DNA of 64,000 nucleotides from positions 868,001 to 932,000 of the forward strand of contig NZ_VFNP01000001.1 of the NCBI RefSeq assembly GCF_006715635.1. Direction: 5' to 3'. Source of the DNA: Streptomyces sp. SLBN-118 (GTDB taxonomy: Bacteria; Actinomycetota; Actinomycetes; Streptomycetales; Streptomycetaceae). Both the position numbers and the translations under genes were made by a program. This document shows, in pieces, positions 1-64,000 of the stretch. Each line of letters starts with the position of its first letter. Positions within the stretch are counted from its first letter, which is position 1. The notes under the pieces were generated by a model. The model did not search any database. It was not told where the DNA came from and saw only the letters and a list, made by a program, of their open reading frames with translations.

Positions 1-380
1 TGGGTCCGCAGCTCGGGCTCCGGGCCGCCGCCCTCCTGCACCACCTTGTACGCCTGAAGACCCCCCGGCTGCCGGGTCAGCGGCAGCATCGTCCTGCCAT
101 GACGCACGATGGGCTTCGCCCGCACCCGCGGATCCCCGACCGGCGGCGCACCGACCAGTTCGTCGAGTGGCACCTGGTGCGCCCGCGCGATGGGGAGCAG
201 CAGCTCGAGACTTGGCCTGCGCCGTCCGGACTCCAGCCGGGACAGGGTGCTCACGGAGATCCCGGTCACCTCGGAAAGCGCCCCGAGCGTGGCCCCCCGC
301 TCCCGCCTGATCTTGCGGAGCCGGGGGCCCACCTCGCTGAGTACGGCATCGAGCTGTGTGTCGTCGTCCATGCCGTCCAT
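1..380 (-). CDS. XRE-family regulator, probably with C-terminal cupin (partial, cut by left edge)
   Basis: The minus-strand frame opens at ATG 380 (a second ATG lies at 371) and is still open at base 1, so only the N-terminal ~126 residues are visible. Residues about 16-70 form a helix-turn-helix of the XRE/Cro type, recognisable by GATLGALSEVTGIS and STLSRLESGRRRPS. The stretch after residue ~85 (VRHGRTMLPLTRQPGG) resembles the linker into a C-terminal cupin, a common fusion in actinobacteria, but the cupin itself is outside the window. It lies 66 bases downstream of the PIG-L gene on the same strand and may be co-transcribed with it. Confidence 0.8.
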   Translation of the reverse strand, partial: MDGMDDDTQLDAVLSEVGPRLRKIRRERGATLGALSEVTGISVSTLSRLESGRRRPSLELLLPIARAHQVPLDELVGAPPVGDPRVRAKPIVRHGRTMLPLTRQPGGLQAYKVVQEGGGPEPELRT

Positions 381-446
381 TGCAGAAACGGCAAGCGCAT
401 GTGTCAATCGGGCGACAGCGGACCGACCGTTTCGACGGTGCCCGTG

Positions 447-1193
447 TCAGCGGCCGAACAGCTCGAAGGTCACGGCGGGCCGGCCGCCGAAGCGTGCCGC
501 CGCCCGCCGGGCGTTCCCCGTCAGGAAGGTCCTGCAGTACTCCTCGGGGTCCTGGTCCGTCAGCACCTCGATATAGGTGCGGTGCTCCAGCAGGGAGCGG
601 ACGGAGCGCTCAAGGCCTGCCGTCGCGTCGACGGCATGGGTGGGCGTCGTGGTGCCCGCGACCGCCACCCAGCGCACCCCGTTCCAGGGCTGAAGGCCCT
701 GTTCGGCGATGAGTTCGGGGAAGATCCAGCGGTTTCCGGCGTCCGCGGCCGCGTCCAGCGTGGCCCGGCCGACGGCGCGGTGGTCGGGGGTGTTCCAGGC
801 GGTGCCGCCCCAGGTGTCCCGGTGGTTGAGGGTGATCACCAGCTCCGGCCGGTGGCGGCGGATGGCCGCCGCGACGTCCCGGCGCAGCCCGGTCCCGTAC
901 TCGACGACACCATCCCTGTGGTCCAGGAACTCCACCGAGGACACCCCGACGACGCCCGCACTCGCCCGCTGCTCCTGCTCGCGCAGCGGGCCGCACGTGG
1001 CCGGTTCCACCGTGTCGATGCCCGCCTCGCCGCGGGTGGCGAGAAGGTAGGAGACCTCACGTCCGCCGTCGGTCCAGCTTGCGACGGCCGCGGCGCAGCC
1101 GTACTCCAGGTCGTCGGGGTGCGCGACGACGGCGAGCGCGCGCTGCCAGTCCTCGGGCATCGGTTCCAGCTGCTCGGTCGCAGGCTCGTTCAT
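447..1193 (-). CDS. PIG-L family deacetylase
   Basis: A 248-residue protein of the PIG-L/LmbE fold, the zinc-dependent N-acetylglucosaminyl deacetylase family that also includes mycothiol-pathway enzymes. The metal-binding signature AHPDDLEYG lies near residue 22, and the second family motif (TLNHRDTWGG followed by PDHRAVG) near residues 130-150. The start is ATG 1193; the frame stays open upstream but would then run back through the preceding peptidase gene. It begins 28 bases after the S33 peptidase stop and is read in the same direction, so the two are probably one transcript. The substrate cannot be told from sequence; MshB/Mca-type roles are only analogies. Confidence 0.88.
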   Translation of the reverse strand: MNEPATEQLEPMPEDWQRALAVVAHPDDLEYGCAAAVASWTDGGREVSYLLATRGEAGIDTVEPATCGPLREQEQRASAGVVGVSSVEFLDHRDGVVEYGTGLRRDVAAAIRRHRPELVITLNHRDTWGGTAWNTPDHRAVGRATLDAAADAGNRWIFPELIAEQGLQPWNGVRWVAVAGTTTPTHAVDATAGLERSVRSLLEHRTYIEVLTDQDPEEYCRTFLTGNARRAAARFGGRPAVTFELFGR

Positions 1194-1221
1194 GCGGGCA
1201 GGATACGACGCTGACAGGGCG

Positions 1222-2520
1222 TCATACCTCCCCGCGGGCCAGCAGGAGCAGCCGGTCGAGCACCCGCTGCCCGCTCGCCCGCACCCCGTCGTGCTCGTAC
1301 TCGTCGGTGATCCAGCTGCGCAGTCCGCGGATGGCGCGGGCGGTGCACAGCGAGTGCTCGGTGTCGACGTACATGTCGTCGTGGTAGACGGCGGCGGCGA
1401 CGGGCACCTGGTTGGCGGACAGCCGGGCCGGGTCGTACAAGGGGGTCCAGTCGGCGCGGGCGGCCAGCAGTTCGGCGCTCTCGCGCAGCGGCTGCAGGGC
1501 CGGGTCCACCTCGAAGTGCCAGGGATGGATGCTCTCCCCGGTGAACAGCAGCGGGCCGTCCCCGTCCAGCGCCGTCGCCGCGTCGAACTGCGGGAATTCC
1601 GCCCGGACCCGCTCGGCGGCCCAGGCGGTCGACCCCGCGCCCTGGGCGTAGATCGCCTCGTGCAGCACGGCGTACAGCGGATGTCCCGCGTAGGAGAGGA
1701 TCGCGAGCACGGCCTCCTGGAACGCGTCGGAGAGTTCGTACCCCGCTGCCGCATGGACGAAGGCGTCCTCCAGCAGATAGTGCAGCTGGTGGCTGCCGTC
1801 CCCGCCGCCGAGCAGAATGCCCAGCGACTGGAAGGCTTCGGGGGTGAGCCGATAGCCGCCGGGCAGCACGGTCTTGCGCTCGGCCAGATACTCGGCGATA
1901 CGGCGCGCCCGCCCCACGTCCTGCGGATAGCGGGCGTAGTGTGCCTCCACCTTGCGCTGGATGCGGGGATAGGCGGCGCGGTAGACGTCGTCGGCAGAGG
2001 CGTCCAGGGCGGGCAGACCTCCCGTGACAAGCACGGTCCGCAGCCCTTCGGGGGCGCTGGAGAGATAGTGCGTGGCGCAGAATCCGCCGAAGCTCTGGCC
2101 CAGTACGGTCCACGGCGCGCCGCCGGTGAGCCGCGGCCGGATGGTCTCGCAGTCGCGCACGATGCTGTCGGCGCGGAAGAGGGCGAGGTGGTCGGCCTGG
2201 GCGCGGGGCCCGCCGCGCAGGGGCAGCGTCTGGCGGTTCAGGGGGGTGGACCGGCCGGTGCCGCGCTGGTCGAGGAGGAGCACCCGGTACTCCTGTACCG
2301 CCCGCCCGAGCCATGCCTGTTTGCCGACGAAGCGGCGGGCTCCGAAGCCGGGGCCGCCCTCCAGATAGACCAGCCAGGGCAGATCCGCACCGGACCGTCC
2401 GCTCGCGACGACCTCGCGGCCGTACAGGTCGAGCTGCTCGCCCGCCGGGTCGGCGTGATCGAGCGGGACGGTGAAATGCCGGTCGGTGAGGACGATTCCC
2501 GGCTGGCGATAGCTGGTCAC
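1222..2520 (-). CDS. Alpha/beta hydrolase, S33 prolyl aminopeptidase-like (copy 1)
   Basis: A 432-residue alpha/beta hydrolase with the full S33 motif set: GGPG at residues ~55-58 (oxyanion), DQRGTGRS at ~84-91, and the nucleophile elbow GQSFGG with Ser143. The C-terminal YHDDMYVD and DEYEHDG stretches match the paralogue at 55131-56396. S33 enzymes remove N-terminal proline from peptides. I place the start at GTG 2520 because AGGAG lies just upstream; an in-frame upstream start at 2553 would run through the 2540-2575 hairpin. No signal peptide is visible, so the enzyme is probably cytoplasmic. First gene of a likely three-gene minus-strand run. Confidence 0.88.
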   Translation of the reverse strand: MTSYRQPGIVLTDRHFTVPLDHADPAGEQLDLYGREVVASGRSGADLPWLVYLEGGPGFGARRFVGKQAWLGRAVQEYRVLLLDQRGTGRSTPLNRQTLPLRGGPRAQADHLALFRADSIVRDCETIRPRLTGGAPWTVLGQSFGGFCATHYLSSAPEGLRTVLVTGGLPALDASADDVYRAAYPRIQRKVEAHYARYPQDVGRARRIAEYLAERKTVLPGGYRLTPEAFQSLGILLGGGDGSHQLHYLLEDAFVHAAAGYELSDAFQEAVLAILSYAGHPLYAVLHEAIYAQGAGSTAWAAERVRAEFPQFDAATALDGDGPLLFTGESIHPWHFEVDPALQPLRESAELLAARADWTPLYDPARLSANQVPVAAAVYHDDMYVDTEHSLCTARAIRGLRSWITDEYEHDGVRASGQRVLDRLLLLARGEV

Positions 2521-2539
2521 TGATGCTCCTCTTCTGTGT

Positions 2540-2575
2540 CCCTGCCCGCCCATGGGATCACATGGGCGGGCAGGG
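2540..2575 (-). terminator. Perfect 15-bp stem-loop
   Basis: Arms 2540-2554 and 2561-2575 are exact reverse complements (CCTGCCCGCCCATG core) around a six-base loop, GGATCA. It sits 20 bases upstream of the S33 start and 18 bases below the stop of the small frame at 2593-2775, so it would terminate leftward transcription entering from the right. There is no U-tract, as is usual in high-GC actinobacteria. Confidence 0.6.
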
Positions 2576-2592
2576 TGACAGACAGCCCCTGG

Positions 2593-2775
2593 TCAGCCCG
2601 TCGGGAAGTCGTCGGGGGTCCTGGCGCGGTCACGGACCCGGGCGCCGACGGGCTTGAGCCGCCCGGTGCCGGTCCAGGGACCGTTCCTGTCGCAGGTGCC
2701 GCCCTTGAAGACGGCGCCGGAGCGCTCGTCGTCGAGGCACGTCGGGCACGGTCCACGCGGACGGTACGACGCCAG
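2593..2775 (-). CDS. Possible small Cys-containing protein, start unclear
   Basis: A minus-strand frame ends at 2593 and reads PCPTCLDDERSGAVF, followed by KGGTCDRNGPWTGTGR. This resembles a degenerate zinc-finger of the CxxC / CxxGxGxG type. It is followed by a strong hairpin, which supports a real 3' end. However, there is no ATG, GTG or TTG after the upstream in-frame TGA; only CTG at 2775 could start it. It may be a broken gene or a rare-start small ORF. The 275 bases between the S33 gene and the next gene otherwise contain nothing I can name. Confidence 0.22.
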   Translation of the reverse strand: MASYRPRGPCPTCLDDERSGAVFKGGTCDRNGPWTGTGRLKPVGARVRDRARTPDDFPTG

Positions 2776-2795
2776 GCGTCGGCTACCGTGCTGGG

Positions 2796-3941
2796 GTGGT
2801 GATCAATGGAGGGGACACGGAAGAACCGGGAACAGCGCTGCTCATCGCGGCGGCCCCGGTCGGCAAGGGCCGTCTCGTGGACGCGAGTTCCGTGCTGCCC
2901 GCACTCGCCGCAGTCCCGCCCGGCGCGCTGACCGGAACCCGGGCGGCGACAGTCGTCGAACTCGCCGATCCCCTCGATCCACAGACCGTCCTCACCCGGA
3001 TCCGGGCGGCGGCGACCGCGGCAGGGCCGCTTTTCCTCTATATCGCGGGCCAGCTCCAACTGGACCGGAAACAGCGGCTGTTGCATCTCGCCCTCGCCCG
3101 GACCACTGCGACGACCATGCGCTACACGGCGCTTCCGTGGCACTGGCTGGCCGCCGAGACGGCGATCCGGCGGCCCGGCACCACCACCGTCGTCGTCGAC
3201 CTGGTCGCCGACGCCGACGCCTGGCACCACCTCGCCTCGCGCGGCCTCGCACTCGGACTGGGCGTCCGTCTCTACGGGCGCGTCTGTCCGGCTCCCCAGC
3301 GCGGCCGCGAAGCCGCAACTCCCGCCTACCTGAAGGCGTGCGCGGCGATCTGGCGCAGCGGGGCACGGCCGGACCTGCCCACCCTGCACGAGCAGGCCGC
3401 GGCAAGGGCCGGTGGTGAAGAGGCCATGCTGCTGGCGATCGGTACTCCCCCGCGCGTACAGGCCGCGCAGCCGCACGGGGCTTTGGGGCCTCCCCAGGAT
3501 CGGCAGCCTCCCCAGGATCCGCACCCGGCGATCCTCGCCGCCGCCCGCGCCGGGCGGCACACGGAGGCCGCCGCCGCGGCCGCCGCCTGGGAGCAGCAGG
3601 AGTTGCGCACCCACGGCACCGGTTCGGTGCAGGCAATCCACTGGCTGGAAGTCCGGGCCGATCTCGCGCGGCTCGCACAGGATCCGGCCCGCAGCTGTGA
3701 GTTGTGGATGGCCGCGGCAGAGGCCCGGCTGACGCGCCGGCAGGCCACCGACGACCTCGATGTCGAGGGCGCGGTCGACCGCGCTCATCACCAGTGGGAA
3801 CAGATCCGGGACCTGCCCCGGGCGCGGGCGCTCGCACCCGCGCTGGTCCGGCTGCGCCGCACTGTCCCGGGCCGCCAGCGCGGGGCGCTGCAGGTGCTGC
3901 AACGGCGCCTGGAGAGCCTGCACACCGGCCCGGTGGCGTAG
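2796..3941 (+). CDS. Hypothetical protein, 381 aa
   Basis: I do not recognise a family. The frame starts GTG-GTG at 2796 and has convincing actinobacterial codon use. The N-terminal ~150 residues look like an alpha/beta fold (TALLIAAAPVGKGRLVDAS at the start, TTTVVVDLVADADAW near residue 128), suggestive of a caspase-like or nucleotide-binding core, but no catalytic motif is clear. A low-complexity linker with a short repeat (PPQDRQPPQDP) near residues 230-240 precedes an Ala/Arg-rich helical C-terminal half reminiscent of TPR-like helices. Its 3' end faces the betaine-type lipoprotein gene 20 bases away. Confidence 0.7.
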   Translation: MVINGGDTEEPGTALLIAAAPVGKGRLVDASSVLPALAAVPPGALTGTRAATVVELADPLDPQTVLTRIRAAATAAGPLFLYIAGQLQLDRKQRLLHLALARTTATTMRYTALPWHWLAAETAIRRPGTTTVVVDLVADADAWHHLASRGLALGLGVRLYGRVCPAPQRGREAATPAYLKACAAIWRSGARPDLPTLHEQAAARAGGEEAMLLAIGTPPRVQAAQPHGALGPPQDRQPPQDPHPAILAAARAGRHTEAAAAAAAWEQQELRTHGTGSVQAIHWLEVRADLARLAQDPARSCELWMAAAEARLTRRQATDDLDVEGAVDRAHHQWEQIRDLPRARALAPALVRLRRTVPGRQRGALQVLQRRLESLHTGPVA

Positions 3942-3960
3942 AGGGCCCCGGCCGCCGCGT

Positions 3961-4938
3961 TCAGCCGCCGGACTCGCGAAGCAGTTCCTTCGACACCAGA
4001 TACTCTCTGGCCACGTCCTGCGGCGGCCGCCCCCGGCTGTCCACCTGCTCGTTGAGCCGGGCCAGATCGGCCGTTGTCAGTACGGTGTTGAGCCTGCCCA
4101 ACGCGCGCGTGACCCCCGTGTTGCCCGCGTCGGCACGGTTGACGACGGGCACGATGTAATTGGCGTTCTGCAGGTGTTTGTCGTCCGCGAGCAGGGCGAG
4201 GCCGAAGTCGTCGAGCGTCGCGTCGGTGGTCGTGGTGAGCAGCATCTGGTCCCGGCCGCTCTGCACGGCCTGTTTGGCCCGGGTGGTGCCGACGCCGCGG
4301 GGGTCGACCGCCGTGATGTCGATTCCGTACGTCGTCGTCAGCCCGGGCGCGCAGTCAGGACGACGGACGCACTCCTCGTCCGCCGACAGCAGCACGGGCA
4401 GCTTCGTCCTCCCCAGGTCGCTGAGGGTAGCCAGGCGGAGGCCCCGGGCGAAGGACGCGCTGACGGCGAAGGCGTACTGGTGGGCGGCGCTGCCCGGGCC
4501 GAGGACGGTCAGACCGCGCGGTGTCGCCAGCTTCCGCAGGGCCGTCATCGTCCTCGCGAGGTCGGGCGAGGCGACCGTGCCCGCGTCGGGGCCGTTGACC
4601 TTGGTGTTCAGCCAGTCCGCGAAGGTGGCGGCGTACTCGGGCACCACATCGATCCTGCCGCTCTGCAGCGCCGGCTCGTACATCTCCCGGCTGGTGAAGG
4701 GCAGGATCTCGGTGCTGTATCCGGCCTTGCCGAGGAGCAGCGCGTACATCCGGGCGAGCAGCTCGCTCTCGGTGGAGCCCGCGGAACCGATGGTCAGATG
4801 CTTGCCGGCACTGGGCGCGGCGGCGACAGCGCCCTGGCTCTCCACGGACGGCCCGGTCGAGCAGGCGGCGAGCGTCATCAGCACGGCGGACGCGAGAGCG
4901 TGCCACGCCCTCGTCCGGAACTCCCTCGCCCTGGCCAC
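3961..4938 (-). CDS. Glycine betaine/choline-type ABC substrate-binding lipoprotein (OpuAC/ProX-like), orphan
   Basis: A 325-residue secreted lipoprotein. The signal peptide ends in the lipobox LMTLAAC with the lipidated Cys at residue 26. The mature part starts KHLTIGSAGSTESELLARMY, the usual opening of the ProX/OsmF/OpuBC binding-protein family for quaternary amines, and RIDVVPEYAATFADWL is the conserved lobe motif. Usual length for the family is about 300 residues, so it looks complete. No permease or ATPase gene lies next to it, so it either serves a transporter encoded elsewhere or has drifted to another ligand. Confidence 0.85.
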   Translation of the reverse strand: MARAREFRTRAWHALASAVLMTLAACSTGPSVESQGAVAAAPSAGKHLTIGSAGSTESELLARMYALLLGKAGYSTEILPFTSREMYEPALQSGRIDVVPEYAATFADWLNTKVNGPDAGTVASPDLARTMTALRKLATPRGLTVLGPGSAAHQYAFAVSASFARGLRLATLSDLGRTKLPVLLSADEECVRRPDCAPGLTTTYGIDITAVDPRGVGTTRAKQAVQSGRDQMLLTTTTDATLDDFGLALLADDKHLQNANYIVPVVNRADAGNTGVTRALGRLNTVLTTADLARLNEQVDSRGRPPQDVAREYLVSKELLRESGG

Positions 4939-5114
4939 CCGTCCATTCCAGCGCGGGCGTGGGGCAGGCGCGCGTCGGACCGGCCTCTAGGCGCCCGCTC
5001 CCGGCATATGTCCAGGTCACGACCCTCGTCGTGCGGTGTGCGGGATGCCGGAGCACCCTGGTTCTGGAGCTGCCTGCCCTCCGGCCGGCAGCCGGCCAGG
5101 AAAGGGTTGGCGCG

Positions 5115-5414
5115 ATGTTCGTGAGGCTGAGCACGTACCAGGGTTCACCGGTCCCGTCGCAGGGAGACCTGACAGCCAACTGGGAAGCGGTTCTCAAAGA
5201 GGTGCGGGAGGCTCCCGGCTTCCGGGGCCTGTACTACCTCATCGACCGGCCCTCGGGGAAGGCCAAATCGCTGACCTTGTGGGAGGACGAGCAGACCATG
5301 TACGCCAGCGAGGAACGGGCCAACCGGCTCCGCGACCAGGTGGCGCAGCGCGAAGGCCAGCGGGTTGTCTCGGTGGAACGCTTCGAGGTGGGATTCAGCC
5401 ATCTGGAGCCTTGA
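5115..5414 (+). CDS. Small ABM-like (dimeric alpha/beta barrel) protein
   Basis: A 99-residue protein starting at ATG 5115 behind an AGGAAAGG sequence; the longer frame from 4959 has no coding look upstream. The pattern MFVRLSTYQG...NWEAVLKEVREAPGFRGLYYLIDRPSGKAKSLTLWEDEQTM matches the ferredoxin-like barrel of antibiotic-biosynthesis-monooxygenase / heme-degrading families (strand, long helix, APGFRG turn, strand, SLTLWED strand). Such proteins are mostly dimers acting as oxygenases or simply small-molecule binding units. There is no clear catalytic residue set. Confidence 0.75.
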   Translation: MFVRLSTYQGSPVPSQGDLTANWEAVLKEVREAPGFRGLYYLIDRPSGKAKSLTLWEDEQTMYASEERANRLRDQVAQREGQRVVSVERFEVGFSHLEP

Positions 5415-5503
5415 CAGGCCCGCGCATCCGAGGAGCGGTGTTGCGCCATCCGTGTTGTGATCGATGGCAGAGAACACAACGCTCTCGAGGACGGGAGGAA
5501 ATC

Positions 5504-5962
5504 ATGGCTGAGAAACTGCGAGCTCGGGACATCATGTCCGGTGGCGTGCAGTGCGTCGGTGCGCACCAGTCGCTGATGGACGCAGCGAAGATGATGCGCG
5601 ACCTGGACGTCGGATGCATGCCCATCTGCGGCGACAACAACAGGCTCACAGGCTTGATCACCGACCGTGACATTGTCGTCAGGTGCTGCGCCGAAGGCGT
5701 CGATCCGGCGACCGTGCAGGCCGGATCGCTCAATGCCAAGGTGCACTGGATCGACGCGGATGCGGACGCGACCGAAGTCCTGACGACCATGGAGGAGCAC
5801 CAGATCAGGCGGCTCCCGGTGATCGACGTCAAGGGCGGTCACCGCCTGGTCGGCATGATCTCGGAGGCCAATCTCGCGAAGAACCTGAGCGACGAGCAGA
5901 TCGCCGAGTTCGCGACCCGTGTCTACGCGACGGCGCCGATGTCCGGTCAGTCCCGGAGCTGA
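5504..5962 (+). CDS. CBS-domain protein
   Basis: 152 residues made almost entirely of two CBS domains. The first starts RARDIMSGGVQCVG with GLITDRDIVVRC; the second spans WIDADADATEVLTTMEEHQIRRLPVID and RLVGMISEANLAKNL. CBS pairs bind adenosyl ligands (AMP, ATP, SAM) and act as energy sensors. Stand-alone forms are numerous in Streptomyces and their partners are usually unknown. GGGAGGAA six bases before ATG 5504 fixes the start. Confidence 0.93.
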   Translation: MAEKLRARDIMSGGVQCVGAHQSLMDAAKMMRDLDVGCMPICGDNNRLTGLITDRDIVVRCCAEGVDPATVQAGSLNAKVHWIDADADATEVLTTMEEHQIRRLPVIDVKGGHRLVGMISEANLAKNLSDEQIAEFATRVYATAPMSGQSRS

Positions 5963-5992
5963 TCCGTCTCGCCGGCTTTCCCGAGCCGCTTC

Positions 5993-6017
5993 AAGGCCCC
6001 GTCCCCGGCGGGGCCTT
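5993..6017 (+). terminator. Terminator hairpin after the CBS gene
   Basis: AAGGCCCCG (5993-6001) and CGGGGCCTT (6009-6017) are exact reverse complements around a seven-base loop, 30 bases after the CBS stop codon. Confidence 0.7.
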
Positions 6018-6182
6018 CGCGGCGTCGGCGGAGCGGGTATACCCGAGTTGTACGAACCAGTCGCCAATCTCCCTTGGCAGTGGGCGAGTTGACCACCACG
6101 AACCCGCCATGAGAGACAGCGGCAGCGGGTAGTCTCGCCACGGCGGAGCCGGGCTCCGCAGACGGAGAGACGGAGAGCACGC

Positions 6183-7034
6183 ATGGCCGATGACAGGCAG
6201 TCCGGGACAACCTCTATACCCTTCGACGTGCCCACCTCGGCACGAGCCTATGGGTGGATGCTGGGGGGCAAGGACAACTACGACGTCGACCGGGCCTTCC
6301 TCCTGTCCACACTGCCGTCCTTCCCCGAATGTGTGGACATCGCGCGGCAGAACCGTCAGTTCCTCTTCCGGGCCGTGCGCTACCTGACGCAGGAGGCGGG
6401 CATCCGCCAGATCCTCGACATGGGGTGCGGCCTGCCGACCGACAACAACGTCCACCAGGTCGCCCGGCGGTTCGCACCGGACGCCCGCGTCGTCTATGTC
6501 GACATCGACCCGATCGTGCTGGCACACGGCCGGGCGCTGCTCGCCGACGACGATTCCACCACCGTCATCACGGCCGACATGCGGGACCAGCAGTCGGTCC
6601 TCGACCACCCCGAGGTACGGCGGCTGATCGACTTCCGCGAGCCGGTGGCGGTGCTGTTCCTGTCAGTGGGGCACCACCTCACCGACGCCGACGATCCGCA
6701 CAGGGTTCTGCGCACCGTCATCGACGGGGCGGCACCGGGCAGCTATCTCGGCCTGTCCCAGGTCGTCTCCGACGATCCGGCCAGGGGCGCCCAGATGACC
6801 GAGCACATCTCGGAACGCGGCATCCCGTGGCAGACCCGCACCCCGGCCGAACTCGACGCCTTGCTGGACGGTCTTGACCCGGTGGAGCCGGGACTGGTGA
6901 ACCTGGCCGACTGGCGCCCCGACCCCGAGCAGCCGGCCCTCGCCCCGGTGCACGAGGCCCTGGCCCCGTACCTGGGCGCCACCGAGAAGAACAAGGGCAT
7001 CTACGAGTACGGCGGGCTGCTCCGCAAGTCGTAG
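6183..7034 (+). CDS. SAM-dependent methyltransferase, DUF574 family
   Basis: 283 residues, the normal length for the large actinobacterial DUF574 group. Diagnostic features are the N-terminal FDVPTSARAYGWMLGGKDNY, the SAM-binding loop QILDMGCGLPTDNNVH around residue 80, VVYVDIDPIVLAHGRALL for the acidic ribose contact, and a final GGLLRKS. Streptomyces genomes carry dozens of these; the substrate is almost never known. It is a single gene with its own hairpin downstream. Confidence 0.92.
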   Translation: MADDRQSGTTSIPFDVPTSARAYGWMLGGKDNYDVDRAFLLSTLPSFPECVDIARQNRQFLFRAVRYLTQEAGIRQILDMGCGLPTDNNVHQVARRFAPDARVVYVDIDPIVLAHGRALLADDDSTTVITADMRDQQSVLDHPEVRRLIDFREPVAVLFLSVGHHLTDADDPHRVLRTVIDGAAPGSYLGLSQVVSDDPARGAQMTEHISERGIPWQTRTPAELDALLDGLDPVEPGLVNLADWRPDPEQPALAPVHEALAPYLGATEKNKGIYEYGGLLRKS

Positions 7035-7081
7035 GTCGCGTCGTCAGAGTCCTGTCTGCCCGGCGACGTCTGGCACGCATC

Positions 7082-7121
7082 CGGACGAGGACCCGCCCCA
7101 CAGCCGTGAGGTCCTCGTCCG
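7082..7121 (+). terminator. Stem-loop downstream of the DUF574 gene
   Basis: CGGACGAGGACC (7082-7093) pairs exactly with GGTCCTCGTCCG (7110-7121) across a 16-base loop, about 48 bases after the methyltransferase stop. Confidence 0.55.
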
Positions 7122-7205
7122 CGATGCCTTCGCGCGGCCGCCGGTCGAAGCCTTGAAGCACCGGGGGACGCCCAGGGAGATCACCTCACGGCGTCCATGA
7201 CATCC

Positions 7206-7217
7206 TGTGATGTCACA
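7206..7217. promoter_or_regulatory. Inverted repeat TGTGA-N2-TCACA before the ATP-grasp pair
   Basis: TGTGATGTCACA has perfect five-base arms and lies 48 bases upstream of the first ATP-grasp start, in the only space where that operon's promoter can be. The spacer is two bases, not four as in the TGTGAAATGTCACA sites of the right half of the window, so I treat it as a separate element. Confidence 0.35.
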
Positions 7218-7265
7218 ACTCGCCGGACGGGATCGGCGGACGTCCGGGGGTTACGGGGAAGGTCG

Positions 7266-8174
7266 ATGAGGCTCTGCTTCCTGGTGGAGGAACACTACCT
7301 GCACGACGGCATGCCGATTGAGGTGATCCGTCAGCTGACCTCCTGGGGGCACCGGGTCGATGTGCTGCGGCCAGGCGGCTCCCTGGTGCGCATGACCGAG
7401 GTGGTGCAGGCCGGCACCCATGACGCGTGGGTGCTCAAGACGGTCTCCGGCGGACCGGGGCTGACCTTGCTGGAAGCCGCGGCCTCGGCGGGGATGACGA
7501 CCGTCAACGACGCCCGGTCGATACGAGGCGTACGGGACAAGGCACTTGCCGCGGCAATCGGCCGCAGCAATGGGCTCCCTCTGCCGCCGACCTACGCGGC
7601 GGCGCGGCCCGATCTGCTGGCAGAGATACCGGCGTCGGAGTACCCGCTGGTGGTCAAGCCAGCCGACGGAAGCTCCGGGCGGGCCGTGTACCTGGTCCCG
7701 TCACCGGACCGGCTCGCCGCCGTGGTCCCCGAACTGGCGGCGGAAGGCATGCTCATCGCCCAGCCGTATGTGACCAACCGGGGCATCGACGTCAAGGTGT
7801 ACTGCGTGGGCGGCGAGCTGTACGCGACCGAGCGCTGCTCCCCGCTGCACCCGGACCCTTCGGTGCCGGAACGCCGCGTGCCGCTGTCGGCCGAGGTGGC
7901 CGCGATAGCCGCGCGCGTCGGGGTGGTCTACGGCCTCGATCTGTACGGCGTGGACGTGGTGCTGGGACCGGACGGTCCCGTGGTCGTCGATGTGAACGAC
8001 TTCCCGAGCTTCCGTCAGGTCCCCGACGCCGCCGCCCGGGTGGCACGAGCCGTGCTCGGGCTCGCCCGCACGGGCGGGTCCTTGGGGGCGGCCGTGCTGC
8101 CCCCGGCCCGCTCGCATTCCGTGCAGCTCCCGGCTCCGGTGCACGTTCCCGCGGCGGCGGGCGAGAGCACATGA
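7266..8174 (+). CDS. ATP-grasp ligase 1 (RimK/glutathione-synthetase-like)
   Basis: 302 residues. I take ATG 7266, preceded by GGGGAAGG, rather than the ATG at 7197, because MRLCFLVEEHYLHDG starts the typical N-terminal alpha/beta domain. ATP-grasp landmarks are YPLVVKPADGSSGRAVY (nucleotide-binding Lys), LIAQPYVTNRGIDVKVYCVGG, and the metal-binding end VVVDVNDFPSF. The family joins a carboxylate, activated as acyl phosphate, to an amine or thiol. The stop overlaps the start of a second ATP-grasp gene (ATGA), so the two proteins are made together and probably act in sequence or as a complex. Substrate unknown. Confidence 0.87.
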   Translation: MRLCFLVEEHYLHDGMPIEVIRQLTSWGHRVDVLRPGGSLVRMTEVVQAGTHDAWVLKTVSGGPGLTLLEAAASAGMTTVNDARSIRGVRDKALAAAIGRSNGLPLPPTYAAARPDLLAEIPASEYPLVVKPADGSSGRAVYLVPSPDRLAAVVPELAAEGMLIAQPYVTNRGIDVKVYCVGGELYATERCSPLHPDPSVPERRVPLSAEVAAIAARVGVVYGLDLYGVDVVLGPDGPVVVDVNDFPSFRQVPDAAARVARAVLGLARTGGSLGAAVLPPARSHSVQLPAPVHVPAAAGEST

Positions 8175-8953
8175 GGATCGGCCTGATCACACCCGAGCCC
8201 GGGCATCCGCTGCTGGCCGCGGCCACCGCCCTGCTGACGCCCTCGCATCAGGTGGAGACACTTGATCCCGGAATGGTGGACGAAATCCCCGGGCCGCTCG
8301 CCGATGTCTATCTGCTCAAGTCGCGTACGCCACGTGCCCTGGCCCTCGCAGCCGGTCTGGAGCGGCGCGGCGCCCGGGTGGTGAACTCGGCTGCGGCGAC
8401 CGCGCTGTGCCAGGACCGGACTCAGATGGCGGCGAAGGCCCATGGGGCAGGCCTCCCGTTCGCGGCCACCCGTACCTTCGCCACGCTCGCACAACTGGCC
8501 TGCGGATCACCGCTCCCCGGCCCCGCGGTCGTCAAGAGCCGCCACAGCCGCCGGCACGACCTGGTGGCCCGTGTCGACGGCGGCATACAACTGCGGGAGC
8601 TCGCCGCCGCGCACCCCCATGAGCCTGTCGTGGTCCAGGAGTTCGCGCCGAACAGTGGCTGGGACCACAAACTCTGGGCGGTCGGAGACGGGCTCTTCGC
8701 CGCCCTGCGCCGTTCCGAACTCTCGCCCGGTGGGCGGGGTCCCACACTGCCGCTCGCGCCCGGTGACCTGCCGCCCGGCTGGCCGGCTCTGGTGCGCCGG
8801 GTCGGCGAGGTCTTCGAACTCGATGTCTACGGCGTGGACATCATCGACACGGGCGACGGGGCCCCGCTCGTCGTGGACATCAATGCGTTCCCCGGGGTCC
8901 GGGGTCAGTCCGGCGCTCCGGAGGCCCTGGTGGCACTGGTTCTGGACCGTTAG
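8171..8953 (+). CDS. ATP-grasp ligase 2
   Basis: 260 residues starting at the ATG of an ATGA overlap with the upstream ligase. It has the same architecture in shorter form: N-terminal MRIGLITPEPGHPLL, central GPAVVKSRHSRRHDLVARV and VVVQEFAPNSGWDHKLWAVG, and the C-terminal DVYGVDIIDTGDGAPLVVDI / NAFPGVRG metal site. The equivalent of the glycine-rich lid is weaker than in ligase 1 (KSRHSRRHD instead of KPADGSSGRA), so it may be the less active or differently gated partner. Its 3' end faces the M64 peptidase gene 25 bases away. Confidence 0.83.
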   Translation: MRIGLITPEPGHPLLAAATALLTPSHQVETLDPGMVDEIPGPLADVYLLKSRTPRALALAAGLERRGARVVNSAAATALCQDRTQMAAKAHGAGLPFAATRTFATLAQLACGSPLPGPAVVKSRHSRRHDLVARVDGGIQLRELAAAHPHEPVVVQEFAPNSGWDHKLWAVGDGLFAALRRSELSPGGRGPTLPLAPGDLPPGWPALVRRVGEVFELDVYGVDIIDTGDGAPLVVDINAFPGVRGQSGAPEALVALVLDR

Positions 8954-8978
8954 GAGCTCCGAGGCGGACCGCTCGGCA

Positions 8979-10331
8979 TCAGAGGCGGATCGTCCAGGCG
9001 GTGGTGGACTTCAGCGTCCCGGCGACTTCCGGGTCGCGCACTGAGGCCGTACGGTCCTCGGCGGTGGCCGACAACTGGTGTGCGCGGCGGTCGAGCAGCC
9101 GCGGGACCAGCTCCGACACCCGCAGCTGAGTGCGGCCCTCGGAGAACCTCAGCTCCCTGCCGTCCAGATACCAGCGGACCCTGAGCTGATGCCCGTCCGC
9201 GGCGGCCAGCCGGGGCACGGCGACCTTCGCGGTGTTTCCCGGGCGCAGTGTGCGACTGGTGGGAGTGACGGCGGTGACGACCCTGGCATGGCGGTAGAAG
9301 CCGGCGATCATCGCCTCGACGCCGGGCAGGCTGAAGGGCTTGCCGAGAGAGCGCATCAGGGAGTTGTCGGTGGGCCTGTACAGACCGGTGACGTAGTAGC
9401 CTCCGCCCTCGTACGTGCCGACCGCACCGCCGTCGGGCGACTGCTCGCCGAGCCAGCGGTGCCACTTGGCTGACTGTCCGGACATCTCGTCGGCGGTCAG
9501 CTTGGAGATGTTGGACTCGGCCGGCTCGCCCCCCGTGTACTTCTCGTAGCCCGGGTAGCCGGGGTAGTAGTACTCGTCGGCGAGCTTGCCCAGCGAGTGG
9601 CCGGTCTCGTGGATGGCCACCTGGCCGGACTTGTCATTGCCCGCCGAGGCGGTCGAGATGCCTTCGTAGCCGAGGCTCGCGCTCGGCTCGTTGTAGCCGG
9701 CACCGCCGTACTTGGTGCTGTTGGCGAGGACGAGTACCAGGTCCGCCTCCGGCGCCTTCGCCACGTAGCGGTCGACCTTGTCCTGGTCGATGCAGAGCAG
9801 CCGCTCGATGTCGTCGCACCAGAAGTACGAGCCCAGCGCGGTGTCGCGGACGGTGTCCTTTCCGGGGTCGCCGGACACACCGGACTGATTCGACACGGCG
9901 TCGACCGCCCAGACGTTGAAGAGGCCCTGGTAGGTCGAGTACGGCTCGACGGCCGCCACCTCGGCCCATTTCTCCTTGGCGTCGATGTGGAACTGCGCCA
10001 GCTCGGCGGCGGTGTAGCCGTCCCCGATGACGACGATGTCCAGCCGGTCGGCGGTGGAGCCGTTGTCCACCAGCTTGGTGACATCGCCGTCGGCGGCTTC
10101 CTCTGCCGCCGAGAGCCGGGAGGCCGGGCGGCCTTGGCCCTCCTTCGGTACGTGCGTGTGGCCGGATCCGGCGGCTCTGCCGTGCTCCGGCCCGGGTATC
10201 TCGACCTCGACCCCGCTCCGGCCCGGCGTCGCCCCGTCGGCGGCCGCGCTGCCCGGCGCGGACGCCACAACGGCAACGAGGACAGCGGCCACTCCGGCCG
10301 CCGCCAGGGCACTGCCCCGTGCTGAACGCAT
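8979..10331 (-). CDS. Secreted M64-family metallopeptidase
   Basis: 450 residues beginning at ATG 10331, directly behind GGGGGAGGA; an in-frame ATG at 10349 lacks a comparable site. The N-terminal signal peptide (LAAAGVAAVLVAVVASAPGS-AAA) predicts export. The zinc site HETGHSLGKLADEY at about residues 241-254 is the M64 form HExxHxxxxxxDE, known from IgA peptidase M64. RLDIVVIGDGYTAAE near residue 96 is the usual start of the catalytic domain. The last ~110 residues form a beta-rich domain (TPTSRTLRPGNTAKVAVP, VRWYLDGRELRF). Transcribed divergently from an XRE-TPR regulator. Confidence 0.9.
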   Translation of the reverse strand: MRSARGSALAAAGVAAVLVAVVASAPGSAAADGATPGRSGVEVEIPGPEHGRAAGSGHTHVPKEGQGRPASRLSAAEEAADGDVTKLVDNGSTADRLDIVVIGDGYTAAELAQFHIDAKEKWAEVAAVEPYSTYQGLFNVWAVDAVSNQSGVSGDPGKDTVRDTALGSYFWCDDIERLLCIDQDKVDRYVAKAPEADLVLVLANSTKYGGAGYNEPSASLGYEGISTASAGNDKSGQVAIHETGHSLGKLADEYYYPGYPGYEKYTGGEPAESNISKLTADEMSGQSAKWHRWLGEQSPDGGAVGTYEGGGYYVTGLYRPTDNSLMRSLGKPFSLPGVEAMIAGFYRHARVVTAVTPTSRTLRPGNTAKVAVPRLAAADGHQLRVRWYLDGRELRFSEGRTQLRVSELVPRLLDRRAHQLSATAEDRTASVRDPEVAGTLKSTTAWTIRL

Positions 10332-10353
10332 GAATCCTCCCCCTGTCATGGAA

Positions 10354-10470
10354 GTTAAGTGGTTGGTTAAGTCTGATGAACTGGCTGCTTAAATTAGGGG
10401 GCGTACCGGAGGTGCGCAATGCCTGCTACCCCTGAATACTGGGGAGTTCAGGAATCAGGAGGGGGTACCA
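10354..10470. promoter_or_regulatory. Divergent promoter region between M64 peptidase and XRE-TPR regulator
   Basis: Unusually AT-rich for this window. GTTAAGT occurs twice at 12-base spacing (10354-10360, 10366-10372), and CTTAAATTAG follows at ~10388. Near the regulator, CCTGAA and TTCAGG form arms of a dyad around an ACTGGGGA-centred loop at about 10431-10452. AGGAGGGGG before 10471 is the ribosome site of the regulator. The repeats are seen; their role as operators is inference. Confidence 0.4.
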
Positions 10471-11811
10471 ATGGACGAACCGGTCGAGATCGGACGCCGG
10501 GTGCAGCGTCTGCGTAACCAGCGCGGACTGACACAGCGCCAGCTGGCAGAGCCCTCCTACACGCCCGCGTATGTCTCGACCCTGGAGTCCGGCAAGGTCC
10601 GGCCCTCCGAGACCGCGCTTCGCTTCCTCGCGGAACGGCTCGGCACGACATACGAGGAGCTGACCACCGGACGGCCCGCCCATGTGGCCACCGAGCTGCG
10701 GCTCGCCCTCACCGACGCCCAGCAGCAGCTGGCCACCGGCGCAGCCGACGAGGCCGCCGTCAGCTACCGCCGTCTCCTGACCGACGCGGAACACCTCGGC
10801 CTCGCTCCCGAGCAGGCCGAGGCGCTGCTCGGGCTCGGCGACTGCGCTCTGGAATCAGGTGAACTGGCCGATGCGGGACGGCACTTCGAGGAGGCGGAGC
10901 GGCTCCTGGCCGGTGAACCGCTGCCCCGCCGCGCCCGCGCGATCCGGGGCCGTGCCGTCGCGCACCTGCTGGCCGGGGAGCTGCGCTACGCCTGCTACCT
11001 CCTCGAGTCCACCATCGACGAGCTCGGAACGAGCGGCCTGGCCGACCCCGAGGCGCTGGTTCTGCTGTACGCCGCCGTCATCGGCCCGTACATCGACATG
11101 GGCGCCCTCGCCCGTGCCGCACACGCCGCCGAACTCGCCCTGGCCCTGGCGCCGCAGGTCAGCGATCCGGCACTGGTGGCGGGCATGCACCGGCAGGTGG
11201 CCCGCACCTTCCTGGCCGAAGGACGCACGGCGGACGCCGACGCCTCGCTCGCCAAGGCCCAGGCGATCTACCGCCAGCTGAGACTGCGGACCGACCTCGC
11301 ACACTGCCACTGGATGCGCGGCTACGTCCAGGCACAGAACGGCGAACTCGCTTTCGCTGAAAAGGAGTTGCGCACCGCCCGGGACATGCTGACCGCCAAG
11401 CGCGCCGTGCTCTACACCGCCCAGGTGGAGGTGGAGCTCGCCGACGTACTGCGGCGGCTCGGGAGGCACGATGAGGCGGCCGGTCTGCTCTCGGCCCTCC
11501 TGGAACTCGGCGACCGGCACGGCGCGGTGCACGCGGGCGGCGCGCACCGCCTGCTCGGGCTGATCGCCGAGGAGCGCGGCGACACCGAGGCGGCCGAGGA
11601 GCACTATGTCGTGGCGCTCGCCCTGCTGGAGCGGAGCGGAGCGAGCGGCGACCTGGCCGACCTCTGCCGCTTGCTGGGGGACCTGCTGCGCCGCGGTGGA
11701 CGCACCGAAGCCGCTCTGGACGCCTACCGCACGGGACTGGGCCACCGGGCGGCCCCCGGCACGACGACCCTGGGACCGGCTCCGGCGGCTCCCGCGTTCA
11801 CGCAACGCTGA
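10471..11811 (+). CDS. XRE-type regulator with TPR domain
   Basis: 446 residues. Residues 6-62 form the helix-turn-helix (IGRRVQRLRNQRGLTQRQLA, VSTLESGKVRPSETALRFLA). From about residue 80 to the end the protein is a run of helical TPR-like units (for example EAVLLYAAVIGPYIDMGAL-type pairs and EQAEALLGLGDCALESGELA). This is the layout of Streptomyces peptide- or ligand-sensing regulators. It is divergent from the secreted M64 protease across about 140 bases, so that protease is its most likely target. Confidence 0.88.
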   Translation: MDEPVEIGRRVQRLRNQRGLTQRQLAEPSYTPAYVSTLESGKVRPSETALRFLAERLGTTYEELTTGRPAHVATELRLALTDAQQQLATGAADEAAVSYRRLLTDAEHLGLAPEQAEALLGLGDCALESGELADAGRHFEEAERLLAGEPLPRRARAIRGRAVAHLLAGELRYACYLLESTIDELGTSGLADPEALVLLYAAVIGPYIDMGALARAAHAAELALALAPQVSDPALVAGMHRQVARTFLAEGRTADADASLAKAQAIYRQLRLRTDLAHCHWMRGYVQAQNGELAFAEKELRTARDMLTAKRAVLYTAQVEVELADVLRRLGRHDEAAGLLSALLELGDRHGAVHAGGAHRLLGLIAEERGDTEAAEEHYVVALALLERSGASGDLADLCRLLGDLLRRGGRTEAALDAYRTGLGHRAAPGTTTLGPAPAAPAFTQR

Positions 11812-11823
11812 GGCGAATCCCCG

Positions 11824-13065
11824 TCATTGCCAACCGCGCCGCAAGGGTTCACCGGTGTCCCGGACCATCCCGCTGTCGCGCAGGCGGCGGGCCCGTAACA
11901 CCAGCTCCAGCTTGAAACGACGGTCCGGATCGTCCACCTCGTCGCCGAGCAGGGCCCGGATCTGGCGTAATCGGTAGCGCACGGTCTGGGGATGGACGCC
12001 GAGCCGCGCCGCGACTTCGGGGGCTCCACCGCGTGTCTCCAGCCAGGCGAGCAGCGTCTCGACGAGCCGCCTGCTGTGCGCGGGGGCGCACTGGTCGAGC
12101 GGTGCCAGGCAGCGGCGGGCCATGTCCTCGATCAGCTCCTCCGGCGGCAGCAGGACCAGCGCCTCGGTGTGCTCCGTGCACTGCAGCACGTGCCCGACCG
12201 GGAGCAGCCCGCGCTCCATCAGGCGTACGGCGGCGAAGGCCCAGTGCAGCGACTTGGCGGCCTCGGCGAGCGGAACCGGCGGGCCCATCGCGCCCGACCA
12301 GCCGGTCATCGCGCGCTCCAGGAGTTCGGGCCGCCCGGCCGCGTGCGGCTCGGGGACGACCATGCGGGGCTGCTCGTACTCCATGTCCAGGAGCACCTCC
12401 TGGCCCACGGCCGGGGCCACGGATTCCGGGGCGGGCCGCAGCAGTACGGCGACGGCGACCTGTTCGGGCAGCGGCCATCCGATGCGCTCGGCATGCTCGG
12501 CCAGGGCATCGGTGGGATCGGTACGGTGCTCGCTGAGCATCAGGCTGATCAGCCGCCGCTGCAGCCGAAGCCGCTCGCCGGCCTGGCGGGCGGCTGCTTC
12601 GACATAACCGCGTACGGACTGTGCGACGAGCCCGTCGAGATACTCGAAGCCCGACTCCACCAGCTCGTACATGGCCGGGGGCGGAATCTCGACCTGCTGC
12701 CCGATCTCGGCGAGACGACGCCACGCGAGCCGGACACCGAGCCGGTAGATGGCCTGGAGCGAGTCCAGGCTGCGACCCTGCAGCACCTCGCCGCGGCCGA
12801 ACTCCTGGAACACCTCCAGCCGGCGCCCGTGCGGCAGGTGATCCTCCACCACAAGATGGCCGACGAAGTCCTCCAGTGCCTCGCGGATGCCGATCAGGGC
12901 CATGGGCTCGCCCGAATCGTCGACGACGAGCGGCAGGCCGGGGTACTCCTTGCGGATCTCGCCGAGGATCGCCTGGGCGAGTGCGGGCACCTCGGCCATG
13001 GCCAGGGCGGCGAATCTGCGTGCCCGCGGGCGGGGGACGTCCCGCCACGCCGTGCGCACGGGCAT
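11824..13065 (-). CDS. PucR/CdaR-like helix-turn-helix regulator
   Basis: 413 residues. The C-terminal 60 residues carry the PucR-type helix-turn-helix (LVETLLAWLETRGGAPEVAA, RLGVHPQTVRYRLRQIRALLG). The centre is a degenerate GGDEF-like region typical of this family, and the N-terminal part contains SLDSLQAIYRLGVRLAWRRL, the RsbR-like N domain often seen in Streptomyces. A small membrane-protein gene ends 10 bases upstream on the same strand, so the two are likely co-transcribed. Its target is not evident. Confidence 0.9.
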   Translation of the reverse strand: MPVRTAWRDVPRPRARRFAALAMAEVPALAQAILGEIRKEYPGLPLVVDDSGEPMALIGIREALEDFVGHLVVEDHLPHGRRLEVFQEFGRGEVLQGRSLDSLQAIYRLGVRLAWRRLAEIGQQVEIPPPAMYELVESGFEYLDGLVAQSVRGYVEAAARQAGERLRLQRRLISLMLSEHRTDPTDALAEHAERIGWPLPEQVAVAVLLRPAPESVAPAVGQEVLLDMEYEQPRMVVPEPHAAGRPELLERAMTGWSGAMGPPVPLAEAAKSLHWAFAAVRLMERGLLPVGHVLQCTEHTEALVLLPPEELIEDMARRCLAPLDQCAPAHSRRLVETLLAWLETRGGAPEVAARLGVHPQTVRYRLRQIRALLGDEVDDPDRRFKLELVLRARRLRDSGMVRDTGEPLRRGWQ

Positions 13066-13074
13066 GGTTTCCCC

Positions 13075-13239
13075 CTAGGGCTGCGGGGACGCTGTCGGCC
13101 GGCCCGTCTCGAAGGAGACGAGAGGCACATTGGGCTGCTCGGGTGTGGCGTTCAGTGCGGCGACGATGCCGAAGGCAGCCCCCACGGCGAGGACGGCTGC
13201 GGCCATGGTGGTCAGCACGGCGGCGGTCAGTATGTGCAT
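13075..13239 (-). CDS. Small membrane protein, 54 aa, DUF2613-like
   Basis: ATG 13239 to stop 13075 encodes MHILTAAVLTTMAAAVLAVG, continuing AAFGIVAALNATPEQPN and ending in a short polar tail. One hydrophobic span near residues 5-30 is followed by an external-looking tail, which matches the size and shape of DUF2613 proteins. The upstream GAGAGG is a fair ribosome site. It lies just before the PucR regulator and divergent from the DUF3068 gene. Confidence 0.65.
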   Translation of the reverse strand: MHILTAAVLTTMAAAVLAVGAAFGIVAALNATPEQPNVPLVSFETGRPTASPQP

Positions 13240-13317
13240 GGTTCAGCGAGCCTCTCGGTCGGAAGGCACCCCGCCCCGCGGCCACCGGCTCGGCGACTGC
13301 CCAGTCTGTGAGGGGCA

Positions 13318-13332
13318 TTGACACTTAGTCAA
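13318..13332. promoter_or_regulatory. Dyad TTGAC-N5-GTCAA between divergent genes
   Basis: TTGACACTTAGTCAA has perfect five-base arms. It stands in the 164-base gap between the small membrane protein and the DUF3068 gene and could be a -35 box, an operator, or both. Confidence 0.35.
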
Positions 13333-13403
13333 GAGGGCGCTTACGGTCCCGGCCCGTACAGACGCGCACCGTCCTGATTCCCCCACCGCCCGGGAGTGCC
13401 CCT

Positions 13404-14354
13404 ATGCGTCGTACCGCTTCGCCGTTGTCACTGCTCCTGCTGGGCACCGGCGTCTTCCTGCTCGTCCTGGCTCCGCTGCTCGCCTGGTACGTCGAGCCAC
13501 GCGCAGAACGCACCCCGACCGATGTCGATGTCACCACGGTGTTCACCGGCAACGGCGACTATTTCGACACCGAGAGTCTCAGACCCGTACAGGGAGAACC
13601 GATCACCATCACCCGCCGGGTGCTGGGTGATGTCGCGGCGAGCGAGCGCAGCGGACGGGCGGTGTGGGACGTGTCCACGGCCATCGACACCCCGAACACG
13701 CTGGCCTTCGGCGATCCGCGCAGATCCTACCAGTGGACGCTGGAGCGCTGGGTGACCGACCGCCGGACCAACGCTCCGGTGCACTGCTGCGGGGAGACGC
13801 CGCAGTATCAGGGCGAGGCGTACCTGAAGTTCCCCTTCGACGTGCAAAAGCGCGGATACCTCTGGTGGGACACCACGCTGGGATCCACGGTACGGCTGGA
13901 GTTCAAGGGCACCAAGAAGGTCGCGGGCTACGAGGGTTACCGGTTCACCGGATCCGTGAAGGACACCCGGACGGGCACCCGCCAGGTGCCGGGGCGGCTG
14001 GTCGGCCTGCCGAAACAGCGCCAGGTGCATGCCGAGGAGTGGTACGCCAACCACGGCATCGAACTCGTCGTCGACCGGCGGACGGGCCGCATCATGAACG
14101 CGAGGACCGCTCCGCGCAAGACTCTGCGGGCACCCGGTGGCGACGCGGCGAAGGTGGTCCTGCTGGACAGCGCCGGGCTGGAGTTCACCCCGGACACCCA
14201 GCGGGAGCAGGTGGCGCTGGCGAAGACCGACAGCGGCCGACTGCGGGCTCTGGGAGACCTCGCACCGATCGGCGGCGGGGCGGCCGGGCTCGTCCTTGCT
14301 GCCGCGGGTGTCATCCTCCTGTTGCGCGGCCCAGAGCGCCCGAATCCGACGTAA
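13404..14354 (+). CDS. DUF3068 membrane-anchored exported protein
   Basis: 316 residues with one transmembrane span at each end: LLLLGTGVFLLVLAPLLAWY near the N-terminus and AAGLVLAAAGVILLL near the C-terminus. The large domain between them lies outside. Motifs such as YLWWDTTLGSTV and GYEGYRFTGSV, and a Cys pair (HCC) around residue 132, are those of DUF3068 (PorA/CwsA-like actinobacterial envelope proteins). In actinobacteria it often accompanies the glycosyltransferase / AftD-like genes found next here. GGGAG precedes ATG 13404. Confidence 0.87.
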   Translation: MRRTASPLSLLLLGTGVFLLVLAPLLAWYVEPRAERTPTDVDVTTVFTGNGDYFDTESLRPVQGEPITITRRVLGDVAASERSGRAVWDVSTAIDTPNTLAFGDPRRSYQWTLERWVTDRRTNAPVHCCGETPQYQGEAYLKFPFDVQKRGYLWWDTTLGSTVRLEFKGTKKVAGYEGYRFTGSVKDTRTGTRQVPGRLVGLPKQRQVHAEEWYANHGIELVVDRRTGRIMNARTAPRKTLRAPGGDAAKVVLLDSAGLEFTPDTQREQVALAKTDSGRLRALGDLAPIGGGAAGLVLAAAGVILLLRGPERPNPT

Positions 14355-14378
14355 TGCGCACAATGTGATGGAGCGTCA

Positions 14379-14393
14379 GGCCCGTTGCGGGCC
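14379..14393 (+). terminator. Short hairpin after DUF3068
   Basis: GGCCCG-TTG-CGGGCC followed by AAATTTG, 25 bases after the DUF3068 stop. The stem is only six pairs, so it may attenuate rather than stop transcription. Confidence 0.35.
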
Positions 14394-14524
14394 AAATTTG
14401 TCACCAACGTGAGTAGCGGCATCGAACAGCCGGGCGGAGACTACCAACCCACCCCGCCACGCCGACCGCTCTCGCGCACCCAACATCCCCAACGTCCCGC
14501 ACCCCGAGGCGAGTTGGAGCTCGA

Positions 14525-15682
14525 ATGCCCCAGCACGTACCCCCCACGTTGCGCGCGCCACTCCCCCACCATCCGCGGATGTCCCCGCGGCTCGACCCCG
14601 CGTCCGGGCCTGGCCCGCATCCTCGCCGGATCGTCTTCCTCGCCCGGCGCGACCTCGGCAACCCGGCCGCGGGCGGTTCCGAACTGCTCATCGACCGCAT
14701 CGCCGACGGGCTCACCGCTCACGGCCACCAGGTCACCCTCCTGTGTGGCGGTCCCGCCGCCTGCCGCGGCTACCGCGTTGTCTCCGCCGGCGGGGACGCG
14801 GGACACTTTCTGCGGGCCCGAGGTGCGTTCCAACGGCAGGTCGGTGACTGCGACCTGTTCGTCGAGGTGTGCAACGGCATGCCCTACCTCGCCCCGCTGT
14901 GGCACAGCGGACCGACGCTCTGCCTGGTCAACCATGTCCACACCGACATCTGGGGCGAGCGCTTCCCCGGCCCCGCCGCCCGGCTGGGCAGAAGGCTCGA
15001 GCGCTGGGCACTGACCCGTGCCCACAGCGGCAACCTGCTGGTCGCCGTCTCCCCCTCGACCGCCGACGCGCTCCACGGCCTCGGTGTCCCGCGGGAGCGG
15101 ATCCGGCTCGTCAACAACGGTGTCGAGGAGCCGGGCCCGCTCGAGCCGACCTCGGCCGAGCCGCTGTTCCTCGCCGTGGGGCGGCTCGTCGAGTACAAGC
15201 GGATCGAGCTGCTGCTTCGTCTGTGGGAAAGGGTCAGGCCGGTCACCGGAGGCCGGCTCGTCATCGTGGGTGACGGGCCGGAACGGGCCAGGCTGGAATC
15301 TCTCGCCGGGCCCGGCGTGACCTTCACGGGCCGGGTCTGTGAAGCGGAGAAACACCGGCTGCTGTGCGCGGCCTGGTTGTTGCTGCACCCCTCGCTCGTC
15401 GAGGGCTGGGGGCTCGTGGTGACCGAGGCCGCTGCCCGGTACACACCTGCCATCGGCTTCGACGTGCCCGGTCTCAGAGACTCGATCGAGGACGGCGTCA
15501 CCGGTGTACTCGCCCGCGGCGAGAGCTCGTTCGCCGCGGCCTGGTGCACGCTGGCGCTCAGTTCCGAGCGGCGCGAGGCGCTCGGCCGCGCGGCCGGGCA
15601 GCGGGCAGCGGACTTCCGCTGGGGCGCCACGGTCCGGCAGTTCCGGGCGGCGGCCGCGGAGGCCGCGCCGCAGCGGAGGTGA
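14525..15682 (+). CDS. Glycosyltransferase family 4
   Basis: 385 residues of GT-B fold. The N-terminal domain begins RRIVFLARRDLGNPAAGGSE and contains VNHVHTDIWGERFPG. The C-terminal nucleotide-sugar domain has VGRLVEYKRIELLLRLWERV and the GT4 retaining signature HPSLVEGWGLVVTEAAA (EX7E, near residues 300-315). It probably works on the cytoplasmic side, adding a sugar to a lipid-linked or small acceptor. GGAG precedes ATG 14525. The next gene starts 8 bases after its stop, and with AftD-like downstream this is the sugar-activating part of an envelope glycan operon. Confidence 0.92.
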   Translation: MPQHVPPTLRAPLPHHPRMSPRLDPASGPGPHPRRIVFLARRDLGNPAAGGSELLIDRIADGLTAHGHQVTLLCGGPAACRGYRVVSAGGDAGHFLRARGAFQRQVGDCDLFVEVCNGMPYLAPLWHSGPTLCLVNHVHTDIWGERFPGPAARLGRRLERWALTRAHSGNLLVAVSPSTADALHGLGVPRERIRLVNNGVEEPGPLEPTSAEPLFLAVGRLVEYKRIELLLRLWERVRPVTGGRLVIVGDGPERARLESLAGPGVTFTGRVCEAEKHRLLCAAWLLLHPSLVEGWGLVVTEAAARYTPAIGFDVPGLRDSIEDGVTGVLARGESSFAAAWCTLALSSERREALGRAAGQRAADFRWGATVRQFRAAAAEAAPQRR

Positions 15683-15689
15683 TGCGGCC

Positions 15690-16460
15690 GTGAAGGATCC
15701 CTCCATCCGCAGGTCTCTGACCCTCTTCCGGGCGTTCATGAGCGAGCAGACCGACCCGGACCGCTGCTACACCCTGCTCGCCCAGGACGCGGCCGACCAG
15801 TTGGAGCGACAGATGCCCCTGCAGGGCCGGACGGTGGTGGACGTGGGCGGCGGACGCGGCCACTTCACCGAGGAGTTCCGGCGGCGCGGGGCGCACAGCT
15901 ACCTCTTCGAGCCCGATCTGCGCGAACTGGGCGCCCGCGGCACCGCCCCCGTGGGCTCGGTGGTCGCCGACGGCTATCTGCTGCCCCTGGCCGACGGAGT
16001 CGCGGACATCTGCTTCTCCTCCAACGTGCTGGAACACGTCGCCGACCCGCAGACCTTCCTCAGCGAACTGATCCGCGTCACCCGGCCGGGCGGGCTGATC
16101 TACGTCTCGTTCACCAACTGGCTCTCCCCCTGGGGCGGTCACGAGTGGGCGCCCTGGCACTACCTGGGCGCGGACCGGGCCCGTGCCCGCTACCTGCGGC
16201 GGACCGGGCGCCCCGCCAAACACACCCTGGGCGAGAACCTGTTCGCGATCCACATCGGTCCGACCCTGCGCCATGTACGCACCCGCGAGGACGTCTCACT
16301 GGTCACCGCACGCTCCCGTTACTGGCCCTTCCTCGCGCAGGCCGTCACCCGCGTCCCGGGCCTGCGCGAAATAGCCACCTGGAACCTCCTCCTCGTCCTC
16401 AGGCGCCGAACAGAAACGGCAGCAGCGATGACCAGCCCCCTGCGAGTCACCCGTGGCTGA
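15690..16460 (+). CDS. Class I SAM-dependent methyltransferase
   Basis: 256 residues from GTG 15690, preceded by GGAGGTGATG; longer upstream frames would run far into the glycosyltransferase gene. The SAM loop is GRTVVDVGGGRGHFTEEF at about residues 47-64, followed by the acidic LFEPDLREL, DICFSSNVLEHVADP and VTRPGGLIYVSF. The acceptor is probably a sugar or glycolipid, given the neighbours. The stop overlaps the start of the AftD-like gene by eight bases. Confidence 0.9.
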   Translation: MKDPSIRRSLTLFRAFMSEQTDPDRCYTLLAQDAADQLERQMPLQGRTVVDVGGGRGHFTEEFRRRGAHSYLFEPDLRELGARGTAPVGSVVADGYLLPLADGVADICFSSNVLEHVADPQTFLSELIRVTRPGGLIYVSFTNWLSPWGGHEWAPWHYLGADRARARYLRRTGRPAKHTLGENLFAIHIGPTLRHVRTREDVSLVTARSRYWPFLAQAVTRVPGLREIATWNLLLVLRRRTETAAAMTSPLRVTRG

Positions 16461-19400
16461 GACGACGTTGACCCTCCCCCCGGGCAGGCCGGGCCGTCCC
16501 CGGCACACCGCTCCGCCTCCGTCCCCACAGCCCGGCGGGCCGCGCCGCAGATCATGGCTGCTGGCCTTCTGGGCTGCGGTGCTCGTCGCGTTCCTGTCCG
16601 TGTCACCGGGCAGGATGACCTTCGAGACCAAGCTCGGCGTGGTCGCCGACCCCTGGAAGTTCATCGGCGACCTCGGGGAGCTGTGGCAGAGCCGCTCCGG
16701 ATTCGGCGGGCTGTCCAACCAGTACGCCGGTTACTCCTTCCCGACCCTCCCCTACTACGCGCTCACCGACCTCGCGCACATCCCGGTGTGGCTGGCCGAG
16801 CGGCTGTGGCTCTCGCTGATCGTGGCCACCGCGTTCTGGGGCGCCCTCCGGCTCGCCGAGCGTCTGGAGATCGGCAGCGCCCGGACCCGGCTGCTCGGCG
16901 CCGCCGGCTATGCCCTGTGGCCGACCTTCACCATCGTCGTCGGCTCCACCTCGGCGGCCGCGCTCCCCGGAGCGCTGCTGCCATGGGTGCTGCTGCCGCT
17001 CACTGCCACCCGGACTTCCCCCCGGGTGGCAGCGGCCACATCCGCGCTGCTGATCCCCTTCATGGGCGGGGTCAACGCGGCATCGACGCTCGCCTCGCTG
17101 CTGCCGGTGGGGCTCTATCTGCTCAGCCGCCCTGCCGGTCCGCGCAAGCGGGCCCTGATCGCCTGGTGGATTCCCGGCGTCGTACTCGCCACCGCCTGGT
17201 GGGTGGTTCCCCTGCTGCTTCTCGGCGCCTACGGCGAGGACTTCATGCCGTACGTCGAGCAGGCCGACACCACCACCGGGACGATGTCCGCGACCGAACT
17301 GCTGCGCGGAGCGGGCAACTGGGTCGCCTACCTCCACTTCGGCGAAGCCTGGCTGCCTGCCGGCTGGACCGTGGCCACCGCGGCGGTCACCGTCCTCGGT
17401 TCGGCGTTCGCGGCCGCGCTGGGGCTCGCGGGCCTGGCACGGCGCGATCTGCCCGAGCGCCGCTGGCTGCTGCTCACCGTGCTGGCCGTGGTCCTGATCA
17501 CCCTGGCCGGATACGCCGGGTCCTTCGGCGGCCCCTTCCACGAGACGGTGCGGGACTGGCTGAACGGGCCGCTCAAGCCCTTCCGCAGCGTCTACAAGTT
17601 CCAGCCCGGGCTCGCCCTCGCGCTCGCCTTCGGGCTGATGCACCTGGTGGCGACGTCGAGCGAGAGCCGCGGAGCCCGGCGCCTGCCCGCGCGCCGCCAT
17701 GCGCCGCTGATCGCCGCGCTGCTGGTCCTGCCCCCTCTGGCCTGGCCGTACCTGAACGGGACGATCCTGCAGCCCGGCGCCTTCAAGAAACTGCCCAGCC
17801 AGTGGACGCAGGCCGCCCACTGGCTGGAGAAGAACTCCCCCGACAGCCGTGCGCTCGTCGTTCCCGCCACCGCCCACGGCCTGTACACCTGGGGCTCTCC
17901 CATCGACGAGCCCCTCGATGTCCTCGCCGACTCCCGCTGGGCACAACGCGACTTCGTGCCCCTCGGCACACCCGGCTCACGGCGCGCGATGGACGCCGTC
18001 GAGCAGGTGCTCATGAGCGGCAGCGAAGTGCCCGGCCTGCGCGACTACTTGTCACGCGCCGGCCTCCACTTCGTCGTCGTACGCAATGACCTCGACCCGG
18101 ACCAGCTCGGATACGTCCCGCCGATCACCGTGAGACGCACTCTGGAGGCCTCCGGCTATCGGCGGGTCACCGGATTCGACCCGGTGCTCACCGGCGGCCG
18201 CATCCCCACCGACACACCGGTGCAGGTCCAGGGCATCTTCCCGCGCATGCAGGCCGTCGAGATCTACGAGCCGACCGGCAACACCCGGCGGCCCGGACAG
18301 GTCGGCCTGCAGGCGGTCGCCGACACAGCGGTCGTCAGCGGCGGCCCCGAGGCACTGCTGCAACTGTCGGCCGATCCGGGTCTGCGGGGCAGGCCCACCG
18401 TGCTCACCGGCGACAACCACCCAGGGCTCGGCACGCCCGCGGCGCAATACGTGGCGGATGGGCTGCGCCGCGCCGACACCCGCTTCGGACTGGTCAACAG
18501 CAACACCTCGTACACGTACACCGCGGACGAACGCAACCCCACCGGAAGCCTCCAGGATCCGGGCGAGCGGCCGCGGCAGATCCTGCCGACCAAGGGCACC
18601 GGGCACCAGACGACGGCCGTCCTGCGGGGCGCCGCCTCGGTGACCGCGTCCAGCAGCGGCAACTGGCTGTTCCATCTGCCGCAGTACGACCCGGTGAACG
18701 CCTTCGACGGCGACCCGGAGACGGCGTGGGCCGAGGGCAGCGCCGGAAACGCCGCGGGCCAGTGGCTCCGTATCGGCTTCTCCTCCCCCACAGACGTCCC
18801 CGCCTCGCTTCAGCTCACTCCGCTGCCCGGCGACGGAATGAGGGCCGCCCCCACACTCGTACGGGTCGAGACCGAAAAGGGCTCCGCGGACAGCCCGCTC
18901 GCTGCGAACGGGAACCCGCAGCCGGTCACGGCGCCCGCGGGGCAGACCAGTTGGCTGAAGATCACCGTCCTGGCCGCGCAGTCCCCCAGGGCCGGACTGG
19001 GCGGCGCGGGATTCAGCGAGGTCTCTCTCCCGGGCATCCAGGTGACCCGGCTGCTCCGGCTCCCCACCGACGCGCACGACACCGAGGCGGGCGCCGAGGT
19101 GTTCTCGCTGCATCGCGGCAGCGACCCCGGCGGCCTCTCGCCTGTCTCCGCCGAAGAGGGTCTGCACCGCCGGTTCGGCGTCGCCCAAGGCGGTGACTTC
19201 GCCATCACCGCCACAGCACTGCCGGTGCCCGGCGAAGCGCTCGACCGGCTCGTCACGGCCGCCGATCCGCGGCAGGGACGACGGATCACGGCGACCGCGG
19301 ACTCGACCAGCCGGCTCGGGAACAGCCTCAGCCCGCGCAATCTCGTCGACGAGGATCTGACCACCGCATGGATCGCCGGAGACCGGCCGGTCATCCATCT

Positions 19401-20736
19401 GCGCTGGCCCGGCCGGAAGACCATCGACGAGATCGTCCTCGCGGCGGCGGGCGGCCTGTCAACCCGGCCCGAGCAGATACTGATCAGCACCCCGAACGGT
19501 GGAGTGACGGCCGCCGTCGACGAGAACGGCCTGGCCCGCTTCGAGCCGATCACCACGGACCGGCTCGACATCACCGTCAGCCGGGCGGCACCGCTCACCG
19601 TCCACAACCCCGTTGCCGACAGCCGGATGCAGTTGCCGGTCGGCCTCAGCGAGGTCTACGTTCCGGCACTCGCCGACCTGCGCACACCGCCGCCCGCCGC
19701 CGAACTGCGGTTCTCCGTGCCGTGCGGCGAGGGTCCGCCGGTCGCGGTCGACGGCACGCTGCACGCGACGAGCGCGTCCGGAACGGTGCGCGATCTGACC
19801 GAACGCAGCCCGGTCGATGTGAAGCTCTGCCGGACTGCGCAGGGCACGCTTCCCCTGGGCCGGGGGCTGCACCAGGTGGAGGCGGGCGACGAAGGGCCCC
19901 TCGCCCTCACCGACATCACGCTGACCCGCGGCGAACTCCGGCCACCCGTCGTGAAGGACCAGCGGGAGGCGACCGCGGTGGACTGGCGCGGAGACCGGCG
20001 GACCGTGAACGTCGGCGCGGGCGAGGCCGCATACCTCCAGATGTACGAGAACGCCAACGACGGCTGGAAAGCCACCCTGAACGGCAGGACGCTCATCCCG
20101 CTGCGCATCGACGGCTGGCAGCAGGCCTGGCTGATCCCCGCGGGCGCCGGCGGCACGGTCGAGCTCGAATACACGCCCGTGCTGCTCTACGACGTCGGGA
20201 TGATCGGGGGCGCGGTGGCGGTGGCGCTGCTGGCATGCCTCGCACTCGTACGCCGCCGGAGCACGACTCCGGACGCCGCGGCGATGACGCCGCCCGAGCC
20301 CGGGTGGGTGCTGGGCTGCCTCGCGCTGACCTTTGTGGTCGCGGTGGTGGCGGGTCCCTTCGCCCTGATCGTCCCCGTACTGGCGGTGGTTGCCCGCCTG
20401 CGGCACTCCCTGCTGGTGCCGACAGCGCTGCTGGCCATGGCGGGCGCCGGGATCGCGGCCGCGACGGGGGCGGGCGATCCGGTCGCCGTCGGGCGCGGCG
20501 CGTTCTCTCCGGCGGCCCAAGTCCTGGCGCTCATAGCGCTGTGCGCGGCGGTGGTCACCGTGGACCGGCGGACGCGGGGCAGCTCACCGGGCGCGGTGGA
20601 CCCGGACCTGCCGCCCCTGCCCCAGCGGATGCGGTCGGCGAACGGCCCTGCCGGGCGCCACAGTCCGGACCCGGCGCCCCACCCCGATCCGCCAGGCAGC
20701 GCAGCGATCGCCCCGAGGGAGGCCCCGCCGATATGA
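16453..20736 (+). CDS. AftD-like alpha-(1->3)-arabinofuranosyltransferase (DUF3367), 1427 aa
   Basis: A very large GT-C enzyme starting at GTG 16453. Residues ~35-460 are a polytopic membrane domain (GRMTFETKLGVVADPWKF, then many hydrophobic spans), the DUF3367/AftD core. The exported middle contains two discoidin-like F5/8C carbohydrate-binding modules, visible as NAFDGDPETAWAEGS near residue 749 and NLVDEDLTTAWIAGD near residue 962. A further beta domain near 1190-1235 includes YENANDGWKATLNG. The C-terminus (1245-1390) has more membrane spans. In mycobacteria AftD adds branching arabinofuranose using decaprenyl-phosphoarabinose; Streptomyces lack arabinogalactan, so the acceptor here is unknown. 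Confidence 0.93.
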   Translation: MAETTLTLPPGRPGRPRHTAPPPSPQPGGPRRRSWLLAFWAAVLVAFLSVSPGRMTFETKLGVVADPWKFIGDLGELWQSRSGFGGLSNQYAGYSFPTLPYYALTDLAHIPVWLAERLWLSLIVATAFWGALRLAERLEIGSARTRLLGAAGYALWPTFTIVVGSTSAAALPGALLPWVLLPLTATRTSPRVAAATSALLIPFMGGVNAASTLASLLPVGLYLLSRPAGPRKRALIAWWIPGVVLATAWWVVPLLLLGAYGEDFMPYVEQADTTTGTMSATELLRGAGNWVAYLHFGEAWLPAGWTVATAAVTVLGSAFAAALGLAGLARRDLPERRWLLLTVLAVVLITLAGYAGSFGGPFHETVRDWLNGPLKPFRSVYKFQPGLALALAFGLMHLVATSSESRGARRLPARRHAPLIAALLVLPPLAWPYLNGTILQPGAFKKLPSQWTQAAHWLEKNSPDSRALVVPATAHGLYTWGSPIDEPLDVLADSRWAQRDFVPLGTPGSRRAMDAVEQVLMSGSEVPGLRDYLSRAGLHFVVVRNDLDPDQLGYVPPITVRRTLEASGYRRVTGFDPVLTGGRIPTDTPVQVQGIFPRMQAVEIYEPTGNTRRPGQVGLQAVADTAVVSGGPEALLQLSADPGLRGRPTVLTGDNHPGLGTPAAQYVADGLRRADTRFGLVNSNTSYTYTADERNPTGSLQDPGERPRQILPTKGTGHQTTAVLRGAASVTASSSGNWLFHLPQYDPVNAFDGDPETAWAEGSAGNAAGQWLRIGFSSPTDVPASLQLTPLPGDGMRAAPTLVRVETEKGSADSPLAANGNPQPVTAPAGQTSWLKITVLAAQSPRAGLGGAGFSEVSLPGIQVTRLLRLPTDAHDTEAGAEVFSLHRGSDPGGLSPVSAEEGLHRRFGVAQGGDFAITATALPVPGEALDRLVTAADPRQGRRITATADSTSRLGNSLSPRNLVDEDLTTAWIAGDRPVIHLRWPGRKTIDEIVLAAAGGLSTRPEQILISTPNGGVTAAVDENGLARFEPITTDRLDITVSRAAPLTVHNPVADSRMQLPVGLSEVYVPALADLRTPPPAAELRFSVPCGEGPPVAVDGTLHATSASGTVRDLTERSPVDVKLCRTAQGTLPLGRGLHQVEAGDEGPLALTDITLTRGELRPPVVKDQREATAVDWRGDRRTVNVGAGEAAYLQMYENANDGWKATLNGRTLIPLRIDGWQQAWLIPAGAGGTVELEYTPVLLYDVGMIGGAVAVALLACLALVRRRSTTPDAAAMTPPEPGWVLGCLALTFVVAVVAGPFALIVPVLAVVARLRHSLLVPTALLAMAGAGIAAATGAGDPVAVGRGAFSPAAQVLALIALCAAVVTVDRRTRGSSPGAVDPDLPPLPQRMRSANGPAGRHSPDPAPHPDPPGSAAIAPREAPPI

Positions 20737-22085
20737 CGGCCCTGCAACCCGCCCGGCAGGGGCCATCGGCCAAGCCCGCGGCTTCTGGCCGGATTCCGTT
20801 TCCGGTCGTCGATGAGATCTCCCGGCACTGTGTGCGCGAGGACGAGCCCGAGACCGTACACATCGAGGTGCACCTGCCCCGGCAGCCGGATCCGGAGCGG
20901 CTTCGGGCCGCGTTCGGCGAGGCCTTGCTCAGGCACCCGCGCATTCTGGTGCGCGAGGCACCCGGCCGCTGGTACCGGCGGCGCTACGAATGGGAGCTGA
21001 CGGGCACCCCGGACGTCGATCCGGTCGGCTTCCGCGAGCCGGGAGCGGGCGCGCTGGAGCGGGCCAGGGCAAGAGCACTGGCCGAGGCTCCGCCGCTGTC
21101 CCTTTCCCCGCCCGTCCGGCTGGAGGTGGTCGGGCCGTCGTCGGGCGGCTCGTGCGTGCTGCTGCTGACGCTCAACCACACCGCCCTGGACGGGCCGGCG
21201 TGTCTGCGTGTGCTGGCCACGGCCGCCGAGTTGTACTCGGGCGCCCCCTCCTCCACCTCCCCCGTACGCGGCCCGGCCGGCTCGCCGCAGCGGCCGGGGC
21301 CGCCGCCCGCCCGCACCGGCGGGGGCGGTGCACGGCCCGCTCGTGTCGCACCGGCGTCCGATGTATGCGCAGAAGGTGGGAACGGCCTGCTGCTGGCCGA
21401 TCTGCCGGTGCCGCGCCGGCCGGCCGGGGCGGGCTACACCGTCAACGATCAACTCCTCGTCGCCACCTGCCTGATGATCGCCCGCTGGAACCGGCAGCAC
21501 GATGCTCCGCCGCGCCCGATGCGTATCACCATGCCCATCGACGAACGGCCCCGCGGAGCCGAGATGCCCATCGGAAACGGCACACGTCTCGTCGAGGTCG
21601 GATTCACGGCGCAGGAGTGCGCGCGCGAGCCCGGCCCCGACGCGCTCGCCGCGCTGCTGCACCGCACCGCGGAACGCACCCGCGCCCTCAAGTCGGCTCC
21701 CCGGCCTCAACTCGGCCGTGCCGCAGCGCTCCTCACCGCACCCGCCGTGCCCATCGTGATGCGGGCTGCCCTGACCCGTGGTCTTCGGCGGGCTGCCGCT
21801 GCATGGACCTCGACCACGCTGCTCAGCAACATCGGGCGCATCCCGTATCCACTGGACTTCGCGGAGGCGGGCCGGGCCGAGGCCGTCTGGTTCTCGGCTC
21901 CCGCATCGATGCCGCGCGGGCTGACCGTGACCACCGCCAGCACGGGCGGTCGGCTGCATCTGGCACTGCGCTGGTCGCGCGCGCTCCTCGACGACGCCGC
22001 GGGCAGGCGGCTGTGCGACTACTTCACGGAGTACCTGGCGGCCATGACGGCCCTGCGGGCCGATTCAGGAGGTGACGGGCCATGA
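20733..22085 (+). CDS. Condensation/acyltransferase-domain-like protein
   Basis: 450 residues overlapping the previous gene by ATGA. The pattern is that of the CoA-dependent acyltransferase superfamily (NRPS condensation, PapA, WS/DGAT). An HxxxDG-type active motif, NHTALDGPACLRVL, lies near residue 147. ITMPIDERPRGAEMPIGNG matches the second-half substrate channel, and STTLLSNIGRIPYPLDF matches the DFGWG-like region. The first His of HHxxxDG is replaced by Asn, which still leaves the catalytic second His. A proline/glycine-rich insert (residues ~170-205) separates the lobes. In this setting it would acylate a sugar or lipid; inference only. Confidence 0.78.
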   Translation: MTALQPARQGPSAKPAASGRIPFPVVDEISRHCVREDEPETVHIEVHLPRQPDPERLRAAFGEALLRHPRILVREAPGRWYRRRYEWELTGTPDVDPVGFREPGAGALERARARALAEAPPLSLSPPVRLEVVGPSSGGSCVLLLTLNHTALDGPACLRVLATAAELYSGAPSSTSPVRGPAGSPQRPGPPPARTGGGGARPARVAPASDVCAEGGNGLLLADLPVPRRPAGAGYTVNDQLLVATCLMIARWNRQHDAPPRPMRITMPIDERPRGAEMPIGNGTRLVEVGFTAQECAREPGPDALAALLHRTAERTRALKSAPRPQLGRAAALLTAPAVPIVMRAALTRGLRRAAAAWTSTTLLSNIGRIPYPLDFAEAGRAEAVWFSAPASMPRGLTVTTASTGGRLHLALRWSRALLDDAAGRRLCDYFTEYLAAMTALRADSGGDGP

Positions 22086-22801
22086 CCGGAACGGTCCCGG
22101 CGGGCCTGCGCGAGTTCTACGAGAACCCGGCCGTCCCCGTCGCCTCCGGGGACGAACGCAGCCGCCGCCAGGCGATGATGCTGGCCCGGGTGCTCCCCGC
22201 CGAGCCCTGCGTCGTCGTGGACGTCGGCTGCGGCGACGGCTCCGCGGCCGCCACCGCGGGCCCGCTGCTCGGCGATCACCGGATCGTGGGCATCGACTGG
22301 TCCCAGGACGCGCTGCGCCGGGCCACCACCCGGATGAACGATGTCGTACGCGGTGAACTGACCGCGGGCGGGCTGCCGTTGGGGGACGCGACCGCCGACG
22401 CCGTGCTCTTCAGCGAGGTCGTCGAGCATCTGGTCGATCCGGACAGTGCCCTGGACGAGCTGCGCCGCATCCTCAAACCGGGCGGCCATCTGATGCTCTC
22501 GACCCCGAACCTGGCCGCCTGGTACAACCGGGTACTGCTGGCCGTCGGGGTGCAGCCCGTGTTCTCCGAGGTCAGCCTGCGTGGCATCCACGGTCGCCCG
22601 GGATCCGAAGTGGTGGGCCATCTGCGCCTGTTCACGGCCCGCGCGCTGCGTGAGTTCCTGACCGCCGCGGGCTTCGAGGTGGTCTCCCTGGCCGGCGCGC
22701 CCTTCCACGGCGTGCCGCGCCCGCTGCGCCCGGTGGACCGTGCCGCCTGTGCCGCGCCGTCGTTGGCCTCCGTCCTCCTGGTGCACGCCAGGCGGGTGTA
22801 G
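22082..22801 (+). CDS. Class I SAM-dependent methyltransferase
   Basis: 239 residues, coupled to the upstream acyltransferase-like gene by an ATGA overlap. CVVVDVGCGDGSAAAT at residues ~42-57 is the SAM loop, GIDWSQDALRRA the ribose-binding strand, and VLFSEVVEHLVDPDSAL plus LKPGGHLMLSTPN complete the class I core. The shape resembles the UbiE/Methyltransf_11 family. Substrate not evident. Confidence 0.9.
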   Translation: MTGTVPAGLREFYENPAVPVASGDERSRRQAMMLARVLPAEPCVVVDVGCGDGSAAATAGPLLGDHRIVGIDWSQDALRRATTRMNDVVRGELTAGGLPLGDATADAVLFSEVVEHLVDPDSALDELRRILKPGGHLMLSTPNLAAWYNRVLLAVGVQPVFSEVSLRGIHGRPGSEVVGHLRLFTARALREFLTAAGFEVVSLAGAPFHGVPRPLRPVDRAACAAPSLASVLLVHARRV

Positions 22802-22805
22802 CGCC

Positions 22806-23714
22806 ATGTGGTGGGGGGTGGCATCGGCTCTGCTGGCCAACGTCTTCTACAGCACCGGCTTCGTACTGGAGAAGCGGGCACTGTCGGATCTGCCGCACTT
22901 AAGTACAGGACAACCGGCGCGCGTCGTACGCCTGCTCATCGGCAGCCCGTTGTGGCTCGGCGGTTCGTTCGCGCTCGCCGCGGGCTTCGCGGCGCAGCTC
23001 GCCGTCTACCGCACCCTTCCCATCGCGGCCGCGCAGGGCATCTTCGTCTCCGGTCTCGTCCTGCTGCTTCTGCTCTCCTCGGTCGTGCTGGGCGAGCGTC
23101 CCAGCGGCCGCGAGCGGCGCAGCGTGGTCGCCATCACCCTCGCCCTGCTGATGGTCGTGGCCTCCCTCCAGCACTCCGACGCCGTGGGTGGTCATGCCTC
23201 GTCCCGCCGTGTGCTGCTGATCTGCCTTCCCGCGCTCGCGGCGGGGCTGTGGCTGTACCGGTCCGTGGAACGCCGGGCACGCCGCCGTCACCGGCTGCCC
23301 ACCGCGGGCGTCGAATACGGTGTTGCGGTGGGGCTGTTGTACGGAGTCAGCTCGCTCGCCATCAAGGGCGTCTCCGGTCTCTTGAGGACCCGGGGTGTCT
23401 CGGACGCGGCGTTCGACCTGCTGAAGTCCCCGTACCCGTACATCCTTCTCGTCACAGGTGCCACCGGACTGATCCTGTCCCAGACCGCTCTGCAGCGCTG
23501 CCGGGCCTCTCTGATCGTGCCCGTGTGCACGACGGTCACCTGTCTGTTCACGGCCGCCCTGGGCACGTTCGTCTTCGGCGAGTCCCTGCCCGAGGACCCG
23601 CTGCGGCTCGCGCTGCGGCTCGGCGGCACGGCGCTGGCGGTCTCGGTCCTGCTGATGCTGCCACGTCATGACGAACCCCCCACGCCGACAAAGGAGTTGG
23701 CTCATGAAGCCTGA
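22806..23714 (+). CDS. Multi-span membrane protein of the DMT/EamA type
   Basis: 302 residues starting at ATG 22806, four bases after the methyltransferase stop. About nine to ten hydrophobic segments are visible, beginning WWGVASALLANVFYSTGFVL and including GFAAQLAVYRTLPIAAAQGI and the final LALRLGGTALAVSVLLML. The arrangement of two related halves suggests the drug/metabolite transporter fold. In an envelope glycan operon it could flip or export a building block, as small EamA-type proteins do for lipid-linked sugars. That role is inference. Confidence 0.82.
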   Translation: MWWGVASALLANVFYSTGFVLEKRALSDLPHLSTGQPARVVRLLIGSPLWLGGSFALAAGFAAQLAVYRTLPIAAAQGIFVSGLVLLLLLSSVVLGERPSGRERRSVVAITLALLMVVASLQHSDAVGGHASSRRVLLICLPALAAGLWLYRSVERRARRRHRLPTAGVEYGVAVGLLYGVSSLAIKGVSGLLRTRGVSDAAFDLLKSPYPYILLVTGATGLILSQTALQRCRASLIVPVCTTVTCLFTAALGTFVFGESLPEDPLRLALRLGGTALAVSVLLMLPRHDEPPTPTKELAHEA

Positions 23715-23913
23715 CGATCCGCTGCTCCGGATCATCGCCTGTCCGATCGACAAGGGCCGGCTGACGCTGCTTCTGCCCGAGGAGGTCCTCTACAACCCGC
23801 GGCTGCAACGGCGCTATCCGATCGTCGACGGGATCCCTCAGTTGCTTCCCTCGTCGGGTACGCGGGTGCCCGACGAGGAGCACGAGCGGATCCTCAGGCG
23901 GATCGGTCCATGA
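23704..23913 (+). CDS. Trm112-like small protein
   Basis: 69 residues starting at ATG 23704 inside the end of the membrane-protein gene. DPLLRIIACPIDKGRLTLLL and LQRRYPIVDGIPQLLP are the two halves of the Trm112/UPF0434 fold. The usual zinc-binding CPxC is reduced to CPID, so metal binding through this site is doubtful. Trm112 proteins activate partner methyltransferases in other organisms. Here it is immediately followed by, and overlaps, a methyltransferase gene. Confidence 0.85.
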   Translation: MKPDDPLLRIIACPIDKGRLTLLLPEEVLYNPRLQRRYPIVDGIPQLLPSSGTRVPDEEHERILRRIGP

Positions 23914-24722
23914 CACTGGCCGCCCGGATCGCCCCTCATCTGCCGCCGGCGCTGATCGCCACGGGCGTCGGTCTGCTGTATCCGCGGTACGAGCCGGAGC
24001 TGCGGCGGCTGGCGGACTTCTGCCCGGCCGGCGGCACGGCGGTGGATGTCGGCGGATGGTACGGCCCGTGGTCCCGGCGGCTGGCCCGGCGGGCCGACCG
24101 GGTGGTGGCGATCGAGCCCGTCCCCCACCTCGCCCGCCTGCTGGCGGCCACCACACCGGACCGTGTCGAGGTGGTGAACGCGGCGGCCACGGACCACGAC
24201 GGCGGCACGGCGCACCTTTGGCTGCCGGCGGGCGACCGCGGCAGCCGCGGTGTCTCTTCACTCGTCCGCAGGGACATCCACAGCAGATCGATACCGGTAC
24301 CGTGCGTCCGGATCGACGGTCTGGGCCTGAAAGACATCACCCTGATCAAGATCGATGTGGACGGCAGCGAGCTGGATGTGCTGAGCGGCGCCGAGGAGAT
24401 CCTGGTCCGTGACCGCCCCGCGCTCTTCGTCGAGTTGGAGGGCCGGATCGGGCCGGTGGACCCGGTCCTGGACCGGCTCGCCCACCACGGCTACCGGGGC
24501 TGGGTGCTTCCGGGCCGCGACTGGCTGCCGCTGAACGACTTCGACCTGCCGGGCCACCAATTGCTGACGGCGCACGTCGCCGAGCACGGACTGCTGCGCC
24601 GCAGCCTGAGCCCCTTGCGCCGGCGGTACGTCAACTCGGTGCTCTTCCTCCACGGCTCCCGGGAGCCCGGCCGCGCAAGAACGACGGGGCGGAGCCGCGG
24701 CGGACGAACGGGTACCGGCTGA
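23910..24722 (+). CDS. FkbM-family methyltransferase
   Basis: 270 residues, ATGA-coupled to the Trm112-like gene. CPAGGTAVDVGGWYGPWSRR is the SAM-binding loop near residue 40, VVAIEPVPHLARLL the acidic strand, and LIKIDVDGSELDVLSGAEE with PALFVELEGR the FkbM signature. FkbM enzymes O-methylate sugars or polyketide hydroxyls. The C-terminal 25 residues are Arg/Gly-rich and disordered in appearance. This is the last gene of the glycan block; a hairpin overlaps its stop codon. Confidence 0.9.
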   Translation: MTLAARIAPHLPPALIATGVGLLYPRYEPELRRLADFCPAGGTAVDVGGWYGPWSRRLARRADRVVAIEPVPHLARLLAATTPDRVEVVNAAATDHDGGTAHLWLPAGDRGSRGVSSLVRRDIHSRSIPVPCVRIDGLGLKDITLIKIDVDGSELDVLSGAEEILVRDRPALFVELEGRIGPVDPVLDRLAHHGYRGWVLPGRDWLPLNDFDLPGHQLLTAHVAEHGLLRRSLSPLRRRYVNSVLFLHGSREPGRARTTGRSRGGRTGTG

Positions 24723-24738
24723 GGGCCGAACGGCCCTC
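24721..24738 (+). terminator. Terminator hairpin at the end of the glycan block
   Basis: GAGGGCC-GAAC-GGCCCTC, a perfect seven-pair stem with a tetraloop that starts within the FkbM stop codon. Confidence 0.6.
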
Positions 24739-24824
24739 TGCAGGCTGCCTCCGGTTCCGCAATGCTGAGGGGACAGAGGCCGGTTCGAGTGACCGTGCCG
24801 TCTACGCCGCATGGAGGCAACCTC

Positions 24825-25697
24825 ATGACCCGCGCGATCGCTGCAGGAGTGGACGGATCCCCGGAAAGCCTGGCCGCGGCCGACTGGGCAGCCCGCGAAG
24901 CGACGCTCCGGGGGCTGCCACTCCGGATCGTGCACGCCTGGCTCTGGCAGCCCCTCGACGCGCCCGTGGTCCAGGACAGGGAGGCACAGACGCAATCGGC
25001 CGACGCTGTGGTCCGGGAAGCCGAGACCCTTGTGGCCGGCCGGTATCCGGACCTGCCGGTGTCCGCCGAGGTGGTGCCCGACACCGCGGTTGCCGCGCTG
25101 CTCGGCGCCGACGAACAGTCCGAGATGCTGGTACTGGGATCACGGGGGCACGGCGGCCTCGTCGGCTTCATCCTCGGTTCGTACGGTCAGCAGGTGATCG
25201 CCGCCGCGACGCGTCCGGTGGTCTCGGTCCGGGCCCACGCAGAGGATGCGGGCGAGCCGGAGGGCGCCGAGATCGTCGTGGGGCAGCAGGGCGGGGCGGA
25301 GGACAGCGACGCGGTGCTGGGATTCGCCTTCGAGGCCGCGGCCGTAAGGGGGACGACCGTGCGAGCGGTGCGGGCCTGGAGTCTGCCGCCCGTCTTCGCG
25401 TACAGCCCTGGTTCGCTGTACCTTGCCGATGAGGCGGGAGGGCTTGAGCCGTTCGAGAAGAAGGCACTGGAGCAGGCACTCGCCCCCTGGCGCGAGCGGT
25501 TTCCCGACGTGCCGGTGATCGAGCATGTCGAGATCGGGAGCGCGGGGCAGGTGCTCCTGTCGGCCGCCTCCCGTGCGGGGCTGCTGGTGGTCGGCCGCCG
25601 CGTGCGCCGCTCCCCCATCGGTCCGCACATCGGGTCTGTCGCCCATGCCACCCTCCACCATGCGACCTGCCCGGTCGCGGTTGTTCCGCACGCCTGA
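24825..25697 (+). CDS. Universal stress protein with two Usp domains
   Basis: 290 residues from ATG 24825, preceded by GGAGG; the longer reading from 24762 adds no conserved residues. Domain 1 (residues ~1-140) starts RAIAAGVDGSPESLAAADWA and ends LGSRGHGGLVGFILGSYGQQ, the ATP-binding G-2x-G-9x-GS/T motif. Domain 2 (~145-290) ends LVVGRRVRRSPIGPHIGSVA with the same motif weakened. Tandem UspA proteins of this size are common in Streptomyces and associated with dormancy or oxygen stress. Confidence 0.93.
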   Translation: MTRAIAAGVDGSPESLAAADWAAREATLRGLPLRIVHAWLWQPLDAPVVQDREAQTQSADAVVREAETLVAGRYPDLPVSAEVVPDTAVAALLGADEQSEMLVLGSRGHGGLVGFILGSYGQQVIAAATRPVVSVRAHAEDAGEPEGAEIVVGQQGGAEDSDAVLGFAFEAAAVRGTTVRAVRAWSLPPVFAYSPGSLYLADEAGGLEPFEKKALEQALAPWRERFPDVPVIEHVEIGSAGQVLLSAASRAGLLVVGRRVRRSPIGPHIGSVAHATLHHATCPVAVVPHA

Positions 25698-25751
25698 GAG
25701 CCGTACGGCGGACGCCGGCCACCGCCCGGTGCTCTGGAACGCGGCCGGCAG

Positions 25752-26648
25752 TCAGCGGGACGGAACGATGCGGCGACCCGTGAGGCGTGTCGGCCGGATC
25801 GACACCCACAGCTCGCGGTCTCCGCCGGCCCAGGGAGCGGTGTGTGCCCGCTCGGACAGCCGCCGCATCGCGTCGGGCTCGGTAACCGTCTGTGCGGGGC
25901 CGACGGCGAGCACACTCCAGCCCTGGCTCAGGGCCTCGTCCACATGGTCCGCTTCGAAGCCGATGTCTGTTCCCACAGCCGCTGCCGCTTCGGAGCCAGG
26001 GGCCGTCCTGAAGACGATCGCATCGTCGATGACCTCGTAGTTCACCGGAACGACCACCGGGCCGTCGGGCGTCGACACCGCGACCCGTCCGACGCCGTGT
26101 GTGGAAAGGCGGGTGCGGCATTCATCGGGCGTGAGCTCCTCCAGTGTGGGATGGGCGAGTGCCCGGCCCTGTCCGGGCGGCAGGTCGACGCCGCCTCCCC
26201 GCAGCTCGGCGACCCTGGTCCCCAAGGCGTCGGCCAGTCTGATGAGCGTCGCCGGGCTCGGGTGGGCGGACCGCTCTTCGAGATACCGCAGGTATTCCGG
26301 CGCGATTTTGGCCCGGCGGGCCGCTTCCGCACGGGTCAGTCCCTGGCGCTTTCGTTCGAGGGCCACGCGCCGGCCGATGTCGCCGGGGTCAGGGGGTCGT
26401 GGGGACGGGGTCATGTCTTCCGTCCCCCGGCGGGACACCTGCCGAAGCCCTTCGGGCATGTGGTTGCTGTGCTGGACATGCGCGTCGGGCCCGGGGAACA
26501 CCAGGGTGATCTGTTCCGTGTCCGACCAGCGGACGTCGTAGGGAGGCGTGCCGTCCTCGTGGTGCAGTCCGACGATCTCGCCGTCCCGTCTGGTGGAGCC
26601 TGTAGTGGGGCTTTCCACCACGAGCAGATCACCAAGTTGGGCTCGCAT
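25752..26648 (-). CDS. DUF1918 - XRE helix-turn-helix - PNPOx-like fusion protein
   Basis: 298 residues from ATG 26648. Residues 1-60 (MRAQLGDLLVVESPTTGSTR, then PPYDVRWSDTEQITLVFPGP) are a DUF1918 module, normally a stand-alone ~60-residue protein. Residues ~90-145 are an XRE helix-turn-helix (RQGLTRAEAARRAKIAPEYL). Residues ~165-290 are a pyridoxamine-5'-phosphate-oxidase-like flavin-binding barrel (TPDGPVVVPVNYEVIDDAIV). XRE-PNPOx proteins are known in Streptomyces; the added DUF1918 front is unusual. An internal ATG at 26414 could make the XRE-PNPOx part alone. Confidence 0.8.
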   Translation of the reverse strand: MRAQLGDLLVVESPTTGSTRRDGEIVGLHHEDGTPPYDVRWSDTEQITLVFPGPDAHVQHSNHMPEGLRQVSRRGTEDMTPSPRPPDPGDIGRRVALERKRQGLTRAEAARRAKIAPEYLRYLEERSAHPSPATLIRLADALGTRVAELRGGGVDLPPGQGRALAHPTLEELTPDECRTRLSTHGVGRVAVSTPDGPVVVPVNYEVIDDAIVFRTAPGSEAAAAVGTDIGFEADHVDEALSQGWSVLAVGPAQTVTEPDAMRRLSERAHTAPWAGGDRELWVSIRPTRLTGRRIVPSR

Positions 26649-26901
26649 GACCCTCACCGCCTTCCGGCCCCCTCGATCCCACCGTGCCACGCATGGCGTG
26701 CCGACGCATGGGGCGGCATGTCCGGCCGGCGAGCCAAACCGGCCCACACCGGCGGCGGCGCTGCATCGGGTGGCAGGTGAGATCCGCATCCTCCCCAGCG
26801 TTCAGGCGACCGATGCGGACGCTGCCCTGACCCAGGGGTGTCCTTCGGTCCGGCGGCCGGGCGTGTCTGAGCAGTGGCGCCGTCCGCTGCAAGCCGGAGA
26901 A

Positions 26902-27534
26902 CTAGAGGATCCCTCGCTCGCTGGCGCGGGCCAGCGCCTCGACTCGGTTGCGCGCGCCCAGCTTCTCCAGCGTTCGCTGGAGGTAGGTCTTGACCGTGTT
27001 CCTCGTCAGTCCCAGGACGTCTGCGATCTCCGGGTTCGTCTCGCCCATCGCCACCCTGCGCAGGATCTCGTACTCACGACGGGTCAGCCCGCTCTCTTTG
27101 AGTCTTCTGGCCAGCAACACATGGAGGAGATGGTCCGGGCTGGTCCGAACGACTCGTTCCCCGGCGTGGACCCGGCGGACGATGTCCACCAGATCCGATC
27201 GCTCGGCGTCCTTGACGACCACGGCGTGCGCTCCGGCGCCGAGCGCCTCCTCCAGAGCCGCGTGCTCGGGGTAAGCCGTGAAGATCACCACTTTGACACC
27301 GGGGACATGGGTGCGCATCGCCCGGATCACCTCGGGGGCGAGCATGTCGGGCAGGCGCAGATCGAGCAGCACGACATCCGGTTTCAGGCGTTCCGCCTCC
27401 ATGACCGCTTCCCTGCCGGAACTCGCGTATCCCGCCACGGTGATCCAGGAGGCGTTGCCCAGCGCGAGCGCGACGCCGTCGCGGACGATGGGGTGATCAT
27501 CGACCACGAGCACATGTACGGTCGGTTCGTTCAC
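26902..27534 (-). CDS. LuxR-family response regulator
   Basis: 210 residues from GTG 27534, whose GTGA overlaps the kinase stop; ATG 27546 is an in-frame alternative. The receiver domain has VLVVDDHPIVRDGV (acidic pocket), the phosphoacceptor Asp in PDVVLLDLRLPD near residue 54, and Lys in VVVKDAERSD. The C-terminal NarL/LuxR HTH is LTRREYEILRRVAMGETNPE followed by IADVLGLTRNTVKTYLQRTL. It is the partner of the adjacent GAF kinase. Confidence 0.93.
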   Translation of the reverse strand: MNEPTVHVLVVDDHPIVRDGVALALGNASWITVAGYASSGREAVMEAERLKPDVVLLDLRLPDMLAPEVIRAMRTHVPGVKVVIFTAYPEHAALEEALGAGAHAVVVKDAERSDLVDIVRRVHAGERVVRTSPDHLLHVLLARRLKESGLTRREYEILRRVAMGETNPEIADVLGLTRNTVKTYLQRTLEKLGARNRVEALARASERGIL

Positions 27535-28676
27535 GCCGGCACCCATGCCTGGACGGTGACGCCGCCGTCCTCGTTGCGGAGGATGTGGGCCTTGCCGCCC
27601 ACCCGCTCCAGGCGCTCGGACATGGCGGAGAGGCCAAGGCCGCGGGAGTGTCCTTCCACAGGCGGCAGCCCGACCCCGTCATCCGCGATGGTCACGCAGA
27701 CTCCCCCGGACAGAGTGAAGACGCTGACCACCACGGATCGGGCCCGCGCATGCTTCTCGACATTCAGCAGCGCCTCCCGTATTGCGTTGGTCAGTGCCTT
27801 GACCGGGGCCGCCGCCAGAACCGGGACCTCGGTGACAATGATGAGCCGGGCGATGACCCCGGTGCGCTCCTGGAATGCCCGGCAGTCGCCACGCAGCGCG
27901 ACTCCCAGGGCGACCTGCTCCGGCGGCGCGTTCAGCGCATACAGGGAGACGCGCAGCGCGGCCGCGGCTTGGACGGCCTGTTCTTCCAGGTCACTCAGCC
28001 GTGCCTGCACGGCGTCCTCGGGCGGCAGCTCGTCGGCCAGGGTGCGGATGCCCGCCCCCAGGGAGAACAGCATGGCCCCCATGGTGTCGTGGAGTTCCAA
28101 CGCGAGCCGGCGTCGTTCCTCGTGCACGGCGACCTCGGCCGCATGGCGGGCCCGCTCGGCGACGACGGCGGCGGCCGCGGCGCGGCTCGCCGCCTGCTCC
28201 AGGGCCCGGGTCGTCCGGTCGCTGAACGTGCTGGTCTCGCGGTTGGAGCCGTAGAGGACACCGAACAGCCGGCCTTCGTGCATCACGGGCACGGCGATCA
28301 TCGCGCCCAGCCCCTCCGTCTCGGCCTGGGCTTTGAAGTGATGGGTGATGGTGTCGGAGCTGCGATAGTCACTGACCCACAGGGGCCTGCGCTGGAGCAT
28401 GACCTGCCCGCCGAGCCCACACCCGGACGGCACGACCAAGCCGTTCACGGCGGGTGTCCGCGTGTTCACCGTGTGTCCGAGCACGATCCGGTCCGCGCCG
28501 TCCGGTTCGCCCACCCAGGCCACGTCGACCCCGCTGATCTCCGGCACATCGTCCACGACCCGGTGCATGGCAATGGACTGGTCGAGCAGGCCGAGGATCT
28601 GGCCGTACCCCTCGGTGAGCTCGAACAGTGCGTTCGGCAAGGGCCGTTCCCGCCCTCTGCCTGCCTCGTCTGTCAT
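27531..28676 (-). CDS. GAF-domain sensor histidine kinase
   Basis: 381 residues from ATG 28676 (a longer form from 28733 is less likely). Residues ~30-180 are a GAF domain (VDVAWVGEPDGADRIVLGHT, GAMIAVPVMHEGRLFGVLYG), followed by a coiled-coil rich in Ala/Arg. The HisKA_3 dimerisation box ERRRLALELHDTMGAMLFSL carries the phospho-accepting His. The ATPase domain has NAIREALLNVEKHA and IADDGVGLP. No membrane span is visible, so it senses a soluble or intracellular signal. It is divergent from an acyl-CoA synthetase gene, the most likely target of the pair. Confidence 0.92.
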   Translation of the reverse strand: MTDEAGRGRERPLPNALFELTEGYGQILGLLDQSIAMHRVVDDVPEISGVDVAWVGEPDGADRIVLGHTVNTRTPAVNGLVVPSGCGLGGQVMLQRRPLWVSDYRSSDTITHHFKAQAETEGLGAMIAVPVMHEGRLFGVLYGSNRETSTFSDRTTRALEQAASRAAAAAVVAERARHAAEVAVHEERRRLALELHDTMGAMLFSLGAGIRTLADELPPEDAVQARLSDLEEQAVQAAAALRVSLYALNAPPEQVALGVALRGDCRAFQERTGVIARLIIVTEVPVLAAAPVKALTNAIREALLNVEKHARARSVVVSVFTLSGGVCVTIADDGVGLPPVEGHSRGLGLSAMSERLERVGGKAHILRNEDGGVTVQAWVPA

Positions 28677-28945
28677 GGTATGTCGCCTCACGCCCTGCGG
28701 GACCGTGTCGGACGCCCTCGCGCTCCGCTGCACACATGGTGACTTGGGGCGGTGGCTGAGTCCATCTCCGAATGGAGACCTCCGAAGTCACACCTCCCCC
28801 TGGAGCTACCCGCTCGCCCCGGCAAAACCCAAGCTCTCGCCCATCGCCACAGCGAGCGATGGAAGCGATGGAGGCTCGAAAGCCCGGCCGCCCACCGGCC
28901 CGGCCGCTGACCCTCGAAAACCGTCACGGGGAACTGAGACCGAAG
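28677..28945. promoter_or_regulatory. Divergent intergenic region, kinase / acyl-CoA synthetase
   Basis: A 269-base gap that must contain both promoters. Visible structure: CTCCGAA repeated at 28766-28772 and 28780-28786, and AGCGATGGA twice in tandem near 28853-28870. The repeats could be binding sites for the LuxR-type regulator; nothing else is recognisable. Confidence 0.35.
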
Positions 28946-30607
28946 ATGACCAAGGAAATGTCCAGCCGTCCAGCCGTCCCCAGCACCATGCAGGAGGTGC
29001 CGCTGCTCGTCCGCAGGCTGCTGGAGAACGGCATGAACCTGCACGGCGGCAGCGAAGTGATCACGGCCACGGACAACAACGGCACCAGGACTGCCACCTA
29101 CGCCCAGGTCGGCCGCAACGCCGCCAAGCTGGCCCACGCGCTGGCCGGCCTCGGCGTACAGCCGGGCGACCGGGTGGCCACGTTCATGTGGAACAACCAG
29201 GAGCACCTGGAGGCATACCTAGCCGTACCCGCCATGGGCGCTGTGATCCACCCCCTGAACATCCGCCTTTTCCCGGAACAGCTCACCTACATCGCGAACC
29301 ACGCACAGGACACGGTGGTCATCGTCGATGCCTCCCTCCTGCCGGTCTTCGCCGAGCTGCTGCCCGGCATGCGCACCGTGCGGCACGTCGTCGTCAACGG
29401 CGAGGCGAAGGGCTCGGTCCTGCCCGGCGGTCCTGCTGCCGTACACGACTACGGCCGGCTGCTGGAGAAGCGGCCCGAGACGTACGACTGGCCGGACCTG
29501 GACGAGAACCAGGCGGCAGGCATGTGCTACACATCCGGCACCACGGGCAATCCCAAGGGCGTGGTCTACAGCCACCGTTCGCTGTACCTGCACTCGCTGG
29601 GCATCAGCCTGCCGGACCTCATGGGCATCTCCGCCCGCGACCGCCTGCTCGCCATCGTCCCGCAATTCCACGCCCAGGCGTGGGGTCTGCCGTACGCAGC
29701 GTTCCTGACCGGCGCCTCGCTCGCCATGCCGGACCGGTTCCTGGCCCCCGCGCCCCTTGCGCAGTTCATCGCCGCCTCCCGCCCCAACAAGGGAGCCGGT
29801 GTGCCCACGGTGTGGCAGAGCCTGGCCCACCATGTCGAGCAACACCCGGAGGCCGACATCTCCTCCCTCCAGGAGGCCGTCGTGGGCGGCTCCTCCTGCC
29901 CGCCGTCCCTGATGCGGACCTACGAGGACGAATTCGGCATCCAGCTGCTGCACGCCTGGGGCATGACCGAGGTGTCGCCGCTGGGCGCCCTGGCCCGTGT
30001 GCCCCAAGGTGCACAGGGCGAGGACGCCTGGCGCTACCGGCTCAGCCAGGGCCGCTTCCCGGCGCCGGTGGAGGCCCGGCTCATCGGCCGTGACGGGACG
30101 GTCCTGCCCTGGGACGGACACAGCGTCGGCGAGCTGGAGGTGCGCGGCCCGTGGATCACCGGCTCGTACCACCTCGACGACGACCCGGAGAAGTTCGACG
30201 ACGGCTGGCTGCGGACCGGCGACGTGGGCACGATCGCCGCCGACGGCTTCCTCACGCTCACCGACCGGGTCAAGGACGTGATCAAGTCCGGCGGAGAGTG
30301 GATCTCGTCCGTCGAACTGGAGAACCACCTCATGGCGCACCCGGGCGTGGCCGAGGCGTGTGTCGTCGGCGTCCCGGACGACAAATGGGGTGAGCGCCCC
30401 CTGGCCGCGGTGGTTCTCCGGCCCGGCAGCACGGCCGCCTTTGGGGAGTTGCGGGGCTTCCTCGCCGGAAAGGTCGCCGCATGGCAGCTCCCGGAGCGCT
30501 GGGCCCTGGTCGGGGAGGTGCCCAAGACATCTGTCGGCAAATTCGACAAAAAGACGGTGCGCAAGCAGTACGCGGACGGGGAGCTGGAGGTGGACGTCAT
30601 CACATAG
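28946..30607 (+). CDS. AMP-forming acyl-CoA synthetase (fatty-acid type)
   Basis: 553 residues of the ANL superfamily, close in pattern to medium/long-chain fatty acyl-CoA synthetases. The ATP loop is CYTSGTTGNPKGVVYSH near residues 193-209, LLHAWGMTEVSP binds adenine, DGWLRTGDVGTI is the hinge-side Asp motif, and VPKTSVGKFDKKTVRKQ contains the catalytic Lys near the end. ATG 28946 has a weak site; ATG 28958 behind AAGGAA is an alternative. Lying between a two-component system and an ActP-type symporter, it may activate the carboxylate which that symporter imports. Confidence 0.92.
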   Translation: MTKEMSSRPAVPSTMQEVPLLVRRLLENGMNLHGGSEVITATDNNGTRTATYAQVGRNAAKLAHALAGLGVQPGDRVATFMWNNQEHLEAYLAVPAMGAVIHPLNIRLFPEQLTYIANHAQDTVVIVDASLLPVFAELLPGMRTVRHVVVNGEAKGSVLPGGPAAVHDYGRLLEKRPETYDWPDLDENQAAGMCYTSGTTGNPKGVVYSHRSLYLHSLGISLPDLMGISARDRLLAIVPQFHAQAWGLPYAAFLTGASLAMPDRFLAPAPLAQFIAASRPNKGAGVPTVWQSLAHHVEQHPEADISSLQEAVVGGSSCPPSLMRTYEDEFGIQLLHAWGMTEVSPLGALARVPQGAQGEDAWRYRLSQGRFPAPVEARLIGRDGTVLPWDGHSVGELEVRGPWITGSYHLDDDPEKFDDGWLRTGDVGTIAADGFLTLTDRVKDVIKSGGEWISSVELENHLMAHPGVAEACVVGVPDDKWGERPLAAVVLRPGSTAAFGELRGFLAGKVAAWQLPERWALVGEVPKTSVGKFDKKTVRKQYADGELEVDVIT

Positions 30608-30681
30608 CCGCTTCTCTCCCCGAGTGACCTTCTTTCCCGAGTCACCGGACCATCCGTCCCCTGATCAGTCCAGGACACGCA

Positions 30682-31020
30682 ATGAGCCGCATTCCCCAGC
30701 ATCCCGAACAGGATCCCTATCCGGTGTCGGCCTTGTATATGAGCCAACTCGACCATGAGTCCCTGTACTCCAACACCGAACTGCGTGGGGCCATCGCCCA
30801 GACCGTCTCAGAAGTCGGCGGGCCGGACGCGCTCGGTCGCCGGTACGCCGAAGCCCTGCGCCAGGCGGCAGCGCGAGGCGGCGAGATGAGCGAGGTACGC
30901 CGGAGGTGGGCCCTTCGTATGGCGGAAGACCTGGTCCACGACCGGACCGGCGAGACGCACCCGCCCGCGGGCCGACCCGCCGCCGGCCTCGGCGCCGCGT
31001 CGCTGAGAGGGGTGTCATGA
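30682..31020 (+). CDS. Hypothetical protein, 112 aa
   Basis: I do not recognise it. A short acidic N-terminal part is followed by a helical stretch, LRGAIAQTVSEVGGPDALGR / RYAEALRQAAARGGEMSEVR. No membrane span or cysteine is present. AGGACACGCA precedes ATG 30682, and the stop overlaps the DUF485 start (ATGA), so it belongs to the symporter operon and might be a cytoplasmic modulator of it. Confidence 0.7.
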   Translation: MSRIPQHPEQDPYPVSALYMSQLDHESLYSNTELRGAIAQTVSEVGGPDALGRRYAEALRQAAARGGEMSEVRRRWALRMAEDLVHDRTGETHPPAGRPAAGLGAASLRGVS

Positions 31021-31427
31021 CTCCCTCGGCGCCACCACCCCCGCCGTGGGAACCGGGGCCGCCATGGGCCTCGGACTCGCTGAGGGAACCGAGTCCGCCG
31101 CAGCGGCCGGTCCCGACCGTCTACGAGCAGCTGCAAGCCGACCCCGGTCTGCAGCGCCTGCGAGCGGCACGCCGGCGCCCGGTCTTCGCCGTCGCCGGCG
31201 CTGTCGTCGGGCTGTACCTGCTCAACGCGCTGCTCGCCGGCGAAGCGCGGGGATTCATGGCCGTAGGAGTAGCCGGACCGCTGAACATCGGTCTCGCCCT
31301 CAGCCTGATCCAGTGCGTCACCACGGCCTGGGCCGTCTGGTGGTACACGCGCTACGCCAGGAACTTCCTCGACCCTGACGGCAGGCGTCTGAGGGCTCAC
31401 GTCGAAAAGAGAGAGAACACGCGGTGA
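31017..31427 (+). CDS. DUF485 membrane protein
   Basis: 136 residues from the ATG of an ATGA overlap. A proline-rich head (PSAPPPPPWEPGPP) precedes the DUF485 signature YEQLQADPGLQRLRAARRRP and two membrane spans (VFAVAGAVVGLYLLNALLAG; GPLNIGLALSLIQCVTTAWA). DUF485 proteins are almost always encoded just before cation/acetate symporters, as here, where the next gene starts within its last codons. Confidence 0.9.
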   Translation: MTPSAPPPPPWEPGPPWASDSLREPSPPQRPVPTVYEQLQADPGLQRLRAARRRPVFAVAGAVVGLYLLNALLAGEARGFMAVGVAGPLNIGLALSLIQCVTTAWAVWWYTRYARNFLDPDGRRLRAHVEKRENTR

Positions 31428-33037
31428 CCACTGCTCTGCCACTCGCCGACTCCGACGGGTTCCCCGTGTTCGTGGTCTTCGCCGCCTTCGTCGCCAGCAC
31501 GCTGTTTCTGGCCATCTGGGCCACGACGGACCGGGCTACGCCGGGTGACTTCTACATCAGTGACGGCCGGCTGACCCCGGCTCGCAACGGCATCGCCCTG
31601 TTCGGTGACTACATGTCGGCAGCGACACTGCTCGGCTCCCCGGGCGTGATCGCACTGACGGGGTACGACGGCATCCCCTACCTGCTGGGACCGATCGTCG
31701 CCTGGATCGTGATGCTCCTGCTGGTCGCCGAGCCGTATCACAGCACTGGGCGGTTCACCATCGGCGACAGCCTCGCACGGCGCCTGCGCTCGCGGCCCGT
31801 CCACCGGGCCGCGGGGACCGCCACGCTCGTCATCTGCCTGGTCTACCTCATCGCACAGCTGGTCGGCGCCGGGGCATTGGCCGCGCCGATCCTGGGGCTG
31901 GACGGACAGGGCGCGCGAAAGGTGCTGGTCGCCTCGCTCGGCATGCTGATGATCATCTACGTGTTGATCGGCGGGATGCGGGCCGCCACCGTGGTCCAGT
32001 TGGTGAAGGCCGTCATCCTGCTGGGCGGGGGCGCCTTTCTGGCTTTCCTGGTCATGTCGAGGTTCAGCTGGAATCCCGCGGGCCTGCTGAACCGAGCGGC
32101 GACCCGCAGCGGTCTGGGGGATGCCTTCCTCCAGCCCGGTGTGCGCTACGGCGACGACAGCGTGAGCAAACTCGACTCGCTGAGCCTGCAGTTGGCGGTT
32201 CTGCTGGGAGCGGCCGGACTACCGCATCTCCTCATGCGGCTCGGCGCGGTGCCCACCGCGCGCGCGGCGCGCACATCGGTCCAGTGGGCGGCCTACCTGA
32301 CGCTCGCGTTCTGTCTCCTTGCCGGGGTGATGGGCTTCGGTGCCGTGGCGCTGCTCGGACGCGAGGCCATCACGGCAGACAGCGCCTCGGGCAATTCGGC
32401 CACTCTGCTGCTGGCCGAGTTCCTGGGAGGCGCTTTCCTCCTCACACTCATCTCCTGTGTCGCCTTCACGACGGTCCTCGCCGTGGTTGCCGGGATTGTG
32501 CTGGCGGCCTCAACCGCGCTGGCACACGACCTCTACCAAGTCGGTTTCAGGAACGGCAAGGCGTCTGAGAAGAGTGAACTCCTGGTCGCCAAGGGTTCGG
32601 TGCTGCTGATCGGTGTCGTGGGGACAGTGCTGTCCATGTACGCCCAGGGCCTGAACATCTCGTTCATGGTGGGTCTCGCCTTCGCCGTCGCGGGTTCGGC
32701 GATCCTGCCCGCCCTCCTCTACAGCATGTACTGGAAGGGCTTCACGACGAGAGGGGCGCTCTGGAGCATCTACGGGGGACTGTTCACCTCGGTGGGGCTG
32801 GTGCTGCTCTCCCCTGCCGTGTCGGGAGGTCCGACCGCGCTGCTGCCGGACGCGGACTTCGACGTCTTTCCCCTCGGCAACCCCGCTGTGTTCTCGATCC
32901 CTCTCGGCTTCCTGCTGGGCTGGCTCGGATCGCTCTTCGACCCGAGGGAGGTGGACGGAGCTGAGTTCGCCGAGGCTGAGGTCCGCATCCTTGTGGGAGC
33001 CGACGCCGTCCCGGAGCACGAGCTGAGACGCGGCTGA
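31424..33037 (+). CDS. actP: Cation/acetate-type solute symporter (SSS family, ActP-like)
   Basis: 537 residues with about thirteen membrane spans, GTG start overlapping the DUF485 stop. Sodium:solute-symporter landmarks are GDFYISDGRLTPARNGIALF and GDYMSAATLLGSPGVIALTG at the front, then IYVLIGGMRAATVVQLVKAV and GLPHLLMRLGAVPTARAART. ActP proteins import acetate and other short carboxylates. The neighbouring acyl-CoA synthetase suggests an import-and-activate pair, though that synthetase looks built for longer acids. Confidence 0.92.
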   Translation: MTTALPLADSDGFPVFVVFAAFVASTLFLAIWATTDRATPGDFYISDGRLTPARNGIALFGDYMSAATLLGSPGVIALTGYDGIPYLLGPIVAWIVMLLLVAEPYHSTGRFTIGDSLARRLRSRPVHRAAGTATLVICLVYLIAQLVGAGALAAPILGLDGQGARKVLVASLGMLMIIYVLIGGMRAATVVQLVKAVILLGGGAFLAFLVMSRFSWNPAGLLNRAATRSGLGDAFLQPGVRYGDDSVSKLDSLSLQLAVLLGAAGLPHLLMRLGAVPTARAARTSVQWAAYLTLAFCLLAGVMGFGAVALLGREAITADSASGNSATLLLAEFLGGAFLLTLISCVAFTTVLAVVAGIVLAASTALAHDLYQVGFRNGKASEKSELLVAKGSVLLIGVVGTVLSMYAQGLNISFMVGLAFAVAGSAILPALLYSMYWKGFTTRGALWSIYGGLFTSVGLVLLSPAVSGGPTALLPDADFDVFPLGNPAVFSIPLGFLLGWLGSLFDPREVDGAEFAEAEVRILVGADAVPEHELRRG

Positions 33038-33062
33038 GCCTGAACGCCCTGAATCCAGGAAG

Positions 33063-34457
33063 TTACTCATGGCCACACCGGTCCGCGTGCGGCCAGGGCA
33101 CGAAGCTTCCGTCTGCACGTTCCACCAGGAGCTGCTTTCCGTCTGCCACCACGCCGCGCGGCTGCATTCCGCACAAGGTTGCGCTCGTGTACGCGGCGCA
33201 CATGCTGTTGAGGTCGTGGACGAGGCCGATCCTGAACAACGAACGGGTCTCCGCGATGGCCTCGTGGTCACCTGCGCGCATGACCACCCGCAGATCAGGC
33301 GCGACCGCCAGCGCGGCCACGGTAACCGCGATGTTGTCCAGGTCGTCCGAGGCGACGGCGGCCATCGCCTGCGCCTTGTGCAGGCCGAGCTCGCCCAGCA
33401 CGAACCTGTCCGTCGCGTCGGCGACGACGACGGGTACGCCAAGTGCCCTGGCCAGCCGGAGGTTGGGAGCTGCCGGGTCCCGCTCCACGGCGACCACACC
33501 GATGCCCAGGTCCTGCACCTGGGTACAGAGCCGCAGACCCACCTGTCCCAGCCCGACGACCACCACGTGGCCCGCCCGGGGAAGGGCCCGGGGACCCACG
33601 ATGCCGACCGAACGAGGAGCCAGGAGGCGATCGATCAGGCCTGCGGTGAAAACGGCGGTGAACACGACAGTCAGCAGCATCGCGACGCTGGCGAACACCA
33701 TGTAGGCGTCCGAACCGTGCGCGGACACGGGGCCGACGGCCGACACCGTTCGCGCCGCCTCGAACAGGGCCTCGATCGGGGGCCGGTGCTGGAGGGTCAC
33801 GGACCAGAGCCAGTCCAGGAACAGCACCAAGAGAAGCCCGGCGAGGCCGGTCAGCGTGATCCGTGAGCTGCTGTCGTGCGGCCGAAGCTGCCCCCGGATC
33901 CTCCCCAGCCGTGCCCGGTATCTCAAGGAGCGTGGTGGCCTGTAGGGCGCGAGGCGGACACTGTCCCCCTCCCGGCGGGCGGCGATGTGGCCGGAAGAGG
34001 TCCGGGCGAGGGCCAGCAGATCGGACTCGACGCATGCGGCCAGGAAGGTCGGTGCGACGACGTCCGCCGGGGAGGTGACCCGGCAGTTCGGGACCACGCG
34101 TACCAGCTGCTCGGCAACCGTTCGGTCGAAGATCGTCACCACCAGCGAGACGTTGGGACGAATGTGCTCCACGGCAAGCGCATAGCGCAGGGACTCGACA
34201 TCGTCATCGAGCAGGATCGCGACGCCTGCCACGTCCCGATCCAGCGCCCGGCGCAGATCCTCGTCCGTGGGCTGAGCCAGGTGGCGCACCTGGTGACCGG
34301 CCGATTTCAACGAGCCGCAGACCCTGCGCGCCACGTCGCTCCCGACGACGATGAAGTACTCGTCGGCACGGCTACCGTCCGAAAGCGTGCCGGCGGCCGG
34401 GTCCCCCTCGGCTGCGGCGCCGTCGCGCGAACCCTCAGCAGCCGACGTTGCAGTCAT
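33063..34457 (-). CDS. TrkA-N (RCK) NAD-binding membrane protein
   Basis: 464 residues from ATG 34457. An N-terminal Rossmann-like domain (YFIVVGSDVARRVCGSLKSA, VAILLDDDVESLRYALAVEH) is followed by two membrane segments (LAGLLLVLFLDWLWSV; VFASVAMLLTVVFTAVFTAG) and a second, classic TrkA-N domain (HVVVVGLGQVGLRLCTQVQD, VVADATDRFVLGELGL). The layout is RCK - two spans - RCK, as in actinobacterial ion-conductance proteins, but no TVGYG potassium filter is visible, so the transported ion is open. The start overlaps the end of the Cys-rich gene by 23 bases. Confidence 0.85.
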   Translation of the reverse strand: MTATSAAEGSRDGAAAEGDPAAGTLSDGSRADEYFIVVGSDVARRVCGSLKSAGHQVRHLAQPTDEDLRRALDRDVAGVAILLDDDVESLRYALAVEHIRPNVSLVVTIFDRTVAEQLVRVVPNCRVTSPADVVAPTFLAACVESDLLALARTSSGHIAARREGDSVRLAPYRPPRSLRYRARLGRIRGQLRPHDSSSRITLTGLAGLLLVLFLDWLWSVTLQHRPPIEALFEAARTVSAVGPVSAHGSDAYMVFASVAMLLTVVFTAVFTAGLIDRLLAPRSVGIVGPRALPRAGHVVVVGLGQVGLRLCTQVQDLGIGVVAVERDPAAPNLRLARALGVPVVVADATDRFVLGELGLHKAQAMAAVASDDLDNIAVTVAALAVAPDLRVVMRAGDHEAIAETRSLFRIGLVHDLNSMCAAYTSATLCGMQPRGVVADGKQLLVERADGSFVPWPHADRCGHE

Positions 34458-34662
34458 CGGAACGGTAGGGGTCGCAATCAAGGCAGCGCAGGGCACCGCA
34501 ACCGTCGCAGCAGACCAGCGACTGCCCGCAATGGCATGCGGAGTCATACGGATCCGGGGATCGGGTTGCATCGGCTGTGTTCCGAACGTCCGTCAACGGC
34601 CGCTGCCCGTCGGCAGCAGGGCTGGTCGCGGCCGGCTCTGCGGGGTCGCAAGCAATGCTCAT
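34435..34662 (-). CDS. Small Cys-rich, probably zinc-binding protein, 75 aa
   Basis: ATG 34662 follows GGGAG. The C-terminal third reads HCGQSLVCCDGCGALRCLDC and then DPYRSDDCNVGC: ten cysteines and a His, spaced like a treble-clef or zinc-ribbon site. The frame overlaps the first 23 bases of the TrkA-N gene, which fits translational coupling. No family is known to me. Confidence 0.6.
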   Translation of the reverse strand: MSIACDPAEPAATSPAADGQRPLTDVRNTADATRSPDPYDSACHCGQSLVCCDGCGALRCLDCDPYRSDDCNVGC

Positions 34663-34673
34663 CGGTACTCCCG

Positions 34674-34751
34674 TCACGAGGTGGTTTGAGCGTCCCGGCC
34701 GACCATCGGGGCCAGAGCCTCAAGGACTGCCAGGAAGCCGTTCTCCCTCAT
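34674..34751 (-). CDS. Possible 25-aa ORF in the coupled run
   Basis: ATG 34751 overlaps the stop of the next upstream mini-ORF (ATGA). It encodes MRENGFLAVLEALAPMVGRD plus five residues and stops 11 bases before the Cys-rich ORF. It looks amphipathic. Only the chained overlaps support it; it could equally be a leader peptide or noise. Confidence 0.3.
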   Translation of the reverse strand: MRENGFLAVLEALAPMVGRDAQTTS

Positions 34752-34849
34752 GCGGAAGGGGTACCGTCCGTGGGCGTCGACTTGCCCGCGGCTCGTGGGT
34801 GAAACCGGCGAGGAGGCATGGTGTCCGAGCGTCGTGGCTCGCTCAGCAT
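34748..34849 (-). CDS. Possible 33-aa ORF, first of the coupled run
   Basis: ATG 34849 has GGAGG five bases upstream. The product is basic and proline-rich (MLSEPRRSDTMPPRRFHPRA...). It ends by ATGA overlap with the 25-residue ORF. Support is the ribosome site and the overlap only. Confidence 0.28.
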   Translation of the reverse strand: MLSEPRRSDTMPPRRFHPRAAGKSTPTDGTPSA

Positions 34850-34887
34850 CTGGCCTCCGGTTCGTCGTCGGGGAGATCTCGAAAGCC

Positions 34888-34904
34888 CATAACCCGGAGT
34901 TATG
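34888..34904. promoter_or_regulatory. LysR-type dyad CATAAC-N5-GTTATG (copy 1)
   Basis: CATAACCCGGAGTTATG, exact six-base arms and a five-base spacer, obeying the LysR T-N11-A rule. It stands upstream of the minus-strand mini-ORF / Cys-rich / TrkA-N run. The same dyad recurs at 37403-37419 and 56492-56508. Confidence 0.5.
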
Positions 34905-34941
34905 CGATGCCGACCAGCACTGCAGTGGTGTGGCCGGGCGG

Positions 34942-35478
34942 CTATGCGTGGGCGAAGCGGCTGAGGACAGGGACGGAGGCTTCGGCCGGGCCAGGGGCGG
35001 AAGCCGGGACGGAGGCCGGGCCAGGAGCCTGCAGCTCGAACCAGACCGTCTTTCCTTGGTGCGCCGGACGGACGCCACAGCGGTGGGACAGCTCATGAAG
35101 CAGCCACATGCCTCGGCCGGATTCGTCGTCGGCGCCTGCCGCCTTGAGGCACGGGGAAGCCGGATGCGCATCGGTGACTTCGCACCGCAGTGACGTGCCG
35201 CGGACAGTCACACGAAGCAGGATCGGGCCTGCTCCGTGGCGCACAGCATTGGTAACCAGTTCGCTGACGAGCAACTCGACGGTTTCCGATTCCTCACGGG
35301 TCCAATCGACCAGGGTGTCGCGGGTGAAACTCCGAGCGGCGGCCACGGAGGCCGGGTGGCGCTCGAACCATTGAGATCTGGTCACACCTCGGTGAGCCCC
35401 GGGAACCAGGCTACTGAGGTGGGCCACGACGTGGGCCAGGCGGCCGATCAGCGGTCCGTCCCCTTCATTGATCGTCAT
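34942..35478 (-). CDS. RsbW-like ATP-binding protein (HATPase, anti-sigma type)
   Basis: 178 residues from ATG 35478 (a longer start at 35502 is possible). The Bergerat fold N-box VELLVSELVTNAVRHGAGPI and the G-box DDESGRGMWLLHELSHRCGV are clear; no dimerisation or receiver domain is present. Streptomyces has dozens of such proteins, which regulate sigma factors or act as orphan kinases. The C-terminal tail is Ala/Pro-rich. Confidence 0.88.
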   Translation of the reverse strand: MTINEGDGPLIGRLAHVVAHLSSLVPGAHRGVTRSQWFERHPASVAAARSFTRDTLVDWTREESETVELLVSELVTNAVRHGAGPILLRVTVRGTSLRCEVTDAHPASPCLKAAGADDESGRGMWLLHELSHRCGVRPAHQGKTVWFELQAPGPASVPASAPGPAEASVPVLSRFAHA

Positions 35479-36052
35479 GGTCCTGCCGCCCTTTCGCATT
35501 CCGGATGTCCCGAACATCTGTCTCCACAGAACGCCGGCGGCCACTGAGAGATCAACGCGTAGGCGCACCCATTAAGCGGAGGAAACGATGGGTAGCGCAT
35601 TGCGGTAGTCATATGGCGCTCGCCGAAAGTGGCCGAGCATACACGTAAGGTGAGCAACAGTCGCAGTTTTCCAGGCTCATAACGCCATGTGATGAACAGG
35701 TGAGAGCTACCCGAGGCGCCGACCGGCCCGCACTATGTCCCCGAACCGACATTCAAGCGGATCCTGCTCAGCGGCAATTCCCGGCGGCACTCAGCCTGGA
35801 CGCACAGGTACGCTCCGCGATCGCCCAGATGATCGGGAGGTCGAACCTCCTATACCGGCGCGATCCCCAGGGCAGGTGAGAGCTCCTCACAACGAGCTGC
35901 CGACCTGCCCTCCGCCATATCGCAACAGCTGTGAAGAGACGGCGAGCCGAGTCTGCGACCCGCCCACCTGTCATCGGCAGCCGTCACGTCGCCTGCCGGA
36001 GGGTCGCAGCTGCCGGGTCCGAGCCCGGACCACTCTCCCCCGGAGGCATACC
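35479..36052. other. 574-base region without a convincing gene
   Basis: The gap between the RsbW-like gene and M6 protease 1 is less GC-rich than its surroundings. It holds a one-mismatch LysR dyad at 35678-35694 and presumably both divergent promoters. A frame from about 35700 ending near 35880 (…FPAALSLDAQVRSAIAQMIG…) has some coding flavour but no ribosome site and no family; it may be a decayed gene. The open frame running into the protease from 35735 is not coding in appearance before 36053. Confidence 0.5.
35678..35694. promoter_or_regulatory. LysR-type dyad, one mismatch, upstream of M6 protease 1
   Basis: CATAAC-GCCAT-GTGATG differs from the exact dyad by one base. It lies 359 bases before the TTG start of the protease, far for direct control, so it could serve either side of the gap. 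Confidence 0.3.
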
Positions 36053-37279
36053 TTGCGCTCTTCGACCAGGCCACGGCGCCCACTCCCCGCGGCGCTCCTG
36101 ATCGCCCTGTCCGCCCTGCTCGCTCTGCTTGCCCTGGTCACCGTCCCCGCCGGCCCCGCCCATGCATTCAACGGGAGCGCCTCCGCATGTGCGCTCCAGG
36201 GAACGACCGGCTTCACCGATGAGGGCCAGCAAACCGACTACAACCGGTTCCAGAGCCCGACCGGGACCAAGCGCGTGGGCGTGATCTACGTGGACTTCCC
36301 CGACGCCGTCGGGACCACCACGCCTCTCACTCCTTACTACAACCAGATTTCCGGCGCCGCCAACTGGCTGTGGAACGCCTCCAACGGGAAGACCTGGCTG
36401 GACCTTCAGGCCCCGTACGGCAATTGGGTGCGCATGCCGAAGAACTCCACCGCGTACAACTGGCAGCGCGATTTCTCCTGGGCAACGCACCAGACCTATG
36501 TCAAGGACGCGCTCACAGGCGCCGCCGGTGCGGGCGTCAACCTCGCCAATTACGACACGTTCTACATCGTGCCGACCAGCACCGCTGCCGCGATCAGTCA
36601 CTCCCCCACCTTCATCCAGGACCCCACCAATGTGACCTGGGTCTGGAACGGGCAGACGAACAGCTGGGTGGCCATCCACTGGGCGGTGACCTTCGGTCAG
36701 GACCTGTGGACCTGGGGCTCCAAGGTCGCCGTCCATGAGACCGGCCACACCTTCGGCCTGCCCGACCTCTACGCCTTCAGCGGCGATCTGCACCAGTACG
36801 TAGGCGGCTGGGACATCATGGGCAAGGTCAACGGCGCGGCCCCGCAGTTCTTCGGCTGGCACGCGTGGAAGTTCGGCTGGATCACTGACAGTCAGGTCTC
36901 GTGCCTGTCCACGGCAAACACGTATTCAACCACTCTGAACGGGGTGGAGTACGGGGGCACCGGCTACAAGCTGGCAGTGATCAAGACCAGCGCCACCACG
37001 GCCTACGTCGCCGAGTCCCGCAAGGCCGCCAACAACGACTCCAGCGCCTGCGCCACCGGCGTAGTCATCTACAAGGTCGACACCTCCACCACCACCGGCA
37101 ACGGGCCGATCCGGATCGTGACGAACCCCAACGCCGCTGCACCCACCGGGAACTGCTCCACGCCCGACATGCAGACCTGGAAGCCCGGCCAGTCGTTCCA
37201 GGACGACACCGCTCGCATCCGGATCTACGTGAACAGCTCCGACGCGTACAACGACACCGTCTGGACCTACAAATGGTGA
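36053..37279 (+). CDS. Secreted M6-like metalloprotease 1
   Basis: 408 residues. I choose TTG 36053 because GGAGG lies seven bases upstream and the protein then opens with a textbook signal peptide (basic RSSTRPRRP, then LLIALSALLALLALV, cleavage near AHA). The zinc site is VHETGHTFGLPDLYAF near residues 225-240, the HExxHxxGxPD form of M6/InhA-like proteases. A conserved region with three cysteines (SACALQG, VSCLST, SACATG) suggests disulfides. It is a paralogue of the protease at 43078; the two flank the oligopeptide importer. A strong terminator follows, so it is transcribed alone. Confidence 0.88.
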   Translation: MRSSTRPRRPLPAALLIALSALLALLALVTVPAGPAHAFNGSASACALQGTTGFTDEGQQTDYNRFQSPTGTKRVGVIYVDFPDAVGTTTPLTPYYNQISGAANWLWNASNGKTWLDLQAPYGNWVRMPKNSTAYNWQRDFSWATHQTYVKDALTGAAGAGVNLANYDTFYIVPTSTAAAISHSPTFIQDPTNVTWVWNGQTNSWVAIHWAVTFGQDLWTWGSKVAVHETGHTFGLPDLYAFSGDLHQYVGGWDIMGKVNGAAPQFFGWHAWKFGWITDSQVSCLSTANTYSTTLNGVEYGGTGYKLAVIKTSATTAYVAESRKAANNDSSACATGVVIYKVDTSTTTGNGPIRIVTNPNAAAPTGNCSTPDMQTWKPGQSFQDDTARIRIYVNSSDAYNDTVWTYKW

Positions 37280-37308
37280 CCGCGTAGCACGGGATGCTTC
37301 TGGTCAAC

Positions 37309-37349
37309 GGGCGGTGTGGCCGGCGCGGCATGCGCCGACCACACCGCCC
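37309..37349 (+). terminator. Strong terminator after M6 protease 1
   Basis: An 18-pair stem with one mismatch: left arm 37309-37326 (starts GGGCGGTGTGG), five-base loop, right arm 37332-37349. Located 30 bases after the protease stop. Confidence 0.8.
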
Positions 37350-37399
37350 CGGCATGCCTCCATCCTCTCGGCAGTCCACCCGGCAACGACGGGGCGAGG

Positions 37400-37422
37400 C
37401 TCCATAACGCGAAGTTATGGAG
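37400..37422. promoter_or_regulatory. LysR-type dyad CATAAC-N5-GTTATG (copy 2), before the oligopeptide importer
   Basis: CTCCATAAC-GCGAA-GTTATGGAG: here the exact arms extend to nine bases. It lies 83 bases before the importer start and 51 bases upstream of the TGTGAAATGTCACA site, the expected place for an activator. The LysR gene at 44386-45351 is the natural candidate binder. Confidence 0.6.
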
Positions 37423-37472
37423 ACATGGGAGCTATCCGTAAGGACTGGTCGCATTCAACCTTGTCCCCACTC

Positions 37473-37486
37473 TGTGAAATGTCACA
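37473..37486. promoter_or_regulatory. Operator TGTGAAATGTCACA (site 1), oligopeptide importer
   Basis: Exact 14-mer with arms TGTGA/TCACA and spacer AATG, 18 bases before GTG 37505. It would overlap the transcription start or early leader, typical of a repressor site. The GntR/FCD proteins encoded at 54189 and 56525 are candidate binders. Confidence 0.7.
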
Positions 37487-37504
37487 TCACAAAGGGAGCC
37501 TGTT

Positions 37505-39193
37505 GTGAGAATACGACGAGCCAGAACGGTCATGACGGCGGCCCTTGGGCTCATCGCCGTGGCCGGTTGCGGGGGAACCGGCCAGGGCGGCGACGATGGG
37601 CAGGCCAAGACGGCAAGCAAGGGCGGCACACTGCATGTGCTGTCCAGCATCGACCTGGAGCACCTCGATCCGGCCCGCAACTACGTCACCTCGTCCCAGA
37701 ACGTCGGCCGGCTTGTCTACCGGACACTGACGACTTTCGCGGCGGCCCCCGGCCTGGCCGGGGGCAAGATCGTGCCGGACCTGGCGACGGACAACGGGCG
37801 CCCCAGCGACGACGCCCGAACCTGGACCTTCACTCTCAGGGCGGGGGTGAAATTCGAGGACGGCCGGCCCATCACCAGCCGGGACATCAAGTACGGGGTC
37901 GAGCGGACGTTCGCCGCGGAGCTGCCCGAAGGCCCGCCGTACGGCCGGATCTGGCTGGCGGGCGGCAAGACGTACAAGGGCCCCTACAAGGACAAGCAAG
38001 GGCTCGCCTCGATCGAGACCCCCGACGACAGGACGATCGTCTTCAAGCTCAACCGCCCGGTGGCCGACTTCGGTTCGGCGGTGTCGCTGCCGATGTTCGC
38101 CCCGGTACCGAGAGACAAGGACAACGGCGTCAAGTACGACTCCAGGCCTTTCTCCTCCGGTCCGTACAAGATCGAGAACTTCGAAGCCAAGAAGCAGCTC
38201 ACACTCGTCCGCAACACTCACTGGAGTCCGGACATCGACCCGGTGCGCAAGGGTCTCCCGGACAAGATCGTGATCGATCTCAATCTGGATCCGGCCGTGA
38301 TCGACCAGCGGCTCATCGCCGCTGGGGGCGAGGACGCCAACGCGGTCGCTCTCGAGCCGATCGGCGCAGCCTCCATCGGGCCGGTGATGGCCGACCCGAA
38401 GGTGCGTCAGCGACATGTCATCGGTGAATCGATCAACACACGCTTCGTCAGCATCAATACCAAGCACAAGCCGCTGGACGACGTCCGGGTGCGGCAGGCG
38501 ATCGCATACGCGCTGGACAAGGAGGCGCTGCGCACCGCTCGCGGCGGCCCGATCATCGGGGAGCTGGCCACCACTCTGCTGCCACCGTCCCTGCCCGGCT
38601 TCGTTTCTGACGACCCGTACCCGAGCCAGGACGGCAAGGGGGATCCGGCCAAGGCCAAGGCGCTGCTCGCACAGGCCGGTCACGCCTCGGGCCTGGCCCT
38701 CACCCTCGACGCCCCCGCGACAACCACAGGCAAGGCGCAGGCCGAGGCGGTGCAGGCGTCCCTCGCCCGGGCGGGCATCACGGTGAAGATCAACGCGATC
38801 AGCTCGTCGGCGTACTACAGCACAGTGGGCAACACGGCCCAGGAGCACGACCTGGTGATCGACGGCTGGACGCCCGACTGGCCCGGCGCCTCCACCTACC
38901 TGCCGATCGTGTTCGACGGCCGGATGATCACCCCGGAGGGCAACAACAACCACTCGCAGTACAACTCACGCAAGGTCAACGCGCGGATCGACGAGATCGC
39001 CAAAGTGCGCGACCCGGCATCCGCCGCGATGGCCTACGGCGAGCTGGCCAAGCAGATCATGCAGGACGCGCCGGTCGTGCCGTTCCTGTGGGACAAGGCG
39101 GCCGTCCTCGTCGGTCCCAACGTCGCCGGGGCGTACGGGCACGTCGCCTACGTCGGGCGTCTGGATCTGGTCTCACTGGGGCTTCGCAAGTGA
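37505..39193 (+). CDS. Oligopeptide ABC importer, substrate-binding lipoprotein (SBP family 5)
   Basis: 562 residues from GTG 37505, behind AAAGGGAG. The lipobox ALGLIAVAGC places the lipidated Cys at residue 22. GGTLHVLSSIDLEHLDPARN opens the mature domain, TWTFTLRAGVKFEDGRPITS is the family-5 signature, and SINTKHKPLDDVRVRQAIAY and YAPLV-like end motifs complete it. Family 5 proteins bind di- and oligopeptides (Dpp/Opp/App) or nickel and sugars. First gene of a five-gene operon whose other members overlap by ATGA/GTGA. Peptides rich in proline or hydroxyproline are the inferred cargo. Confidence 0.93.
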   Translation: MRIRRARTVMTAALGLIAVAGCGGTGQGGDDGQAKTASKGGTLHVLSSIDLEHLDPARNYVTSSQNVGRLVYRTLTTFAAAPGLAGGKIVPDLATDNGRPSDDARTWTFTLRAGVKFEDGRPITSRDIKYGVERTFAAELPEGPPYGRIWLAGGKTYKGPYKDKQGLASIETPDDRTIVFKLNRPVADFGSAVSLPMFAPVPRDKDNGVKYDSRPFSSGPYKIENFEAKKQLTLVRNTHWSPDIDPVRKGLPDKIVIDLNLDPAVIDQRLIAAGGEDANAVALEPIGAASIGPVMADPKVRQRHVIGESINTRFVSINTKHKPLDDVRVRQAIAYALDKEALRTARGGPIIGELATTLLPPSLPGFVSDDPYPSQDGKGDPAKAKALLAQAGHASGLALTLDAPATTTGKAQAEAVQASLARAGITVKINAISSSAYYSTVGNTAQEHDLVIDGWTPDWPGASTYLPIVFDGRMITPEGNNNHSQYNSRKVNARIDEIAKVRDPASAAMAYGELAKQIMQDAPVVPFLWDKAAVLVGPNVAGAYGHVAYVGRLDLVSLGLRK

Positions 39194-40134
39194 CCACGAT
39201 GCTCCCCACCTCGGTGTCGTCCGACGTGTCACACGGCGTCGGACGGCACGAGGTGTCCCTGTTGCGGCGGCTGCTGATGCAGCCGTCCGCGGCGGCCGCG
39301 CTCACAGGAGTCGTCGCACTCGTCCTGATCGCGCTTGCGGCCCCGCTGATCACCTGGGCAACAGGTACGTCGCCGACCGAGTTCCACTCCGATGCGGTGA
39401 CTCCGGCGCTCGGCGGACTGCCGCGAGGAGCGGCGGGCGGCATCAGCACCACGCACTGGCTGGGAGTCGAGCCGGGCAGCGGCCGGGACATCCTCGCCCG
39501 TGTCGTGTACGGCGCGCGGGTCTCGCTGCTGATCGCCGTGCTCGCCACCGGTCTGTCGGTGGTGCTGGGAACGGCGCTGGGGTTGGCCGCGGGGTTCTTC
39601 GGCGGCTGGACCGATGCCCTCGTCGGTCGGCTGATGGACCTGCTGATGTCGTTCCCCAGCCTGATTTTCATGATCGCGCTGATCTCCGCGGCGCCGGGCG
39701 TGGACCGACAGTTGCTCCTGGTCGTCGTACTCGGCTTCTTCGGCTGGCCGTACGTCGGGCGAATCGTGCGGGGGCAGGCGATGGTGCTGGCCCGTGGGGA
39801 GTTCGTGGCGGCCGCCCGGGTGCTCGGCGCCTCCCGGCGCGCGCTCCTGGTGCGTGAGGTGCTCCCCAACCTGACCGGGCCGATCCTCGTCGTGGCGACC
39901 ATGTCGATCCCCAGCTACATCGCCACCGAGGCGGGCCTGTCCTTCCTCGGCGTCGGGGTGGCCCCGCCCACCCCCTCGTGGGGCCAGATGATCGCCTCCG
40001 CGGTGCCGTGGTACGCCTCCGACCCCGTCTACTTCCTGATCCCAGGCGTCTTCCTGTTCGTCACCGTGCTCGCCTTCAACGTGCTGGGCGACGCGGTACA
40101 GGACGCCCTCGACCCCCGGAGCCGGCGACGATGA
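39190..40134 (+). CDS. Oligopeptide ABC importer, permease (DppC-type)
   Basis: 314 residues from GTG 39190 overlapping the previous stop; ATG 39199 is an alternative. It has an N-terminal span (AAALTGVVALVLIALAAPLI), the DppC hallmark THWLGVEPGSGRDILARVVY, and five further spans. The EAA loop AAARVLGASRRALLVREVLP contacts the ATPases. Gene order is permease C before permease B, the reverse of the usual Dpp/Opp layout. Confidence 0.92.
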   Translation: MTTMLPTSVSSDVSHGVGRHEVSLLRRLLMQPSAAAALTGVVALVLIALAAPLITWATGTSPTEFHSDAVTPALGGLPRGAAGGISTTHWLGVEPGSGRDILARVVYGARVSLLIAVLATGLSVVLGTALGLAAGFFGGWTDALVGRLMDLLMSFPSLIFMIALISAAPGVDRQLLLVVVLGFFGWPYVGRIVRGQAMVLARGEFVAAARVLGASRRALLVREVLPNLTGPILVVATMSIPSYIATEAGLSFLGVGVAPPTPSWGQMIASAVPWYASDPVYFLIPGVFLFVTVLAFNVLGDAVQDALDPRSRRR

Positions 40135-41123
40135 TTCTGTATGTCCTGCGCAGACTGGCCGCAACGGCGACGATCCTGCTGGTGATCTGCGGCGCCACCT
40201 TCGCGATCTTCTACCTGATGCCCGCCGATCCGGCACTTGGGGCCTGCGGCAAGGCGTGCAGCCCGGAGCGGATTGCGCAGATCCGCGCGACGCTCGGCCT
40301 CGACCACTCGCTCCTTGTGCAGTTCCGCGACTATCTCGGCGGCATCGTGGCCGGCCGGAGCTACGGCACCGGTGATCAGGCCGTGACATGTCCCTTCCCC
40401 TGTCTGGGGTTCAGCTTCCAGACGAACGAGCCGGTCTGGCAGCTGCTCACACACCGTCTGCCGATCAGCGTCTCGATCGCGGTGGGCGCGGCGGTACTGT
40501 GGCTGGCCGTCGGCGTCTCGGCGGGTGTGTTGTCCGCGCTGCGCCGCGGCAGCCTGTGGGACCGGGCGGCGATGACGGCCGCGCTCGGTGGCGTCTCGTT
40601 GCCGATCTATTTCACGGCCCTGGTGCTGCAGTACCTGCTCGTCGTCAAGCTCGGGCTGCTGCCCTATCCGCAGGCGGTCCCGATCACCGCGGACCCGCTC
40701 GGCTGGGCGGAATCGATGATCATGCCGTGGATCACGCTGGCGATGCTCTACGCCGGGGTCTACGCCCGGATCACCCGCAGCGAGATGCTGGGCAGCCTGA
40801 GCCAGAACTACGTCCGCACCGCCCGCGCCAAAGGCCTGCCCGAGCCGACCGTGATGCGTCGGCATGCGCTGCGCCCAGCGCTGATGCCCATCGTGACGAT
40901 CTTCGGGATGGACCTCGGTGCGCTGCTCGGAGGCGCACTCATCACCGAGTCCGTGTTCGGCCTGCCCGGCGTGGGCAAGCTCGCGGCCGACGCGATCAAC
41001 AGCGCCGACCAGCCGGTGATCCTCGGGGTGACCCTGTTCGCCGCGTGCTTCGTGGTGCTCGCCAACGTCGTTGTGGACCTGGTGTACGCAGTCCTCGACC
41101 CGAGAGTGAGGGCCGTGGGATGA
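40131..41123 (+). CDS. Oligopeptide ABC importer, permease (DppB-type)
   Basis: 330 residues, ATGA-coupled. The N-terminal LYVLRRLAATATILLVICGA span and TFAIFYLMPADPA are the normal DppB opening. LPISVSIAVGAAVLWLAVGV and the EAA loop RTARAKGLPEPTVMRRHALR follow, with LITESVFGLPGVGKLAADAI near the end. A short external insertion with four cysteines (LGACGKACSPER, VTCPFPCLG) is less common and could form disulfides outside the membrane. Confidence 0.92.
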   Translation: MILYVLRRLAATATILLVICGATFAIFYLMPADPALGACGKACSPERIAQIRATLGLDHSLLVQFRDYLGGIVAGRSYGTGDQAVTCPFPCLGFSFQTNEPVWQLLTHRLPISVSIAVGAAVLWLAVGVSAGVLSALRRGSLWDRAAMTAALGGVSLPIYFTALVLQYLLVVKLGLLPYPQAVPITADPLGWAESMIMPWITLAMLYAGVYARITRSEMLGSLSQNYVRTARAKGLPEPTVMRRHALRPALMPIVTIFGMDLGALLGGALITESVFGLPGVGKLAADAINSADQPVILGVTLFAACFVVLANVVVDLVYAVLDPRVRAVG

Positions 41124-41965
41124 CGTTGCTGACAGTACGAGATCTGACCGTGGACTTCGGTTCCGGGACACGCGCCGTGGACGGACTGGACCTGGATCTG
41201 GAAGCCGGCGCTGTGCTCGGCGTGGTCGGTGAGTCGGGCAGCGGAAAGTCCGTCACCAGCCTTGCGGTCCTTGGTCTGTTGCCGGACGCCCGCGTCACCG
41301 GTGACATCCGGTTCGACGGACAGGATCTGACGGGATTGGGCCGACGTGCGCTGCGCAAGCTGCGCGGCGACCGCATCGCGATGATCTTTCAGGATCCGCT
41401 GTCCTGTCTGAACCCCTACTATCCGGTGGCGTTCCAGATCGCCGAGGCATACCGGGCGCACCGCGGGGCCGGGCGCCGCGAGGCTCACCGCGTCGCGGTG
41501 CGGATGCTGGAGCGGGTCGGCATCCCCGAGCCCGAGCGGCGTGCCCGCGCCTACCCGCACGAGTTTTCCGGCGGCATGCGGCAGCGGGTGATGATCGCGA
41601 TGGCGTTGTGCCTGGAGCCCGACCTGCTCATCGCGGACGAGCCGACCACCGCGCTCGATGTGACCGTACAGGCCCAGATCCTGTCGCTGCTCGGGGAACT
41701 GAGGGAGCAGTCCGGCACGGCGATCATGCTCATCACCCATGACATGGGTGTGGTTGCCGGACTGGCCGACGAGGTTGTCGTGATGTACGGCGGCCGTGCG
41801 GTTGAGCGGGGCGGGGTCCGCGATGTGTTCTACCGACCGCGGGACGCCTACACCGAGGGTCTGCTCGCCTGCGTGCCACGCGTCGACGGACCGCTGCCGC
41901 GCCGTCTTCCCACCTTGCACACGCCGGTCGCGGCACCGGTCGAAGCACCGGAGTTGACACCGTGA
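41120..41965 (+). CDS. Oligopeptide ABC importer, ATPase (DppD-type)
   Basis: 281 residues, ATGA-coupled to the permease. Walker A is GESGSGKSV (residues ~36-44), followed by the Q-loop in [12 protein letters not shown], the signature FSGGMRQRV, Walker [13 protein letters not shown], and the switch His in LITHDMG. It ends soon after the regulatory [16 protein letters not shown] motif and lacks the Cys-containing C-terminal tail of most DppD proteins (about 320-330 residues), replaced by a proline-rich end. Confidence 0.93.
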
Positions 41966-42960
41966 ACGCACCGCTGCTCGAAGTCCAGGACCTCGTCAAG
42001 CACTTCCCGGTGCGGCACGGTCTGACCCGGCGGCTCGCCGGTCATGTCGCGGCAGTTGACGGTGTATCGCTACGGGTGGAGGCCGGGGAGACGCTCGGCG
42101 TCGTCGGCGAGTCCGGCTGCGGAAAGTCGACAGTCGCCCGGCTGATCACGCGCTTGGTCGAGCCCACGTCCGGCACGATCCGGGTGGCCGGCCGGGAACT
42201 GGCATCGATGGACGAGGCGGCGATGCGGCCGGTCCGCCGGGACCTGCAGATGATTTTCCAGGATCCGTTCTCATCGCTGAACCCCCGGAAAACTGTCCGG
42301 CAGATCCTCGCAGCTCCGTACCGCTACCAAGGGCTGACGCCAGACGAGCCGGTGGAGCACCTGCTGGAGCGGGTGGAGCTGCGGCCGGAGCACGCCGACC
42401 GTTTTCCCCACGAGTTCTCCGGCGGTCAGGCCCAGCGCATCGGTATCGCCCGGGCGCTGGCACTGCGGCCGAAGCTGGTCGTCTGCGACGAGCCGGTCTC
42501 CGCGCTCGACGTGTCGGTGCAGGCGCAGATCCTCAACCTGCTCAAGGATCTCCAGGAGGATTTCGGGCTCGCTTATGTGTTCATCGCGCACGACCTCGGT
42601 GCGGTCCGCCAGATCAGTACCCGTATCGCTGTCATGTACCTCGGCACCGTGGTGGAAACGGCCGACCGGGCCACCCTGTTCGGCCGCGCCGCACACCCCT
42701 ATACCCATGCGCTGCTGTCGGCGGTGCCTGTGCCCGACCCGGACGCCGAGCGGTCCCGCGAGCGGATCGTGCTCGCCGGAGACCTGCCCAGCCCGCTCAG
42801 TCCCCCCAGCGGCTGCCCGTTCCGTACCCGGTGCCCCAGGGCGGCCGAGCGCTGTGCCGCCGAGCGGCCCGCCCTGCGGTTGATCGCTCCGGGCCAGGAG
42901 GTCGCCTGTCACTACCCCGAGCCGCTCTCGGCAGGGGGGGACCCCATGAGCCACACGTGA
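41962..42960 (+). CDS. Oligopeptide ABC importer, ATPase (DppF-type)
   Basis: 332 residues from GTG 41962 overlapping the previous stop. Walker A GESGCGKST, Q-loop MIFQDPFSSLNPRKTV, signature FSGGQAQRI, Walker B LVVCDEPVSALD, switch LAYVFIAHDLG, and the oligopeptide-family tail SGCPFRTRCPRAAERCAAER with its Cys cluster. The last few codons (GGDPMSHT) run into the remnant of an S33 gene in another frame, so the present 3' end of this gene was probably created by a deletion. Confidence 0.93.
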   Translation: MNAPLLEVQDLVKHFPVRHGLTRRLAGHVAAVDGVSLRVEAGETLGVVGESGCGKSTVARLITRLVEPTSGTIRVAGRELASMDEAAMRPVRRDLQMIFQDPFSSLNPRKTVRQILAAPYRYQGLTPDEPVEHLLERVELRPEHADRFPHEFSGGQAQRIGIARALALRPKLVVCDEPVSALDVSVQAQILNLLKDLQEDFGLAYVFIAHDLGAVRQISTRIAVMYLGTVVETADRATLFGRAAHPYTHALLSAVPVPDPDAERSRERIVLAGDLPSPLSPPSGCPFRTRCPRAAERCAAERPALRLIAPGQEVACHYPEPLSAGGDPMSHT

Positions 42961-43042
42961 CGAGTGGGAACACGACGGGGTCACCGCCTCCGGTGACCGC
43001 GTCCTGGCCCGCCCGATGGACATGGCTGCCGGACGCATCTGA
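42950..43042 (+). pseudogene. C-terminal remnant of an S33 prolyl aminopeptidase gene
   Basis: In the frame of 42950-43042 the DNA reads DEWEHDGVTASGDRVLARPM followed by DMAAGRI and a stop. The last 26 residues match the C-terminus of the S33 enzyme at 55131-56396 (EWEHDGISSSGGRVLARLMD...) at 19 of 26 positions, and more weakly the copy at 1222. Everything upstream of these ~27 codons is missing. An in-frame TGA lies just before, so this is a 3' stump left by deletion, still followed by its hairpin terminator. Confidence 0.85.
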
Positions 43043-43055
43043 CGTCCGGCAGCCA
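43023..43055 (+). terminator. Terminator hairpin after the S33 remnant
   Basis: A perfect 13-pair stem, TGGCTGCCGGACG (43023-43035) with its complement at 43043-43055, around a seven-base loop that contains the remnant's stop codon. It now terminates the importer operon and precedes M6 protease 2. Confidence 0.75.
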
Positions 43056-43077
43056 CCGCAAGAAAGGAATTGAGAAA

Positions 43078-44277
43078 ATGCTCAGACACGCCCCCAAGGT
43101 CCGGCGGCTCGCCGTCGCATTGACCGTGCTCATCCCTCTGGCGGCGGCCACCCCCGTGGCGAGTGCCGTCTCGGAGGACTCCGCCACCACCCCCGCCGCC
43201 GACTGCGCTCTCCCCGGCAGGACCGGCTGGACCGACGAGGGTCATGACACCGACTACCGCCAGTTCCAGCAGCCCATCGGCACCAAGCGCGTGCTGATGC
43301 TCTACGTCGACTTCCCCGACGCCCAGGCCACCGATTCCGATTCCACCACGGACTACTACAACGAACTCGCTCCGGCCGCCGACTGGATGCAGAAGGCCTC
43401 CTTCGGGAGAGTCAAGCTCGACATCACCCAGCTGAACCGCTGGCTGCGGATGCCGCAGGATTCCACCACCTACGGCTTCGACCGCGGGATCACCTTCGAA
43501 CAGCACGAGTTGTATGTGCGTCAGGCTGTCGAGGCCGCCGATCCGCATGTCGACTTCTCCCGGTACGACATGGTCTACATCGTCCCGACCAGGGCTGCGA
43601 AGGCGGTCAAGTTCTCCCCCACTTACCTGTACGACCCCGCTACCACCGGCATCGTCGCCGACGGCAAGCGCGTCAAGTGGGGGGTGACCTTCGGACAGGA
43701 CCTGTGGCGCTGGGGCTTCAAAGTCGTCAACCACGAGACCGGCCACACGTTCGGGCTGCCCGACCTGTATGCCTTCGAGGGCACCGACTTCCACCGCTAC
43801 GTCCGCGGCTGGGACCTCATGGGCAACATCGCAGGGCCCGCCCCGCAGTACGTCGGCTGGGAGCTCTGGAAGTTCGGCTGGATCGACGACGACCAGGTCT
43901 CCTGCCTGTCCACGGCCGGGAGCCGCACCGTCCGCCTGAAGGCCGTCGAGCGCCCCGACGGAACCAAGATCGCGGTGGTCCGCACCGGAGAGACCACGGC
44001 GTACGTCGCCGAGTCACGCAAGGCCGTCGGGAACGATGCCAATGCCTGTTCCACCGGCGTGCTCATCTACAAGGTCGACTCGTCCGCCCAGACTGGCTAC
44101 GGCCCGGTCCAGGTCGTCAACGGCAACCCTGACGCCACCCCGCCGTCGGGCTGCGCGCAACTGGACATGGCCGCATTCCACCCAGGACAATCCTTCACCG
44201 ATCCGGACACCGGAGTCCGCATCGACGTCAAGAACAGCAGCCCTCTGCACGACGACATATCGATAACCAAGCAGTAG
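43078..44277 (+). CDS. Secreted M6-like metalloprotease 2
   Basis: 399 residues, ATG 43078 behind AAAGGAATTGAG. Signal peptide: basic RHAPKVRR, hydrophobic LAVALTVLIPLAAATPV, cleavage near ASA. The zinc site NHETGHTFGLPDLYAFEG lies near residues 217-234. It is closely related to protease 1 along its whole length: shared blocks include GTKRV, WGVTFGQDLW, HETGHTFGLPDLYAF, VSCLSTA and TTAYVAESRKA. Only a short gap with a terminator separates it from the importer operon, so its promoter must lie within ~50 bases or transcription reads through. Confidence 0.9.
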   Translation: MLRHAPKVRRLAVALTVLIPLAAATPVASAVSEDSATTPAADCALPGRTGWTDEGHDTDYRQFQQPIGTKRVLMLYVDFPDAQATDSDSTTDYYNELAPAADWMQKASFGRVKLDITQLNRWLRMPQDSTTYGFDRGITFEQHELYVRQAVEAADPHVDFSRYDMVYIVPTRAAKAVKFSPTYLYDPATTGIVADGKRVKWGVTFGQDLWRWGFKVVNHETGHTFGLPDLYAFEGTDFHRYVRGWDLMGNIAGPAPQYVGWELWKFGWIDDDQVSCLSTAGSRTVRLKAVERPDGTKIAVVRTGETTAYVAESRKAVGNDANACSTGVLIYKVDSSAQTGYGPVQVVNGNPDATPPSGCAQLDMAAFHPGQSFTDPDTGVRIDVKNSSPLHDDISITKQ

Positions 44278-44283
44278 GCCACT

Positions 44284-44326
44284 GCGGTGGATGGCGACCG
44301 AGACGTCCTCGGTCGCCATCCACCGC
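44284..44326. terminator. Perfect 19-bp terminator between convergent genes
   Basis: GCGGTGGATGGCGACCGAG (44284-44302) and its exact complement (44308-44326) around a five-base loop. It lies between M6 protease 2 and the convergent LysR gene and can serve both. Confidence 0.85.
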
Positions 44327-44385
44327 GGCCACTGCCCGGAACCGGGCGCTGTCGAGTCACCACGGGTCCGCGACCGCGCACCGGC

Positions 44386-45351
44386 TCAGTCCAGCAGCCG
44401 CACCGAGCGCGGATGGCGTTCGCGCCACCGTGCGTACGCCGGAGTGGCGGCGCAGGTGGCCAGATAGCCTTGGCCGACCCTGTGGAAGATCGCGTCGCCG
44501 TGTGCGGCGAGCGGGCCGTCGCGACGCCAGGCAAGCACGTGGCGGTACCAGATCGGATTCCCGGCGAGAGGGCGGACTGCGACGCCGGGCACCGCGATGA
44601 ACGTGGCCTGGCAGAGGCTGACGGCCAGGCCTGCCCGTACGAGCTCGATCAGCTGCCGGCCCTCCGCCTCGTAGGGCGTCTTCGGTTGGCGGTCCGCCAG
44701 GGCGAAGACGGACGCCCAGTATTCCCGGGTGCGGTCGGTGTCCGGGTGGGGCACCGCCCAGTCCTCCTCGATGAGCTGGTTCAGGCTCACCTCTTCCTGC
44801 TCTGCCAGCGGGTGGGCTGACGGGAGCAGGGCGAAGACGGGCTCGGTGGCCAGTGGGCGCAGTACGACTTCATCGCGTGGCGAGAGCTCCTGGCCGGGGT
44901 TGTCCCCGAGGACCGCACCCTCCAGGCGTCCTGCGGCGAGGTCGTCGAGCAGTGGCGAGGGTGAGTACTGGCATCGGACCGTCACCTCCGACCGGGGCGT
45001 CAACTCCCTTACCGCCACAATGAGATCGGCGAGCACCGGGGCGCCCACCGATCCGAGGCGAACGCGGTCGGTTGTCGATCGGCAGCGCGCGGCGCGGGCG
45101 GTGTCGGCCAGCAGGCCGTCGATACCCGGCAGGATGGCACGTGCTCGCGTGAGCACCAGCTCGCCGAACGTTGTGGGGACCGCACCGGCTTGTCCACGGT
45201 CGAAGATCGCCCCGCCCAGCATGATCTCGATGCGCCGTAGCTGGGCGCTGAGCCCTGGCTGCGTCATGCCCAGCGATGCGGCGGCGCGGGTGAGACTTCC
45301 GGCCTCCGCGATCGAGCAGATGACTCGCAAGTGCCGTACCTCGAGATCCAT
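44386..45351 (-). CDS. LysR-family regulator
   Basis: 321 residues. The N-terminal winged HTH is LRVICSIAEAGSLTRAAASL followed by GMTQPGLSAQLRRIEIMLGG. The effector domain (about residues 90-300) contains VRLGSVGAPVLADLIVAVRE and FALLPSAHPLAEQEEVSLNQ. It is divergent from the LAL gene across 285 bases containing an exact TGTGAAATGTCACA site. It is the only LysR in the window and the natural candidate for the CATAAC-N5-GTTATG dyads at 34888, 37403 and 56492. Confidence 0.92.
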   Translation of the reverse strand: MDLEVRHLRVICSIAEAGSLTRAAASLGMTQPGLSAQLRRIEIMLGGAIFDRGQAGAVPTTFGELVLTRARAILPGIDGLLADTARAARCRSTTDRVRLGSVGAPVLADLIVAVRELTPRSEVTVRCQYSPSPLLDDLAAGRLEGAVLGDNPGQELSPRDEVVLRPLATEPVFALLPSAHPLAEQEEVSLNQLIEEDWAVPHPDTDRTREYWASVFALADRQPKTPYEAEGRQLIELVRAGLAVSLCQATFIAVPGVAVRPLAGNPIWYRHVLAWRRDGPLAAHGDAIFHRVGQGYLATCAATPAYARWRERHPRSVRLLD

Positions 45352-45411
45352 GGCGCGGATGTTAAGGACCGGCGGGAGCTCCCGAACAGAGGAGTGAAAC
45401 CATCAGTCCTA

Positions 45412-45425
45412 TGTGAAATGTCACA
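45412..45425. promoter_or_regulatory. Operator TGTGAAATGTCACA (site 2), LysR/LAL intergenic region
   Basis: Exact 14-mer; the arms extend by one more base pair to ATGTGA...TCACAT. It lies 60 bases from the LysR start and 211 bases from the LAL start and could control either or both. Confidence 0.65.
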
Positions 45426-45636
45426 TGTAATTCATGCAGACCCCGACACACGCGTGGTCACTGCGCCCGGGCCGAAAGGGAGAGGTCTTCTTGATCAAAA
45501 CCGCGATCATCCGACGGTCGTCGTTTCGCGCTTCGCTGGAGCGGGTCTAGCGTGGTGGGTACGAGGCTGCGGGCGTGACGCGGGATGCAAGGGGCAGCCG
45601 CCCAGCCCGTGGCCCTGGCGAACGGTTGGGTGCGTC

Positions 45637-48531
45637 ATGGTGGTGAGTCTCGATCCCAGCCCCCGCGCCGCGGGCGGCGGGGGCTTCGCCTTTGTGGGCC
45701 GTCGACGGGAATCCGGTCTGCTGCGGGGCGCCCTGCAGCATCCACCCGCAGTGGTGCTGATCGAGGGAGAGGCGGGCGTCGGCAAGTCCCGCCTGGTCAG
45801 CGAGGTGACTGCGGACCTGGTCGGCCAGGGCGGGCGGGTCCTGTACGGGTCCTGCCACCCGCTGCGCGAACCCTTTCCCTATGGGCCGGTCATCGACGCC
45901 CTGCGCCAGGCCGGCCCCTATTTGCCGCCGGCCCCGGAGATGTCCCCGCTGGCCGGCGTCCTGGCGCCGCTGCTGCCGGAACTGACCGACCACTTGCCTC
46001 CCGCCCCTGCCGACGTGCAGGAGAGCGGGGCTGAGCGCTACCAGCTGGTACGGGCGGTGCGCGCGGTCCTGGAGGCCTGCGGCACTGCGATCCTGGTCAT
46101 CGAGGATCTGCACTGGGTGGACGAAGCCACCCGCGAGCTGCTGCTGCTCCTGGCCCGCGACCTGCCACCGCGCTTGGGCCTGGTGCTCACCTACCGGCAG
46201 GAAGAGCTGCCGCCGCGCGCGCCCGTCCTGGGCGCGGCCTATCGCCGCCCGCCGGGCACCAGTGGCGCGGAGATCCACCTGGCTCCGCTGACCAAGTCAG
46301 ACATCCAAGACCTGACCGCTGCCGCCCTCGGCCCCCGTGCCACTCACGCACTGGGCCGCATCCTGTTCGAGCGCAGTGCGGGCCTGCCCTTGGTGGTCGA
46401 GGAGGACCTGATCACCCTGAGTGAACAGGGACATCGGGGATACCTGAGCGTCGAGGTCGTCGATCCGGTGACCAGGCTCGGCCAAGCGGTGGTGCCTCGA
46501 GGGCTGCGGGAGGCGGTATCCACACGAGTGCGAGGCCTGTCGGCGCAGGCGGTGGCGGTGGCGGAGGCCGCCGCGGTGCTGGCGGTGCCCACCGCGGAAC
46601 CCGTGCTGACCCAGGTCGCCGATCTCGACCCTGAACAGGGCATGGAGGCCCTGATGGAGGTGCTGGGCGCCGCAGTACTGCGCGAGAACCAGCCGATGCA
46701 GTACGGGTTCCGCCACGCTCTCGCCCAGCAGGCCGTCTACCAGACCATCCCGGGTCCGCGGCGTCGCCGCCTGCATGAGCGGGCGATCGCGGCCCTGCGC
46801 ACATCGGACAGCCCCTCGCTGGTGCAGATCGCCCATCACTTCCGTGCCCTGGGCGACTGGGAGGGCTGGCTCACCCAGGCCGAGGCGGCCGCCGCTCAGG
46901 CGCTCGCGCTGGGTGACCAGGGCACCGCCGCCGCCCTTCTGCACACCATCCTCGCCGAACCCGGGCTGGATGAGGATGTGCGTACCCGCGTAGCGCTGGC
47001 CCTCAGCCGCACCGCCACCTACAGCGTCGAGTACACGGCGTCGGTGGCGGTCCTGCAACGAATCCTGTCCGACCCCCAGCTGCCCACCACCACCCGCGGT
47101 GAGATCCGCGTCGGGCTCGGCCTCATCCTCACCAGTCAGGCCGGCGACCCGGCAGGCATCCGGGAGCTGGAAAGCGCCATCGATGAGCTGGGCGACCAGC
47201 GGCCCGAGACCGCCGCGCACGCGATGAGTCATCTTGCCCTGTGGGCGACGTTCAGAGGGCGGCCCGCCGCGGAAGCACTGGCCTGGATCGAGCGTGCCGA
47301 GCGCGCTGTGCAGGCCAGTCCCGATGAGGCGGCGCGGGCCACGGTGCACGCCAACAAGATCGCGGTGCTGACCCAGCTCGGACATCCGAAGGTGTGGGAG
47401 CTGATCGACCACCTGCCCCGGGAAGGCAGAGACCTGGCCGTTCTGAGGCAGACCGCCAGGGCGCTGTACAACGCGGCCGACGCCGCGCTGGATCTCGGCC
47501 ACGACGATCGGGTCGGCGCCCTGCTCGAACAGAGCCAGGAACTCGCCCACCGCACCGGTGCCCCGCATCTTGACGCCATCGGCCGCATACTGCGCCAGGA
47601 ACTCGCCTGGTACTCGGGCGCCTGGGGCGACCTGGAGGCCGCCTACGCGTCCTTGTTCGCCCAAGTCCAGGACATCCTGATGCTGGAGGTTGAGGGATCG
47701 CTGGTTCTGGGGGCACTCGCCGAAGCCCGCGGACAGTGGAGCCAGGCTCTGAAGAGGTACACCACCGCGAGAGACGCGAGTGACTACGCGGTCTGGACCG
47801 CCGATGCGGCCGCCGGAATCGGCCGGGTCAGGCTTGCCCAGGGTGAGCCCGAGACAGCGTGGGCGATCAGCGCCCCGGCAGCGGACAGCCTGCGGCACGG
47901 CGGGCCCTGGCTCAGAGCCTCAGCCGTGGTTCCGGTCGCCGTCGAGGCCGCCCTGGCCACCGCGCGGCCCGAGTCGGCCACGAAGCTGACCAGGGATTTC
48001 GAGCGCGCAATCGAGGGCCAGGACGCGCCGGCCGCCACCGCCCACCTTCACCTCTGCCTCGGACTGCTGCTGCGCGACGACGACCCGGCCCGGGCTCGCG
48101 ATCACTTCGACCGTGCACGCGCCACCTTCCAGGGCATCGGCCGCCCCTACCCCACAGCCCAGGCCGCCGAACACGCCGCCCGCACCCTGATCCCCACCAC
48201 GCCCCACCGTGCCGCGCAGGACCTGACAGAGATCGACGAGATCTACCGGCACCTGGGGGCCACCTTCGACGCCGCCCGCTGCCAGCGCACTCTGCGCGAC
48301 CTCGGCGAAGCCCGCCCGCCGGTCGGACGCCGCAGCTACGGCGAGCAGCTCTCCCCCCGCGAGCAGGAAGTCGCCTGCCTTCTCGCCACCGGCGCCACCA
48401 ACCGCGACATCGCCCATGCCCTCTTCCTCTCCCCCCGCACCGCGGAACACCACGTGGCCAGCGTCCTCAAGAAGCTCGGCGTCACCAGTCGCCACGCCGT
48501 CCGCGACGCCCTGCCCACCAACAACCCATAG
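45637..48531 (+). CDS. LAL-type LuxR regulator, 964 aa
   Basis: A giant STAND regulator starting at ATG 45637; the frame is open further upstream, but the Walker A motif LIEGEAGVGKSRLVSEV then lies at the usual position (residues ~41-57). Walker B is AILVIEDLHWVDEATRELLL. A long helical/TPR-like middle (about residues 400-880) precedes the C-terminal LuxR HTH LSPREQEVACLLATGATNRD followed by LSPRTAEHHVASVLKKLGVT. LAL proteins are pathway-level activators that hydrolyse ATP. The TGTGAAATGTCACA site upstream places it within the peptide/hydroxyproline regulon. Confidence 0.93.
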   Translation: MVVSLDPSPRAAGGGGFAFVGRRRESGLLRGALQHPPAVVLIEGEAGVGKSRLVSEVTADLVGQGGRVLYGSCHPLREPFPYGPVIDALRQAGPYLPPAPEMSPLAGVLAPLLPELTDHLPPAPADVQESGAERYQLVRAVRAVLEACGTAILVIEDLHWVDEATRELLLLLARDLPPRLGLVLTYRQEELPPRAPVLGAAYRRPPGTSGAEIHLAPLTKSDIQDLTAAALGPRATHALGRILFERSAGLPLVVEEDLITLSEQGHRGYLSVEVVDPVTRLGQAVVPRGLREAVSTRVRGLSAQAVAVAEAAAVLAVPTAEPVLTQVADLDPEQGMEALMEVLGAAVLRENQPMQYGFRHALAQQAVYQTIPGPRRRRLHERAIAALRTSDSPSLVQIAHHFRALGDWEGWLTQAEAAAAQALALGDQGTAAALLHTILAEPGLDEDVRTRVALALSRTATYSVEYTASVAVLQRILSDPQLPTTTRGEIRVGLGLILTSQAGDPAGIRELESAIDELGDQRPETAAHAMSHLALWATFRGRPAAEALAWIERAERAVQASPDEAARATVHANKIAVLTQLGHPKVWELIDHLPREGRDLAVLRQTARALYNAADAALDLGHDDRVGALLEQSQELAHRTGAPHLDAIGRILRQELAWYSGAWGDLEAAYASLFAQVQDILMLEVEGSLVLGALAEARGQWSQALKRYTTARDASDYAVWTADAAAGIGRVRLAQGEPETAWAISAPAADSLRHGGPWLRASAVVPVAVEAALATARPESATKLTRDFERAIEGQDAPAATAHLHLCLGLLLRDDDPARARDHFDRARATFQGIGRPYPTAQAAEHAARTLIPTTPHRAAQDLTEIDEIYRHLGATFDAARCQRTLRDLGEARPPVGRRSYGEQLSPREQEVACLLATGATNRDIAHALFLSPRTAEHHVASVLKKLGVTSRHAVRDALPTNNP

Positions 48532-48553
48532 GTCGCCGCGGTACCTCATGCGT

Positions 48554-48572
48554 GTCGGCCGCTGCGGCCGAC
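48554..48572 (+). terminator. Terminator hairpin after the LAL gene
   Basis: GTCGGCCG-CTG-CGGCCGAC, a perfect eight-pair stem 22 bases after the LAL stop. Confidence 0.6.
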
Positions 48573-48789
48573 CCCATAGGCACACGGGGGCTGTGTACTA
48601 CGTAGCGTTCCATTCCACACCCGGTACCTCCTACCCAGCGATCTTCGGTACGGGCCGCCACCGGTGACCGGACTGTGTTCGTCCGGCCATGGACGTGGCC
48701 GCCTTCTCTCCGTCTCCTGGAAGCACCGGCCACATACATCCGGGGAAATCCCCTTATGGCCGGGGAATCCGATGGCGGAGGAGACATGC

Positions 48790-49200
48790 ATGAACCTCGA
48801 CATCACTGTGCACGGCACCGCCGGGATCGCGGGATACCTTCGGTGCTTTCCCTTCGATGCCTGGGGAATGGAAACGCATCGGATCGCACTTCGCAGCTAC
48901 GCCGAAGTACTCGGGCTGCCCGAGCCCTCGATCCACCTGGACAACGGCTTGCGCTCCCCAGGCCCGCTGCCCGGCCTGGAAAGGCTGATGGACCTGGTGG
49001 CTCGCGGCAGCTACGGCGTACTGCTGATCCCCGGACCGTTCGTCTTCTCCGTGCGTGATCTCGAGGCCGCCGCAATCGTCGGACGGATCACCGGCTTCGG
49101 CTGTACGGTGCTCGAACTCCCGCCCCTTCACGTCCCGAGGCACTCCGGACCGGAGCCGCCTTGTTCGCTGGCACTGTCTTCGATCCGAGCCGCGCGATGA
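48790..49200 (+). CDS. Hypothetical protein with a resolvase-like N-terminal fold pattern
   Basis: 136 residues from ATG 48790, behind GGAGGAGA (an earlier in-frame ATG at 48772 overlaps that site). The order of elements GIAGYLRCFPFD, HRIALRSYAEVLGLPEPSIH, LDNGLRSPGPLPGLERLMDL and YGVLLIPGPFVFSVRDLEAA mirrors the serine-resolvase catalytic domain (GYLRVS..., R.AL..YA, D.G.SG...RPGL..L, D.LVV..LDRLGR). But the catalytic Ser and the Arg set are absent and no DNA-binding domain follows. Probably a domesticated, non-catalytic relative. It stands alone between the LAL gene and the LIV-type importer. Confidence 0.65.
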   Translation: MNLDITVHGTAGIAGYLRCFPFDAWGMETHRIALRSYAEVLGLPEPSIHLDNGLRSPGPLPGLERLMDLVARGSYGVLLIPGPFVFSVRDLEAAAIVGRITGFGCTVLELPPLHVPRHSGPEPPCSLALSSIRAAR

Positions 49201-49304
49201 GGGCGTCTTGCTCCACACCCTGTCCGACGGGCCGGCAGGGGCTTGCGAGAGACCGGCCTGGATAACGGTCGGGTTCCAGCCATTGACCGACTACTCCAGC
49301 GCGA

Positions 49305-49318
49305 TGTGAAATGTCACA
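49305..49318. promoter_or_regulatory. Operator TGTGAAATGTCACA (site 3), LIV-type importer
   Basis: Exact 14-mer, 160 bases before GTG 49479, in the only upstream region of the importer operon. Confidence 0.65.
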
Positions 49319-49478
49319 CGGCACATTGCGCGGCCACGGCTCATACCCGGAAGAGGGAAGAGCCGCGTCCTGAGCCGGCCGCCACGTGCCGGCTGCCACT
49401 CACCGTGTCACCCGCCTACCGATCCCCCAGGTCCTCCCACCCGACCGTCCGCATTACCTCGCAGAGGAGCGTGCCCCC

Positions 49479-50678
49479 GTGAAGAGACCCACCATCCCCG
49501 TCCTGCCCCGAACCGCCCACGCCACGTCCCGCGTTGTGGCGCTGACCTCGCTTTTCGCAGTGGCCGCACTGTCCACCACGGGCTGCAACGGACTGGCCGG
49601 CGGCAGCTCCGAGGCTGACGACAACGGCCCCATCGTGCTCGGGATGGACATACCGATGTCCGGCAGCAGCGCGGACATCGGCCCGTACATGAAGAACGGC
49701 GCACAGCTTGCGATCGACGAGATCAACGCCAAGGGCGGCGTGCTCGGCCGGAAGCTGAAGCTGCAGGTCGAGGACGACGCCTGCGACCCCAAGACCGCGG
49801 TCGCGGCGGCCAGCAAGCTGGTTGCGGCAGGCACGGTCGTCTCGGTCGGCGGCTATTGTTCCGGCGCCACGCTGCCCACCCTGCCGGTCTTCGGCAAGCA
49901 GAAGATCCCCATGATCATTCCGGCGGCCAACTCCAACGAACTGGTCGCGCAGCAACTCGACCACGTCTTCCTCATCAACGGCACCGGCAGCCAGCAGGCG
50001 GTCGCGGCGGTCAAGTGGCTCACCAAGGAGGGAGCCAAGAAGGTCGCCGTCATGGACGACAACACCAGTTACTCCAAGGACATCGCCGACCTCACCTCGG
50101 TCAAGCTGGGTGTGGGCGGCGCTCCGGCCAGGGCCGGTGAGGATTCGGTCAACCCCGGTGAGAGCGACTACAGCCCGAATGTCACCAGCGTGCTGAAGTC
50201 GAACCCCGACTACATCTACTGGACCGGCTACTACCAGGAGGGCGGCCTGCTGATCCGCCAGTTCCGCCAGGCCGGCTACAAGGGCAAGTTCCTCGTCGGC
50301 GACGGCTCGGTCGACGCGAAGCTCGTCGAGATCGCGGGCGCCGCGAACGGCAAGGACGTCTACGCGACCATGACCCAGACCCCCGAAACCACTCCGGGTG
50401 CCGAGAGCTGGATCGCCTCCTACAAGAAGAAGTTCGGCTCCCAGCCCGGCCCGTACTCGACCCAGTCCTACGACGCCGTGCGGGTCGCGGCCGAGGCCAT
50501 CAAGAAGGCCGACAGCACCGACGGCGACAAGATCATCACGGCGCTCGAGGGCCTGAACGGCTTCGACATCTTCTCCGGCCCGCTGAAGTTCACCGATGAA
50601 CACACGCTGAGCAACGGCGGATTCGTGATCCTGGGCGTCAGGAACGGCAAGTTCGTCCTGCAGGACTCCCTCAAGTAA
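49479..50678 (+). CDS. livK: LIV-type ABC importer, amino-acid-binding lipoprotein
   Basis: 399 residues from GTG 49479, behind GAGGAGCG. The lipobox region LFAVAALSTTGC gives Cys36. The mature domain starts PIVLGMDIPMSGSSADIGPY with GAQLAIDEINAKGGVLGRKL, the type I periplasmic binding fold of LivK/AmiC proteins. YIYWTGYYQEGGLLIRQFRQ and the closing ILGVRNGKFVLQDSLK are typical. First gene of livKHMGF. LIV-type systems carry branched-chain and other amino acids; with the Hyp catabolic genes nearby, hydroxyproline or proline is the inferred cargo. Confidence 0.93.
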   Translation: MKRPTIPVLPRTAHATSRVVALTSLFAVAALSTTGCNGLAGGSSEADDNGPIVLGMDIPMSGSSADIGPYMKNGAQLAIDEINAKGGVLGRKLKLQVEDDACDPKTAVAAASKLVAAGTVVSVGGYCSGATLPTLPVFGKQKIPMIIPAANSNELVAQQLDHVFLINGTGSQQAVAAVKWLTKEGAKKVAVMDDNTSYSKDIADLTSVKLGVGGAPARAGEDSVNPGESDYSPNVTSVLKSNPDYIYWTGYYQEGGLLIRQFRQAGYKGKFLVGDGSVDAKLVEIAGAANGKDVYATMTQTPETTPGAESWIASYKKKFGSQPGPYSTQSYDAVRVAAEAIKKADSTDGDKIITALEGLNGFDIFSGPLKFTDEHTLSNGGFVILGVRNGKFVLQDSLK

Positions 50679-50692
50679 CCGGAGGGGTTCGC

Positions 50693-51583
50693 ATGGCACA
50701 ACTCATCTGGAACGGGCTGTTCGTCGGCTCGTTCTATGCCCTGGTCGCCCTCGGCTACAGCATGGTCTACGGGATCATCAAACTGCTCAACTTCGCCCAC
50801 GGCGACCTCTACATGCTCGGAGCGTTCTCGGGATTCGCGCTGCTCGGTACATTCGGCGCCGTTCCCGGCGGTTCGCTCGTCGCCCTGTTCGTGGTGCTCG
50901 TGCTGACGATGCTGGTGGCCGGCCTGAGCGGAGTCGCGCTCGAGCGGGTGGCCTACCGGCCGCTGCGCGGAGCACCGCGGCTGTCGCTGCTCATCACCGC
51001 GGTGGGTGCGTCATTCGCGCTGGAGTACGGGGTCCGCATCTTCGCGGGCCCCAACCCGCGGGTGTATCCGGTACGCCTAGACGGCACCGCCGTGTCGGTG
51101 CTCGGCGCCAAGATCACTGTTCAGCAGCTCGTCCTCATGGTGGTCGCCGTCGGTCTCATGCTGACGCTCAACGCGCTCGTCATGCGCAGCCGCCAGGGCC
51201 GGGCGATGCGCGCCATCGCGCTGGACCCGAAGGCCTCTTTGATGATGGGCATCGATGTCGATGCGGTCATCTCCCGTACGTTCTTCATCGGTTCGGCCCT
51301 TGCCGGAGCGGCCGGAGTCATGGCGGGCGCCTACTACGGGAAGATCGACTTCCTGATGGGCTTCATCATCGGGCTCAAGGCGTTCACCGCGGCTGTCATC
51401 GGCGGCATAGGCAACCTGAAGGGCACGATGCTCGGTGGCCTCGTCCTCGGTCTGCTGGAGTCCTTCAGCACCGACTGGTTCGGAGGCGAATGGCGCGACG
51501 TGTTCGCCTTCGGGTTCCTCATCCTCTTCCTGACCGTGCGGCCCACCGGCCTGCTCGGCGAACGTGTCACGGAGCGCGTGTGA
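50693..51583 (+). CDS. livH: LIV-type ABC importer, permease LivH
   Basis: 296 residues, starting 14 bases after the binding protein behind GGAGGGG. FVGSFYALVALGYSMVYGII and KLLNFAHGDLYMLGAFSGF are the invariant LivH opening. VMRSRQGRAMRAIALDPKAS with MMGIDVDAVISRTFFIGSAL is the cytoplasmic coupling loop, and KAFTAAVIGGIGNLKGTMLG the conserved late span. About eight membrane segments. Confidence 0.94.
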   Translation: MAQLIWNGLFVGSFYALVALGYSMVYGIIKLLNFAHGDLYMLGAFSGFALLGTFGAVPGGSLVALFVVLVLTMLVAGLSGVALERVAYRPLRGAPRLSLLITAVGASFALEYGVRIFAGPNPRVYPVRLDGTAVSVLGAKITVQQLVLMVVAVGLMLTLNALVMRSRQGRAMRAIALDPKASLMMGIDVDAVISRTFFIGSALAGAAGVMAGAYYGKIDFLMGFIIGLKAFTAAVIGGIGNLKGTMLGGLVLGLLESFSTDWFGGEWRDVFAFGFLILFLTVRPTGLLGERVTERV

Positions 51584-52638
51584 TGACGGCAGTCCAGAAC
51601 CAGAACCCACCGGTCAAGCCGGTCAGGCGCCGTGGACCCTCGGTCATCACGCGGGCTCTGGAAAGCCCAAGGCTCGGCTGGGGCGGGCTCGCGATCGGCC
51701 TGCTGGCCCCGTTCGTGACCGCCACCCCCTATGCACTGAACGTGATGACCAGCGCGGCGGTCTTTGTGATGCTCGCCGTCGGGCTGAACATCGTCGTCGG
51801 CTACTGCGGCCTGCTCGACCTCGGCTTCGCCGCCTTCCTCGCCGTCGGGGCGTACACCGGCGGCATACTCGCCACGCGGCTGAACCTCCCCCTGCTGGCC
51901 ACCGTGCCCGTCGTCGTTGTGGTGACGGTGGTGGCCGGAGTGGTGATCGGAGGCCCGACGCTACGGCTGCGCAGCGACTATCTGGCGATCGTCACCCTCG
52001 GCTTCGGGGAGATCATCCGGATCGTCGCCAACAACCTGGACATCACCGGCGGTCCTTCGGGGATCTACGGCATCCCCGGGCTGCTCGGCGACACGCTCTC
52101 CGATCCGGTCGTCTTCTACTACGCCACCGTGGTGATCGTCGCGGTTGCGGTGCTGTTCGCCGCCCGGCTCGGCCGCTCCCGTATCGGCCGTGCCTGGCGG
52201 TTCGTCCGGGAGGACGAGGATGCGGCCGAAGCCAGCGGAGTCAATACGTACCGGGTCAAACTGGCGGCCTATGTCGCGGGCGCGGTCTGGGGAGGGCTCT
52301 CCGGCGTCCTGTTCGCCGCCCAGCTGTCGGCGGTGTCCCCTGCCAGCTTCACGTTCCTGCAGTCCGCCCTCGTCCTGATGGCGGTCGTGCTCGGCGGCAT
52401 GGGCTCCACCCGCGGTGTCGTGGTCGGCGCCGTCGTCATCAGCCTGCTCCCCGAACTGCTGCGGGACCTGGCGGACTACCGGTTCTTCGTGTTCGGCATG
52501 CTCCTCATCGTCGTGATGCTGCTCCGTCCCCAAGGCCTGTGGCCGCACCGCGTACGCGACCCCGACGACATGGCGTCCCGTGCCCCCAGCACGCTCGGCG
52601 TTCCCGTGACCGCCTCGTCGGCGAAGGAAGACGAATGA
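51583..52638 (+). CDS. livM: LIV-type ABC importer, permease LivM
   Basis: 351 residues from ATG 51583 (GTG 51580 also possible), overlapping the livH stop. A polar head precedes the spans. VGLNIVVGYCGLLDLGFAAF is the LivM signature, LRLRSDYLAIVTLGFGEIIR the coupling region, and GSTRGVVVGAVVISLLPELL the penultimate span. A tail of ~30 polar residues follows LRPQGLW. Confidence 0.94.
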   Translation: MTAVQNQNPPVKPVRRRGPSVITRALESPRLGWGGLAIGLLAPFVTATPYALNVMTSAAVFVMLAVGLNIVVGYCGLLDLGFAAFLAVGAYTGGILATRLNLPLLATVPVVVVVTVVAGVVIGGPTLRLRSDYLAIVTLGFGEIIRIVANNLDITGGPSGIYGIPGLLGDTLSDPVVFYYATVVIVAVAVLFAARLGRSRIGRAWRFVREDEDAAEASGVNTYRVKLAAYVAGAVWGGLSGVLFAAQLSAVSPASFTFLQSALVLMAVVLGGMGSTRGVVVGAVVISLLPELLRDLADYRFFVFGMLLIVVMLLRPQGLWPHRVRDPDDMASRAPSTLGVPVTASSAKEDE

Positions 52639-53453
52639 TTCTCGAAGTCAAGGATTTGCGGCTGGCCTTCGGGGGAGTCCGCGCTGTCGACGGCCTCACC
52701 TTCTCGGTCGGCGAGAGTGAGATCGTCTCGGTCATCGGCCCCAATGGTGCGGGGAAGACGTCCGCGTTCAACTGCGTCAGCGGGTTCTACAAGCCGACCG
52801 GGGGTACGGTCCGGCTGGCGGGTCAGGACGTGACGGGCCGGCGCCCGTCGGCGATCGCCGCCTGTGGCCTCGCTCGTACCTTTCAGAACCTGAGGCTGTT
52901 CGGCGAGCTGTCGGTGCTGGACAACGTACGGGCGGGCACGCATCTGTGGCTGCGGCAGAGAGCCGTCGACGCGTTGTTTCACACCCCCCGCTACCGTCGC
53001 AGCGAGCGCGAGGCCACCGACGAGGCCAACAAGTGGCTCGACTTCGTCGAGCTGCGCGGTGACCGCGGCGGCCTCGTCCGCAACCTCCCCTACGGCGAGC
53101 AGCGCCGCGTGGAGATCGCCCGTGCTCTCGCCCGGCGGCCGAAGCTGCTCCTGCTGGACGAGCCGGCCGCAGGGCTCAACCACGGCGAGAAGGCCGAACT
53201 GCTCACCCTGATCCGCCGGATCCAGGAACTGGGCATGGCGATTGCGCTGATCGAACACGACATGGGCCTGGTCATGGAGGTGTCCGAGCGGGTGGTCGTC
53301 CTGAACTTCGGCAAGGAGATCGCGGACGGCCGTCCGGACGACGTGCGACGCGACCCGGCGGTCATCGAGGCGTACCTCGGCCGGGATGCCGACGACGACG
53401 AGGTCCACGCCGCTCGCACGGAACTCGTGGGGGAAGGAGCACAGCATGCTTGA
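52635..53453 (+). CDS. livG: LIV-type ABC importer, ATPase LivG
   Basis: 272 residues, ATGA-coupled. Walker A is GPNGAGKTSAFNCVSG, the Q-loop region ARTFQNLRLFGELSVLDNV, the signature is altered to LPYGEQRRVEIARALA as in all LivG proteins, Walker B is LLLLDEPAAGLNHGE, and the switch is IALIEHDMGLVMEVSE. A 20-residue acidic tail (DADDDEVHAARTELVGEG) extends beyond the usual end. Confidence 0.94.
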   Translation: MILEVKDLRLAFGGVRAVDGLTFSVGESEIVSVIGPNGAGKTSAFNCVSGFYKPTGGTVRLAGQDVTGRRPSAIAACGLARTFQNLRLFGELSVLDNVRAGTHLWLRQRAVDALFHTPRYRRSEREATDEANKWLDFVELRGDRGGLVRNLPYGEQRRVEIARALARRPKLLLLDEPAAGLNHGEKAELLTLIRRIQELGMAIALIEHDMGLVMEVSERVVVLNFGKEIADGRPDDVRRDPAVIEAYLGRDADDDEVHAARTELVGEGAQHA

Positions 53454-54156
53454 GATCCACGGCCTGGAAGTCAGATACGGAGGAGTGCAGGCGCTGCGCG
53501 GCCTCGACCTCACCGTCGGCGAAGGGGAGACCGTCGCCTTGCTCGGCAACAACGGCGCCGGCAAGACCACGACGCTGTCCGCCGTGTCAGGACTGGTCAA
53601 ACCCGCTGCGGGCCGCATCGTGCACGAGGGCGAGGACATCACCAGGACGTCTCCGCCGAAGATCGTCGCACGCGGGGTGGTTCACGTCCCCGAGGGGCGG
53701 CGGATCTTCAGCACGCTGACGGTGCACGAGAACCTGCTGATCGGCGGATATCTGGTGCGCGACGGGGCCGAACTGGCCCGACGGGTCGACGAGGTGTACG
53801 AACTGCTGCCCCGGCTGGCCGAGAGGCGGACCCAGCACGGCGGGACGCTGTCCGGCGGCGAACAGCAGATGCTCGCCATGGGCAGGGCCCTCGTCGCCCG
53901 CCCCCGCCTGCTGATGCTCGACGAACCGTCGATGGGGCTTGCCCCGCTCATGGTCGCCGCCGTGATGGAGGTGATCCGGGACATCAACCGCGGGGGCACC
54001 GCCGTGCTCCTCGTCGAACAGAACGCCAAGGGGGCGCTGAAGATCGCGCACCGTGCGTATGTGATCGAGAACGGTGAAACGGTACTGGAGGGGGCTGCGG
54101 CCGAACTGTCCGCCGACTCCCGCGTCGCCGAGGCCTATCTGGGCGGGGTCTCGTGA
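53446..54156 (+). CDS. livF: LIV-type ABC importer, ATPase LivF
   Basis: 236 residues starting within the last codons of livG, behind GGGGAAGGAG. Walker A is GNNGAGKTTTLSAVSG, with VVHVPEGRRIFSTLTVHENL, signature LSGGEQQMLAMGRALV, Walker B LLMLDEPSMGLAPL, and switch VLLVEQNAKGALKIAH. Last gene of the importer operon; convergent with the first GntR gene 32 bases away. Confidence 0.94.
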   Translation: MLEIHGLEVRYGGVQALRGLDLTVGEGETVALLGNNGAGKTTTLSAVSGLVKPAAGRIVHEGEDITRTSPPKIVARGVVHVPEGRRIFSTLTVHENLLIGGYLVRDGAELARRVDEVYELLPRLAERRTQHGGTLSGGEQQMLAMGRALVARPRLLMLDEPSMGLAPLMVAAVMEVIRDINRGGTAVLLVEQNAKGALKIAHRAYVIENGETVLEGAAAELSADSRVAEAYLGGVS

Positions 54157-54188
54157 CCCCTCTCAACGCCGGCGCTACGCCCGACAAT

Positions 54189-54911
54189 TCAGGCGGAGCG
54201 CTTCCCCGTGCCGCGCGCCGCTCGCTTGGTTCCGGCCGAGGACGTCTCGCCCCTGCCCGCCCACAGGGAGCGGACATGTCCCAGGTGCCTGGCCATGCAC
54301 TTCTCCGCACCCTTCGCGTCACCCGCGAGCATCAGGTCGAGGAGCTCCAGGTGCTCCTCGGCCGAGGGAATCAGCTCGCCGCCCTCGTCCAGGGCGGTGA
54401 GCCCGTACAAGCGCGAGCGCTTGCGCAGGTCACCGACGGTCTCGACGAGGCGGTCGTTTCCTGAAAGGCCGAGGAGCGTCAGATGGAACTCCAGGTCGGC
54501 CTCCAGGTACCCGATCACGTCGTGGTCACGGGCCGCCCGAACGATCTCCTCGGCGACCGGGCGCAGCGCTTCCAACTCCTCGCGTGTGGCGCTGCGGGTG
54601 ATCCGGCCCACCGTGGGGATCTCGATCAGGGCGCGGATCTCGGTGTACTGATCGAGGTCGCGCTCGTTGATTTCGGTGACCCGGAAGCCTTTGTTACGGA
54701 CGGGCTCGACCAGGCCCTCGCGGGCGAGGTCGAGCATCGCCTCCCGCACGGGCGTGGCGGAGACGCCGAAGTCCTCAGCGAGCGTCGGCGCCGAATACAC
54801 GACGCCCGGACGGAGCTCTCCGGAGATCAGGGCGGCCCGAAGGGCGCTGCTCACCTGGTCGCGCAGCCGCTCCCGGGTGGCGTTGAGATCGGTGTGCTTC
54901 AGGTGCCCCAT
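54189..54911 (-). CDS. GntR-family regulator, FCD type (copy 1)
   Basis: 240 residues from ATG 54911. The N-terminal winged HTH reads LRAALISGELRPGVVYSAPT and LAEDFGVSATPVREAMLDLA. The C-terminal FCD ligand domain keeps its metal/ligand-binding residues in YTEIRALIE (Asp/Arg helix), LEADLEFHLTLL (His) and SAEEHLELLDLMLAGDA (His). It is nearly the same protein as copy 2 at 56525; differences cluster in the last ~25 residues. FCD regulators usually repress catabolic operons until the substrate or an intermediate binds. Confidence 0.93.
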   Translation of the reverse strand: MGHLKHTDLNATRERLRDQVSSALRAALISGELRPGVVYSAPTLAEDFGVSATPVREAMLDLAREGLVEPVRNKGFRVTEINERDLDQYTEIRALIEIPTVGRITRSATREELEALRPVAEEIVRAARDHDVIGYLEADLEFHLTLLGLSGNDRLVETVGDLRKRSRLYGLTALDEGGELIPSAEEHLELLDLMLAGDAKGAEKCMARHLGHVRSLWAGRGETSSAGTKRAARGTGKRSA

Positions 54912-54950
54912 GGAGGTGATGATCCCTTCGGTTCGGTATGAACCCAACGT

Positions 54951-54965
54951 ACAGTGTCACGTTGT
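54951..54965. promoter_or_regulatory. Element ACAGTGTCACGTTGT before GntR copy 1
   Basis: Aligned with ACAATGTCATATTGT at 57285-57299, the same position relative to GntR copy 2. It overlaps the stop of the ALDH remnant. Arms are partly degenerate here. Autoregulation by the GntR proteins is inferred. Confidence 0.4.
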
Positions 54966-55040
54966 TTTGGGAGGTGACAGGGTGTGCGTCCGGCTGGAGG
55001 TGTAGAACTCCAGGTCGGCGCGGCCCTGTTCGTGCGGCCC
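54957..55040 (-). pseudogene. C-terminal remnant of an aldehyde dehydrogenase gene
   Basis: Reads GPHEQGRADLEFYTSSRTHT followed by LSPPKTT and stop. It matches the C-terminus of the intact ALDH at 57291 (GPREQGRAALEFYTSSRTYT...) at 21 of 27 positions. Upstream of the Gly-Pro the match ends and a hairpin from the neighbouring S33 gene begins. It is a 3' stump of a second ALDH gene, left by rearrangement after duplication with the adjacent GntR gene. Confidence 0.85.
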
Positions 55041-55051
55041 GCGACAAAGGA

Positions 55052-55084
55052 CTGTGTCCCGGCTGCCGTGGAGCCGGGGCACAG
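55052..55084 (-). terminator. Terminator hairpin after the S33 gene
   Basis: CTGTGTCCCGGCT (55052-55064) pairs with AGCCGGGGCACAG (55072-55084), 12 of 13 Watson-Crick plus one G-U-like position, loop seven bases. It lies 47 bases below the S33 stop. Confidence 0.6.
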
Positions 55085-55130
55085 CTGTGCGCGTTGCGCT
55101 GCGTGGTAGTCGACGGACAGGACGGGTGGG

Positions 55131-56396
55131 TTACGCGCGGCCTGCGGCGAGGTCCATCAGGCGGGCCAGCACCCGGCCTCCGGAGGAGGAGATCCCGTCG
55201 TGTTCCCACTCATTGGTGACCCATACACGGGTGGCGCGGACCTCGCGCGCGGTGCGCAGGGAGAGTCCGGCGTCGACGTACATGTCGTCGTGGTAGACGA
55301 TCGCCGCGAGGGGGACCTCGTTGGCGGCGAGGCGGTGGGGGTCGTACAGCGGCGGCCAGCCTGTGTGTTCGGCCAGTAGGTCGGCAGCGTCCGCGAAGGG
55401 CCGTAGGCCCGTGATCTCGCGGAACATCCAGGGGTAGATCATTTCTGCGGTCAGGAGGAGGGGGTCCGCCTCTTCGGTGAATTCGGAGAAGTCGGCGAGG
55501 GCCCGGGAGGCTGCCCAGCCGGTCGGGCCGGCGCCCTGCCCGTAGAGCGTCTCCTGCATCACGGCGAACAGCGGGTTGTCGGTGAAGCCGGTCTGGTTCA
55601 TCACCTGATGGAGGAAGGTGTCGGTCAACTCGCCATCGGCGTCCACGGATTCATCGAGCAGCCAGTGGAGCCGTTCGAAGCCGTCGCCCATGCCGAGGGC
55701 GAGGCCGAGGGTGCGCAGACGGCGGGTGGTGAGCCGGTCCCCATCGGGCAACCGGACCGCTCCGGTCGCGAGGAGATCGGAGATCTTGCGGAGGCGGGAG
55801 GCGTCCTGCGGGTAGCGGGCATAGAAATCAAGGACCCGGTCCCGGACCCGTGGGTAGGTGCGGGCGTACACGTCGTCGGCGGTGGCGGCGAGCCCGGGAA
55901 GACCACCGGTCACGTAGCAGGCCCGCAGGCCCTCGGGCGCCCGGGAGAGGTAGGTGAGGGTGATGAAGCCGCCGTAGCTCTGGCCGAGCGTTTCCCAGGG
56001 TTCGTCACCGCAGAGGCGACGGCGGATCAGTTCGGCGTCGGCAACGATCGAATCGGCACGGAAGTGGCCGAGATACGCGGCGAGCCGGGCGGGGGAACCG
56101 AAGCGGGAGGCGACCCGAGCGGTGACCGGTGTGGAACGGCCCGTGCCTCGCTGGTCGAGCAGGAGCACCCGGTGGGTCTTGAGCGCCCTGGCCAGCCAGC
56201 CGGGTGAACCGGCTGACGGGCGGGGCGACTTGCCGCCCGGACCGCCCTGCAGATAGAGCAGCCAGGGCAGCCGCTCGCCCGTACGAGCCGGGTCGACGAC
56301 CTCGCGGGCGAAGATCTGGATGTCCGGCCCGCCCGGGGCGGAGTGGTCCAGGGGAACGGTGACGACGTGGTCGACGGTCGCGTTGGCGGGATTCAT
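55131..56396 (-). CDS. Prolyl aminopeptidase-like alpha/beta hydrolase, S33 (copy 2)
   Basis: 421 residues from ATG 56396. GGPGG at residues ~51-55, DQRGTGRS at ~81-88, and GQSYGG with nucleophile Ser140 are the S33 proline iminopeptidase motifs. The C-terminal part carries AAIVYHDDMYVDAGLSLRTA and EWEHDG. No signal peptide, so it trims imported peptides inside the cell. An exact TGTGAAATGTCACA operator (on the minus strand) stands 37 bases before the start, tying it to the importers and Hyp genes. A paralogue is at 1222 and a stump of a third copy at 42950. Confidence 0.92.
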   Translation of the reverse strand: MNPANATVDHVVTVPLDHSAPGGPDIQIFAREVVDPARTGERLPWLLYLQGGPGGKSPRPSAGSPGWLARALKTHRVLLLDQRGTGRSTPVTARVASRFGSPARLAAYLGHFRADSIVADAELIRRRLCGDEPWETLGQSYGGFITLTYLSRAPEGLRACYVTGGLPGLAATADDVYARTYPRVRDRVLDFYARYPQDASRLRKISDLLATGAVRLPDGDRLTTRRLRTLGLALGMGDGFERLHWLLDESVDADGELTDTFLHQVMNQTGFTDNPLFAVMQETLYGQGAGPTGWAASRALADFSEFTEEADPLLLTAEMIYPWMFREITGLRPFADAADLLAEHTGWPPLYDPHRLAANEVPLAAIVYHDDMYVDAGLSLRTAREVRATRVWVTNEWEHDGISSSGGRVLARLMDLAAGRA

Positions 56397-56432
56397 GGTC
56401 CCTTTCTTGGCCCAGGGGGCCGCAGCATGAAG

Positions 56433-56446
56433 TGTGACATTTCACA
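56433..56446. promoter_or_regulatory. Operator TGTGAAATGTCACA (site 4, minus orientation), S33 gene
   Basis: Exact 14-mer read on the minus strand (TGTGACATTTCACA on plus). It is also framed by an outer inverted repeat CAGCATG (56423-56429) / CATGCTG (56452-56458). Confidence 0.7.
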
Positions 56447-56490
56447 GTCAGCATGCTGTGACCAGCCGTCGGCGGGGAGCCCCCGCCTCC

Positions 56491-56509
56491 CCATAACCCC
56501 AGGTTATGG
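56491..56509. promoter_or_regulatory. LysR-type dyad CATAAC-N5-GTTATG (copy 3), before the S33 gene
   Basis: CCATAAC-CCCAG-GTTATGG, exact arms. It lies 95 bases before the S33 start and 45 bases upstream of its TGTGAAATGTCACA operator. This is the same arrangement as at the oligopeptide importer, where the gap is 51 bases. Confidence 0.6.
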
Positions 56510-56524
56510 AGGGCCCCTGCCGTC

Positions 56525-57244
56525 TCAGTGGGCTGCGGTTTGCCCCGACCGGGCCCGCACCCTGCCGGACTTCGCCGCGGTCTCGCTCTTGGCCCAGAGC
56601 GAGCGGACATGTCCCAGGTGCCTGGCCATGCACTTCTCCGCGCCCTTGGCATCGCCCGCGAGCATCAGGTCGAGGAGTTCCAGGTGCTCTTCGGCCGAGG
56701 GAATCAGCTCGCCTCGCTCGTCCAGGGCGGTGAGCCCGTACAGGCGCGAGCGCTTGCGCAGGTCACCGACGGTCTCGACGAGGCGGTCGTTGCCGGAGAG
56801 GGCGAGGAGCGTCAGATGGAACTGCCGGTCGGCCTCCAGGTATCCGATCAGGTCGTGGTCACGGGCGGCCCGGACGATCTCCTCGGCGACCGGGCGCAGC
56901 GCTTCCAAATCCTCGCGTGTGGCGCTGCGGGTGATCCGGCCGACCATGGGGATCTCGATCAGCGCACGGATCTCGGTGTACTGATCGAGGTCGCGCTCGT
57001 TGACTTCGGTGACCCGGAAGCCCTTGTTGCGCACGGGCTCGACCAGGCCCTCACGGGCCAGGTCGAGCATCGCCTCCCGCACGGGCGTGGCGGAGATACC
57101 GAAGTCCTCGGCAAGGACCGGCGCCGAATACACCTCACCGGGCCGCAGCTCACCGGAGATCAGGGCGGCCCGCAGAGCGTGGGCGACCTGGTCACGCAGC
57201 CGCTCCCGGGTGGCGCTGAGATCGCGGTGCTTCAGGTGCCCCAT
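56525..57244 (-). CDS. GntR-family regulator, FCD type (copy 2)
   Basis: 239 residues from ATG 57244. HTH as in copy 1 (LAEDFGISATPVREAMLDLA), FCD domain with YTEIRALIE, LEADRQFHLTLL and SAEEHLELLDLM. It follows the ALDH gene by 46 bases in the same direction and is probably read with the Hyp catabolic operon or from its own element at 57285. A GntR regulator also controls hydroxyproline genes in rhizobia (HypR), which supports the same job here. Confidence 0.93.
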   Translation of the reverse strand: MGHLKHRDLSATRERLRDQVAHALRAALISGELRPGEVYSAPVLAEDFGISATPVREAMLDLAREGLVEPVRNKGFRVTEVNERDLDQYTEIRALIEIPMVGRITRSATREDLEALRPVAEEIVRAARDHDLIGYLEADRQFHLTLLALSGNDRLVETVGDLRKRSRLYGLTALDERGELIPSAEEHLELLDLMLAGDAKGAEKCMARHLGHVRSLWAKSETAAKSGRVRARSGQTAAH

Positions 57245-57284
57245 AACGGTGGTGATCCTTTCATGCCGAGCAGGTCGGCATCCT

Positions 57285-57299
57285 ACAATGTCATATTGT
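57285..57299. promoter_or_regulatory. Dyad ACAAT-GTCAT-ATTGT before GntR copy 2
   Basis: Perfect five-base arms around five bases, overlapping the ALDH stop codon and 41 bases before the GntR start. The spacing and AT-rich arms suit a FadR/FCD-type operator. Confidence 0.5.
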
Positions 57300-58673
57300 T
57301 CTTGCAGGTGACAGGGTGTAGGTCCGGCTGGAGGTGTAAAACTCCAGTGCCGCCCGGCCCTGTTCGCGCGGCCCGTGGCTGGATGTCTTGGCGCCTCCGA
57401 ACGGCAGGTGGAAGTCGACGCCGGTGGACGGCGCGTTGATCCTGATCATCCCGGTGTCGAGCCGGTCGAACCCGTGCAGGGCCGTGTCCAGGTCGGCGGT
57501 GTGCACCGAAGTGACCAGGCCGTACGGCACCGAGTTGCCGATCCGGACCGCGTGGGCCAGGTCGTCGGCGGGCAGCAGCGCCGCGACCGGTCCGAAGACC
57601 TCCTCGCGCAGCAGCCGGTGCCCCGGGGGGACCTTCTCGACCAGAGTCGGGGCCGCATACCAGCCAGGCCTGTCGGGCACGGTGCCGCCGGCCAGCGCGC
57701 ACAGGCCGTGCCAGGCGTCGCAGACCTGGTCGCGGGCGTGCTGGTTGATCAGCGGCCCGCACACAGTCGCCGCATCGGACGGATCGCCGACCTGGACGGC
57801 CCGCAGTGCCTCCGAGAGCGCCTCGCGCAGGGGGTCCAGGGCCGCGCCGACCGCGATCACCCGGCTGGTGGCGGTGCACTTCTGGCCCGCGTACCCGGCG
57901 ATCGAGGCGGCGATGTGGGTTGCGGCCTGCTCGATGTCCGCGTCCGGGAGGACGATGGCCGCGTTCAGGCCGCCCATCTCGGCCTGGACCGGGATGCCCC
58001 GGGCCGTGGCGGCACGCGCGACGGCCTGGCCCACGGCGGTCGAACCGGTGAAGGAGACGACATCGGCGGAGGAGACGAGCGCGTTCCCCTCGGTCGCCCC
58101 GCCGGGCAGGACGGTGAACACCCCTGCCGGCAGGGCCCGCTGGATGATCTCGCCCAGGCGCCCGGCACAGGCGGTGGCCTCGGGGGCGGGCTTGAGGACG
58201 ACCGCGTTCCCGGCCGCGAGCGCCGGGGCGGCCTTCCAGCTCGGAATGGCGAAGGGAAAGTTCCAGGGCGTGATCAGTCCGGCCGCGCCGTGCGGCCGGC
58301 GGCGGGTGAGCAGCAGGCCGGGGCCCACGGCGGTCTCGTGGACGGCGCCGACGGGCTCGTAGGGGGCCTGGGCGTAGTAGCGCCAGATCGCAGCCGTGCG
58401 GACGACTTCGGCGCGGGCTTCGGCGCGGGGCTTGCCCACCTCCCGGACGGCGAGCGCGGTCAGCTCGGCCTCCGCGGCATCGATGGCGTCGGCGACCTCA
58501 CCGAGGGCGGCCGAGCGGGCGGCCGCCCCGCCGAGCAGCCATCCCGGCTGGGCGGCGCGCGCCCGGTCCACGGCGTCGACCGCCGCGAAGGCGCCGGGCG
58601 CCGGAATCTGCAGGAGTACGTCGGACGGGTCGGCCGGATTGCGCGATGCGATGAGGGATTCGGTGGCGGTCAC
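57291..58673 (-). CDS. Aldehyde dehydrogenase, probable 2-oxoglutarate semialdehyde dehydrogenase
   Basis: 460 residues from GTG 58673, whose GTGA overlaps the stop of the epimerase gene. The cofactor region is WNFPFAIPSWKAAPALAAGN and KPAPEATA, SFTGSTAVG at ~207-215, catalytic Glu232 in QAEMGGLNA and nucleophile Cys266 in YAGQKCTATSRV. NEVFGPVAALL-type motif EEVFGP follows near residue 375. In the hydroxyproline pathway the last step oxidises 2-oxoglutarate semialdehyde to 2-oxoglutarate. The neighbours point to that substrate; the motifs only show ALDH. Confidence 0.9.
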   Translation of the reverse strand: MTATESLIASRNPADPSDVLLQIPAPGAFAAVDAVDRARAAQPGWLLGGAAARSAALGEVADAIDAAEAELTALAVREVGKPRAEARAEVVRTAAIWRYYAQAPYEPVGAVHETAVGPGLLLTRRRPHGAAGLITPWNFPFAIPSWKAAPALAAGNAVVLKPAPEATACAGRLGEIIQRALPAGVFTVLPGGATEGNALVSSADVVSFTGSTAVGQAVARAATARGIPVQAEMGGLNAAIVLPDADIEQAATHIAASIAGYAGQKCTATSRVIAVGAALDPLREALSEALRAVQVGDPSDAATVCGPLINQHARDQVCDAWHGLCALAGGTVPDRPGWYAAPTLVEKVPPGHRLLREEVFGPVAALLPADDLAHAVRIGNSVPYGLVTSVHTADLDTALHGFDRLDTGMIRINAPSTGVDFHLPFGGAKTSSHGPREQGRAALEFYTSSRTYTLSPARTI

Positions 58674-59674
58674 AGGAGGAAACCTCCGGGGAAGGGGTCG
58701 TCCGGGTCGAGGAAGTACTGGGCGGTGCCGGTGATCCAGGCGCGGCCGGTAACGGTCGGCACGACGGCGGGCAGCCCGCCGACAGTGGTCTTCTCGATCA
58801 GGCGGCCGGTGAAGCGGGTTCCGATGAAGGACTCGTTGACGAAGTCGCGGCCGAGGGGCAGTTGCCTGCGCGCGTACAGCTGGGCCATCCGGGCCGACGT
58901 GCCCGTGCCGCACGGGGAGCGGTCGAACCAGCCGGGATGGATGGCCATCGCATGCCGGGAATGGCGGGCGTTGGAGCCGGAAGCGGCCAGGTACACATGC
59001 TTGACTCCGGCGATCTCCGGTTGCTCGGGGTGCACGGGCCGCTGTGGCGAGGCGTTGATCGCGTCCATGATGGCCAGCCCGGCGGCCAACAGCTCGTCCT
59101 TGCGCGTGCGGTCGAACGGCAGCCCCAGCGCGTCGAGTTCCACGAAGGCGTAGAAGTTCCCGCCGAACGCCAGGTCATAGGTGACCGTGCCGTGGCCGGG
59201 CACGGAGATCTTGTTGTCCAGAGCCGCGCAGAAGGCCGGCACATTGGTGAACGTGACGGCTGTGGCCGCGCCGTCCGCCACCTGGACCTCGACGGTCACG
59301 AGCCCCGCCGGGGTGTCGAGCCGGACCGTGGTGACCGGTTCGCTCACCGGCACCATGCCCGTCTCGACGAGTACGGTGGCGACCCCGATGGTGCCGTGTC
59401 CGCACATCGGGAGGAGCCCTGAGACCTCGATGTAGAGGACTCCGAAATCGGCGTCGGGGCGGGTGGGCGGCTGGAGGATGGCACCGCTCATGGCGGCATG
59501 GCCACGTGGCTCGTACATCAGGAGCGTCCGGATGTGGTCGAGGTGCTCGATGAAGTGCAGCCTGCGCTCGGCCATGGTGGCGCCGGGGATGACCCCGATG
59601 CCACCGGTGATCACCCGCGTGGGCATGCCCTCGGTGTGTGAGTCGACTGCGTGGAAGACATGGCGCGTACGCAC
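58670..59674 (-). CDS. 4-Hydroxyproline 2-epimerase (proline racemase family)
   Basis: 334 residues from GTG 59674, behind AAGGAAG. VDSHTEGMPTRVITGG near the start and the two catalytic thiols are all present: Cys91 in LLPMCGHGTIG and Cys255 in RSPCGTGTSARMA. Having both Cys fits racemase/epimerase chemistry; the trans-3-hydroxyproline dehydratase branch has Ser/Thr at the first site. The enzyme converts trans-4-hydroxy-L-proline to cis-4-hydroxy-D-proline. Flanked by DapA-type and ALDH genes of the same pathway. Confidence 0.93.
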   Translation of the reverse strand: MRTRHVFHAVDSHTEGMPTRVITGGIGVIPGATMAERRLHFIEHLDHIRTLLMYEPRGHAAMSGAILQPPTRPDADFGVLYIEVSGLLPMCGHGTIGVATVLVETGMVPVSEPVTTVRLDTPAGLVTVEVQVADGAATAVTFTNVPAFCAALDNKISVPGHGTVTYDLAFGGNFYAFVELDALGLPFDRTRKDELLAAGLAIMDAINASPQRPVHPEQPEIAGVKHVYLAASGSNARHSRHAMAIHPGWFDRSPCGTGTSARMAQLYARRQLPLGRDFVNESFIGTRFTGRLIEKTTVGGLPAVVPTVTGRAWITGTAQYFLDPDDPFPGGFLL

Positions 59675-59702
59675 GGGCTTCCTTTCGGTCAGCGGGCGGG
59701 TG

Positions 59703-60608
59703 TCAGTGGTGGCCGTCGGCGACGGCCTTCTCGGTGGCGGCCCGCACGCCCGCCTCGATCGCCCCCGTGAGCGGGAAGCGCGGCGGGCGGGAGGGGCCAC
59801 CGCGGCGGCCCACGATGTCCATGGACAGCTTGATGGACTGGACGAACTCCGTCTTCGAATCCCAGCGCAGCAGCGAGTGCAGGGACTTGTAGAGCGGCAG
59901 GGCGGTGTCCAGGTCGCCGGCGACAGCGGCGTGGTACAGCTCGGCGCAGCTGGCGGGGAAGGCGTTGGGGTAGCCGGCGATCCAGCCGACCGCACCGGCC
60001 ATGGCGAGCTCGAGCAGGACGTCGTCCGCGCCGATCAGCAGATCCAGTTCCGGGGCGAGTTCGGCGATCTCGTATGCGCGCCGTACATCGCCGGTGAACT
60101 CCTTCACGGCGACGATATTGCCGTCCTGGTGCAACCGGGCCAGCATGCCGGGCGTGAGATCCACCTTGGTGTCGAGCGGATTGTTGTACGCGACGACCGG
60201 GACCCCGGACCGGGCGACCTCGGCGTAGTGGGCGTGCACGGCCTGCTCGTCGGCCCGGTAGGCGTTCGGGGGCAGCAGGAGGACCGAGCCGCAGCCCGAT
60301 TCGCCCGCCTGCTCCGTCCAGCCCCGGGCCTCGGCGCTGCCGTAGGCGGAGACGCCGGGCATGACCCGCGCGCCGCCCGCCGCATCGACCGCGGTGCGCA
60401 CCACGCGCGCCCGCTCCTCGTCGGTGAGGGTCTGGTATTCGCCGAGCGAGCCGTTGGGTACGACACCGTCGCAGCCGTTCTCGATCAGCCAGGAGACGTG
60501 CTCGGCGTACGCGTCGTAGTCGACGGACAGGTCGTCCCGCAGTGGCACCGCGGTGGCGACCATGATCCCGCGCCAGGGGCGCGTACTGTTCCAGGTGGTG
60601 GCCATCAT
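59703..60608 (-). CDS. DapA-family lyase/deaminase, probable pyrroline-4-hydroxy-2-carboxylate deaminase
   Basis: 301 residues (ATG 60608 or 60605). It is a TIM barrel of the dihydrodipicolinate synthase family, with GSLGE in place of GTTGE near residue 53, Tyr141 in VVAYNNPLDT and Schiff-base Lys169 in IVAVKEFTGD. In hydroxyproline catabolism a DapA-family enzyme deaminates and opens 1-pyrroline-4-hydroxy-2-carboxylate to 2-oxoglutarate semialdehyde. Its place between the dehydrogenase and epimerase genes argues for that reaction. A TGTGA-type operator lies 24 bases upstream. Confidence 0.88.
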   Translation of the reverse strand: MMATTWNSTRPWRGIMVATAVPLRDDLSVDYDAYAEHVSWLIENGCDGVVPNGSLGEYQTLTDEERARVVRTAVDAAGGARVMPGVSAYGSAEARGWTEQAGESGCGSVLLLPPNAYRADEQAVHAHYAEVARSGVPVVAYNNPLDTKVDLTPGMLARLHQDGNIVAVKEFTGDVRRAYEIAELAPELDLLIGADDVLLELAMAGAVGWIAGYPNAFPASCAELYHAAVAGDLDTALPLYKSLHSLLRWDSKTEFVQSIKLSMDIVGRRGGPSRPPRFPLTGAIEAGVRAATEKAVADGHH

Positions 60609-60631
60609 GTCAGGTCAACCCTTCTATAGTG

Positions 60632-60645
60632 TGTGACATTTTACT
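60632..60645. promoter_or_regulatory. Degenerate operator (site 5), DapA/epimerase/ALDH unit
   Basis: TGTGACATTTTACT matches the minus-strand form TGTGACATTTCACA at 12 of 14 positions, directly before the DapA-type gene. It implies a promoter between the dehydrogenase genes and the rest of the operon. Confidence 0.55.
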
Positions 60646-60680
60646 GGTGAATGTGCGGTGCCCACAAGGCCAAACGCGGA

Positions 60681-62144
60681 TCAGTCGCCGACGCCCGGTG
60701 CCGAGTCTGTACGGACCCCGGTGGGTTCGTCGAGCGAAGCGAGTGCCGAGAGCGGAACGGGCACAGCGAACGGACGGCGTTCGACGGGCGGCTCCACGGC
60801 ACCCCCGCGTGCCGCGAGGCACGCCACAGCCGCGCCGCACATCCGTCCCTGGCACCAGCCCATGCCGGCTCTGGTGAGCAGTTTGACGGTACGTGCGTCG
60901 CGGGCCCCGAGGTCGGTGACGGCTTCGCGGATGCGTCCTGCCGTCACTTCCTCGCAGCGGCACACCTCCGTGCCGTCGGTCAGCCAGCTGGTCCAGCCCG
61001 CTGCCGGTGCATGACTGAGGGCCATCGCATCGGCGAAGGCGCGCATCCGGTCCCGGCGACGTTGCAGCTCGCGAACGCGCTCCTCGCGCACAGGGCGCCC
61101 GTACAGTCTGGCAGCCGCCGCGAGCCCGGCCAGTTCCCCTTCCGAGCGGGCGAGCTGCGCGCCACCGACTCCTCCGGTCTCCCCTGCGGCCCACAGACCG
61201 CGCACAGAGGTTTCCTGAAGCCCGTCCAGAGCCACGGCGGATGTTCCGTCGGGCAGCGGGCGGGTGGCGCAGCCGAGTGCGGTGGCCAGTTCGATCTGGG
61301 GGACCAGGCCGTGCCCGACGGCCAGCGCGTCGCACTCGATCCGGCGCCCCGACCCCTGGACGGGACGCCAGTCGAGGTCGAGGCGACTGACGGTGACGGC
61401 CTCCACCCGGTCGGTGCCATGCACCTCGGTGACCGCGCTGCGCAGCCGCACCCGTACGCGATGCCGGAGCAGAGCGGCACCGTGGACCGCCGCCTCGACC
61501 CATTTGCGCGGGTTGGCCGCGAGCGCGCGGGGATGGCGGGCGTACCCCAGATAGCCGGACGCCTCGATCACGGCCGGGACCTGCGCGCCGGCGGTGGCGA
61601 GCGAGGAGGCGACCGCGAGCAGCAGGGGCCCGCTGCCCGCCACGACAACGCGCTTACCGGGCAGCACCAAGCCGGACTTGAGCATGGCCTGCGCTCCCCC
61701 GGCACCCACGACACCCGGCAAGGTCCAGCCGGGAAAGGGCAGTTGGCGTTCGTACGCCCCGGTCGCGAGCAGCACCGCACGGGCCCGCACCCGCACCGAC
61801 CGCTCCGCCGTGCCGTCGGCCCCGGTGACGGCGTGCACCGCCCACAGGGCGCCCTCCTCCTTCGTGACGGCCCAGACATGGTGTCCGCGCAGAAGGCTGA
61901 CGTCGCTCTGCTCCAGTCGCCGGCGCAGCTGCGCGAAGGCGGACCAGTCATGGTGCAGGGCCTCGGGCCGCGCCGCGCCGATGGCCCGCGCAGGATGCCG
62001 GTAGAACTGCCCGCCCGTCTGGGGCGAGGCGTCCAGCAGGGCCACGGACAAGCCCAGTCCGGCTGCCGTGACGGCGCCCGCGAGACCGGCGGAGCCCGCT
62101 CCGATCACCGCGAGGTCGTAGGGATCAGACGCCGAGATCGGCAT
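60681..62144 (-). CDS. FAD/NAD(P)-binding oxidoreductase with [2Fe-2S] BFD domain, D-hydroxyproline dehydrogenase subunit (HcnB-like)
   Basis: 487 residues. N-terminal FAD loop DLAVIGAGSAGLAGAVTAA, second nucleotide loop KRVVVAGSGPLLLAVASSLA near residue 165, and GLWAAGETGGVGGAQLARSE near residue 330. The C-terminal Fer2_BFD-like domain has CRCEEVTAGRIREAV and GWCQGRMCG, four Cys for a [2Fe-2S] cluster. With the next two genes this is the three-part HcnABC / D-hydroxyproline dehydrogenase type, oxidising cis-4-hydroxy-D-proline. It overlaps the ferredoxin-like gene by 20 bases. Confidence 0.9.
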   Translation of the reverse strand: MPISASDPYDLAVIGAGSAGLAGAVTAAGLGLSVALLDASPQTGGQFYRHPARAIGAARPEALHHDWSAFAQLRRRLEQSDVSLLRGHHVWAVTKEEGALWAVHAVTGADGTAERSVRVRARAVLLATGAYERQLPFPGWTLPGVVGAGGAQAMLKSGLVLPGKRVVVAGSGPLLLAVASSLATAGAQVPAVIEASGYLGYARHPRALAANPRKWVEAAVHGAALLRHRVRVRLRSAVTEVHGTDRVEAVTVSRLDLDWRPVQGSGRRIECDALAVGHGLVPQIELATALGCATRPLPDGTSAVALDGLQETSVRGLWAAGETGGVGGAQLARSEGELAGLAAAARLYGRPVREERVRELQRRRDRMRAFADAMALSHAPAAGWTSWLTDGTEVCRCEEVTAGRIREAVTDLGARDARTVKLLTRAGMGWCQGRMCGAAVACLAARGGAVEPPVERRPFAVPVPLSALASLDEPTGVRTDSAPGVGD

Positions 62145-62439
62145 GACCGTGTCCCTCCTGGGTGGTGATCACGTCGCCGGGGCGGGCAGGCACCAGGCAG
62201 GCCCTGTGGTTGGGCTCCCCATTGACGATGGCAAGGCAGTCGTAGCATTGCCCGATGCCGCAGAAGGCACCCCTCGGGCGGCCGGTGTTGCGCGTGGTGC
62301 GCCAGGCGAGGATGCCCGCGGACCACAGGGCCGCGGCGACGGACTGCCCGGGCAGGGCGGTGACCGGGCGGCCGTCCATCGTGATCTCGAATGACGGGCC
62401 GGGGTTCGCTCCCACCAGTTCGGCTGGGGTACGGGCCAC
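62125..62439 (-). CDS. [2Fe-2S] ferredoxin-like subunit of the D-hydroxyproline dehydrogenase (HcnA-like)
   Basis: 104 residues. The cluster ligands are Cys60, Cys65 and Cys68 in AFCGIGQCYDCLAIV and Cys81 in HRACLVPA, the Fer2_4 spacing. PGQSVAAALWSAGILAWRTT precedes them. Such small subunits bridge the two flavoproteins in HcnABC and D-hydroxyproline dehydrogenases. Its end overlaps the larger flavoprotein gene; its start is 27 bases after the amino-acid-oxidase-like gene. Confidence 0.92.
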   Translation of the reverse strand: MARTPAELVGANPGPSFEITMDGRPVTALPGQSVAAALWSAGILAWRTTRNTGRPRGAFCGIGQCYDCLAIVNGEPNHRACLVPARPGDVITTQEGHGHADLGV

Positions 62440-62466
62440 TGCGGGCCTCCTCTCATAGCTGACGGG

Positions 62467-63618
62467 TCAGACGGCGACTTCGAAGCGGTCGGGCCTGAAC
62501 GGGCCCATGTCCAGGGATGGCTCACCACCGACCAGTGATTGTGCGATGAGCAGCCCCGTGGCCGGGGCAAGACCGATCCCCGCGCCTTCGTGACCGCAGG
62601 CGTGCAGCAAGCCGTGCACCCGTGGATCGGGGCCGATGGCCGGCAGATGGTCGGGCAGGTACGGGCGGAACCCGGCATATGTCCGCATCGCCCGGACCCC
62701 GGCCAGGAACGGGAACAGTGCGGTGGCCTGTGCCGCCAGGCGGCGCAGCACCTCGGTCGACAGCGTGACGTCGAAGCCGACCCGTTCCCGGCTGGCGCCG
62801 ATCAGGACCGGGCCCGCGGGGGTGCCCTCGACCACCGCCGAGGTCTGCAGCGCAGCCGAGCCGCTGGCGACATCGGCAACATAGTCGGCCGCGTACACCT
62901 TGTGCCGCACCACGCGCGGCAGGGGTTCCGTGACGAGTACGAAACCGCGGCGCGGCAGCACAGGAAGCTCGACGCCCGCGAGCCGGGCGAACTCGCCACC
63001 CCAGGTACCGGCCGCATTGATCACGTACGGGGCATGCACCTCGCCGGCCACGGTACGCACCCCCCGCACCGATCCGTCCGCCGCGGTCAGCAGGCCCCTG
63101 ACCTCCTCGCCGAGGCAAAGACGCACCCGATCACCCCCCGCGCGCAGCAGATGCGCGGCTGCCAGGGCCGGCATGACCTGCGCATCCTGGGGGTAGTGGA
63201 AGCCGCCCGCCAGGCCGGGAGCCAGATGCGGCTCCAGGTCGTGCAACCGGTCCCCCGGGACTTCCTCCGCCCGCACACCGGCCTTCTCCTGTCCGGCCGC
63301 GAAGTCGCGCAGCGATCGCATCCCGTCCTCACCGGAGGCGACGACGAGACCGCCCTTGGGCTCGTACTCGATCTGCGGCGGGAGCAGTTCGGCCAGCTCC
63401 CGCCACAGCCGGGCGGACAGCATTGCGAGATCGAGTTCGGGTCCGGGCTCTTTGTCGGAGACCAGGAGATTGCCTTCGCCGGCCCCCGTGGTGCCGCCCG
63501 CGACGGGGCCGCGGTCGATCACGGTGACGGAGAGGCCGACCCGAGCCGCGTAGTAGGCGCAGGCCGCGCCGACCACGCCGGCACCGACAACGATGAGGTC
63601 CGAGGTTCTCGTGGGCAC
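62467..63618 (-). CDS. FAD-dependent D-amino-acid oxidase-like subunit (HcnC-like), D-hydroxyproline dehydrogenase
   Basis: 383 residues from GTG 63618. The DAO fold starts DLIVVGAGVVGAACAYYAAR, followed by GGTTGAGEGNLLVSDKEPG. YVINAAGTWGGEFARLAGVE and the closing HACGHEGAGIGLAPATGLLI are family landmarks. It is the catalytic flavin subunit acting on the D-imino acid. First gene of the dehydrogenase unit, behind a degenerate TGTGA-type operator. Confidence 0.92.
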   Translation of the reverse strand: MPTRTSDLIVVGAGVVGAACAYYAARVGLSVTVIDRGPVAGGTTGAGEGNLLVSDKEPGPELDLAMLSARLWRELAELLPPQIEYEPKGGLVVASGEDGMRSLRDFAAGQEKAGVRAEEVPGDRLHDLEPHLAPGLAGGFHYPQDAQVMPALAAAHLLRAGGDRVRLCLGEEVRGLLTAADGSVRGVRTVAGEVHAPYVINAAGTWGGEFARLAGVELPVLPRRGFVLVTEPLPRVVRHKVYAADYVADVASGSAALQTSAVVEGTPAGPVLIGASRERVGFDVTLSTEVLRRLAAQATALFPFLAGVRAMRTYAGFRPYLPDHLPAIGPDPRVHGLLHACGHEGAGIGLAPATGLLIAQSLVGGEPSLDMGPFRPDRFEVAV

Positions 63619-63621
63619 GCT

Positions 63622-63635
63622 AGTAATATTTCACA
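63622..63635. promoter_or_regulatory. Degenerate operator (site 6), dehydrogenase unit
   Basis: AGTAATATTTCACA matches TGTGACATTTCACA at 11 of 14 positions. It also sits inside a perfect GTAAT-N7-ATTAC dyad (63623-63639). It lies four bases before the GTG start of the DAO-like gene. Confidence 0.45.
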
Positions 63636-63678
63636 TTACACTGGCGATGCCAAGTGTTTCGCGTGATCCGCCGACGGC

Positions 63679-64000
63679 TCACCCCTCCAGCAGGGTGCCC
63701 ATCCACGCCTCGATGGCGGCCGGCGTCCTTGGCAGCGCGTCGGACATCAGTCGTGCCCCCTCCGAGGTAATCACCAGATCGTCCTCGATGCGTACGCCGA
63801 TGCCACGCAACTCAGGGGGCAGTGTCTCGTCGTCGGGCTGGAGGTAGAGCCCGGGTTCGACGGTCAGGACCTGCCCCTCCTCCAGGATCCCGTCGAGGTA
63901 CACCTCGGCCCTCGCCTGTGCGCAGTCGTGGACGTCCAGGCCGAGCATGTGCCCGCTGCTGCACAGGGTGTACCGGCGATGGAAGTCTCCCTCGGCGCTC
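63679..64000 (-). CDS. pepP: M24 Xaa-Pro aminopeptidase (partial, cut by right edge)
   Basis: The last ~107 residues are visible and the frame is open at the edge. SGHMLGLDVHD, VLTVEPGLYL and GIGVRIEDDLVIT contain the conserved His, Glu and Glu metal ligands of aminopeptidase P-type M24 enzymes. These remove the residue in front of proline. An M24 peptidase at the head of the Hyp operon, with an S33 prolyl aminopeptidase in the same regulon, gives a complete proline-peptide trimming set. Its stop is 43 bases before the operator of the DAO-like gene. Confidence 0.9.
   Translation of the reverse strand, partial: SAEGDFHRRYTLCSSGHMLGLDVHDCAQARAEVYLDGILEEGQVLTVEPGLYLQPDDETLPPELRGIGVRIEDDLVITSEGARLMSDALPRTPAAIEAWMGTLLEG

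Follow-up and report, generated by a model that had tools for sequence, protein, structure and literature searches.

In Pseudomonas and Sinorhizobium, trans-4-hydroxyproline (trans-4-Hyp) is degraded by an epimerase, a D-Hyp dehydrogenase, a deaminase and a KGSA dehydrogenase. A 2014 report (PMC4113996) described S. lividans growing on t4Hyp and inducing the genes as it did so, and in 2019 the control by HypR of the Hyp operon and of a secreted M9 collagenase was described in S. coelicolor (PMC6608401). The latter report presents repression by HypR, induction by L-Hyp and a requirement for the epimerase; deletion of SCO6293 abolished growth on L-Hyp, and the HypR regulon of S. coelicolor A3(2) is given as SCO6289-6294, SCO5912 (the M9 collagenase) and SCO5281. 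A preliminary description of the locus analysed here had regarded secreted proteolysis joined to the Hyp route under shared sites as undescribed in Streptomyces, a view that these two reports partly overtake.

We analysed a window of 64,000 nucleotides from Streptomyces sp. SLBN-118 and found that it contains a linked set of protease, import and Hyp genes with shared operator sites. Profile searches recovered every gene class that the preliminary description had named. The features are as follows.

36053..37279, + strand: M6a, secreted M6-domain metalloprotease (HETGHTFGLPD)
37473..37486: operator TGTGAAATGTCACA, 18 bp before the OppA1 start
37505..39193, + strand: OppA1, peptide-binding lipoprotein (PF00496, E 2.8e-74)
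39088..42960 (starts approximate), + strand: OppC1, OppB1, OppD1 and OppF1, permeases and ATPases (PF00528, PF19300, PF00005, PF08352)
42959..43036, + strand: relic of an S33 C terminus, 26 aa, 73% identical (tblastn E 1.6e-10 in a 400-base comparison)
43078..44277, + strand: M6b, secreted M6-family metzincin-like protease
44386..45351, - strand: LysR regulator (profile search)
45331..48531 (ORF limits), + strand: LAL (large LuxR-type) regulator (PF13191, PF00196)
45412..45425: operator TGTGAAATGTCACA, between LysR and LAL
49305..49318: operator TGTGAAATGTCACA, upstream of LivJ
49386..54156, + strand: LivJ, LivH, LivM, LivG and LivF, LIV/HAAT-type amino-acid importer (PF13458, PF02653, PF00005, PF12399)
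54189..54911, - strand: GntR1, HypR homologue, with site TACAGTGTCAC ~36 bp upstream
55131..56396, - strand: S33-family, prolyl-aminopeptidase-like hydrolase (GQSYGG)
56433..56446: operator (TGTGACATTTCACA on the + strand), 37 bp before S33
56525..57244, - strand: GntR2, HypR homologue, with site TACAATGTCAT ~37 bp upstream
57291..58676, - strand: aldehyde dehydrogenase (ALDH)
58670..59674 (GTG start by inspection), - strand: HypE, predicted 4-hydroxyproline 2-epimerase of Cys-Cys type (PF05544, E 8.6e-128)
59703..60608, - strand: DapA-family protein, predicted Pyr4H2C deaminase (PF00701, E 2.3e-46), in the same operon place as SCO6292
60632..60645: operator with 2 mismatches, 24 bp before DapA
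60681..63618, - strand: HcnB-, HcnA- and HcnC-like subunits of a predicted D-Hyp dehydrogenase (PF07992/PF04324, PF13510, PF01266)
63622..63635: operator with 3 mismatches, 4 bp before HcnC
63679..64000, continuing to 65067, - strand: M24 Xaa-Pro aminopeptidase-like protein

The genes placed between 36 and 64 kb are present, but the island does not end at position 64,000 as first described; it runs past the window to ~70.8 kb, where the M24 gene is followed by a second, divergent Opp operon (~65176-70841). Scanning the window with Rfam (gathering threshold) and for tRNA gave no match.

The Hyp genes are predicted to carry out the same four steps as in Pseudomonas and Sinorhizobium, and they keep the HcnC-HcnA-HcnB-DapA-HypE order of the S. 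coelicolor regulon. The dehydrogenase is a trio (DAO; Fer2_4; Pyr_redox_2 plus BFD), and a three-subunit enzyme is also found in P. aeruginosa (PMC6608401); the DHDPS-family protein and the ALDH were likewise recovered. Whereas the aldehyde dehydrogenase gene of S. coelicolor is reported not to lie nearby (PMC6608401), the ALDH of the window is in the cluster, and its best NCBIfam family is alpha-ketoglutaric semialdehyde dehydrogenase, although at 357.2 bits it falls below the equivalog cut-off of 770. HypE, a Pro_racemase protein, scored best against the 4-hydroxyproline epimerase model of NCBIfam, below its equivalog cut-off (350.2 versus 376 bits). Its predicted function draws on diagnostic sites of the proline racemase superfamily, the meanings of which are taken from PMC4364671: the Cys-Cys pair is C82/C246, and Ser54 at site 1 (placed by alignment to 7pb3) and His217 and Ile236 at sites 4 and 5 (placed by their spacing to the second Cys) replace the Phe, Leu and Phe of proline racemase. 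A second racemase near HypE in several Streptomyces was considered as a Cys-Thr dehydratase and rejected, as the five examined were all Cys-Cys.

The four regulators are LysR, LAL and two GntR/FCD proteins. GntR1 and GntR2 are 88% identical duplicates on either side of S33, and each matches S. coelicolor HypR at 14/14 functional residues (DNA-contact, Zn-site and effector-site), counted position by position from those published in PMC6608401 with one constant offset and not by alignment to the HypR sequence. One-mismatch copies of the HypR own-promoter operator TACAATGTCAC precede both genes, and exact TACAATGTCAC was found upstream of all 12 GntR homologues of >75% identity in related loci, compared with 0/109 control regions at ≤2 mismatches. 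The locus resembles the S. coelicolor regulon in its GntR/FCD repressor, functional residues, operator core and own-promoter site, whereas P. aeruginosa uses the AraC-type LhpR (PMC6608401). LysR adjoins M6b or Opp in many relatives; the true start of LAL is uncertain, with candidates at 45394-45454.

The shared sites of the preliminary description held up: the four exact copies of TGTGAAATGTCACA stand before OppA1, LysR/LAL, LivJ and S33, and the 7.8-Mb genome has no others. DapA, HcnC and M24/OppA2 have weaker sites ahead of them (2-3 mismatches), and several relatives carry a like site at the HcnC position. Across 101 genomes, TGTGMAATGTCACA occurred 14 times and its reversed control 0 times. 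Ten of these copies lie within 22 kb of HypE (nine of them within 16 kb), a count that, like the linkages to HypE below, draws on related genomes that are not independent samples; the remaining four precede M6b, LAL, LivJ and an InhA-type protease. At 45 M6b loci we found 74 sites with ≤2 mismatches, compared with a mean of 0.685 (maximum 9) for 200 permuted palindromes, and 72 of them lie ≤450 bp upstream of the aligned start of an island gene, the other two being upstream of M9. An operator precedes OppA1 in all 12 OppA1-type loci. This genome's own M9 gene has a site ~570 bp away from its likely start. A search with the published consensus CTNTGCMATGTCAC yielded 55 matches, of which only 12 were within 20 kb of HypE; it was discarded as a pointer to M9, with 0/55 within 5 kb of an M9 gene. 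Eight further places with ≤2 mismatches (C1:1252292, 1483369, 2216722 and 2872848; C2:1943509, 1948978, 2060498 and 2909952) were read as chance, their adjoining genes having no evident link to the system.

Both M6 proteases, which are 49% identical, exceeded TIGR03296 (M6a 113 and M6b 123.9 versus 110.8 bits), although the gathering score of PF05547 was not reached (M6b 20 versus 22 bits; M6a no match). In addition to the M6 domain, they carry the HExxHxxGxxD motif, in which H219, E220, H223, G226 and D229 are invariant among 23 aligned sequences. A sequence search of M6b against the PDB returned no match, and its M6 match among solved structures came from fold comparison; solved chains of M6 peptidases (immune inhibitor A) have 689-754 residues, whereas M6b has 399. 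The TTG at 36053 proposed as the M6a start is possible and has GGAGG before it. No operator was recognisable for M6a in the window or at four other M6a genes (0/5 checked), and operator control of M6a was ranked lower because of this; in one genome (G058), M6a stands apart from island genes.

The S33 protein scored 28.4 bits against an NCBIfam prolyl aminopeptidase cut-off of 259.75, and its closest solved chain is AT3g61540 (E 3.5e-111). Its relic sits between OppF1 and M6b, where 12/12 OppA1-type loci have S33, keeping the order OppF1-S33-M6b. In genome G039, a DPPIV-like S9 peptidase lies behind an exact operator. The oligopeptide importer is of SBP_bac_5 type, and the LIV-type importer was also verified, with a LivJ orthologue in 2/101 genomes.

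The combination of proteolysis, import and Hyp genes is also seen in other Streptomyces and at one Nonomuraea locus, whereas Kitasatospora and Saccharothrix loci show, within the stretch compared, the Opp-S33-M6b operon and its operator alone. With the window's own genome included in the linkage counts, 9 of 14 island-type M6 genes are found no more than 25 kb from the Hyp epimerase, compared with 0 of the 136 listed housekeeping M6 genes; OppA2 lies within 10 kb of HypE in 22/26. For M9 collagenases, 27 of 83 places are within 20 kb of HypE and 56 are not so placed on the same contig. HypE is present in 84/101 genomes and island-type M6 in 8/101, indicating that an island-type M6 is lacking from most Streptomyces that have the Hyp route. 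Genomes G054 and G018 have both M6 and HypE, but at distant places or on separate contigs.

The M6 proteases, two Opp importers, LIV, S33, M24, ALDH, LAL, LysR and a second HypR, all in one place, set the window apart from S. coelicolor, whose regulon includes a secreted collagenase; the M9 of the window's genome is encoded in trans. Unlike the Pseudomonas and Sinorhizobium pathway, the window links protease and peptide importers to the route. The words 'oligopeptide' and 'immune inhibitor' are absent from the main text of PMC6608401, and among titles and abstract openings of mostly non-subscription literature we found no Hyp regulon described as containing M6 proteases or Opp importers. As predicted regulon members, the M6 proteases, two Opp importers, S33, M24, LIV and LAL look like additions to a known core pathway and repressor.

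We consider it very probable that the island represents an expanded HypR-type regulon that serves the use of hydroxyproline-rich protein, with collagen or gelatin as the likeliest substrate. The claim of the preliminary description that the genes form one collagen- or extensin-degrading system is largely supported, because shared operators, HypR-type regulators, repeated gene order and linkage counts join proteolysis, import and the 4-Hyp route; its extension to the whole set is not supported, as M6a has no operator and the LivJ orthologue is rare. The island might instead scavenge proline peptides in general (from casein, gelatin or any Pro-rich protein), the Hyp operon being just one of its branches, since the S33, M24 and G039 S9 peptidases belong to Pro-specific and not Hyp-specific classes. 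We regard this as unlikely: the regulators are HypR homologues with a conserved own-promoter operator, the catabolic genes are of Hyp type, and no proline dehydrogenase was found among the island ORFs scanned with Pfam. Less likely still is that the same regulon serves plant extensin or another Hyp-rich glycoprotein. Hyp also occurs in plant and algal cell walls (PMC6608401) and collagen is a putative substrate of the M6 proteases, but the frequent presence of M9 collagenases in the same clusters, in several with an operator upstream, speaks for collagen rather than extensin; the Pfam scan of island ORFs also showed no glycosidase. That a Hyp operon merely neighbours unrelated proteases and importers is very improbable, for although no Hyp genes are present in the available flank at 18/45 M6b loci and M6a has no operator, the shared operators, recurrent order and M6-epimerase linkage largely contradict it.

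In an enlarged HypR-type regulon, secreted M6b, and probably M6a, would release Pro/Hyp-rich peptides together with an M9 collagenase encoded in trans and an InhA-type M6 protease. The two Opp systems would import these peptides, and free Hyp or Pro may enter through the LIV importer. Inside the cell, the M24 and S33 peptidases would free Hyp, and trans-4-Hyp would be turned into 2-oxoglutarate by the epimerase, the HcnABC-like D-Hyp dehydrogenase, the DapA-type deaminase and the ALDH. As copies of HypR, either or both of the GntR proteins may repress promoters at TGTGAAATGTCACA-like sites, with a signal derived from Hyp relieving the repression; LAL and LysR would be further regulators.

More broadly, we lean slightly towards the view that Actinobacteria carry 'collagen utilisation loci', a protein counterpart of polysaccharide utilisation loci, in which one HypR-type repressor and one palindrome join secreted M9 and M6 endoproteases, two Opp importers dedicated to Hyp peptides, peptidases specific for Pro/Hyp and all the steps leading to 2-oxoglutarate, and in which the small M6 proteases would be a new collagen-processing class. 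A known amino-acid pathway would then become a candidate for a complete path that leads from structural protein into central metabolism. The shared operator flags small M6 proteases and Hyp-peptide Opp systems as candidate enzymes and importers, and the island may provide a genomic marker for collagen use by soil actinobacteria.

Codon-position GC gene calls, together with profile searches, recovered all of the gene classes named in the preliminary description of the window (C1:868001-932000 of a 7.79-Mb genome in two contigs). The putative hydroxyproline (Hyp)/collagen-use island, placed from 36053 onward, had been taken to end at the window's right edge; this is an edge of the window only, and the island continues as follows.
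M24 peptidase gene: ends at 65067, past the window
Second Opp importer operon, divergent: after M24, to about 70841
The binding proteins of the two Opp importers (OppA1 and OppA2) are 47% identical, the M6-domain proteases M6a and M6b 49%, and the HypR homologues GntR1 and GntR2 88%. We also observed an S33 peptidase paralogue (52%) at 1222-2553 near the window's left edge (G000:C1:869228) and, beyond the second Opp operon at L002:13756-17535 (window about 71756-75535), a secreted protein resembling galactose oxidase, together with a DyP-type peroxidase that carries a B-lectin domain.

The 14-nt palindrome-type operator TGTGAAATGTCACA has four exact copies genome-wide, all inside the island, 16-157 bp upstream of the assumed starts of OppA1, LysR/LAL (a large LuxR-type regulator), LivJ (of the LivJHMGF importer, LIV) and S33, the LAL and LivJ starts being uncertain. 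Weaker versions lie upstream of DapA, HcnC and M24/OppA2. Both GntR genes are preceded by copies of TACAATGTCAC with one mismatch each; according to PMC6608401, this is the own-promoter sequence bound by HypR, the repressor of Hyp genes, in S. coelicolor. GntR1 and GntR2 retain all 14 residues that this paper assigns to DNA contact, to the zinc site or to the effector pocket. Exact TACAATGTCAC was found upstream of 12 of 12 GntR homologues in 45 related loci, counting those more than 75% identical with enough upstream sequence and excluding less similar GntR genes such as those of L077 and L083; the best match among 109 control upstream regions of internal genes had three mismatches. Outside the island, an InhA-type M6 protease (secreted, 832 aa) has TGTGCAATGTCACA about 20 bp upstream of its likely TTG start, and the region separating an M9 collagenase from a divergent secreted protein with a HESAH motif contains TGTGCAATATCACA. 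This second layout resembles the SCO5911/5912 arrangement in PMC6608401, but about 570 bp separate the site from the likely M9 start, and it is closer to the divergent gene. The latter (L026:2120-4354) encodes 744 aa, with a weak InhA-like MAM match as its only Pfam hit.

The 45 M6b loci came from Streptomyces, Kitasatospora, Saccharothrix, Nonomuraea and one unclassified actinobacterium; they overlap the 101-genome set, and three contigs contribute two loci apiece. At least two Hyp-route genes were present within the extracted stretch in 27 loci, whereas 10 had OppA1-CBDF-S33-M6b without Hyp genes in that stretch, five had OppA2-S33-M6b with or without a second M6b, and three, one with M6a, lacked Hyp genes, Opp and S33. 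S33 separates OppF1 from M6b in 12 of 12 OppA1-type loci, a position held in the window by a 26-residue S33 relic (42959-43036). Sites with at most two mismatches numbered 74, against a permuted-palindrome mean of 0.685 (maximum 9 among 200). Seventy-two were within 450 bp upstream of the aligned start of an island gene, and the other two (L081, L090) were about 100 bp upstream of M9, which is present in five loci. In L085, L086 and L091, divergent M9 and M6b flank one two-mismatch site. The operators of the island and its relatives are putative regulator sites recognised by sequence match.

Among 101 same-genus genomes, which include the window's own and relatives that are non-independent samples, HypE (predicted 4-hydroxyproline 2-epimerase) was present in 84 (E <= 1e-40), OppA2 in 25 (E <= 1e-150), M9 in 62 and a LivJ orthologue in two (E <= 1e-130). 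HypE lay within 25 kb of island-type M6 in 9 of 14 places (at least 51% identity), compared with 0 of 136 for housekeeping M6 among the matches listed. It was also within 10 kb of OppA2 in 22 of 26 places, within 20 kb of M9 in 27 of 83 and, judged by eye, within 5 kb of full-length S33 (at least 78% identity) in 7 of 7; the split S33 of G054 does not lie within that distance. Genomes with M9 carried HypE in 61 of 62 cases, versus 23 of 39 without. TGTGMAATGTCACA occurred 14 times (reversed control, 0), ten times within 22 kb of HypE, nine of those within 16 kb. These include sites upstream of a DPPIV-like S9 peptidase (G039) and, as an exact copy, directly upstream of a 160-aa predicted secreted protein with no Pfam match, between IS-like genes (G066; L096:18636-19118). 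The other four lie upstream of M6b in G054, of LAL and of LivJ in G030, and of the InhA-type protease in G000. One G090 cluster combines M9, M6b, S33, GntR, ALDH, HypE, DapA, HcnBAC, M24, Opp2, M6b and LysR. In several Streptomyces (L038, L098, L094, L096, L042), HypE has beside or near it another Cys-Cys gene of the racemase family, sharing about 37-42% identity with it; like proline racemase, the product of this second gene has Phe ten positions ahead of the second Cys.

Several observations count against a single system. Most HypE-bearing Streptomyces are without island-type M6 (8 versus 84 of 101 genomes), the LIV module is rare, and M9 was not near HypE in 56 of 83 places. Of 55 matches to the published 14-nt consensus, 12 lie within 20 kb of HypE and 43 elsewhere, and none is within 5 kb of an M9. 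No operator was found upstream of the five M6a genes checked; the sole basis for M6a membership is adjacency.

The union of extracellular proteolysis and the complete Hyp route under shared sites had been presented as not known from Streptomyces, a claim that fails for the general idea because of published findings. In PMC6608401, HypR represses the Hyp operon along with the genes for a secreted M9 collagenase and for a 2-oxoglutarate dehydrogenase/decarboxylase, L-Hyp induces HypR-controlled genes, and epimerase loss abolishes growth on L-Hyp; PMC4113996 describes S. lividans growth on t4Hyp with gene induction. This core is published, and our literature search, in a library lacking most subscription papers, listed no report that places M6 proteases, importers of the Opp or LIV kind, S33, M24 or LAL in the HypR regulon; we therefore regard the island as a variant of the HypR system with these as predicted new parts.
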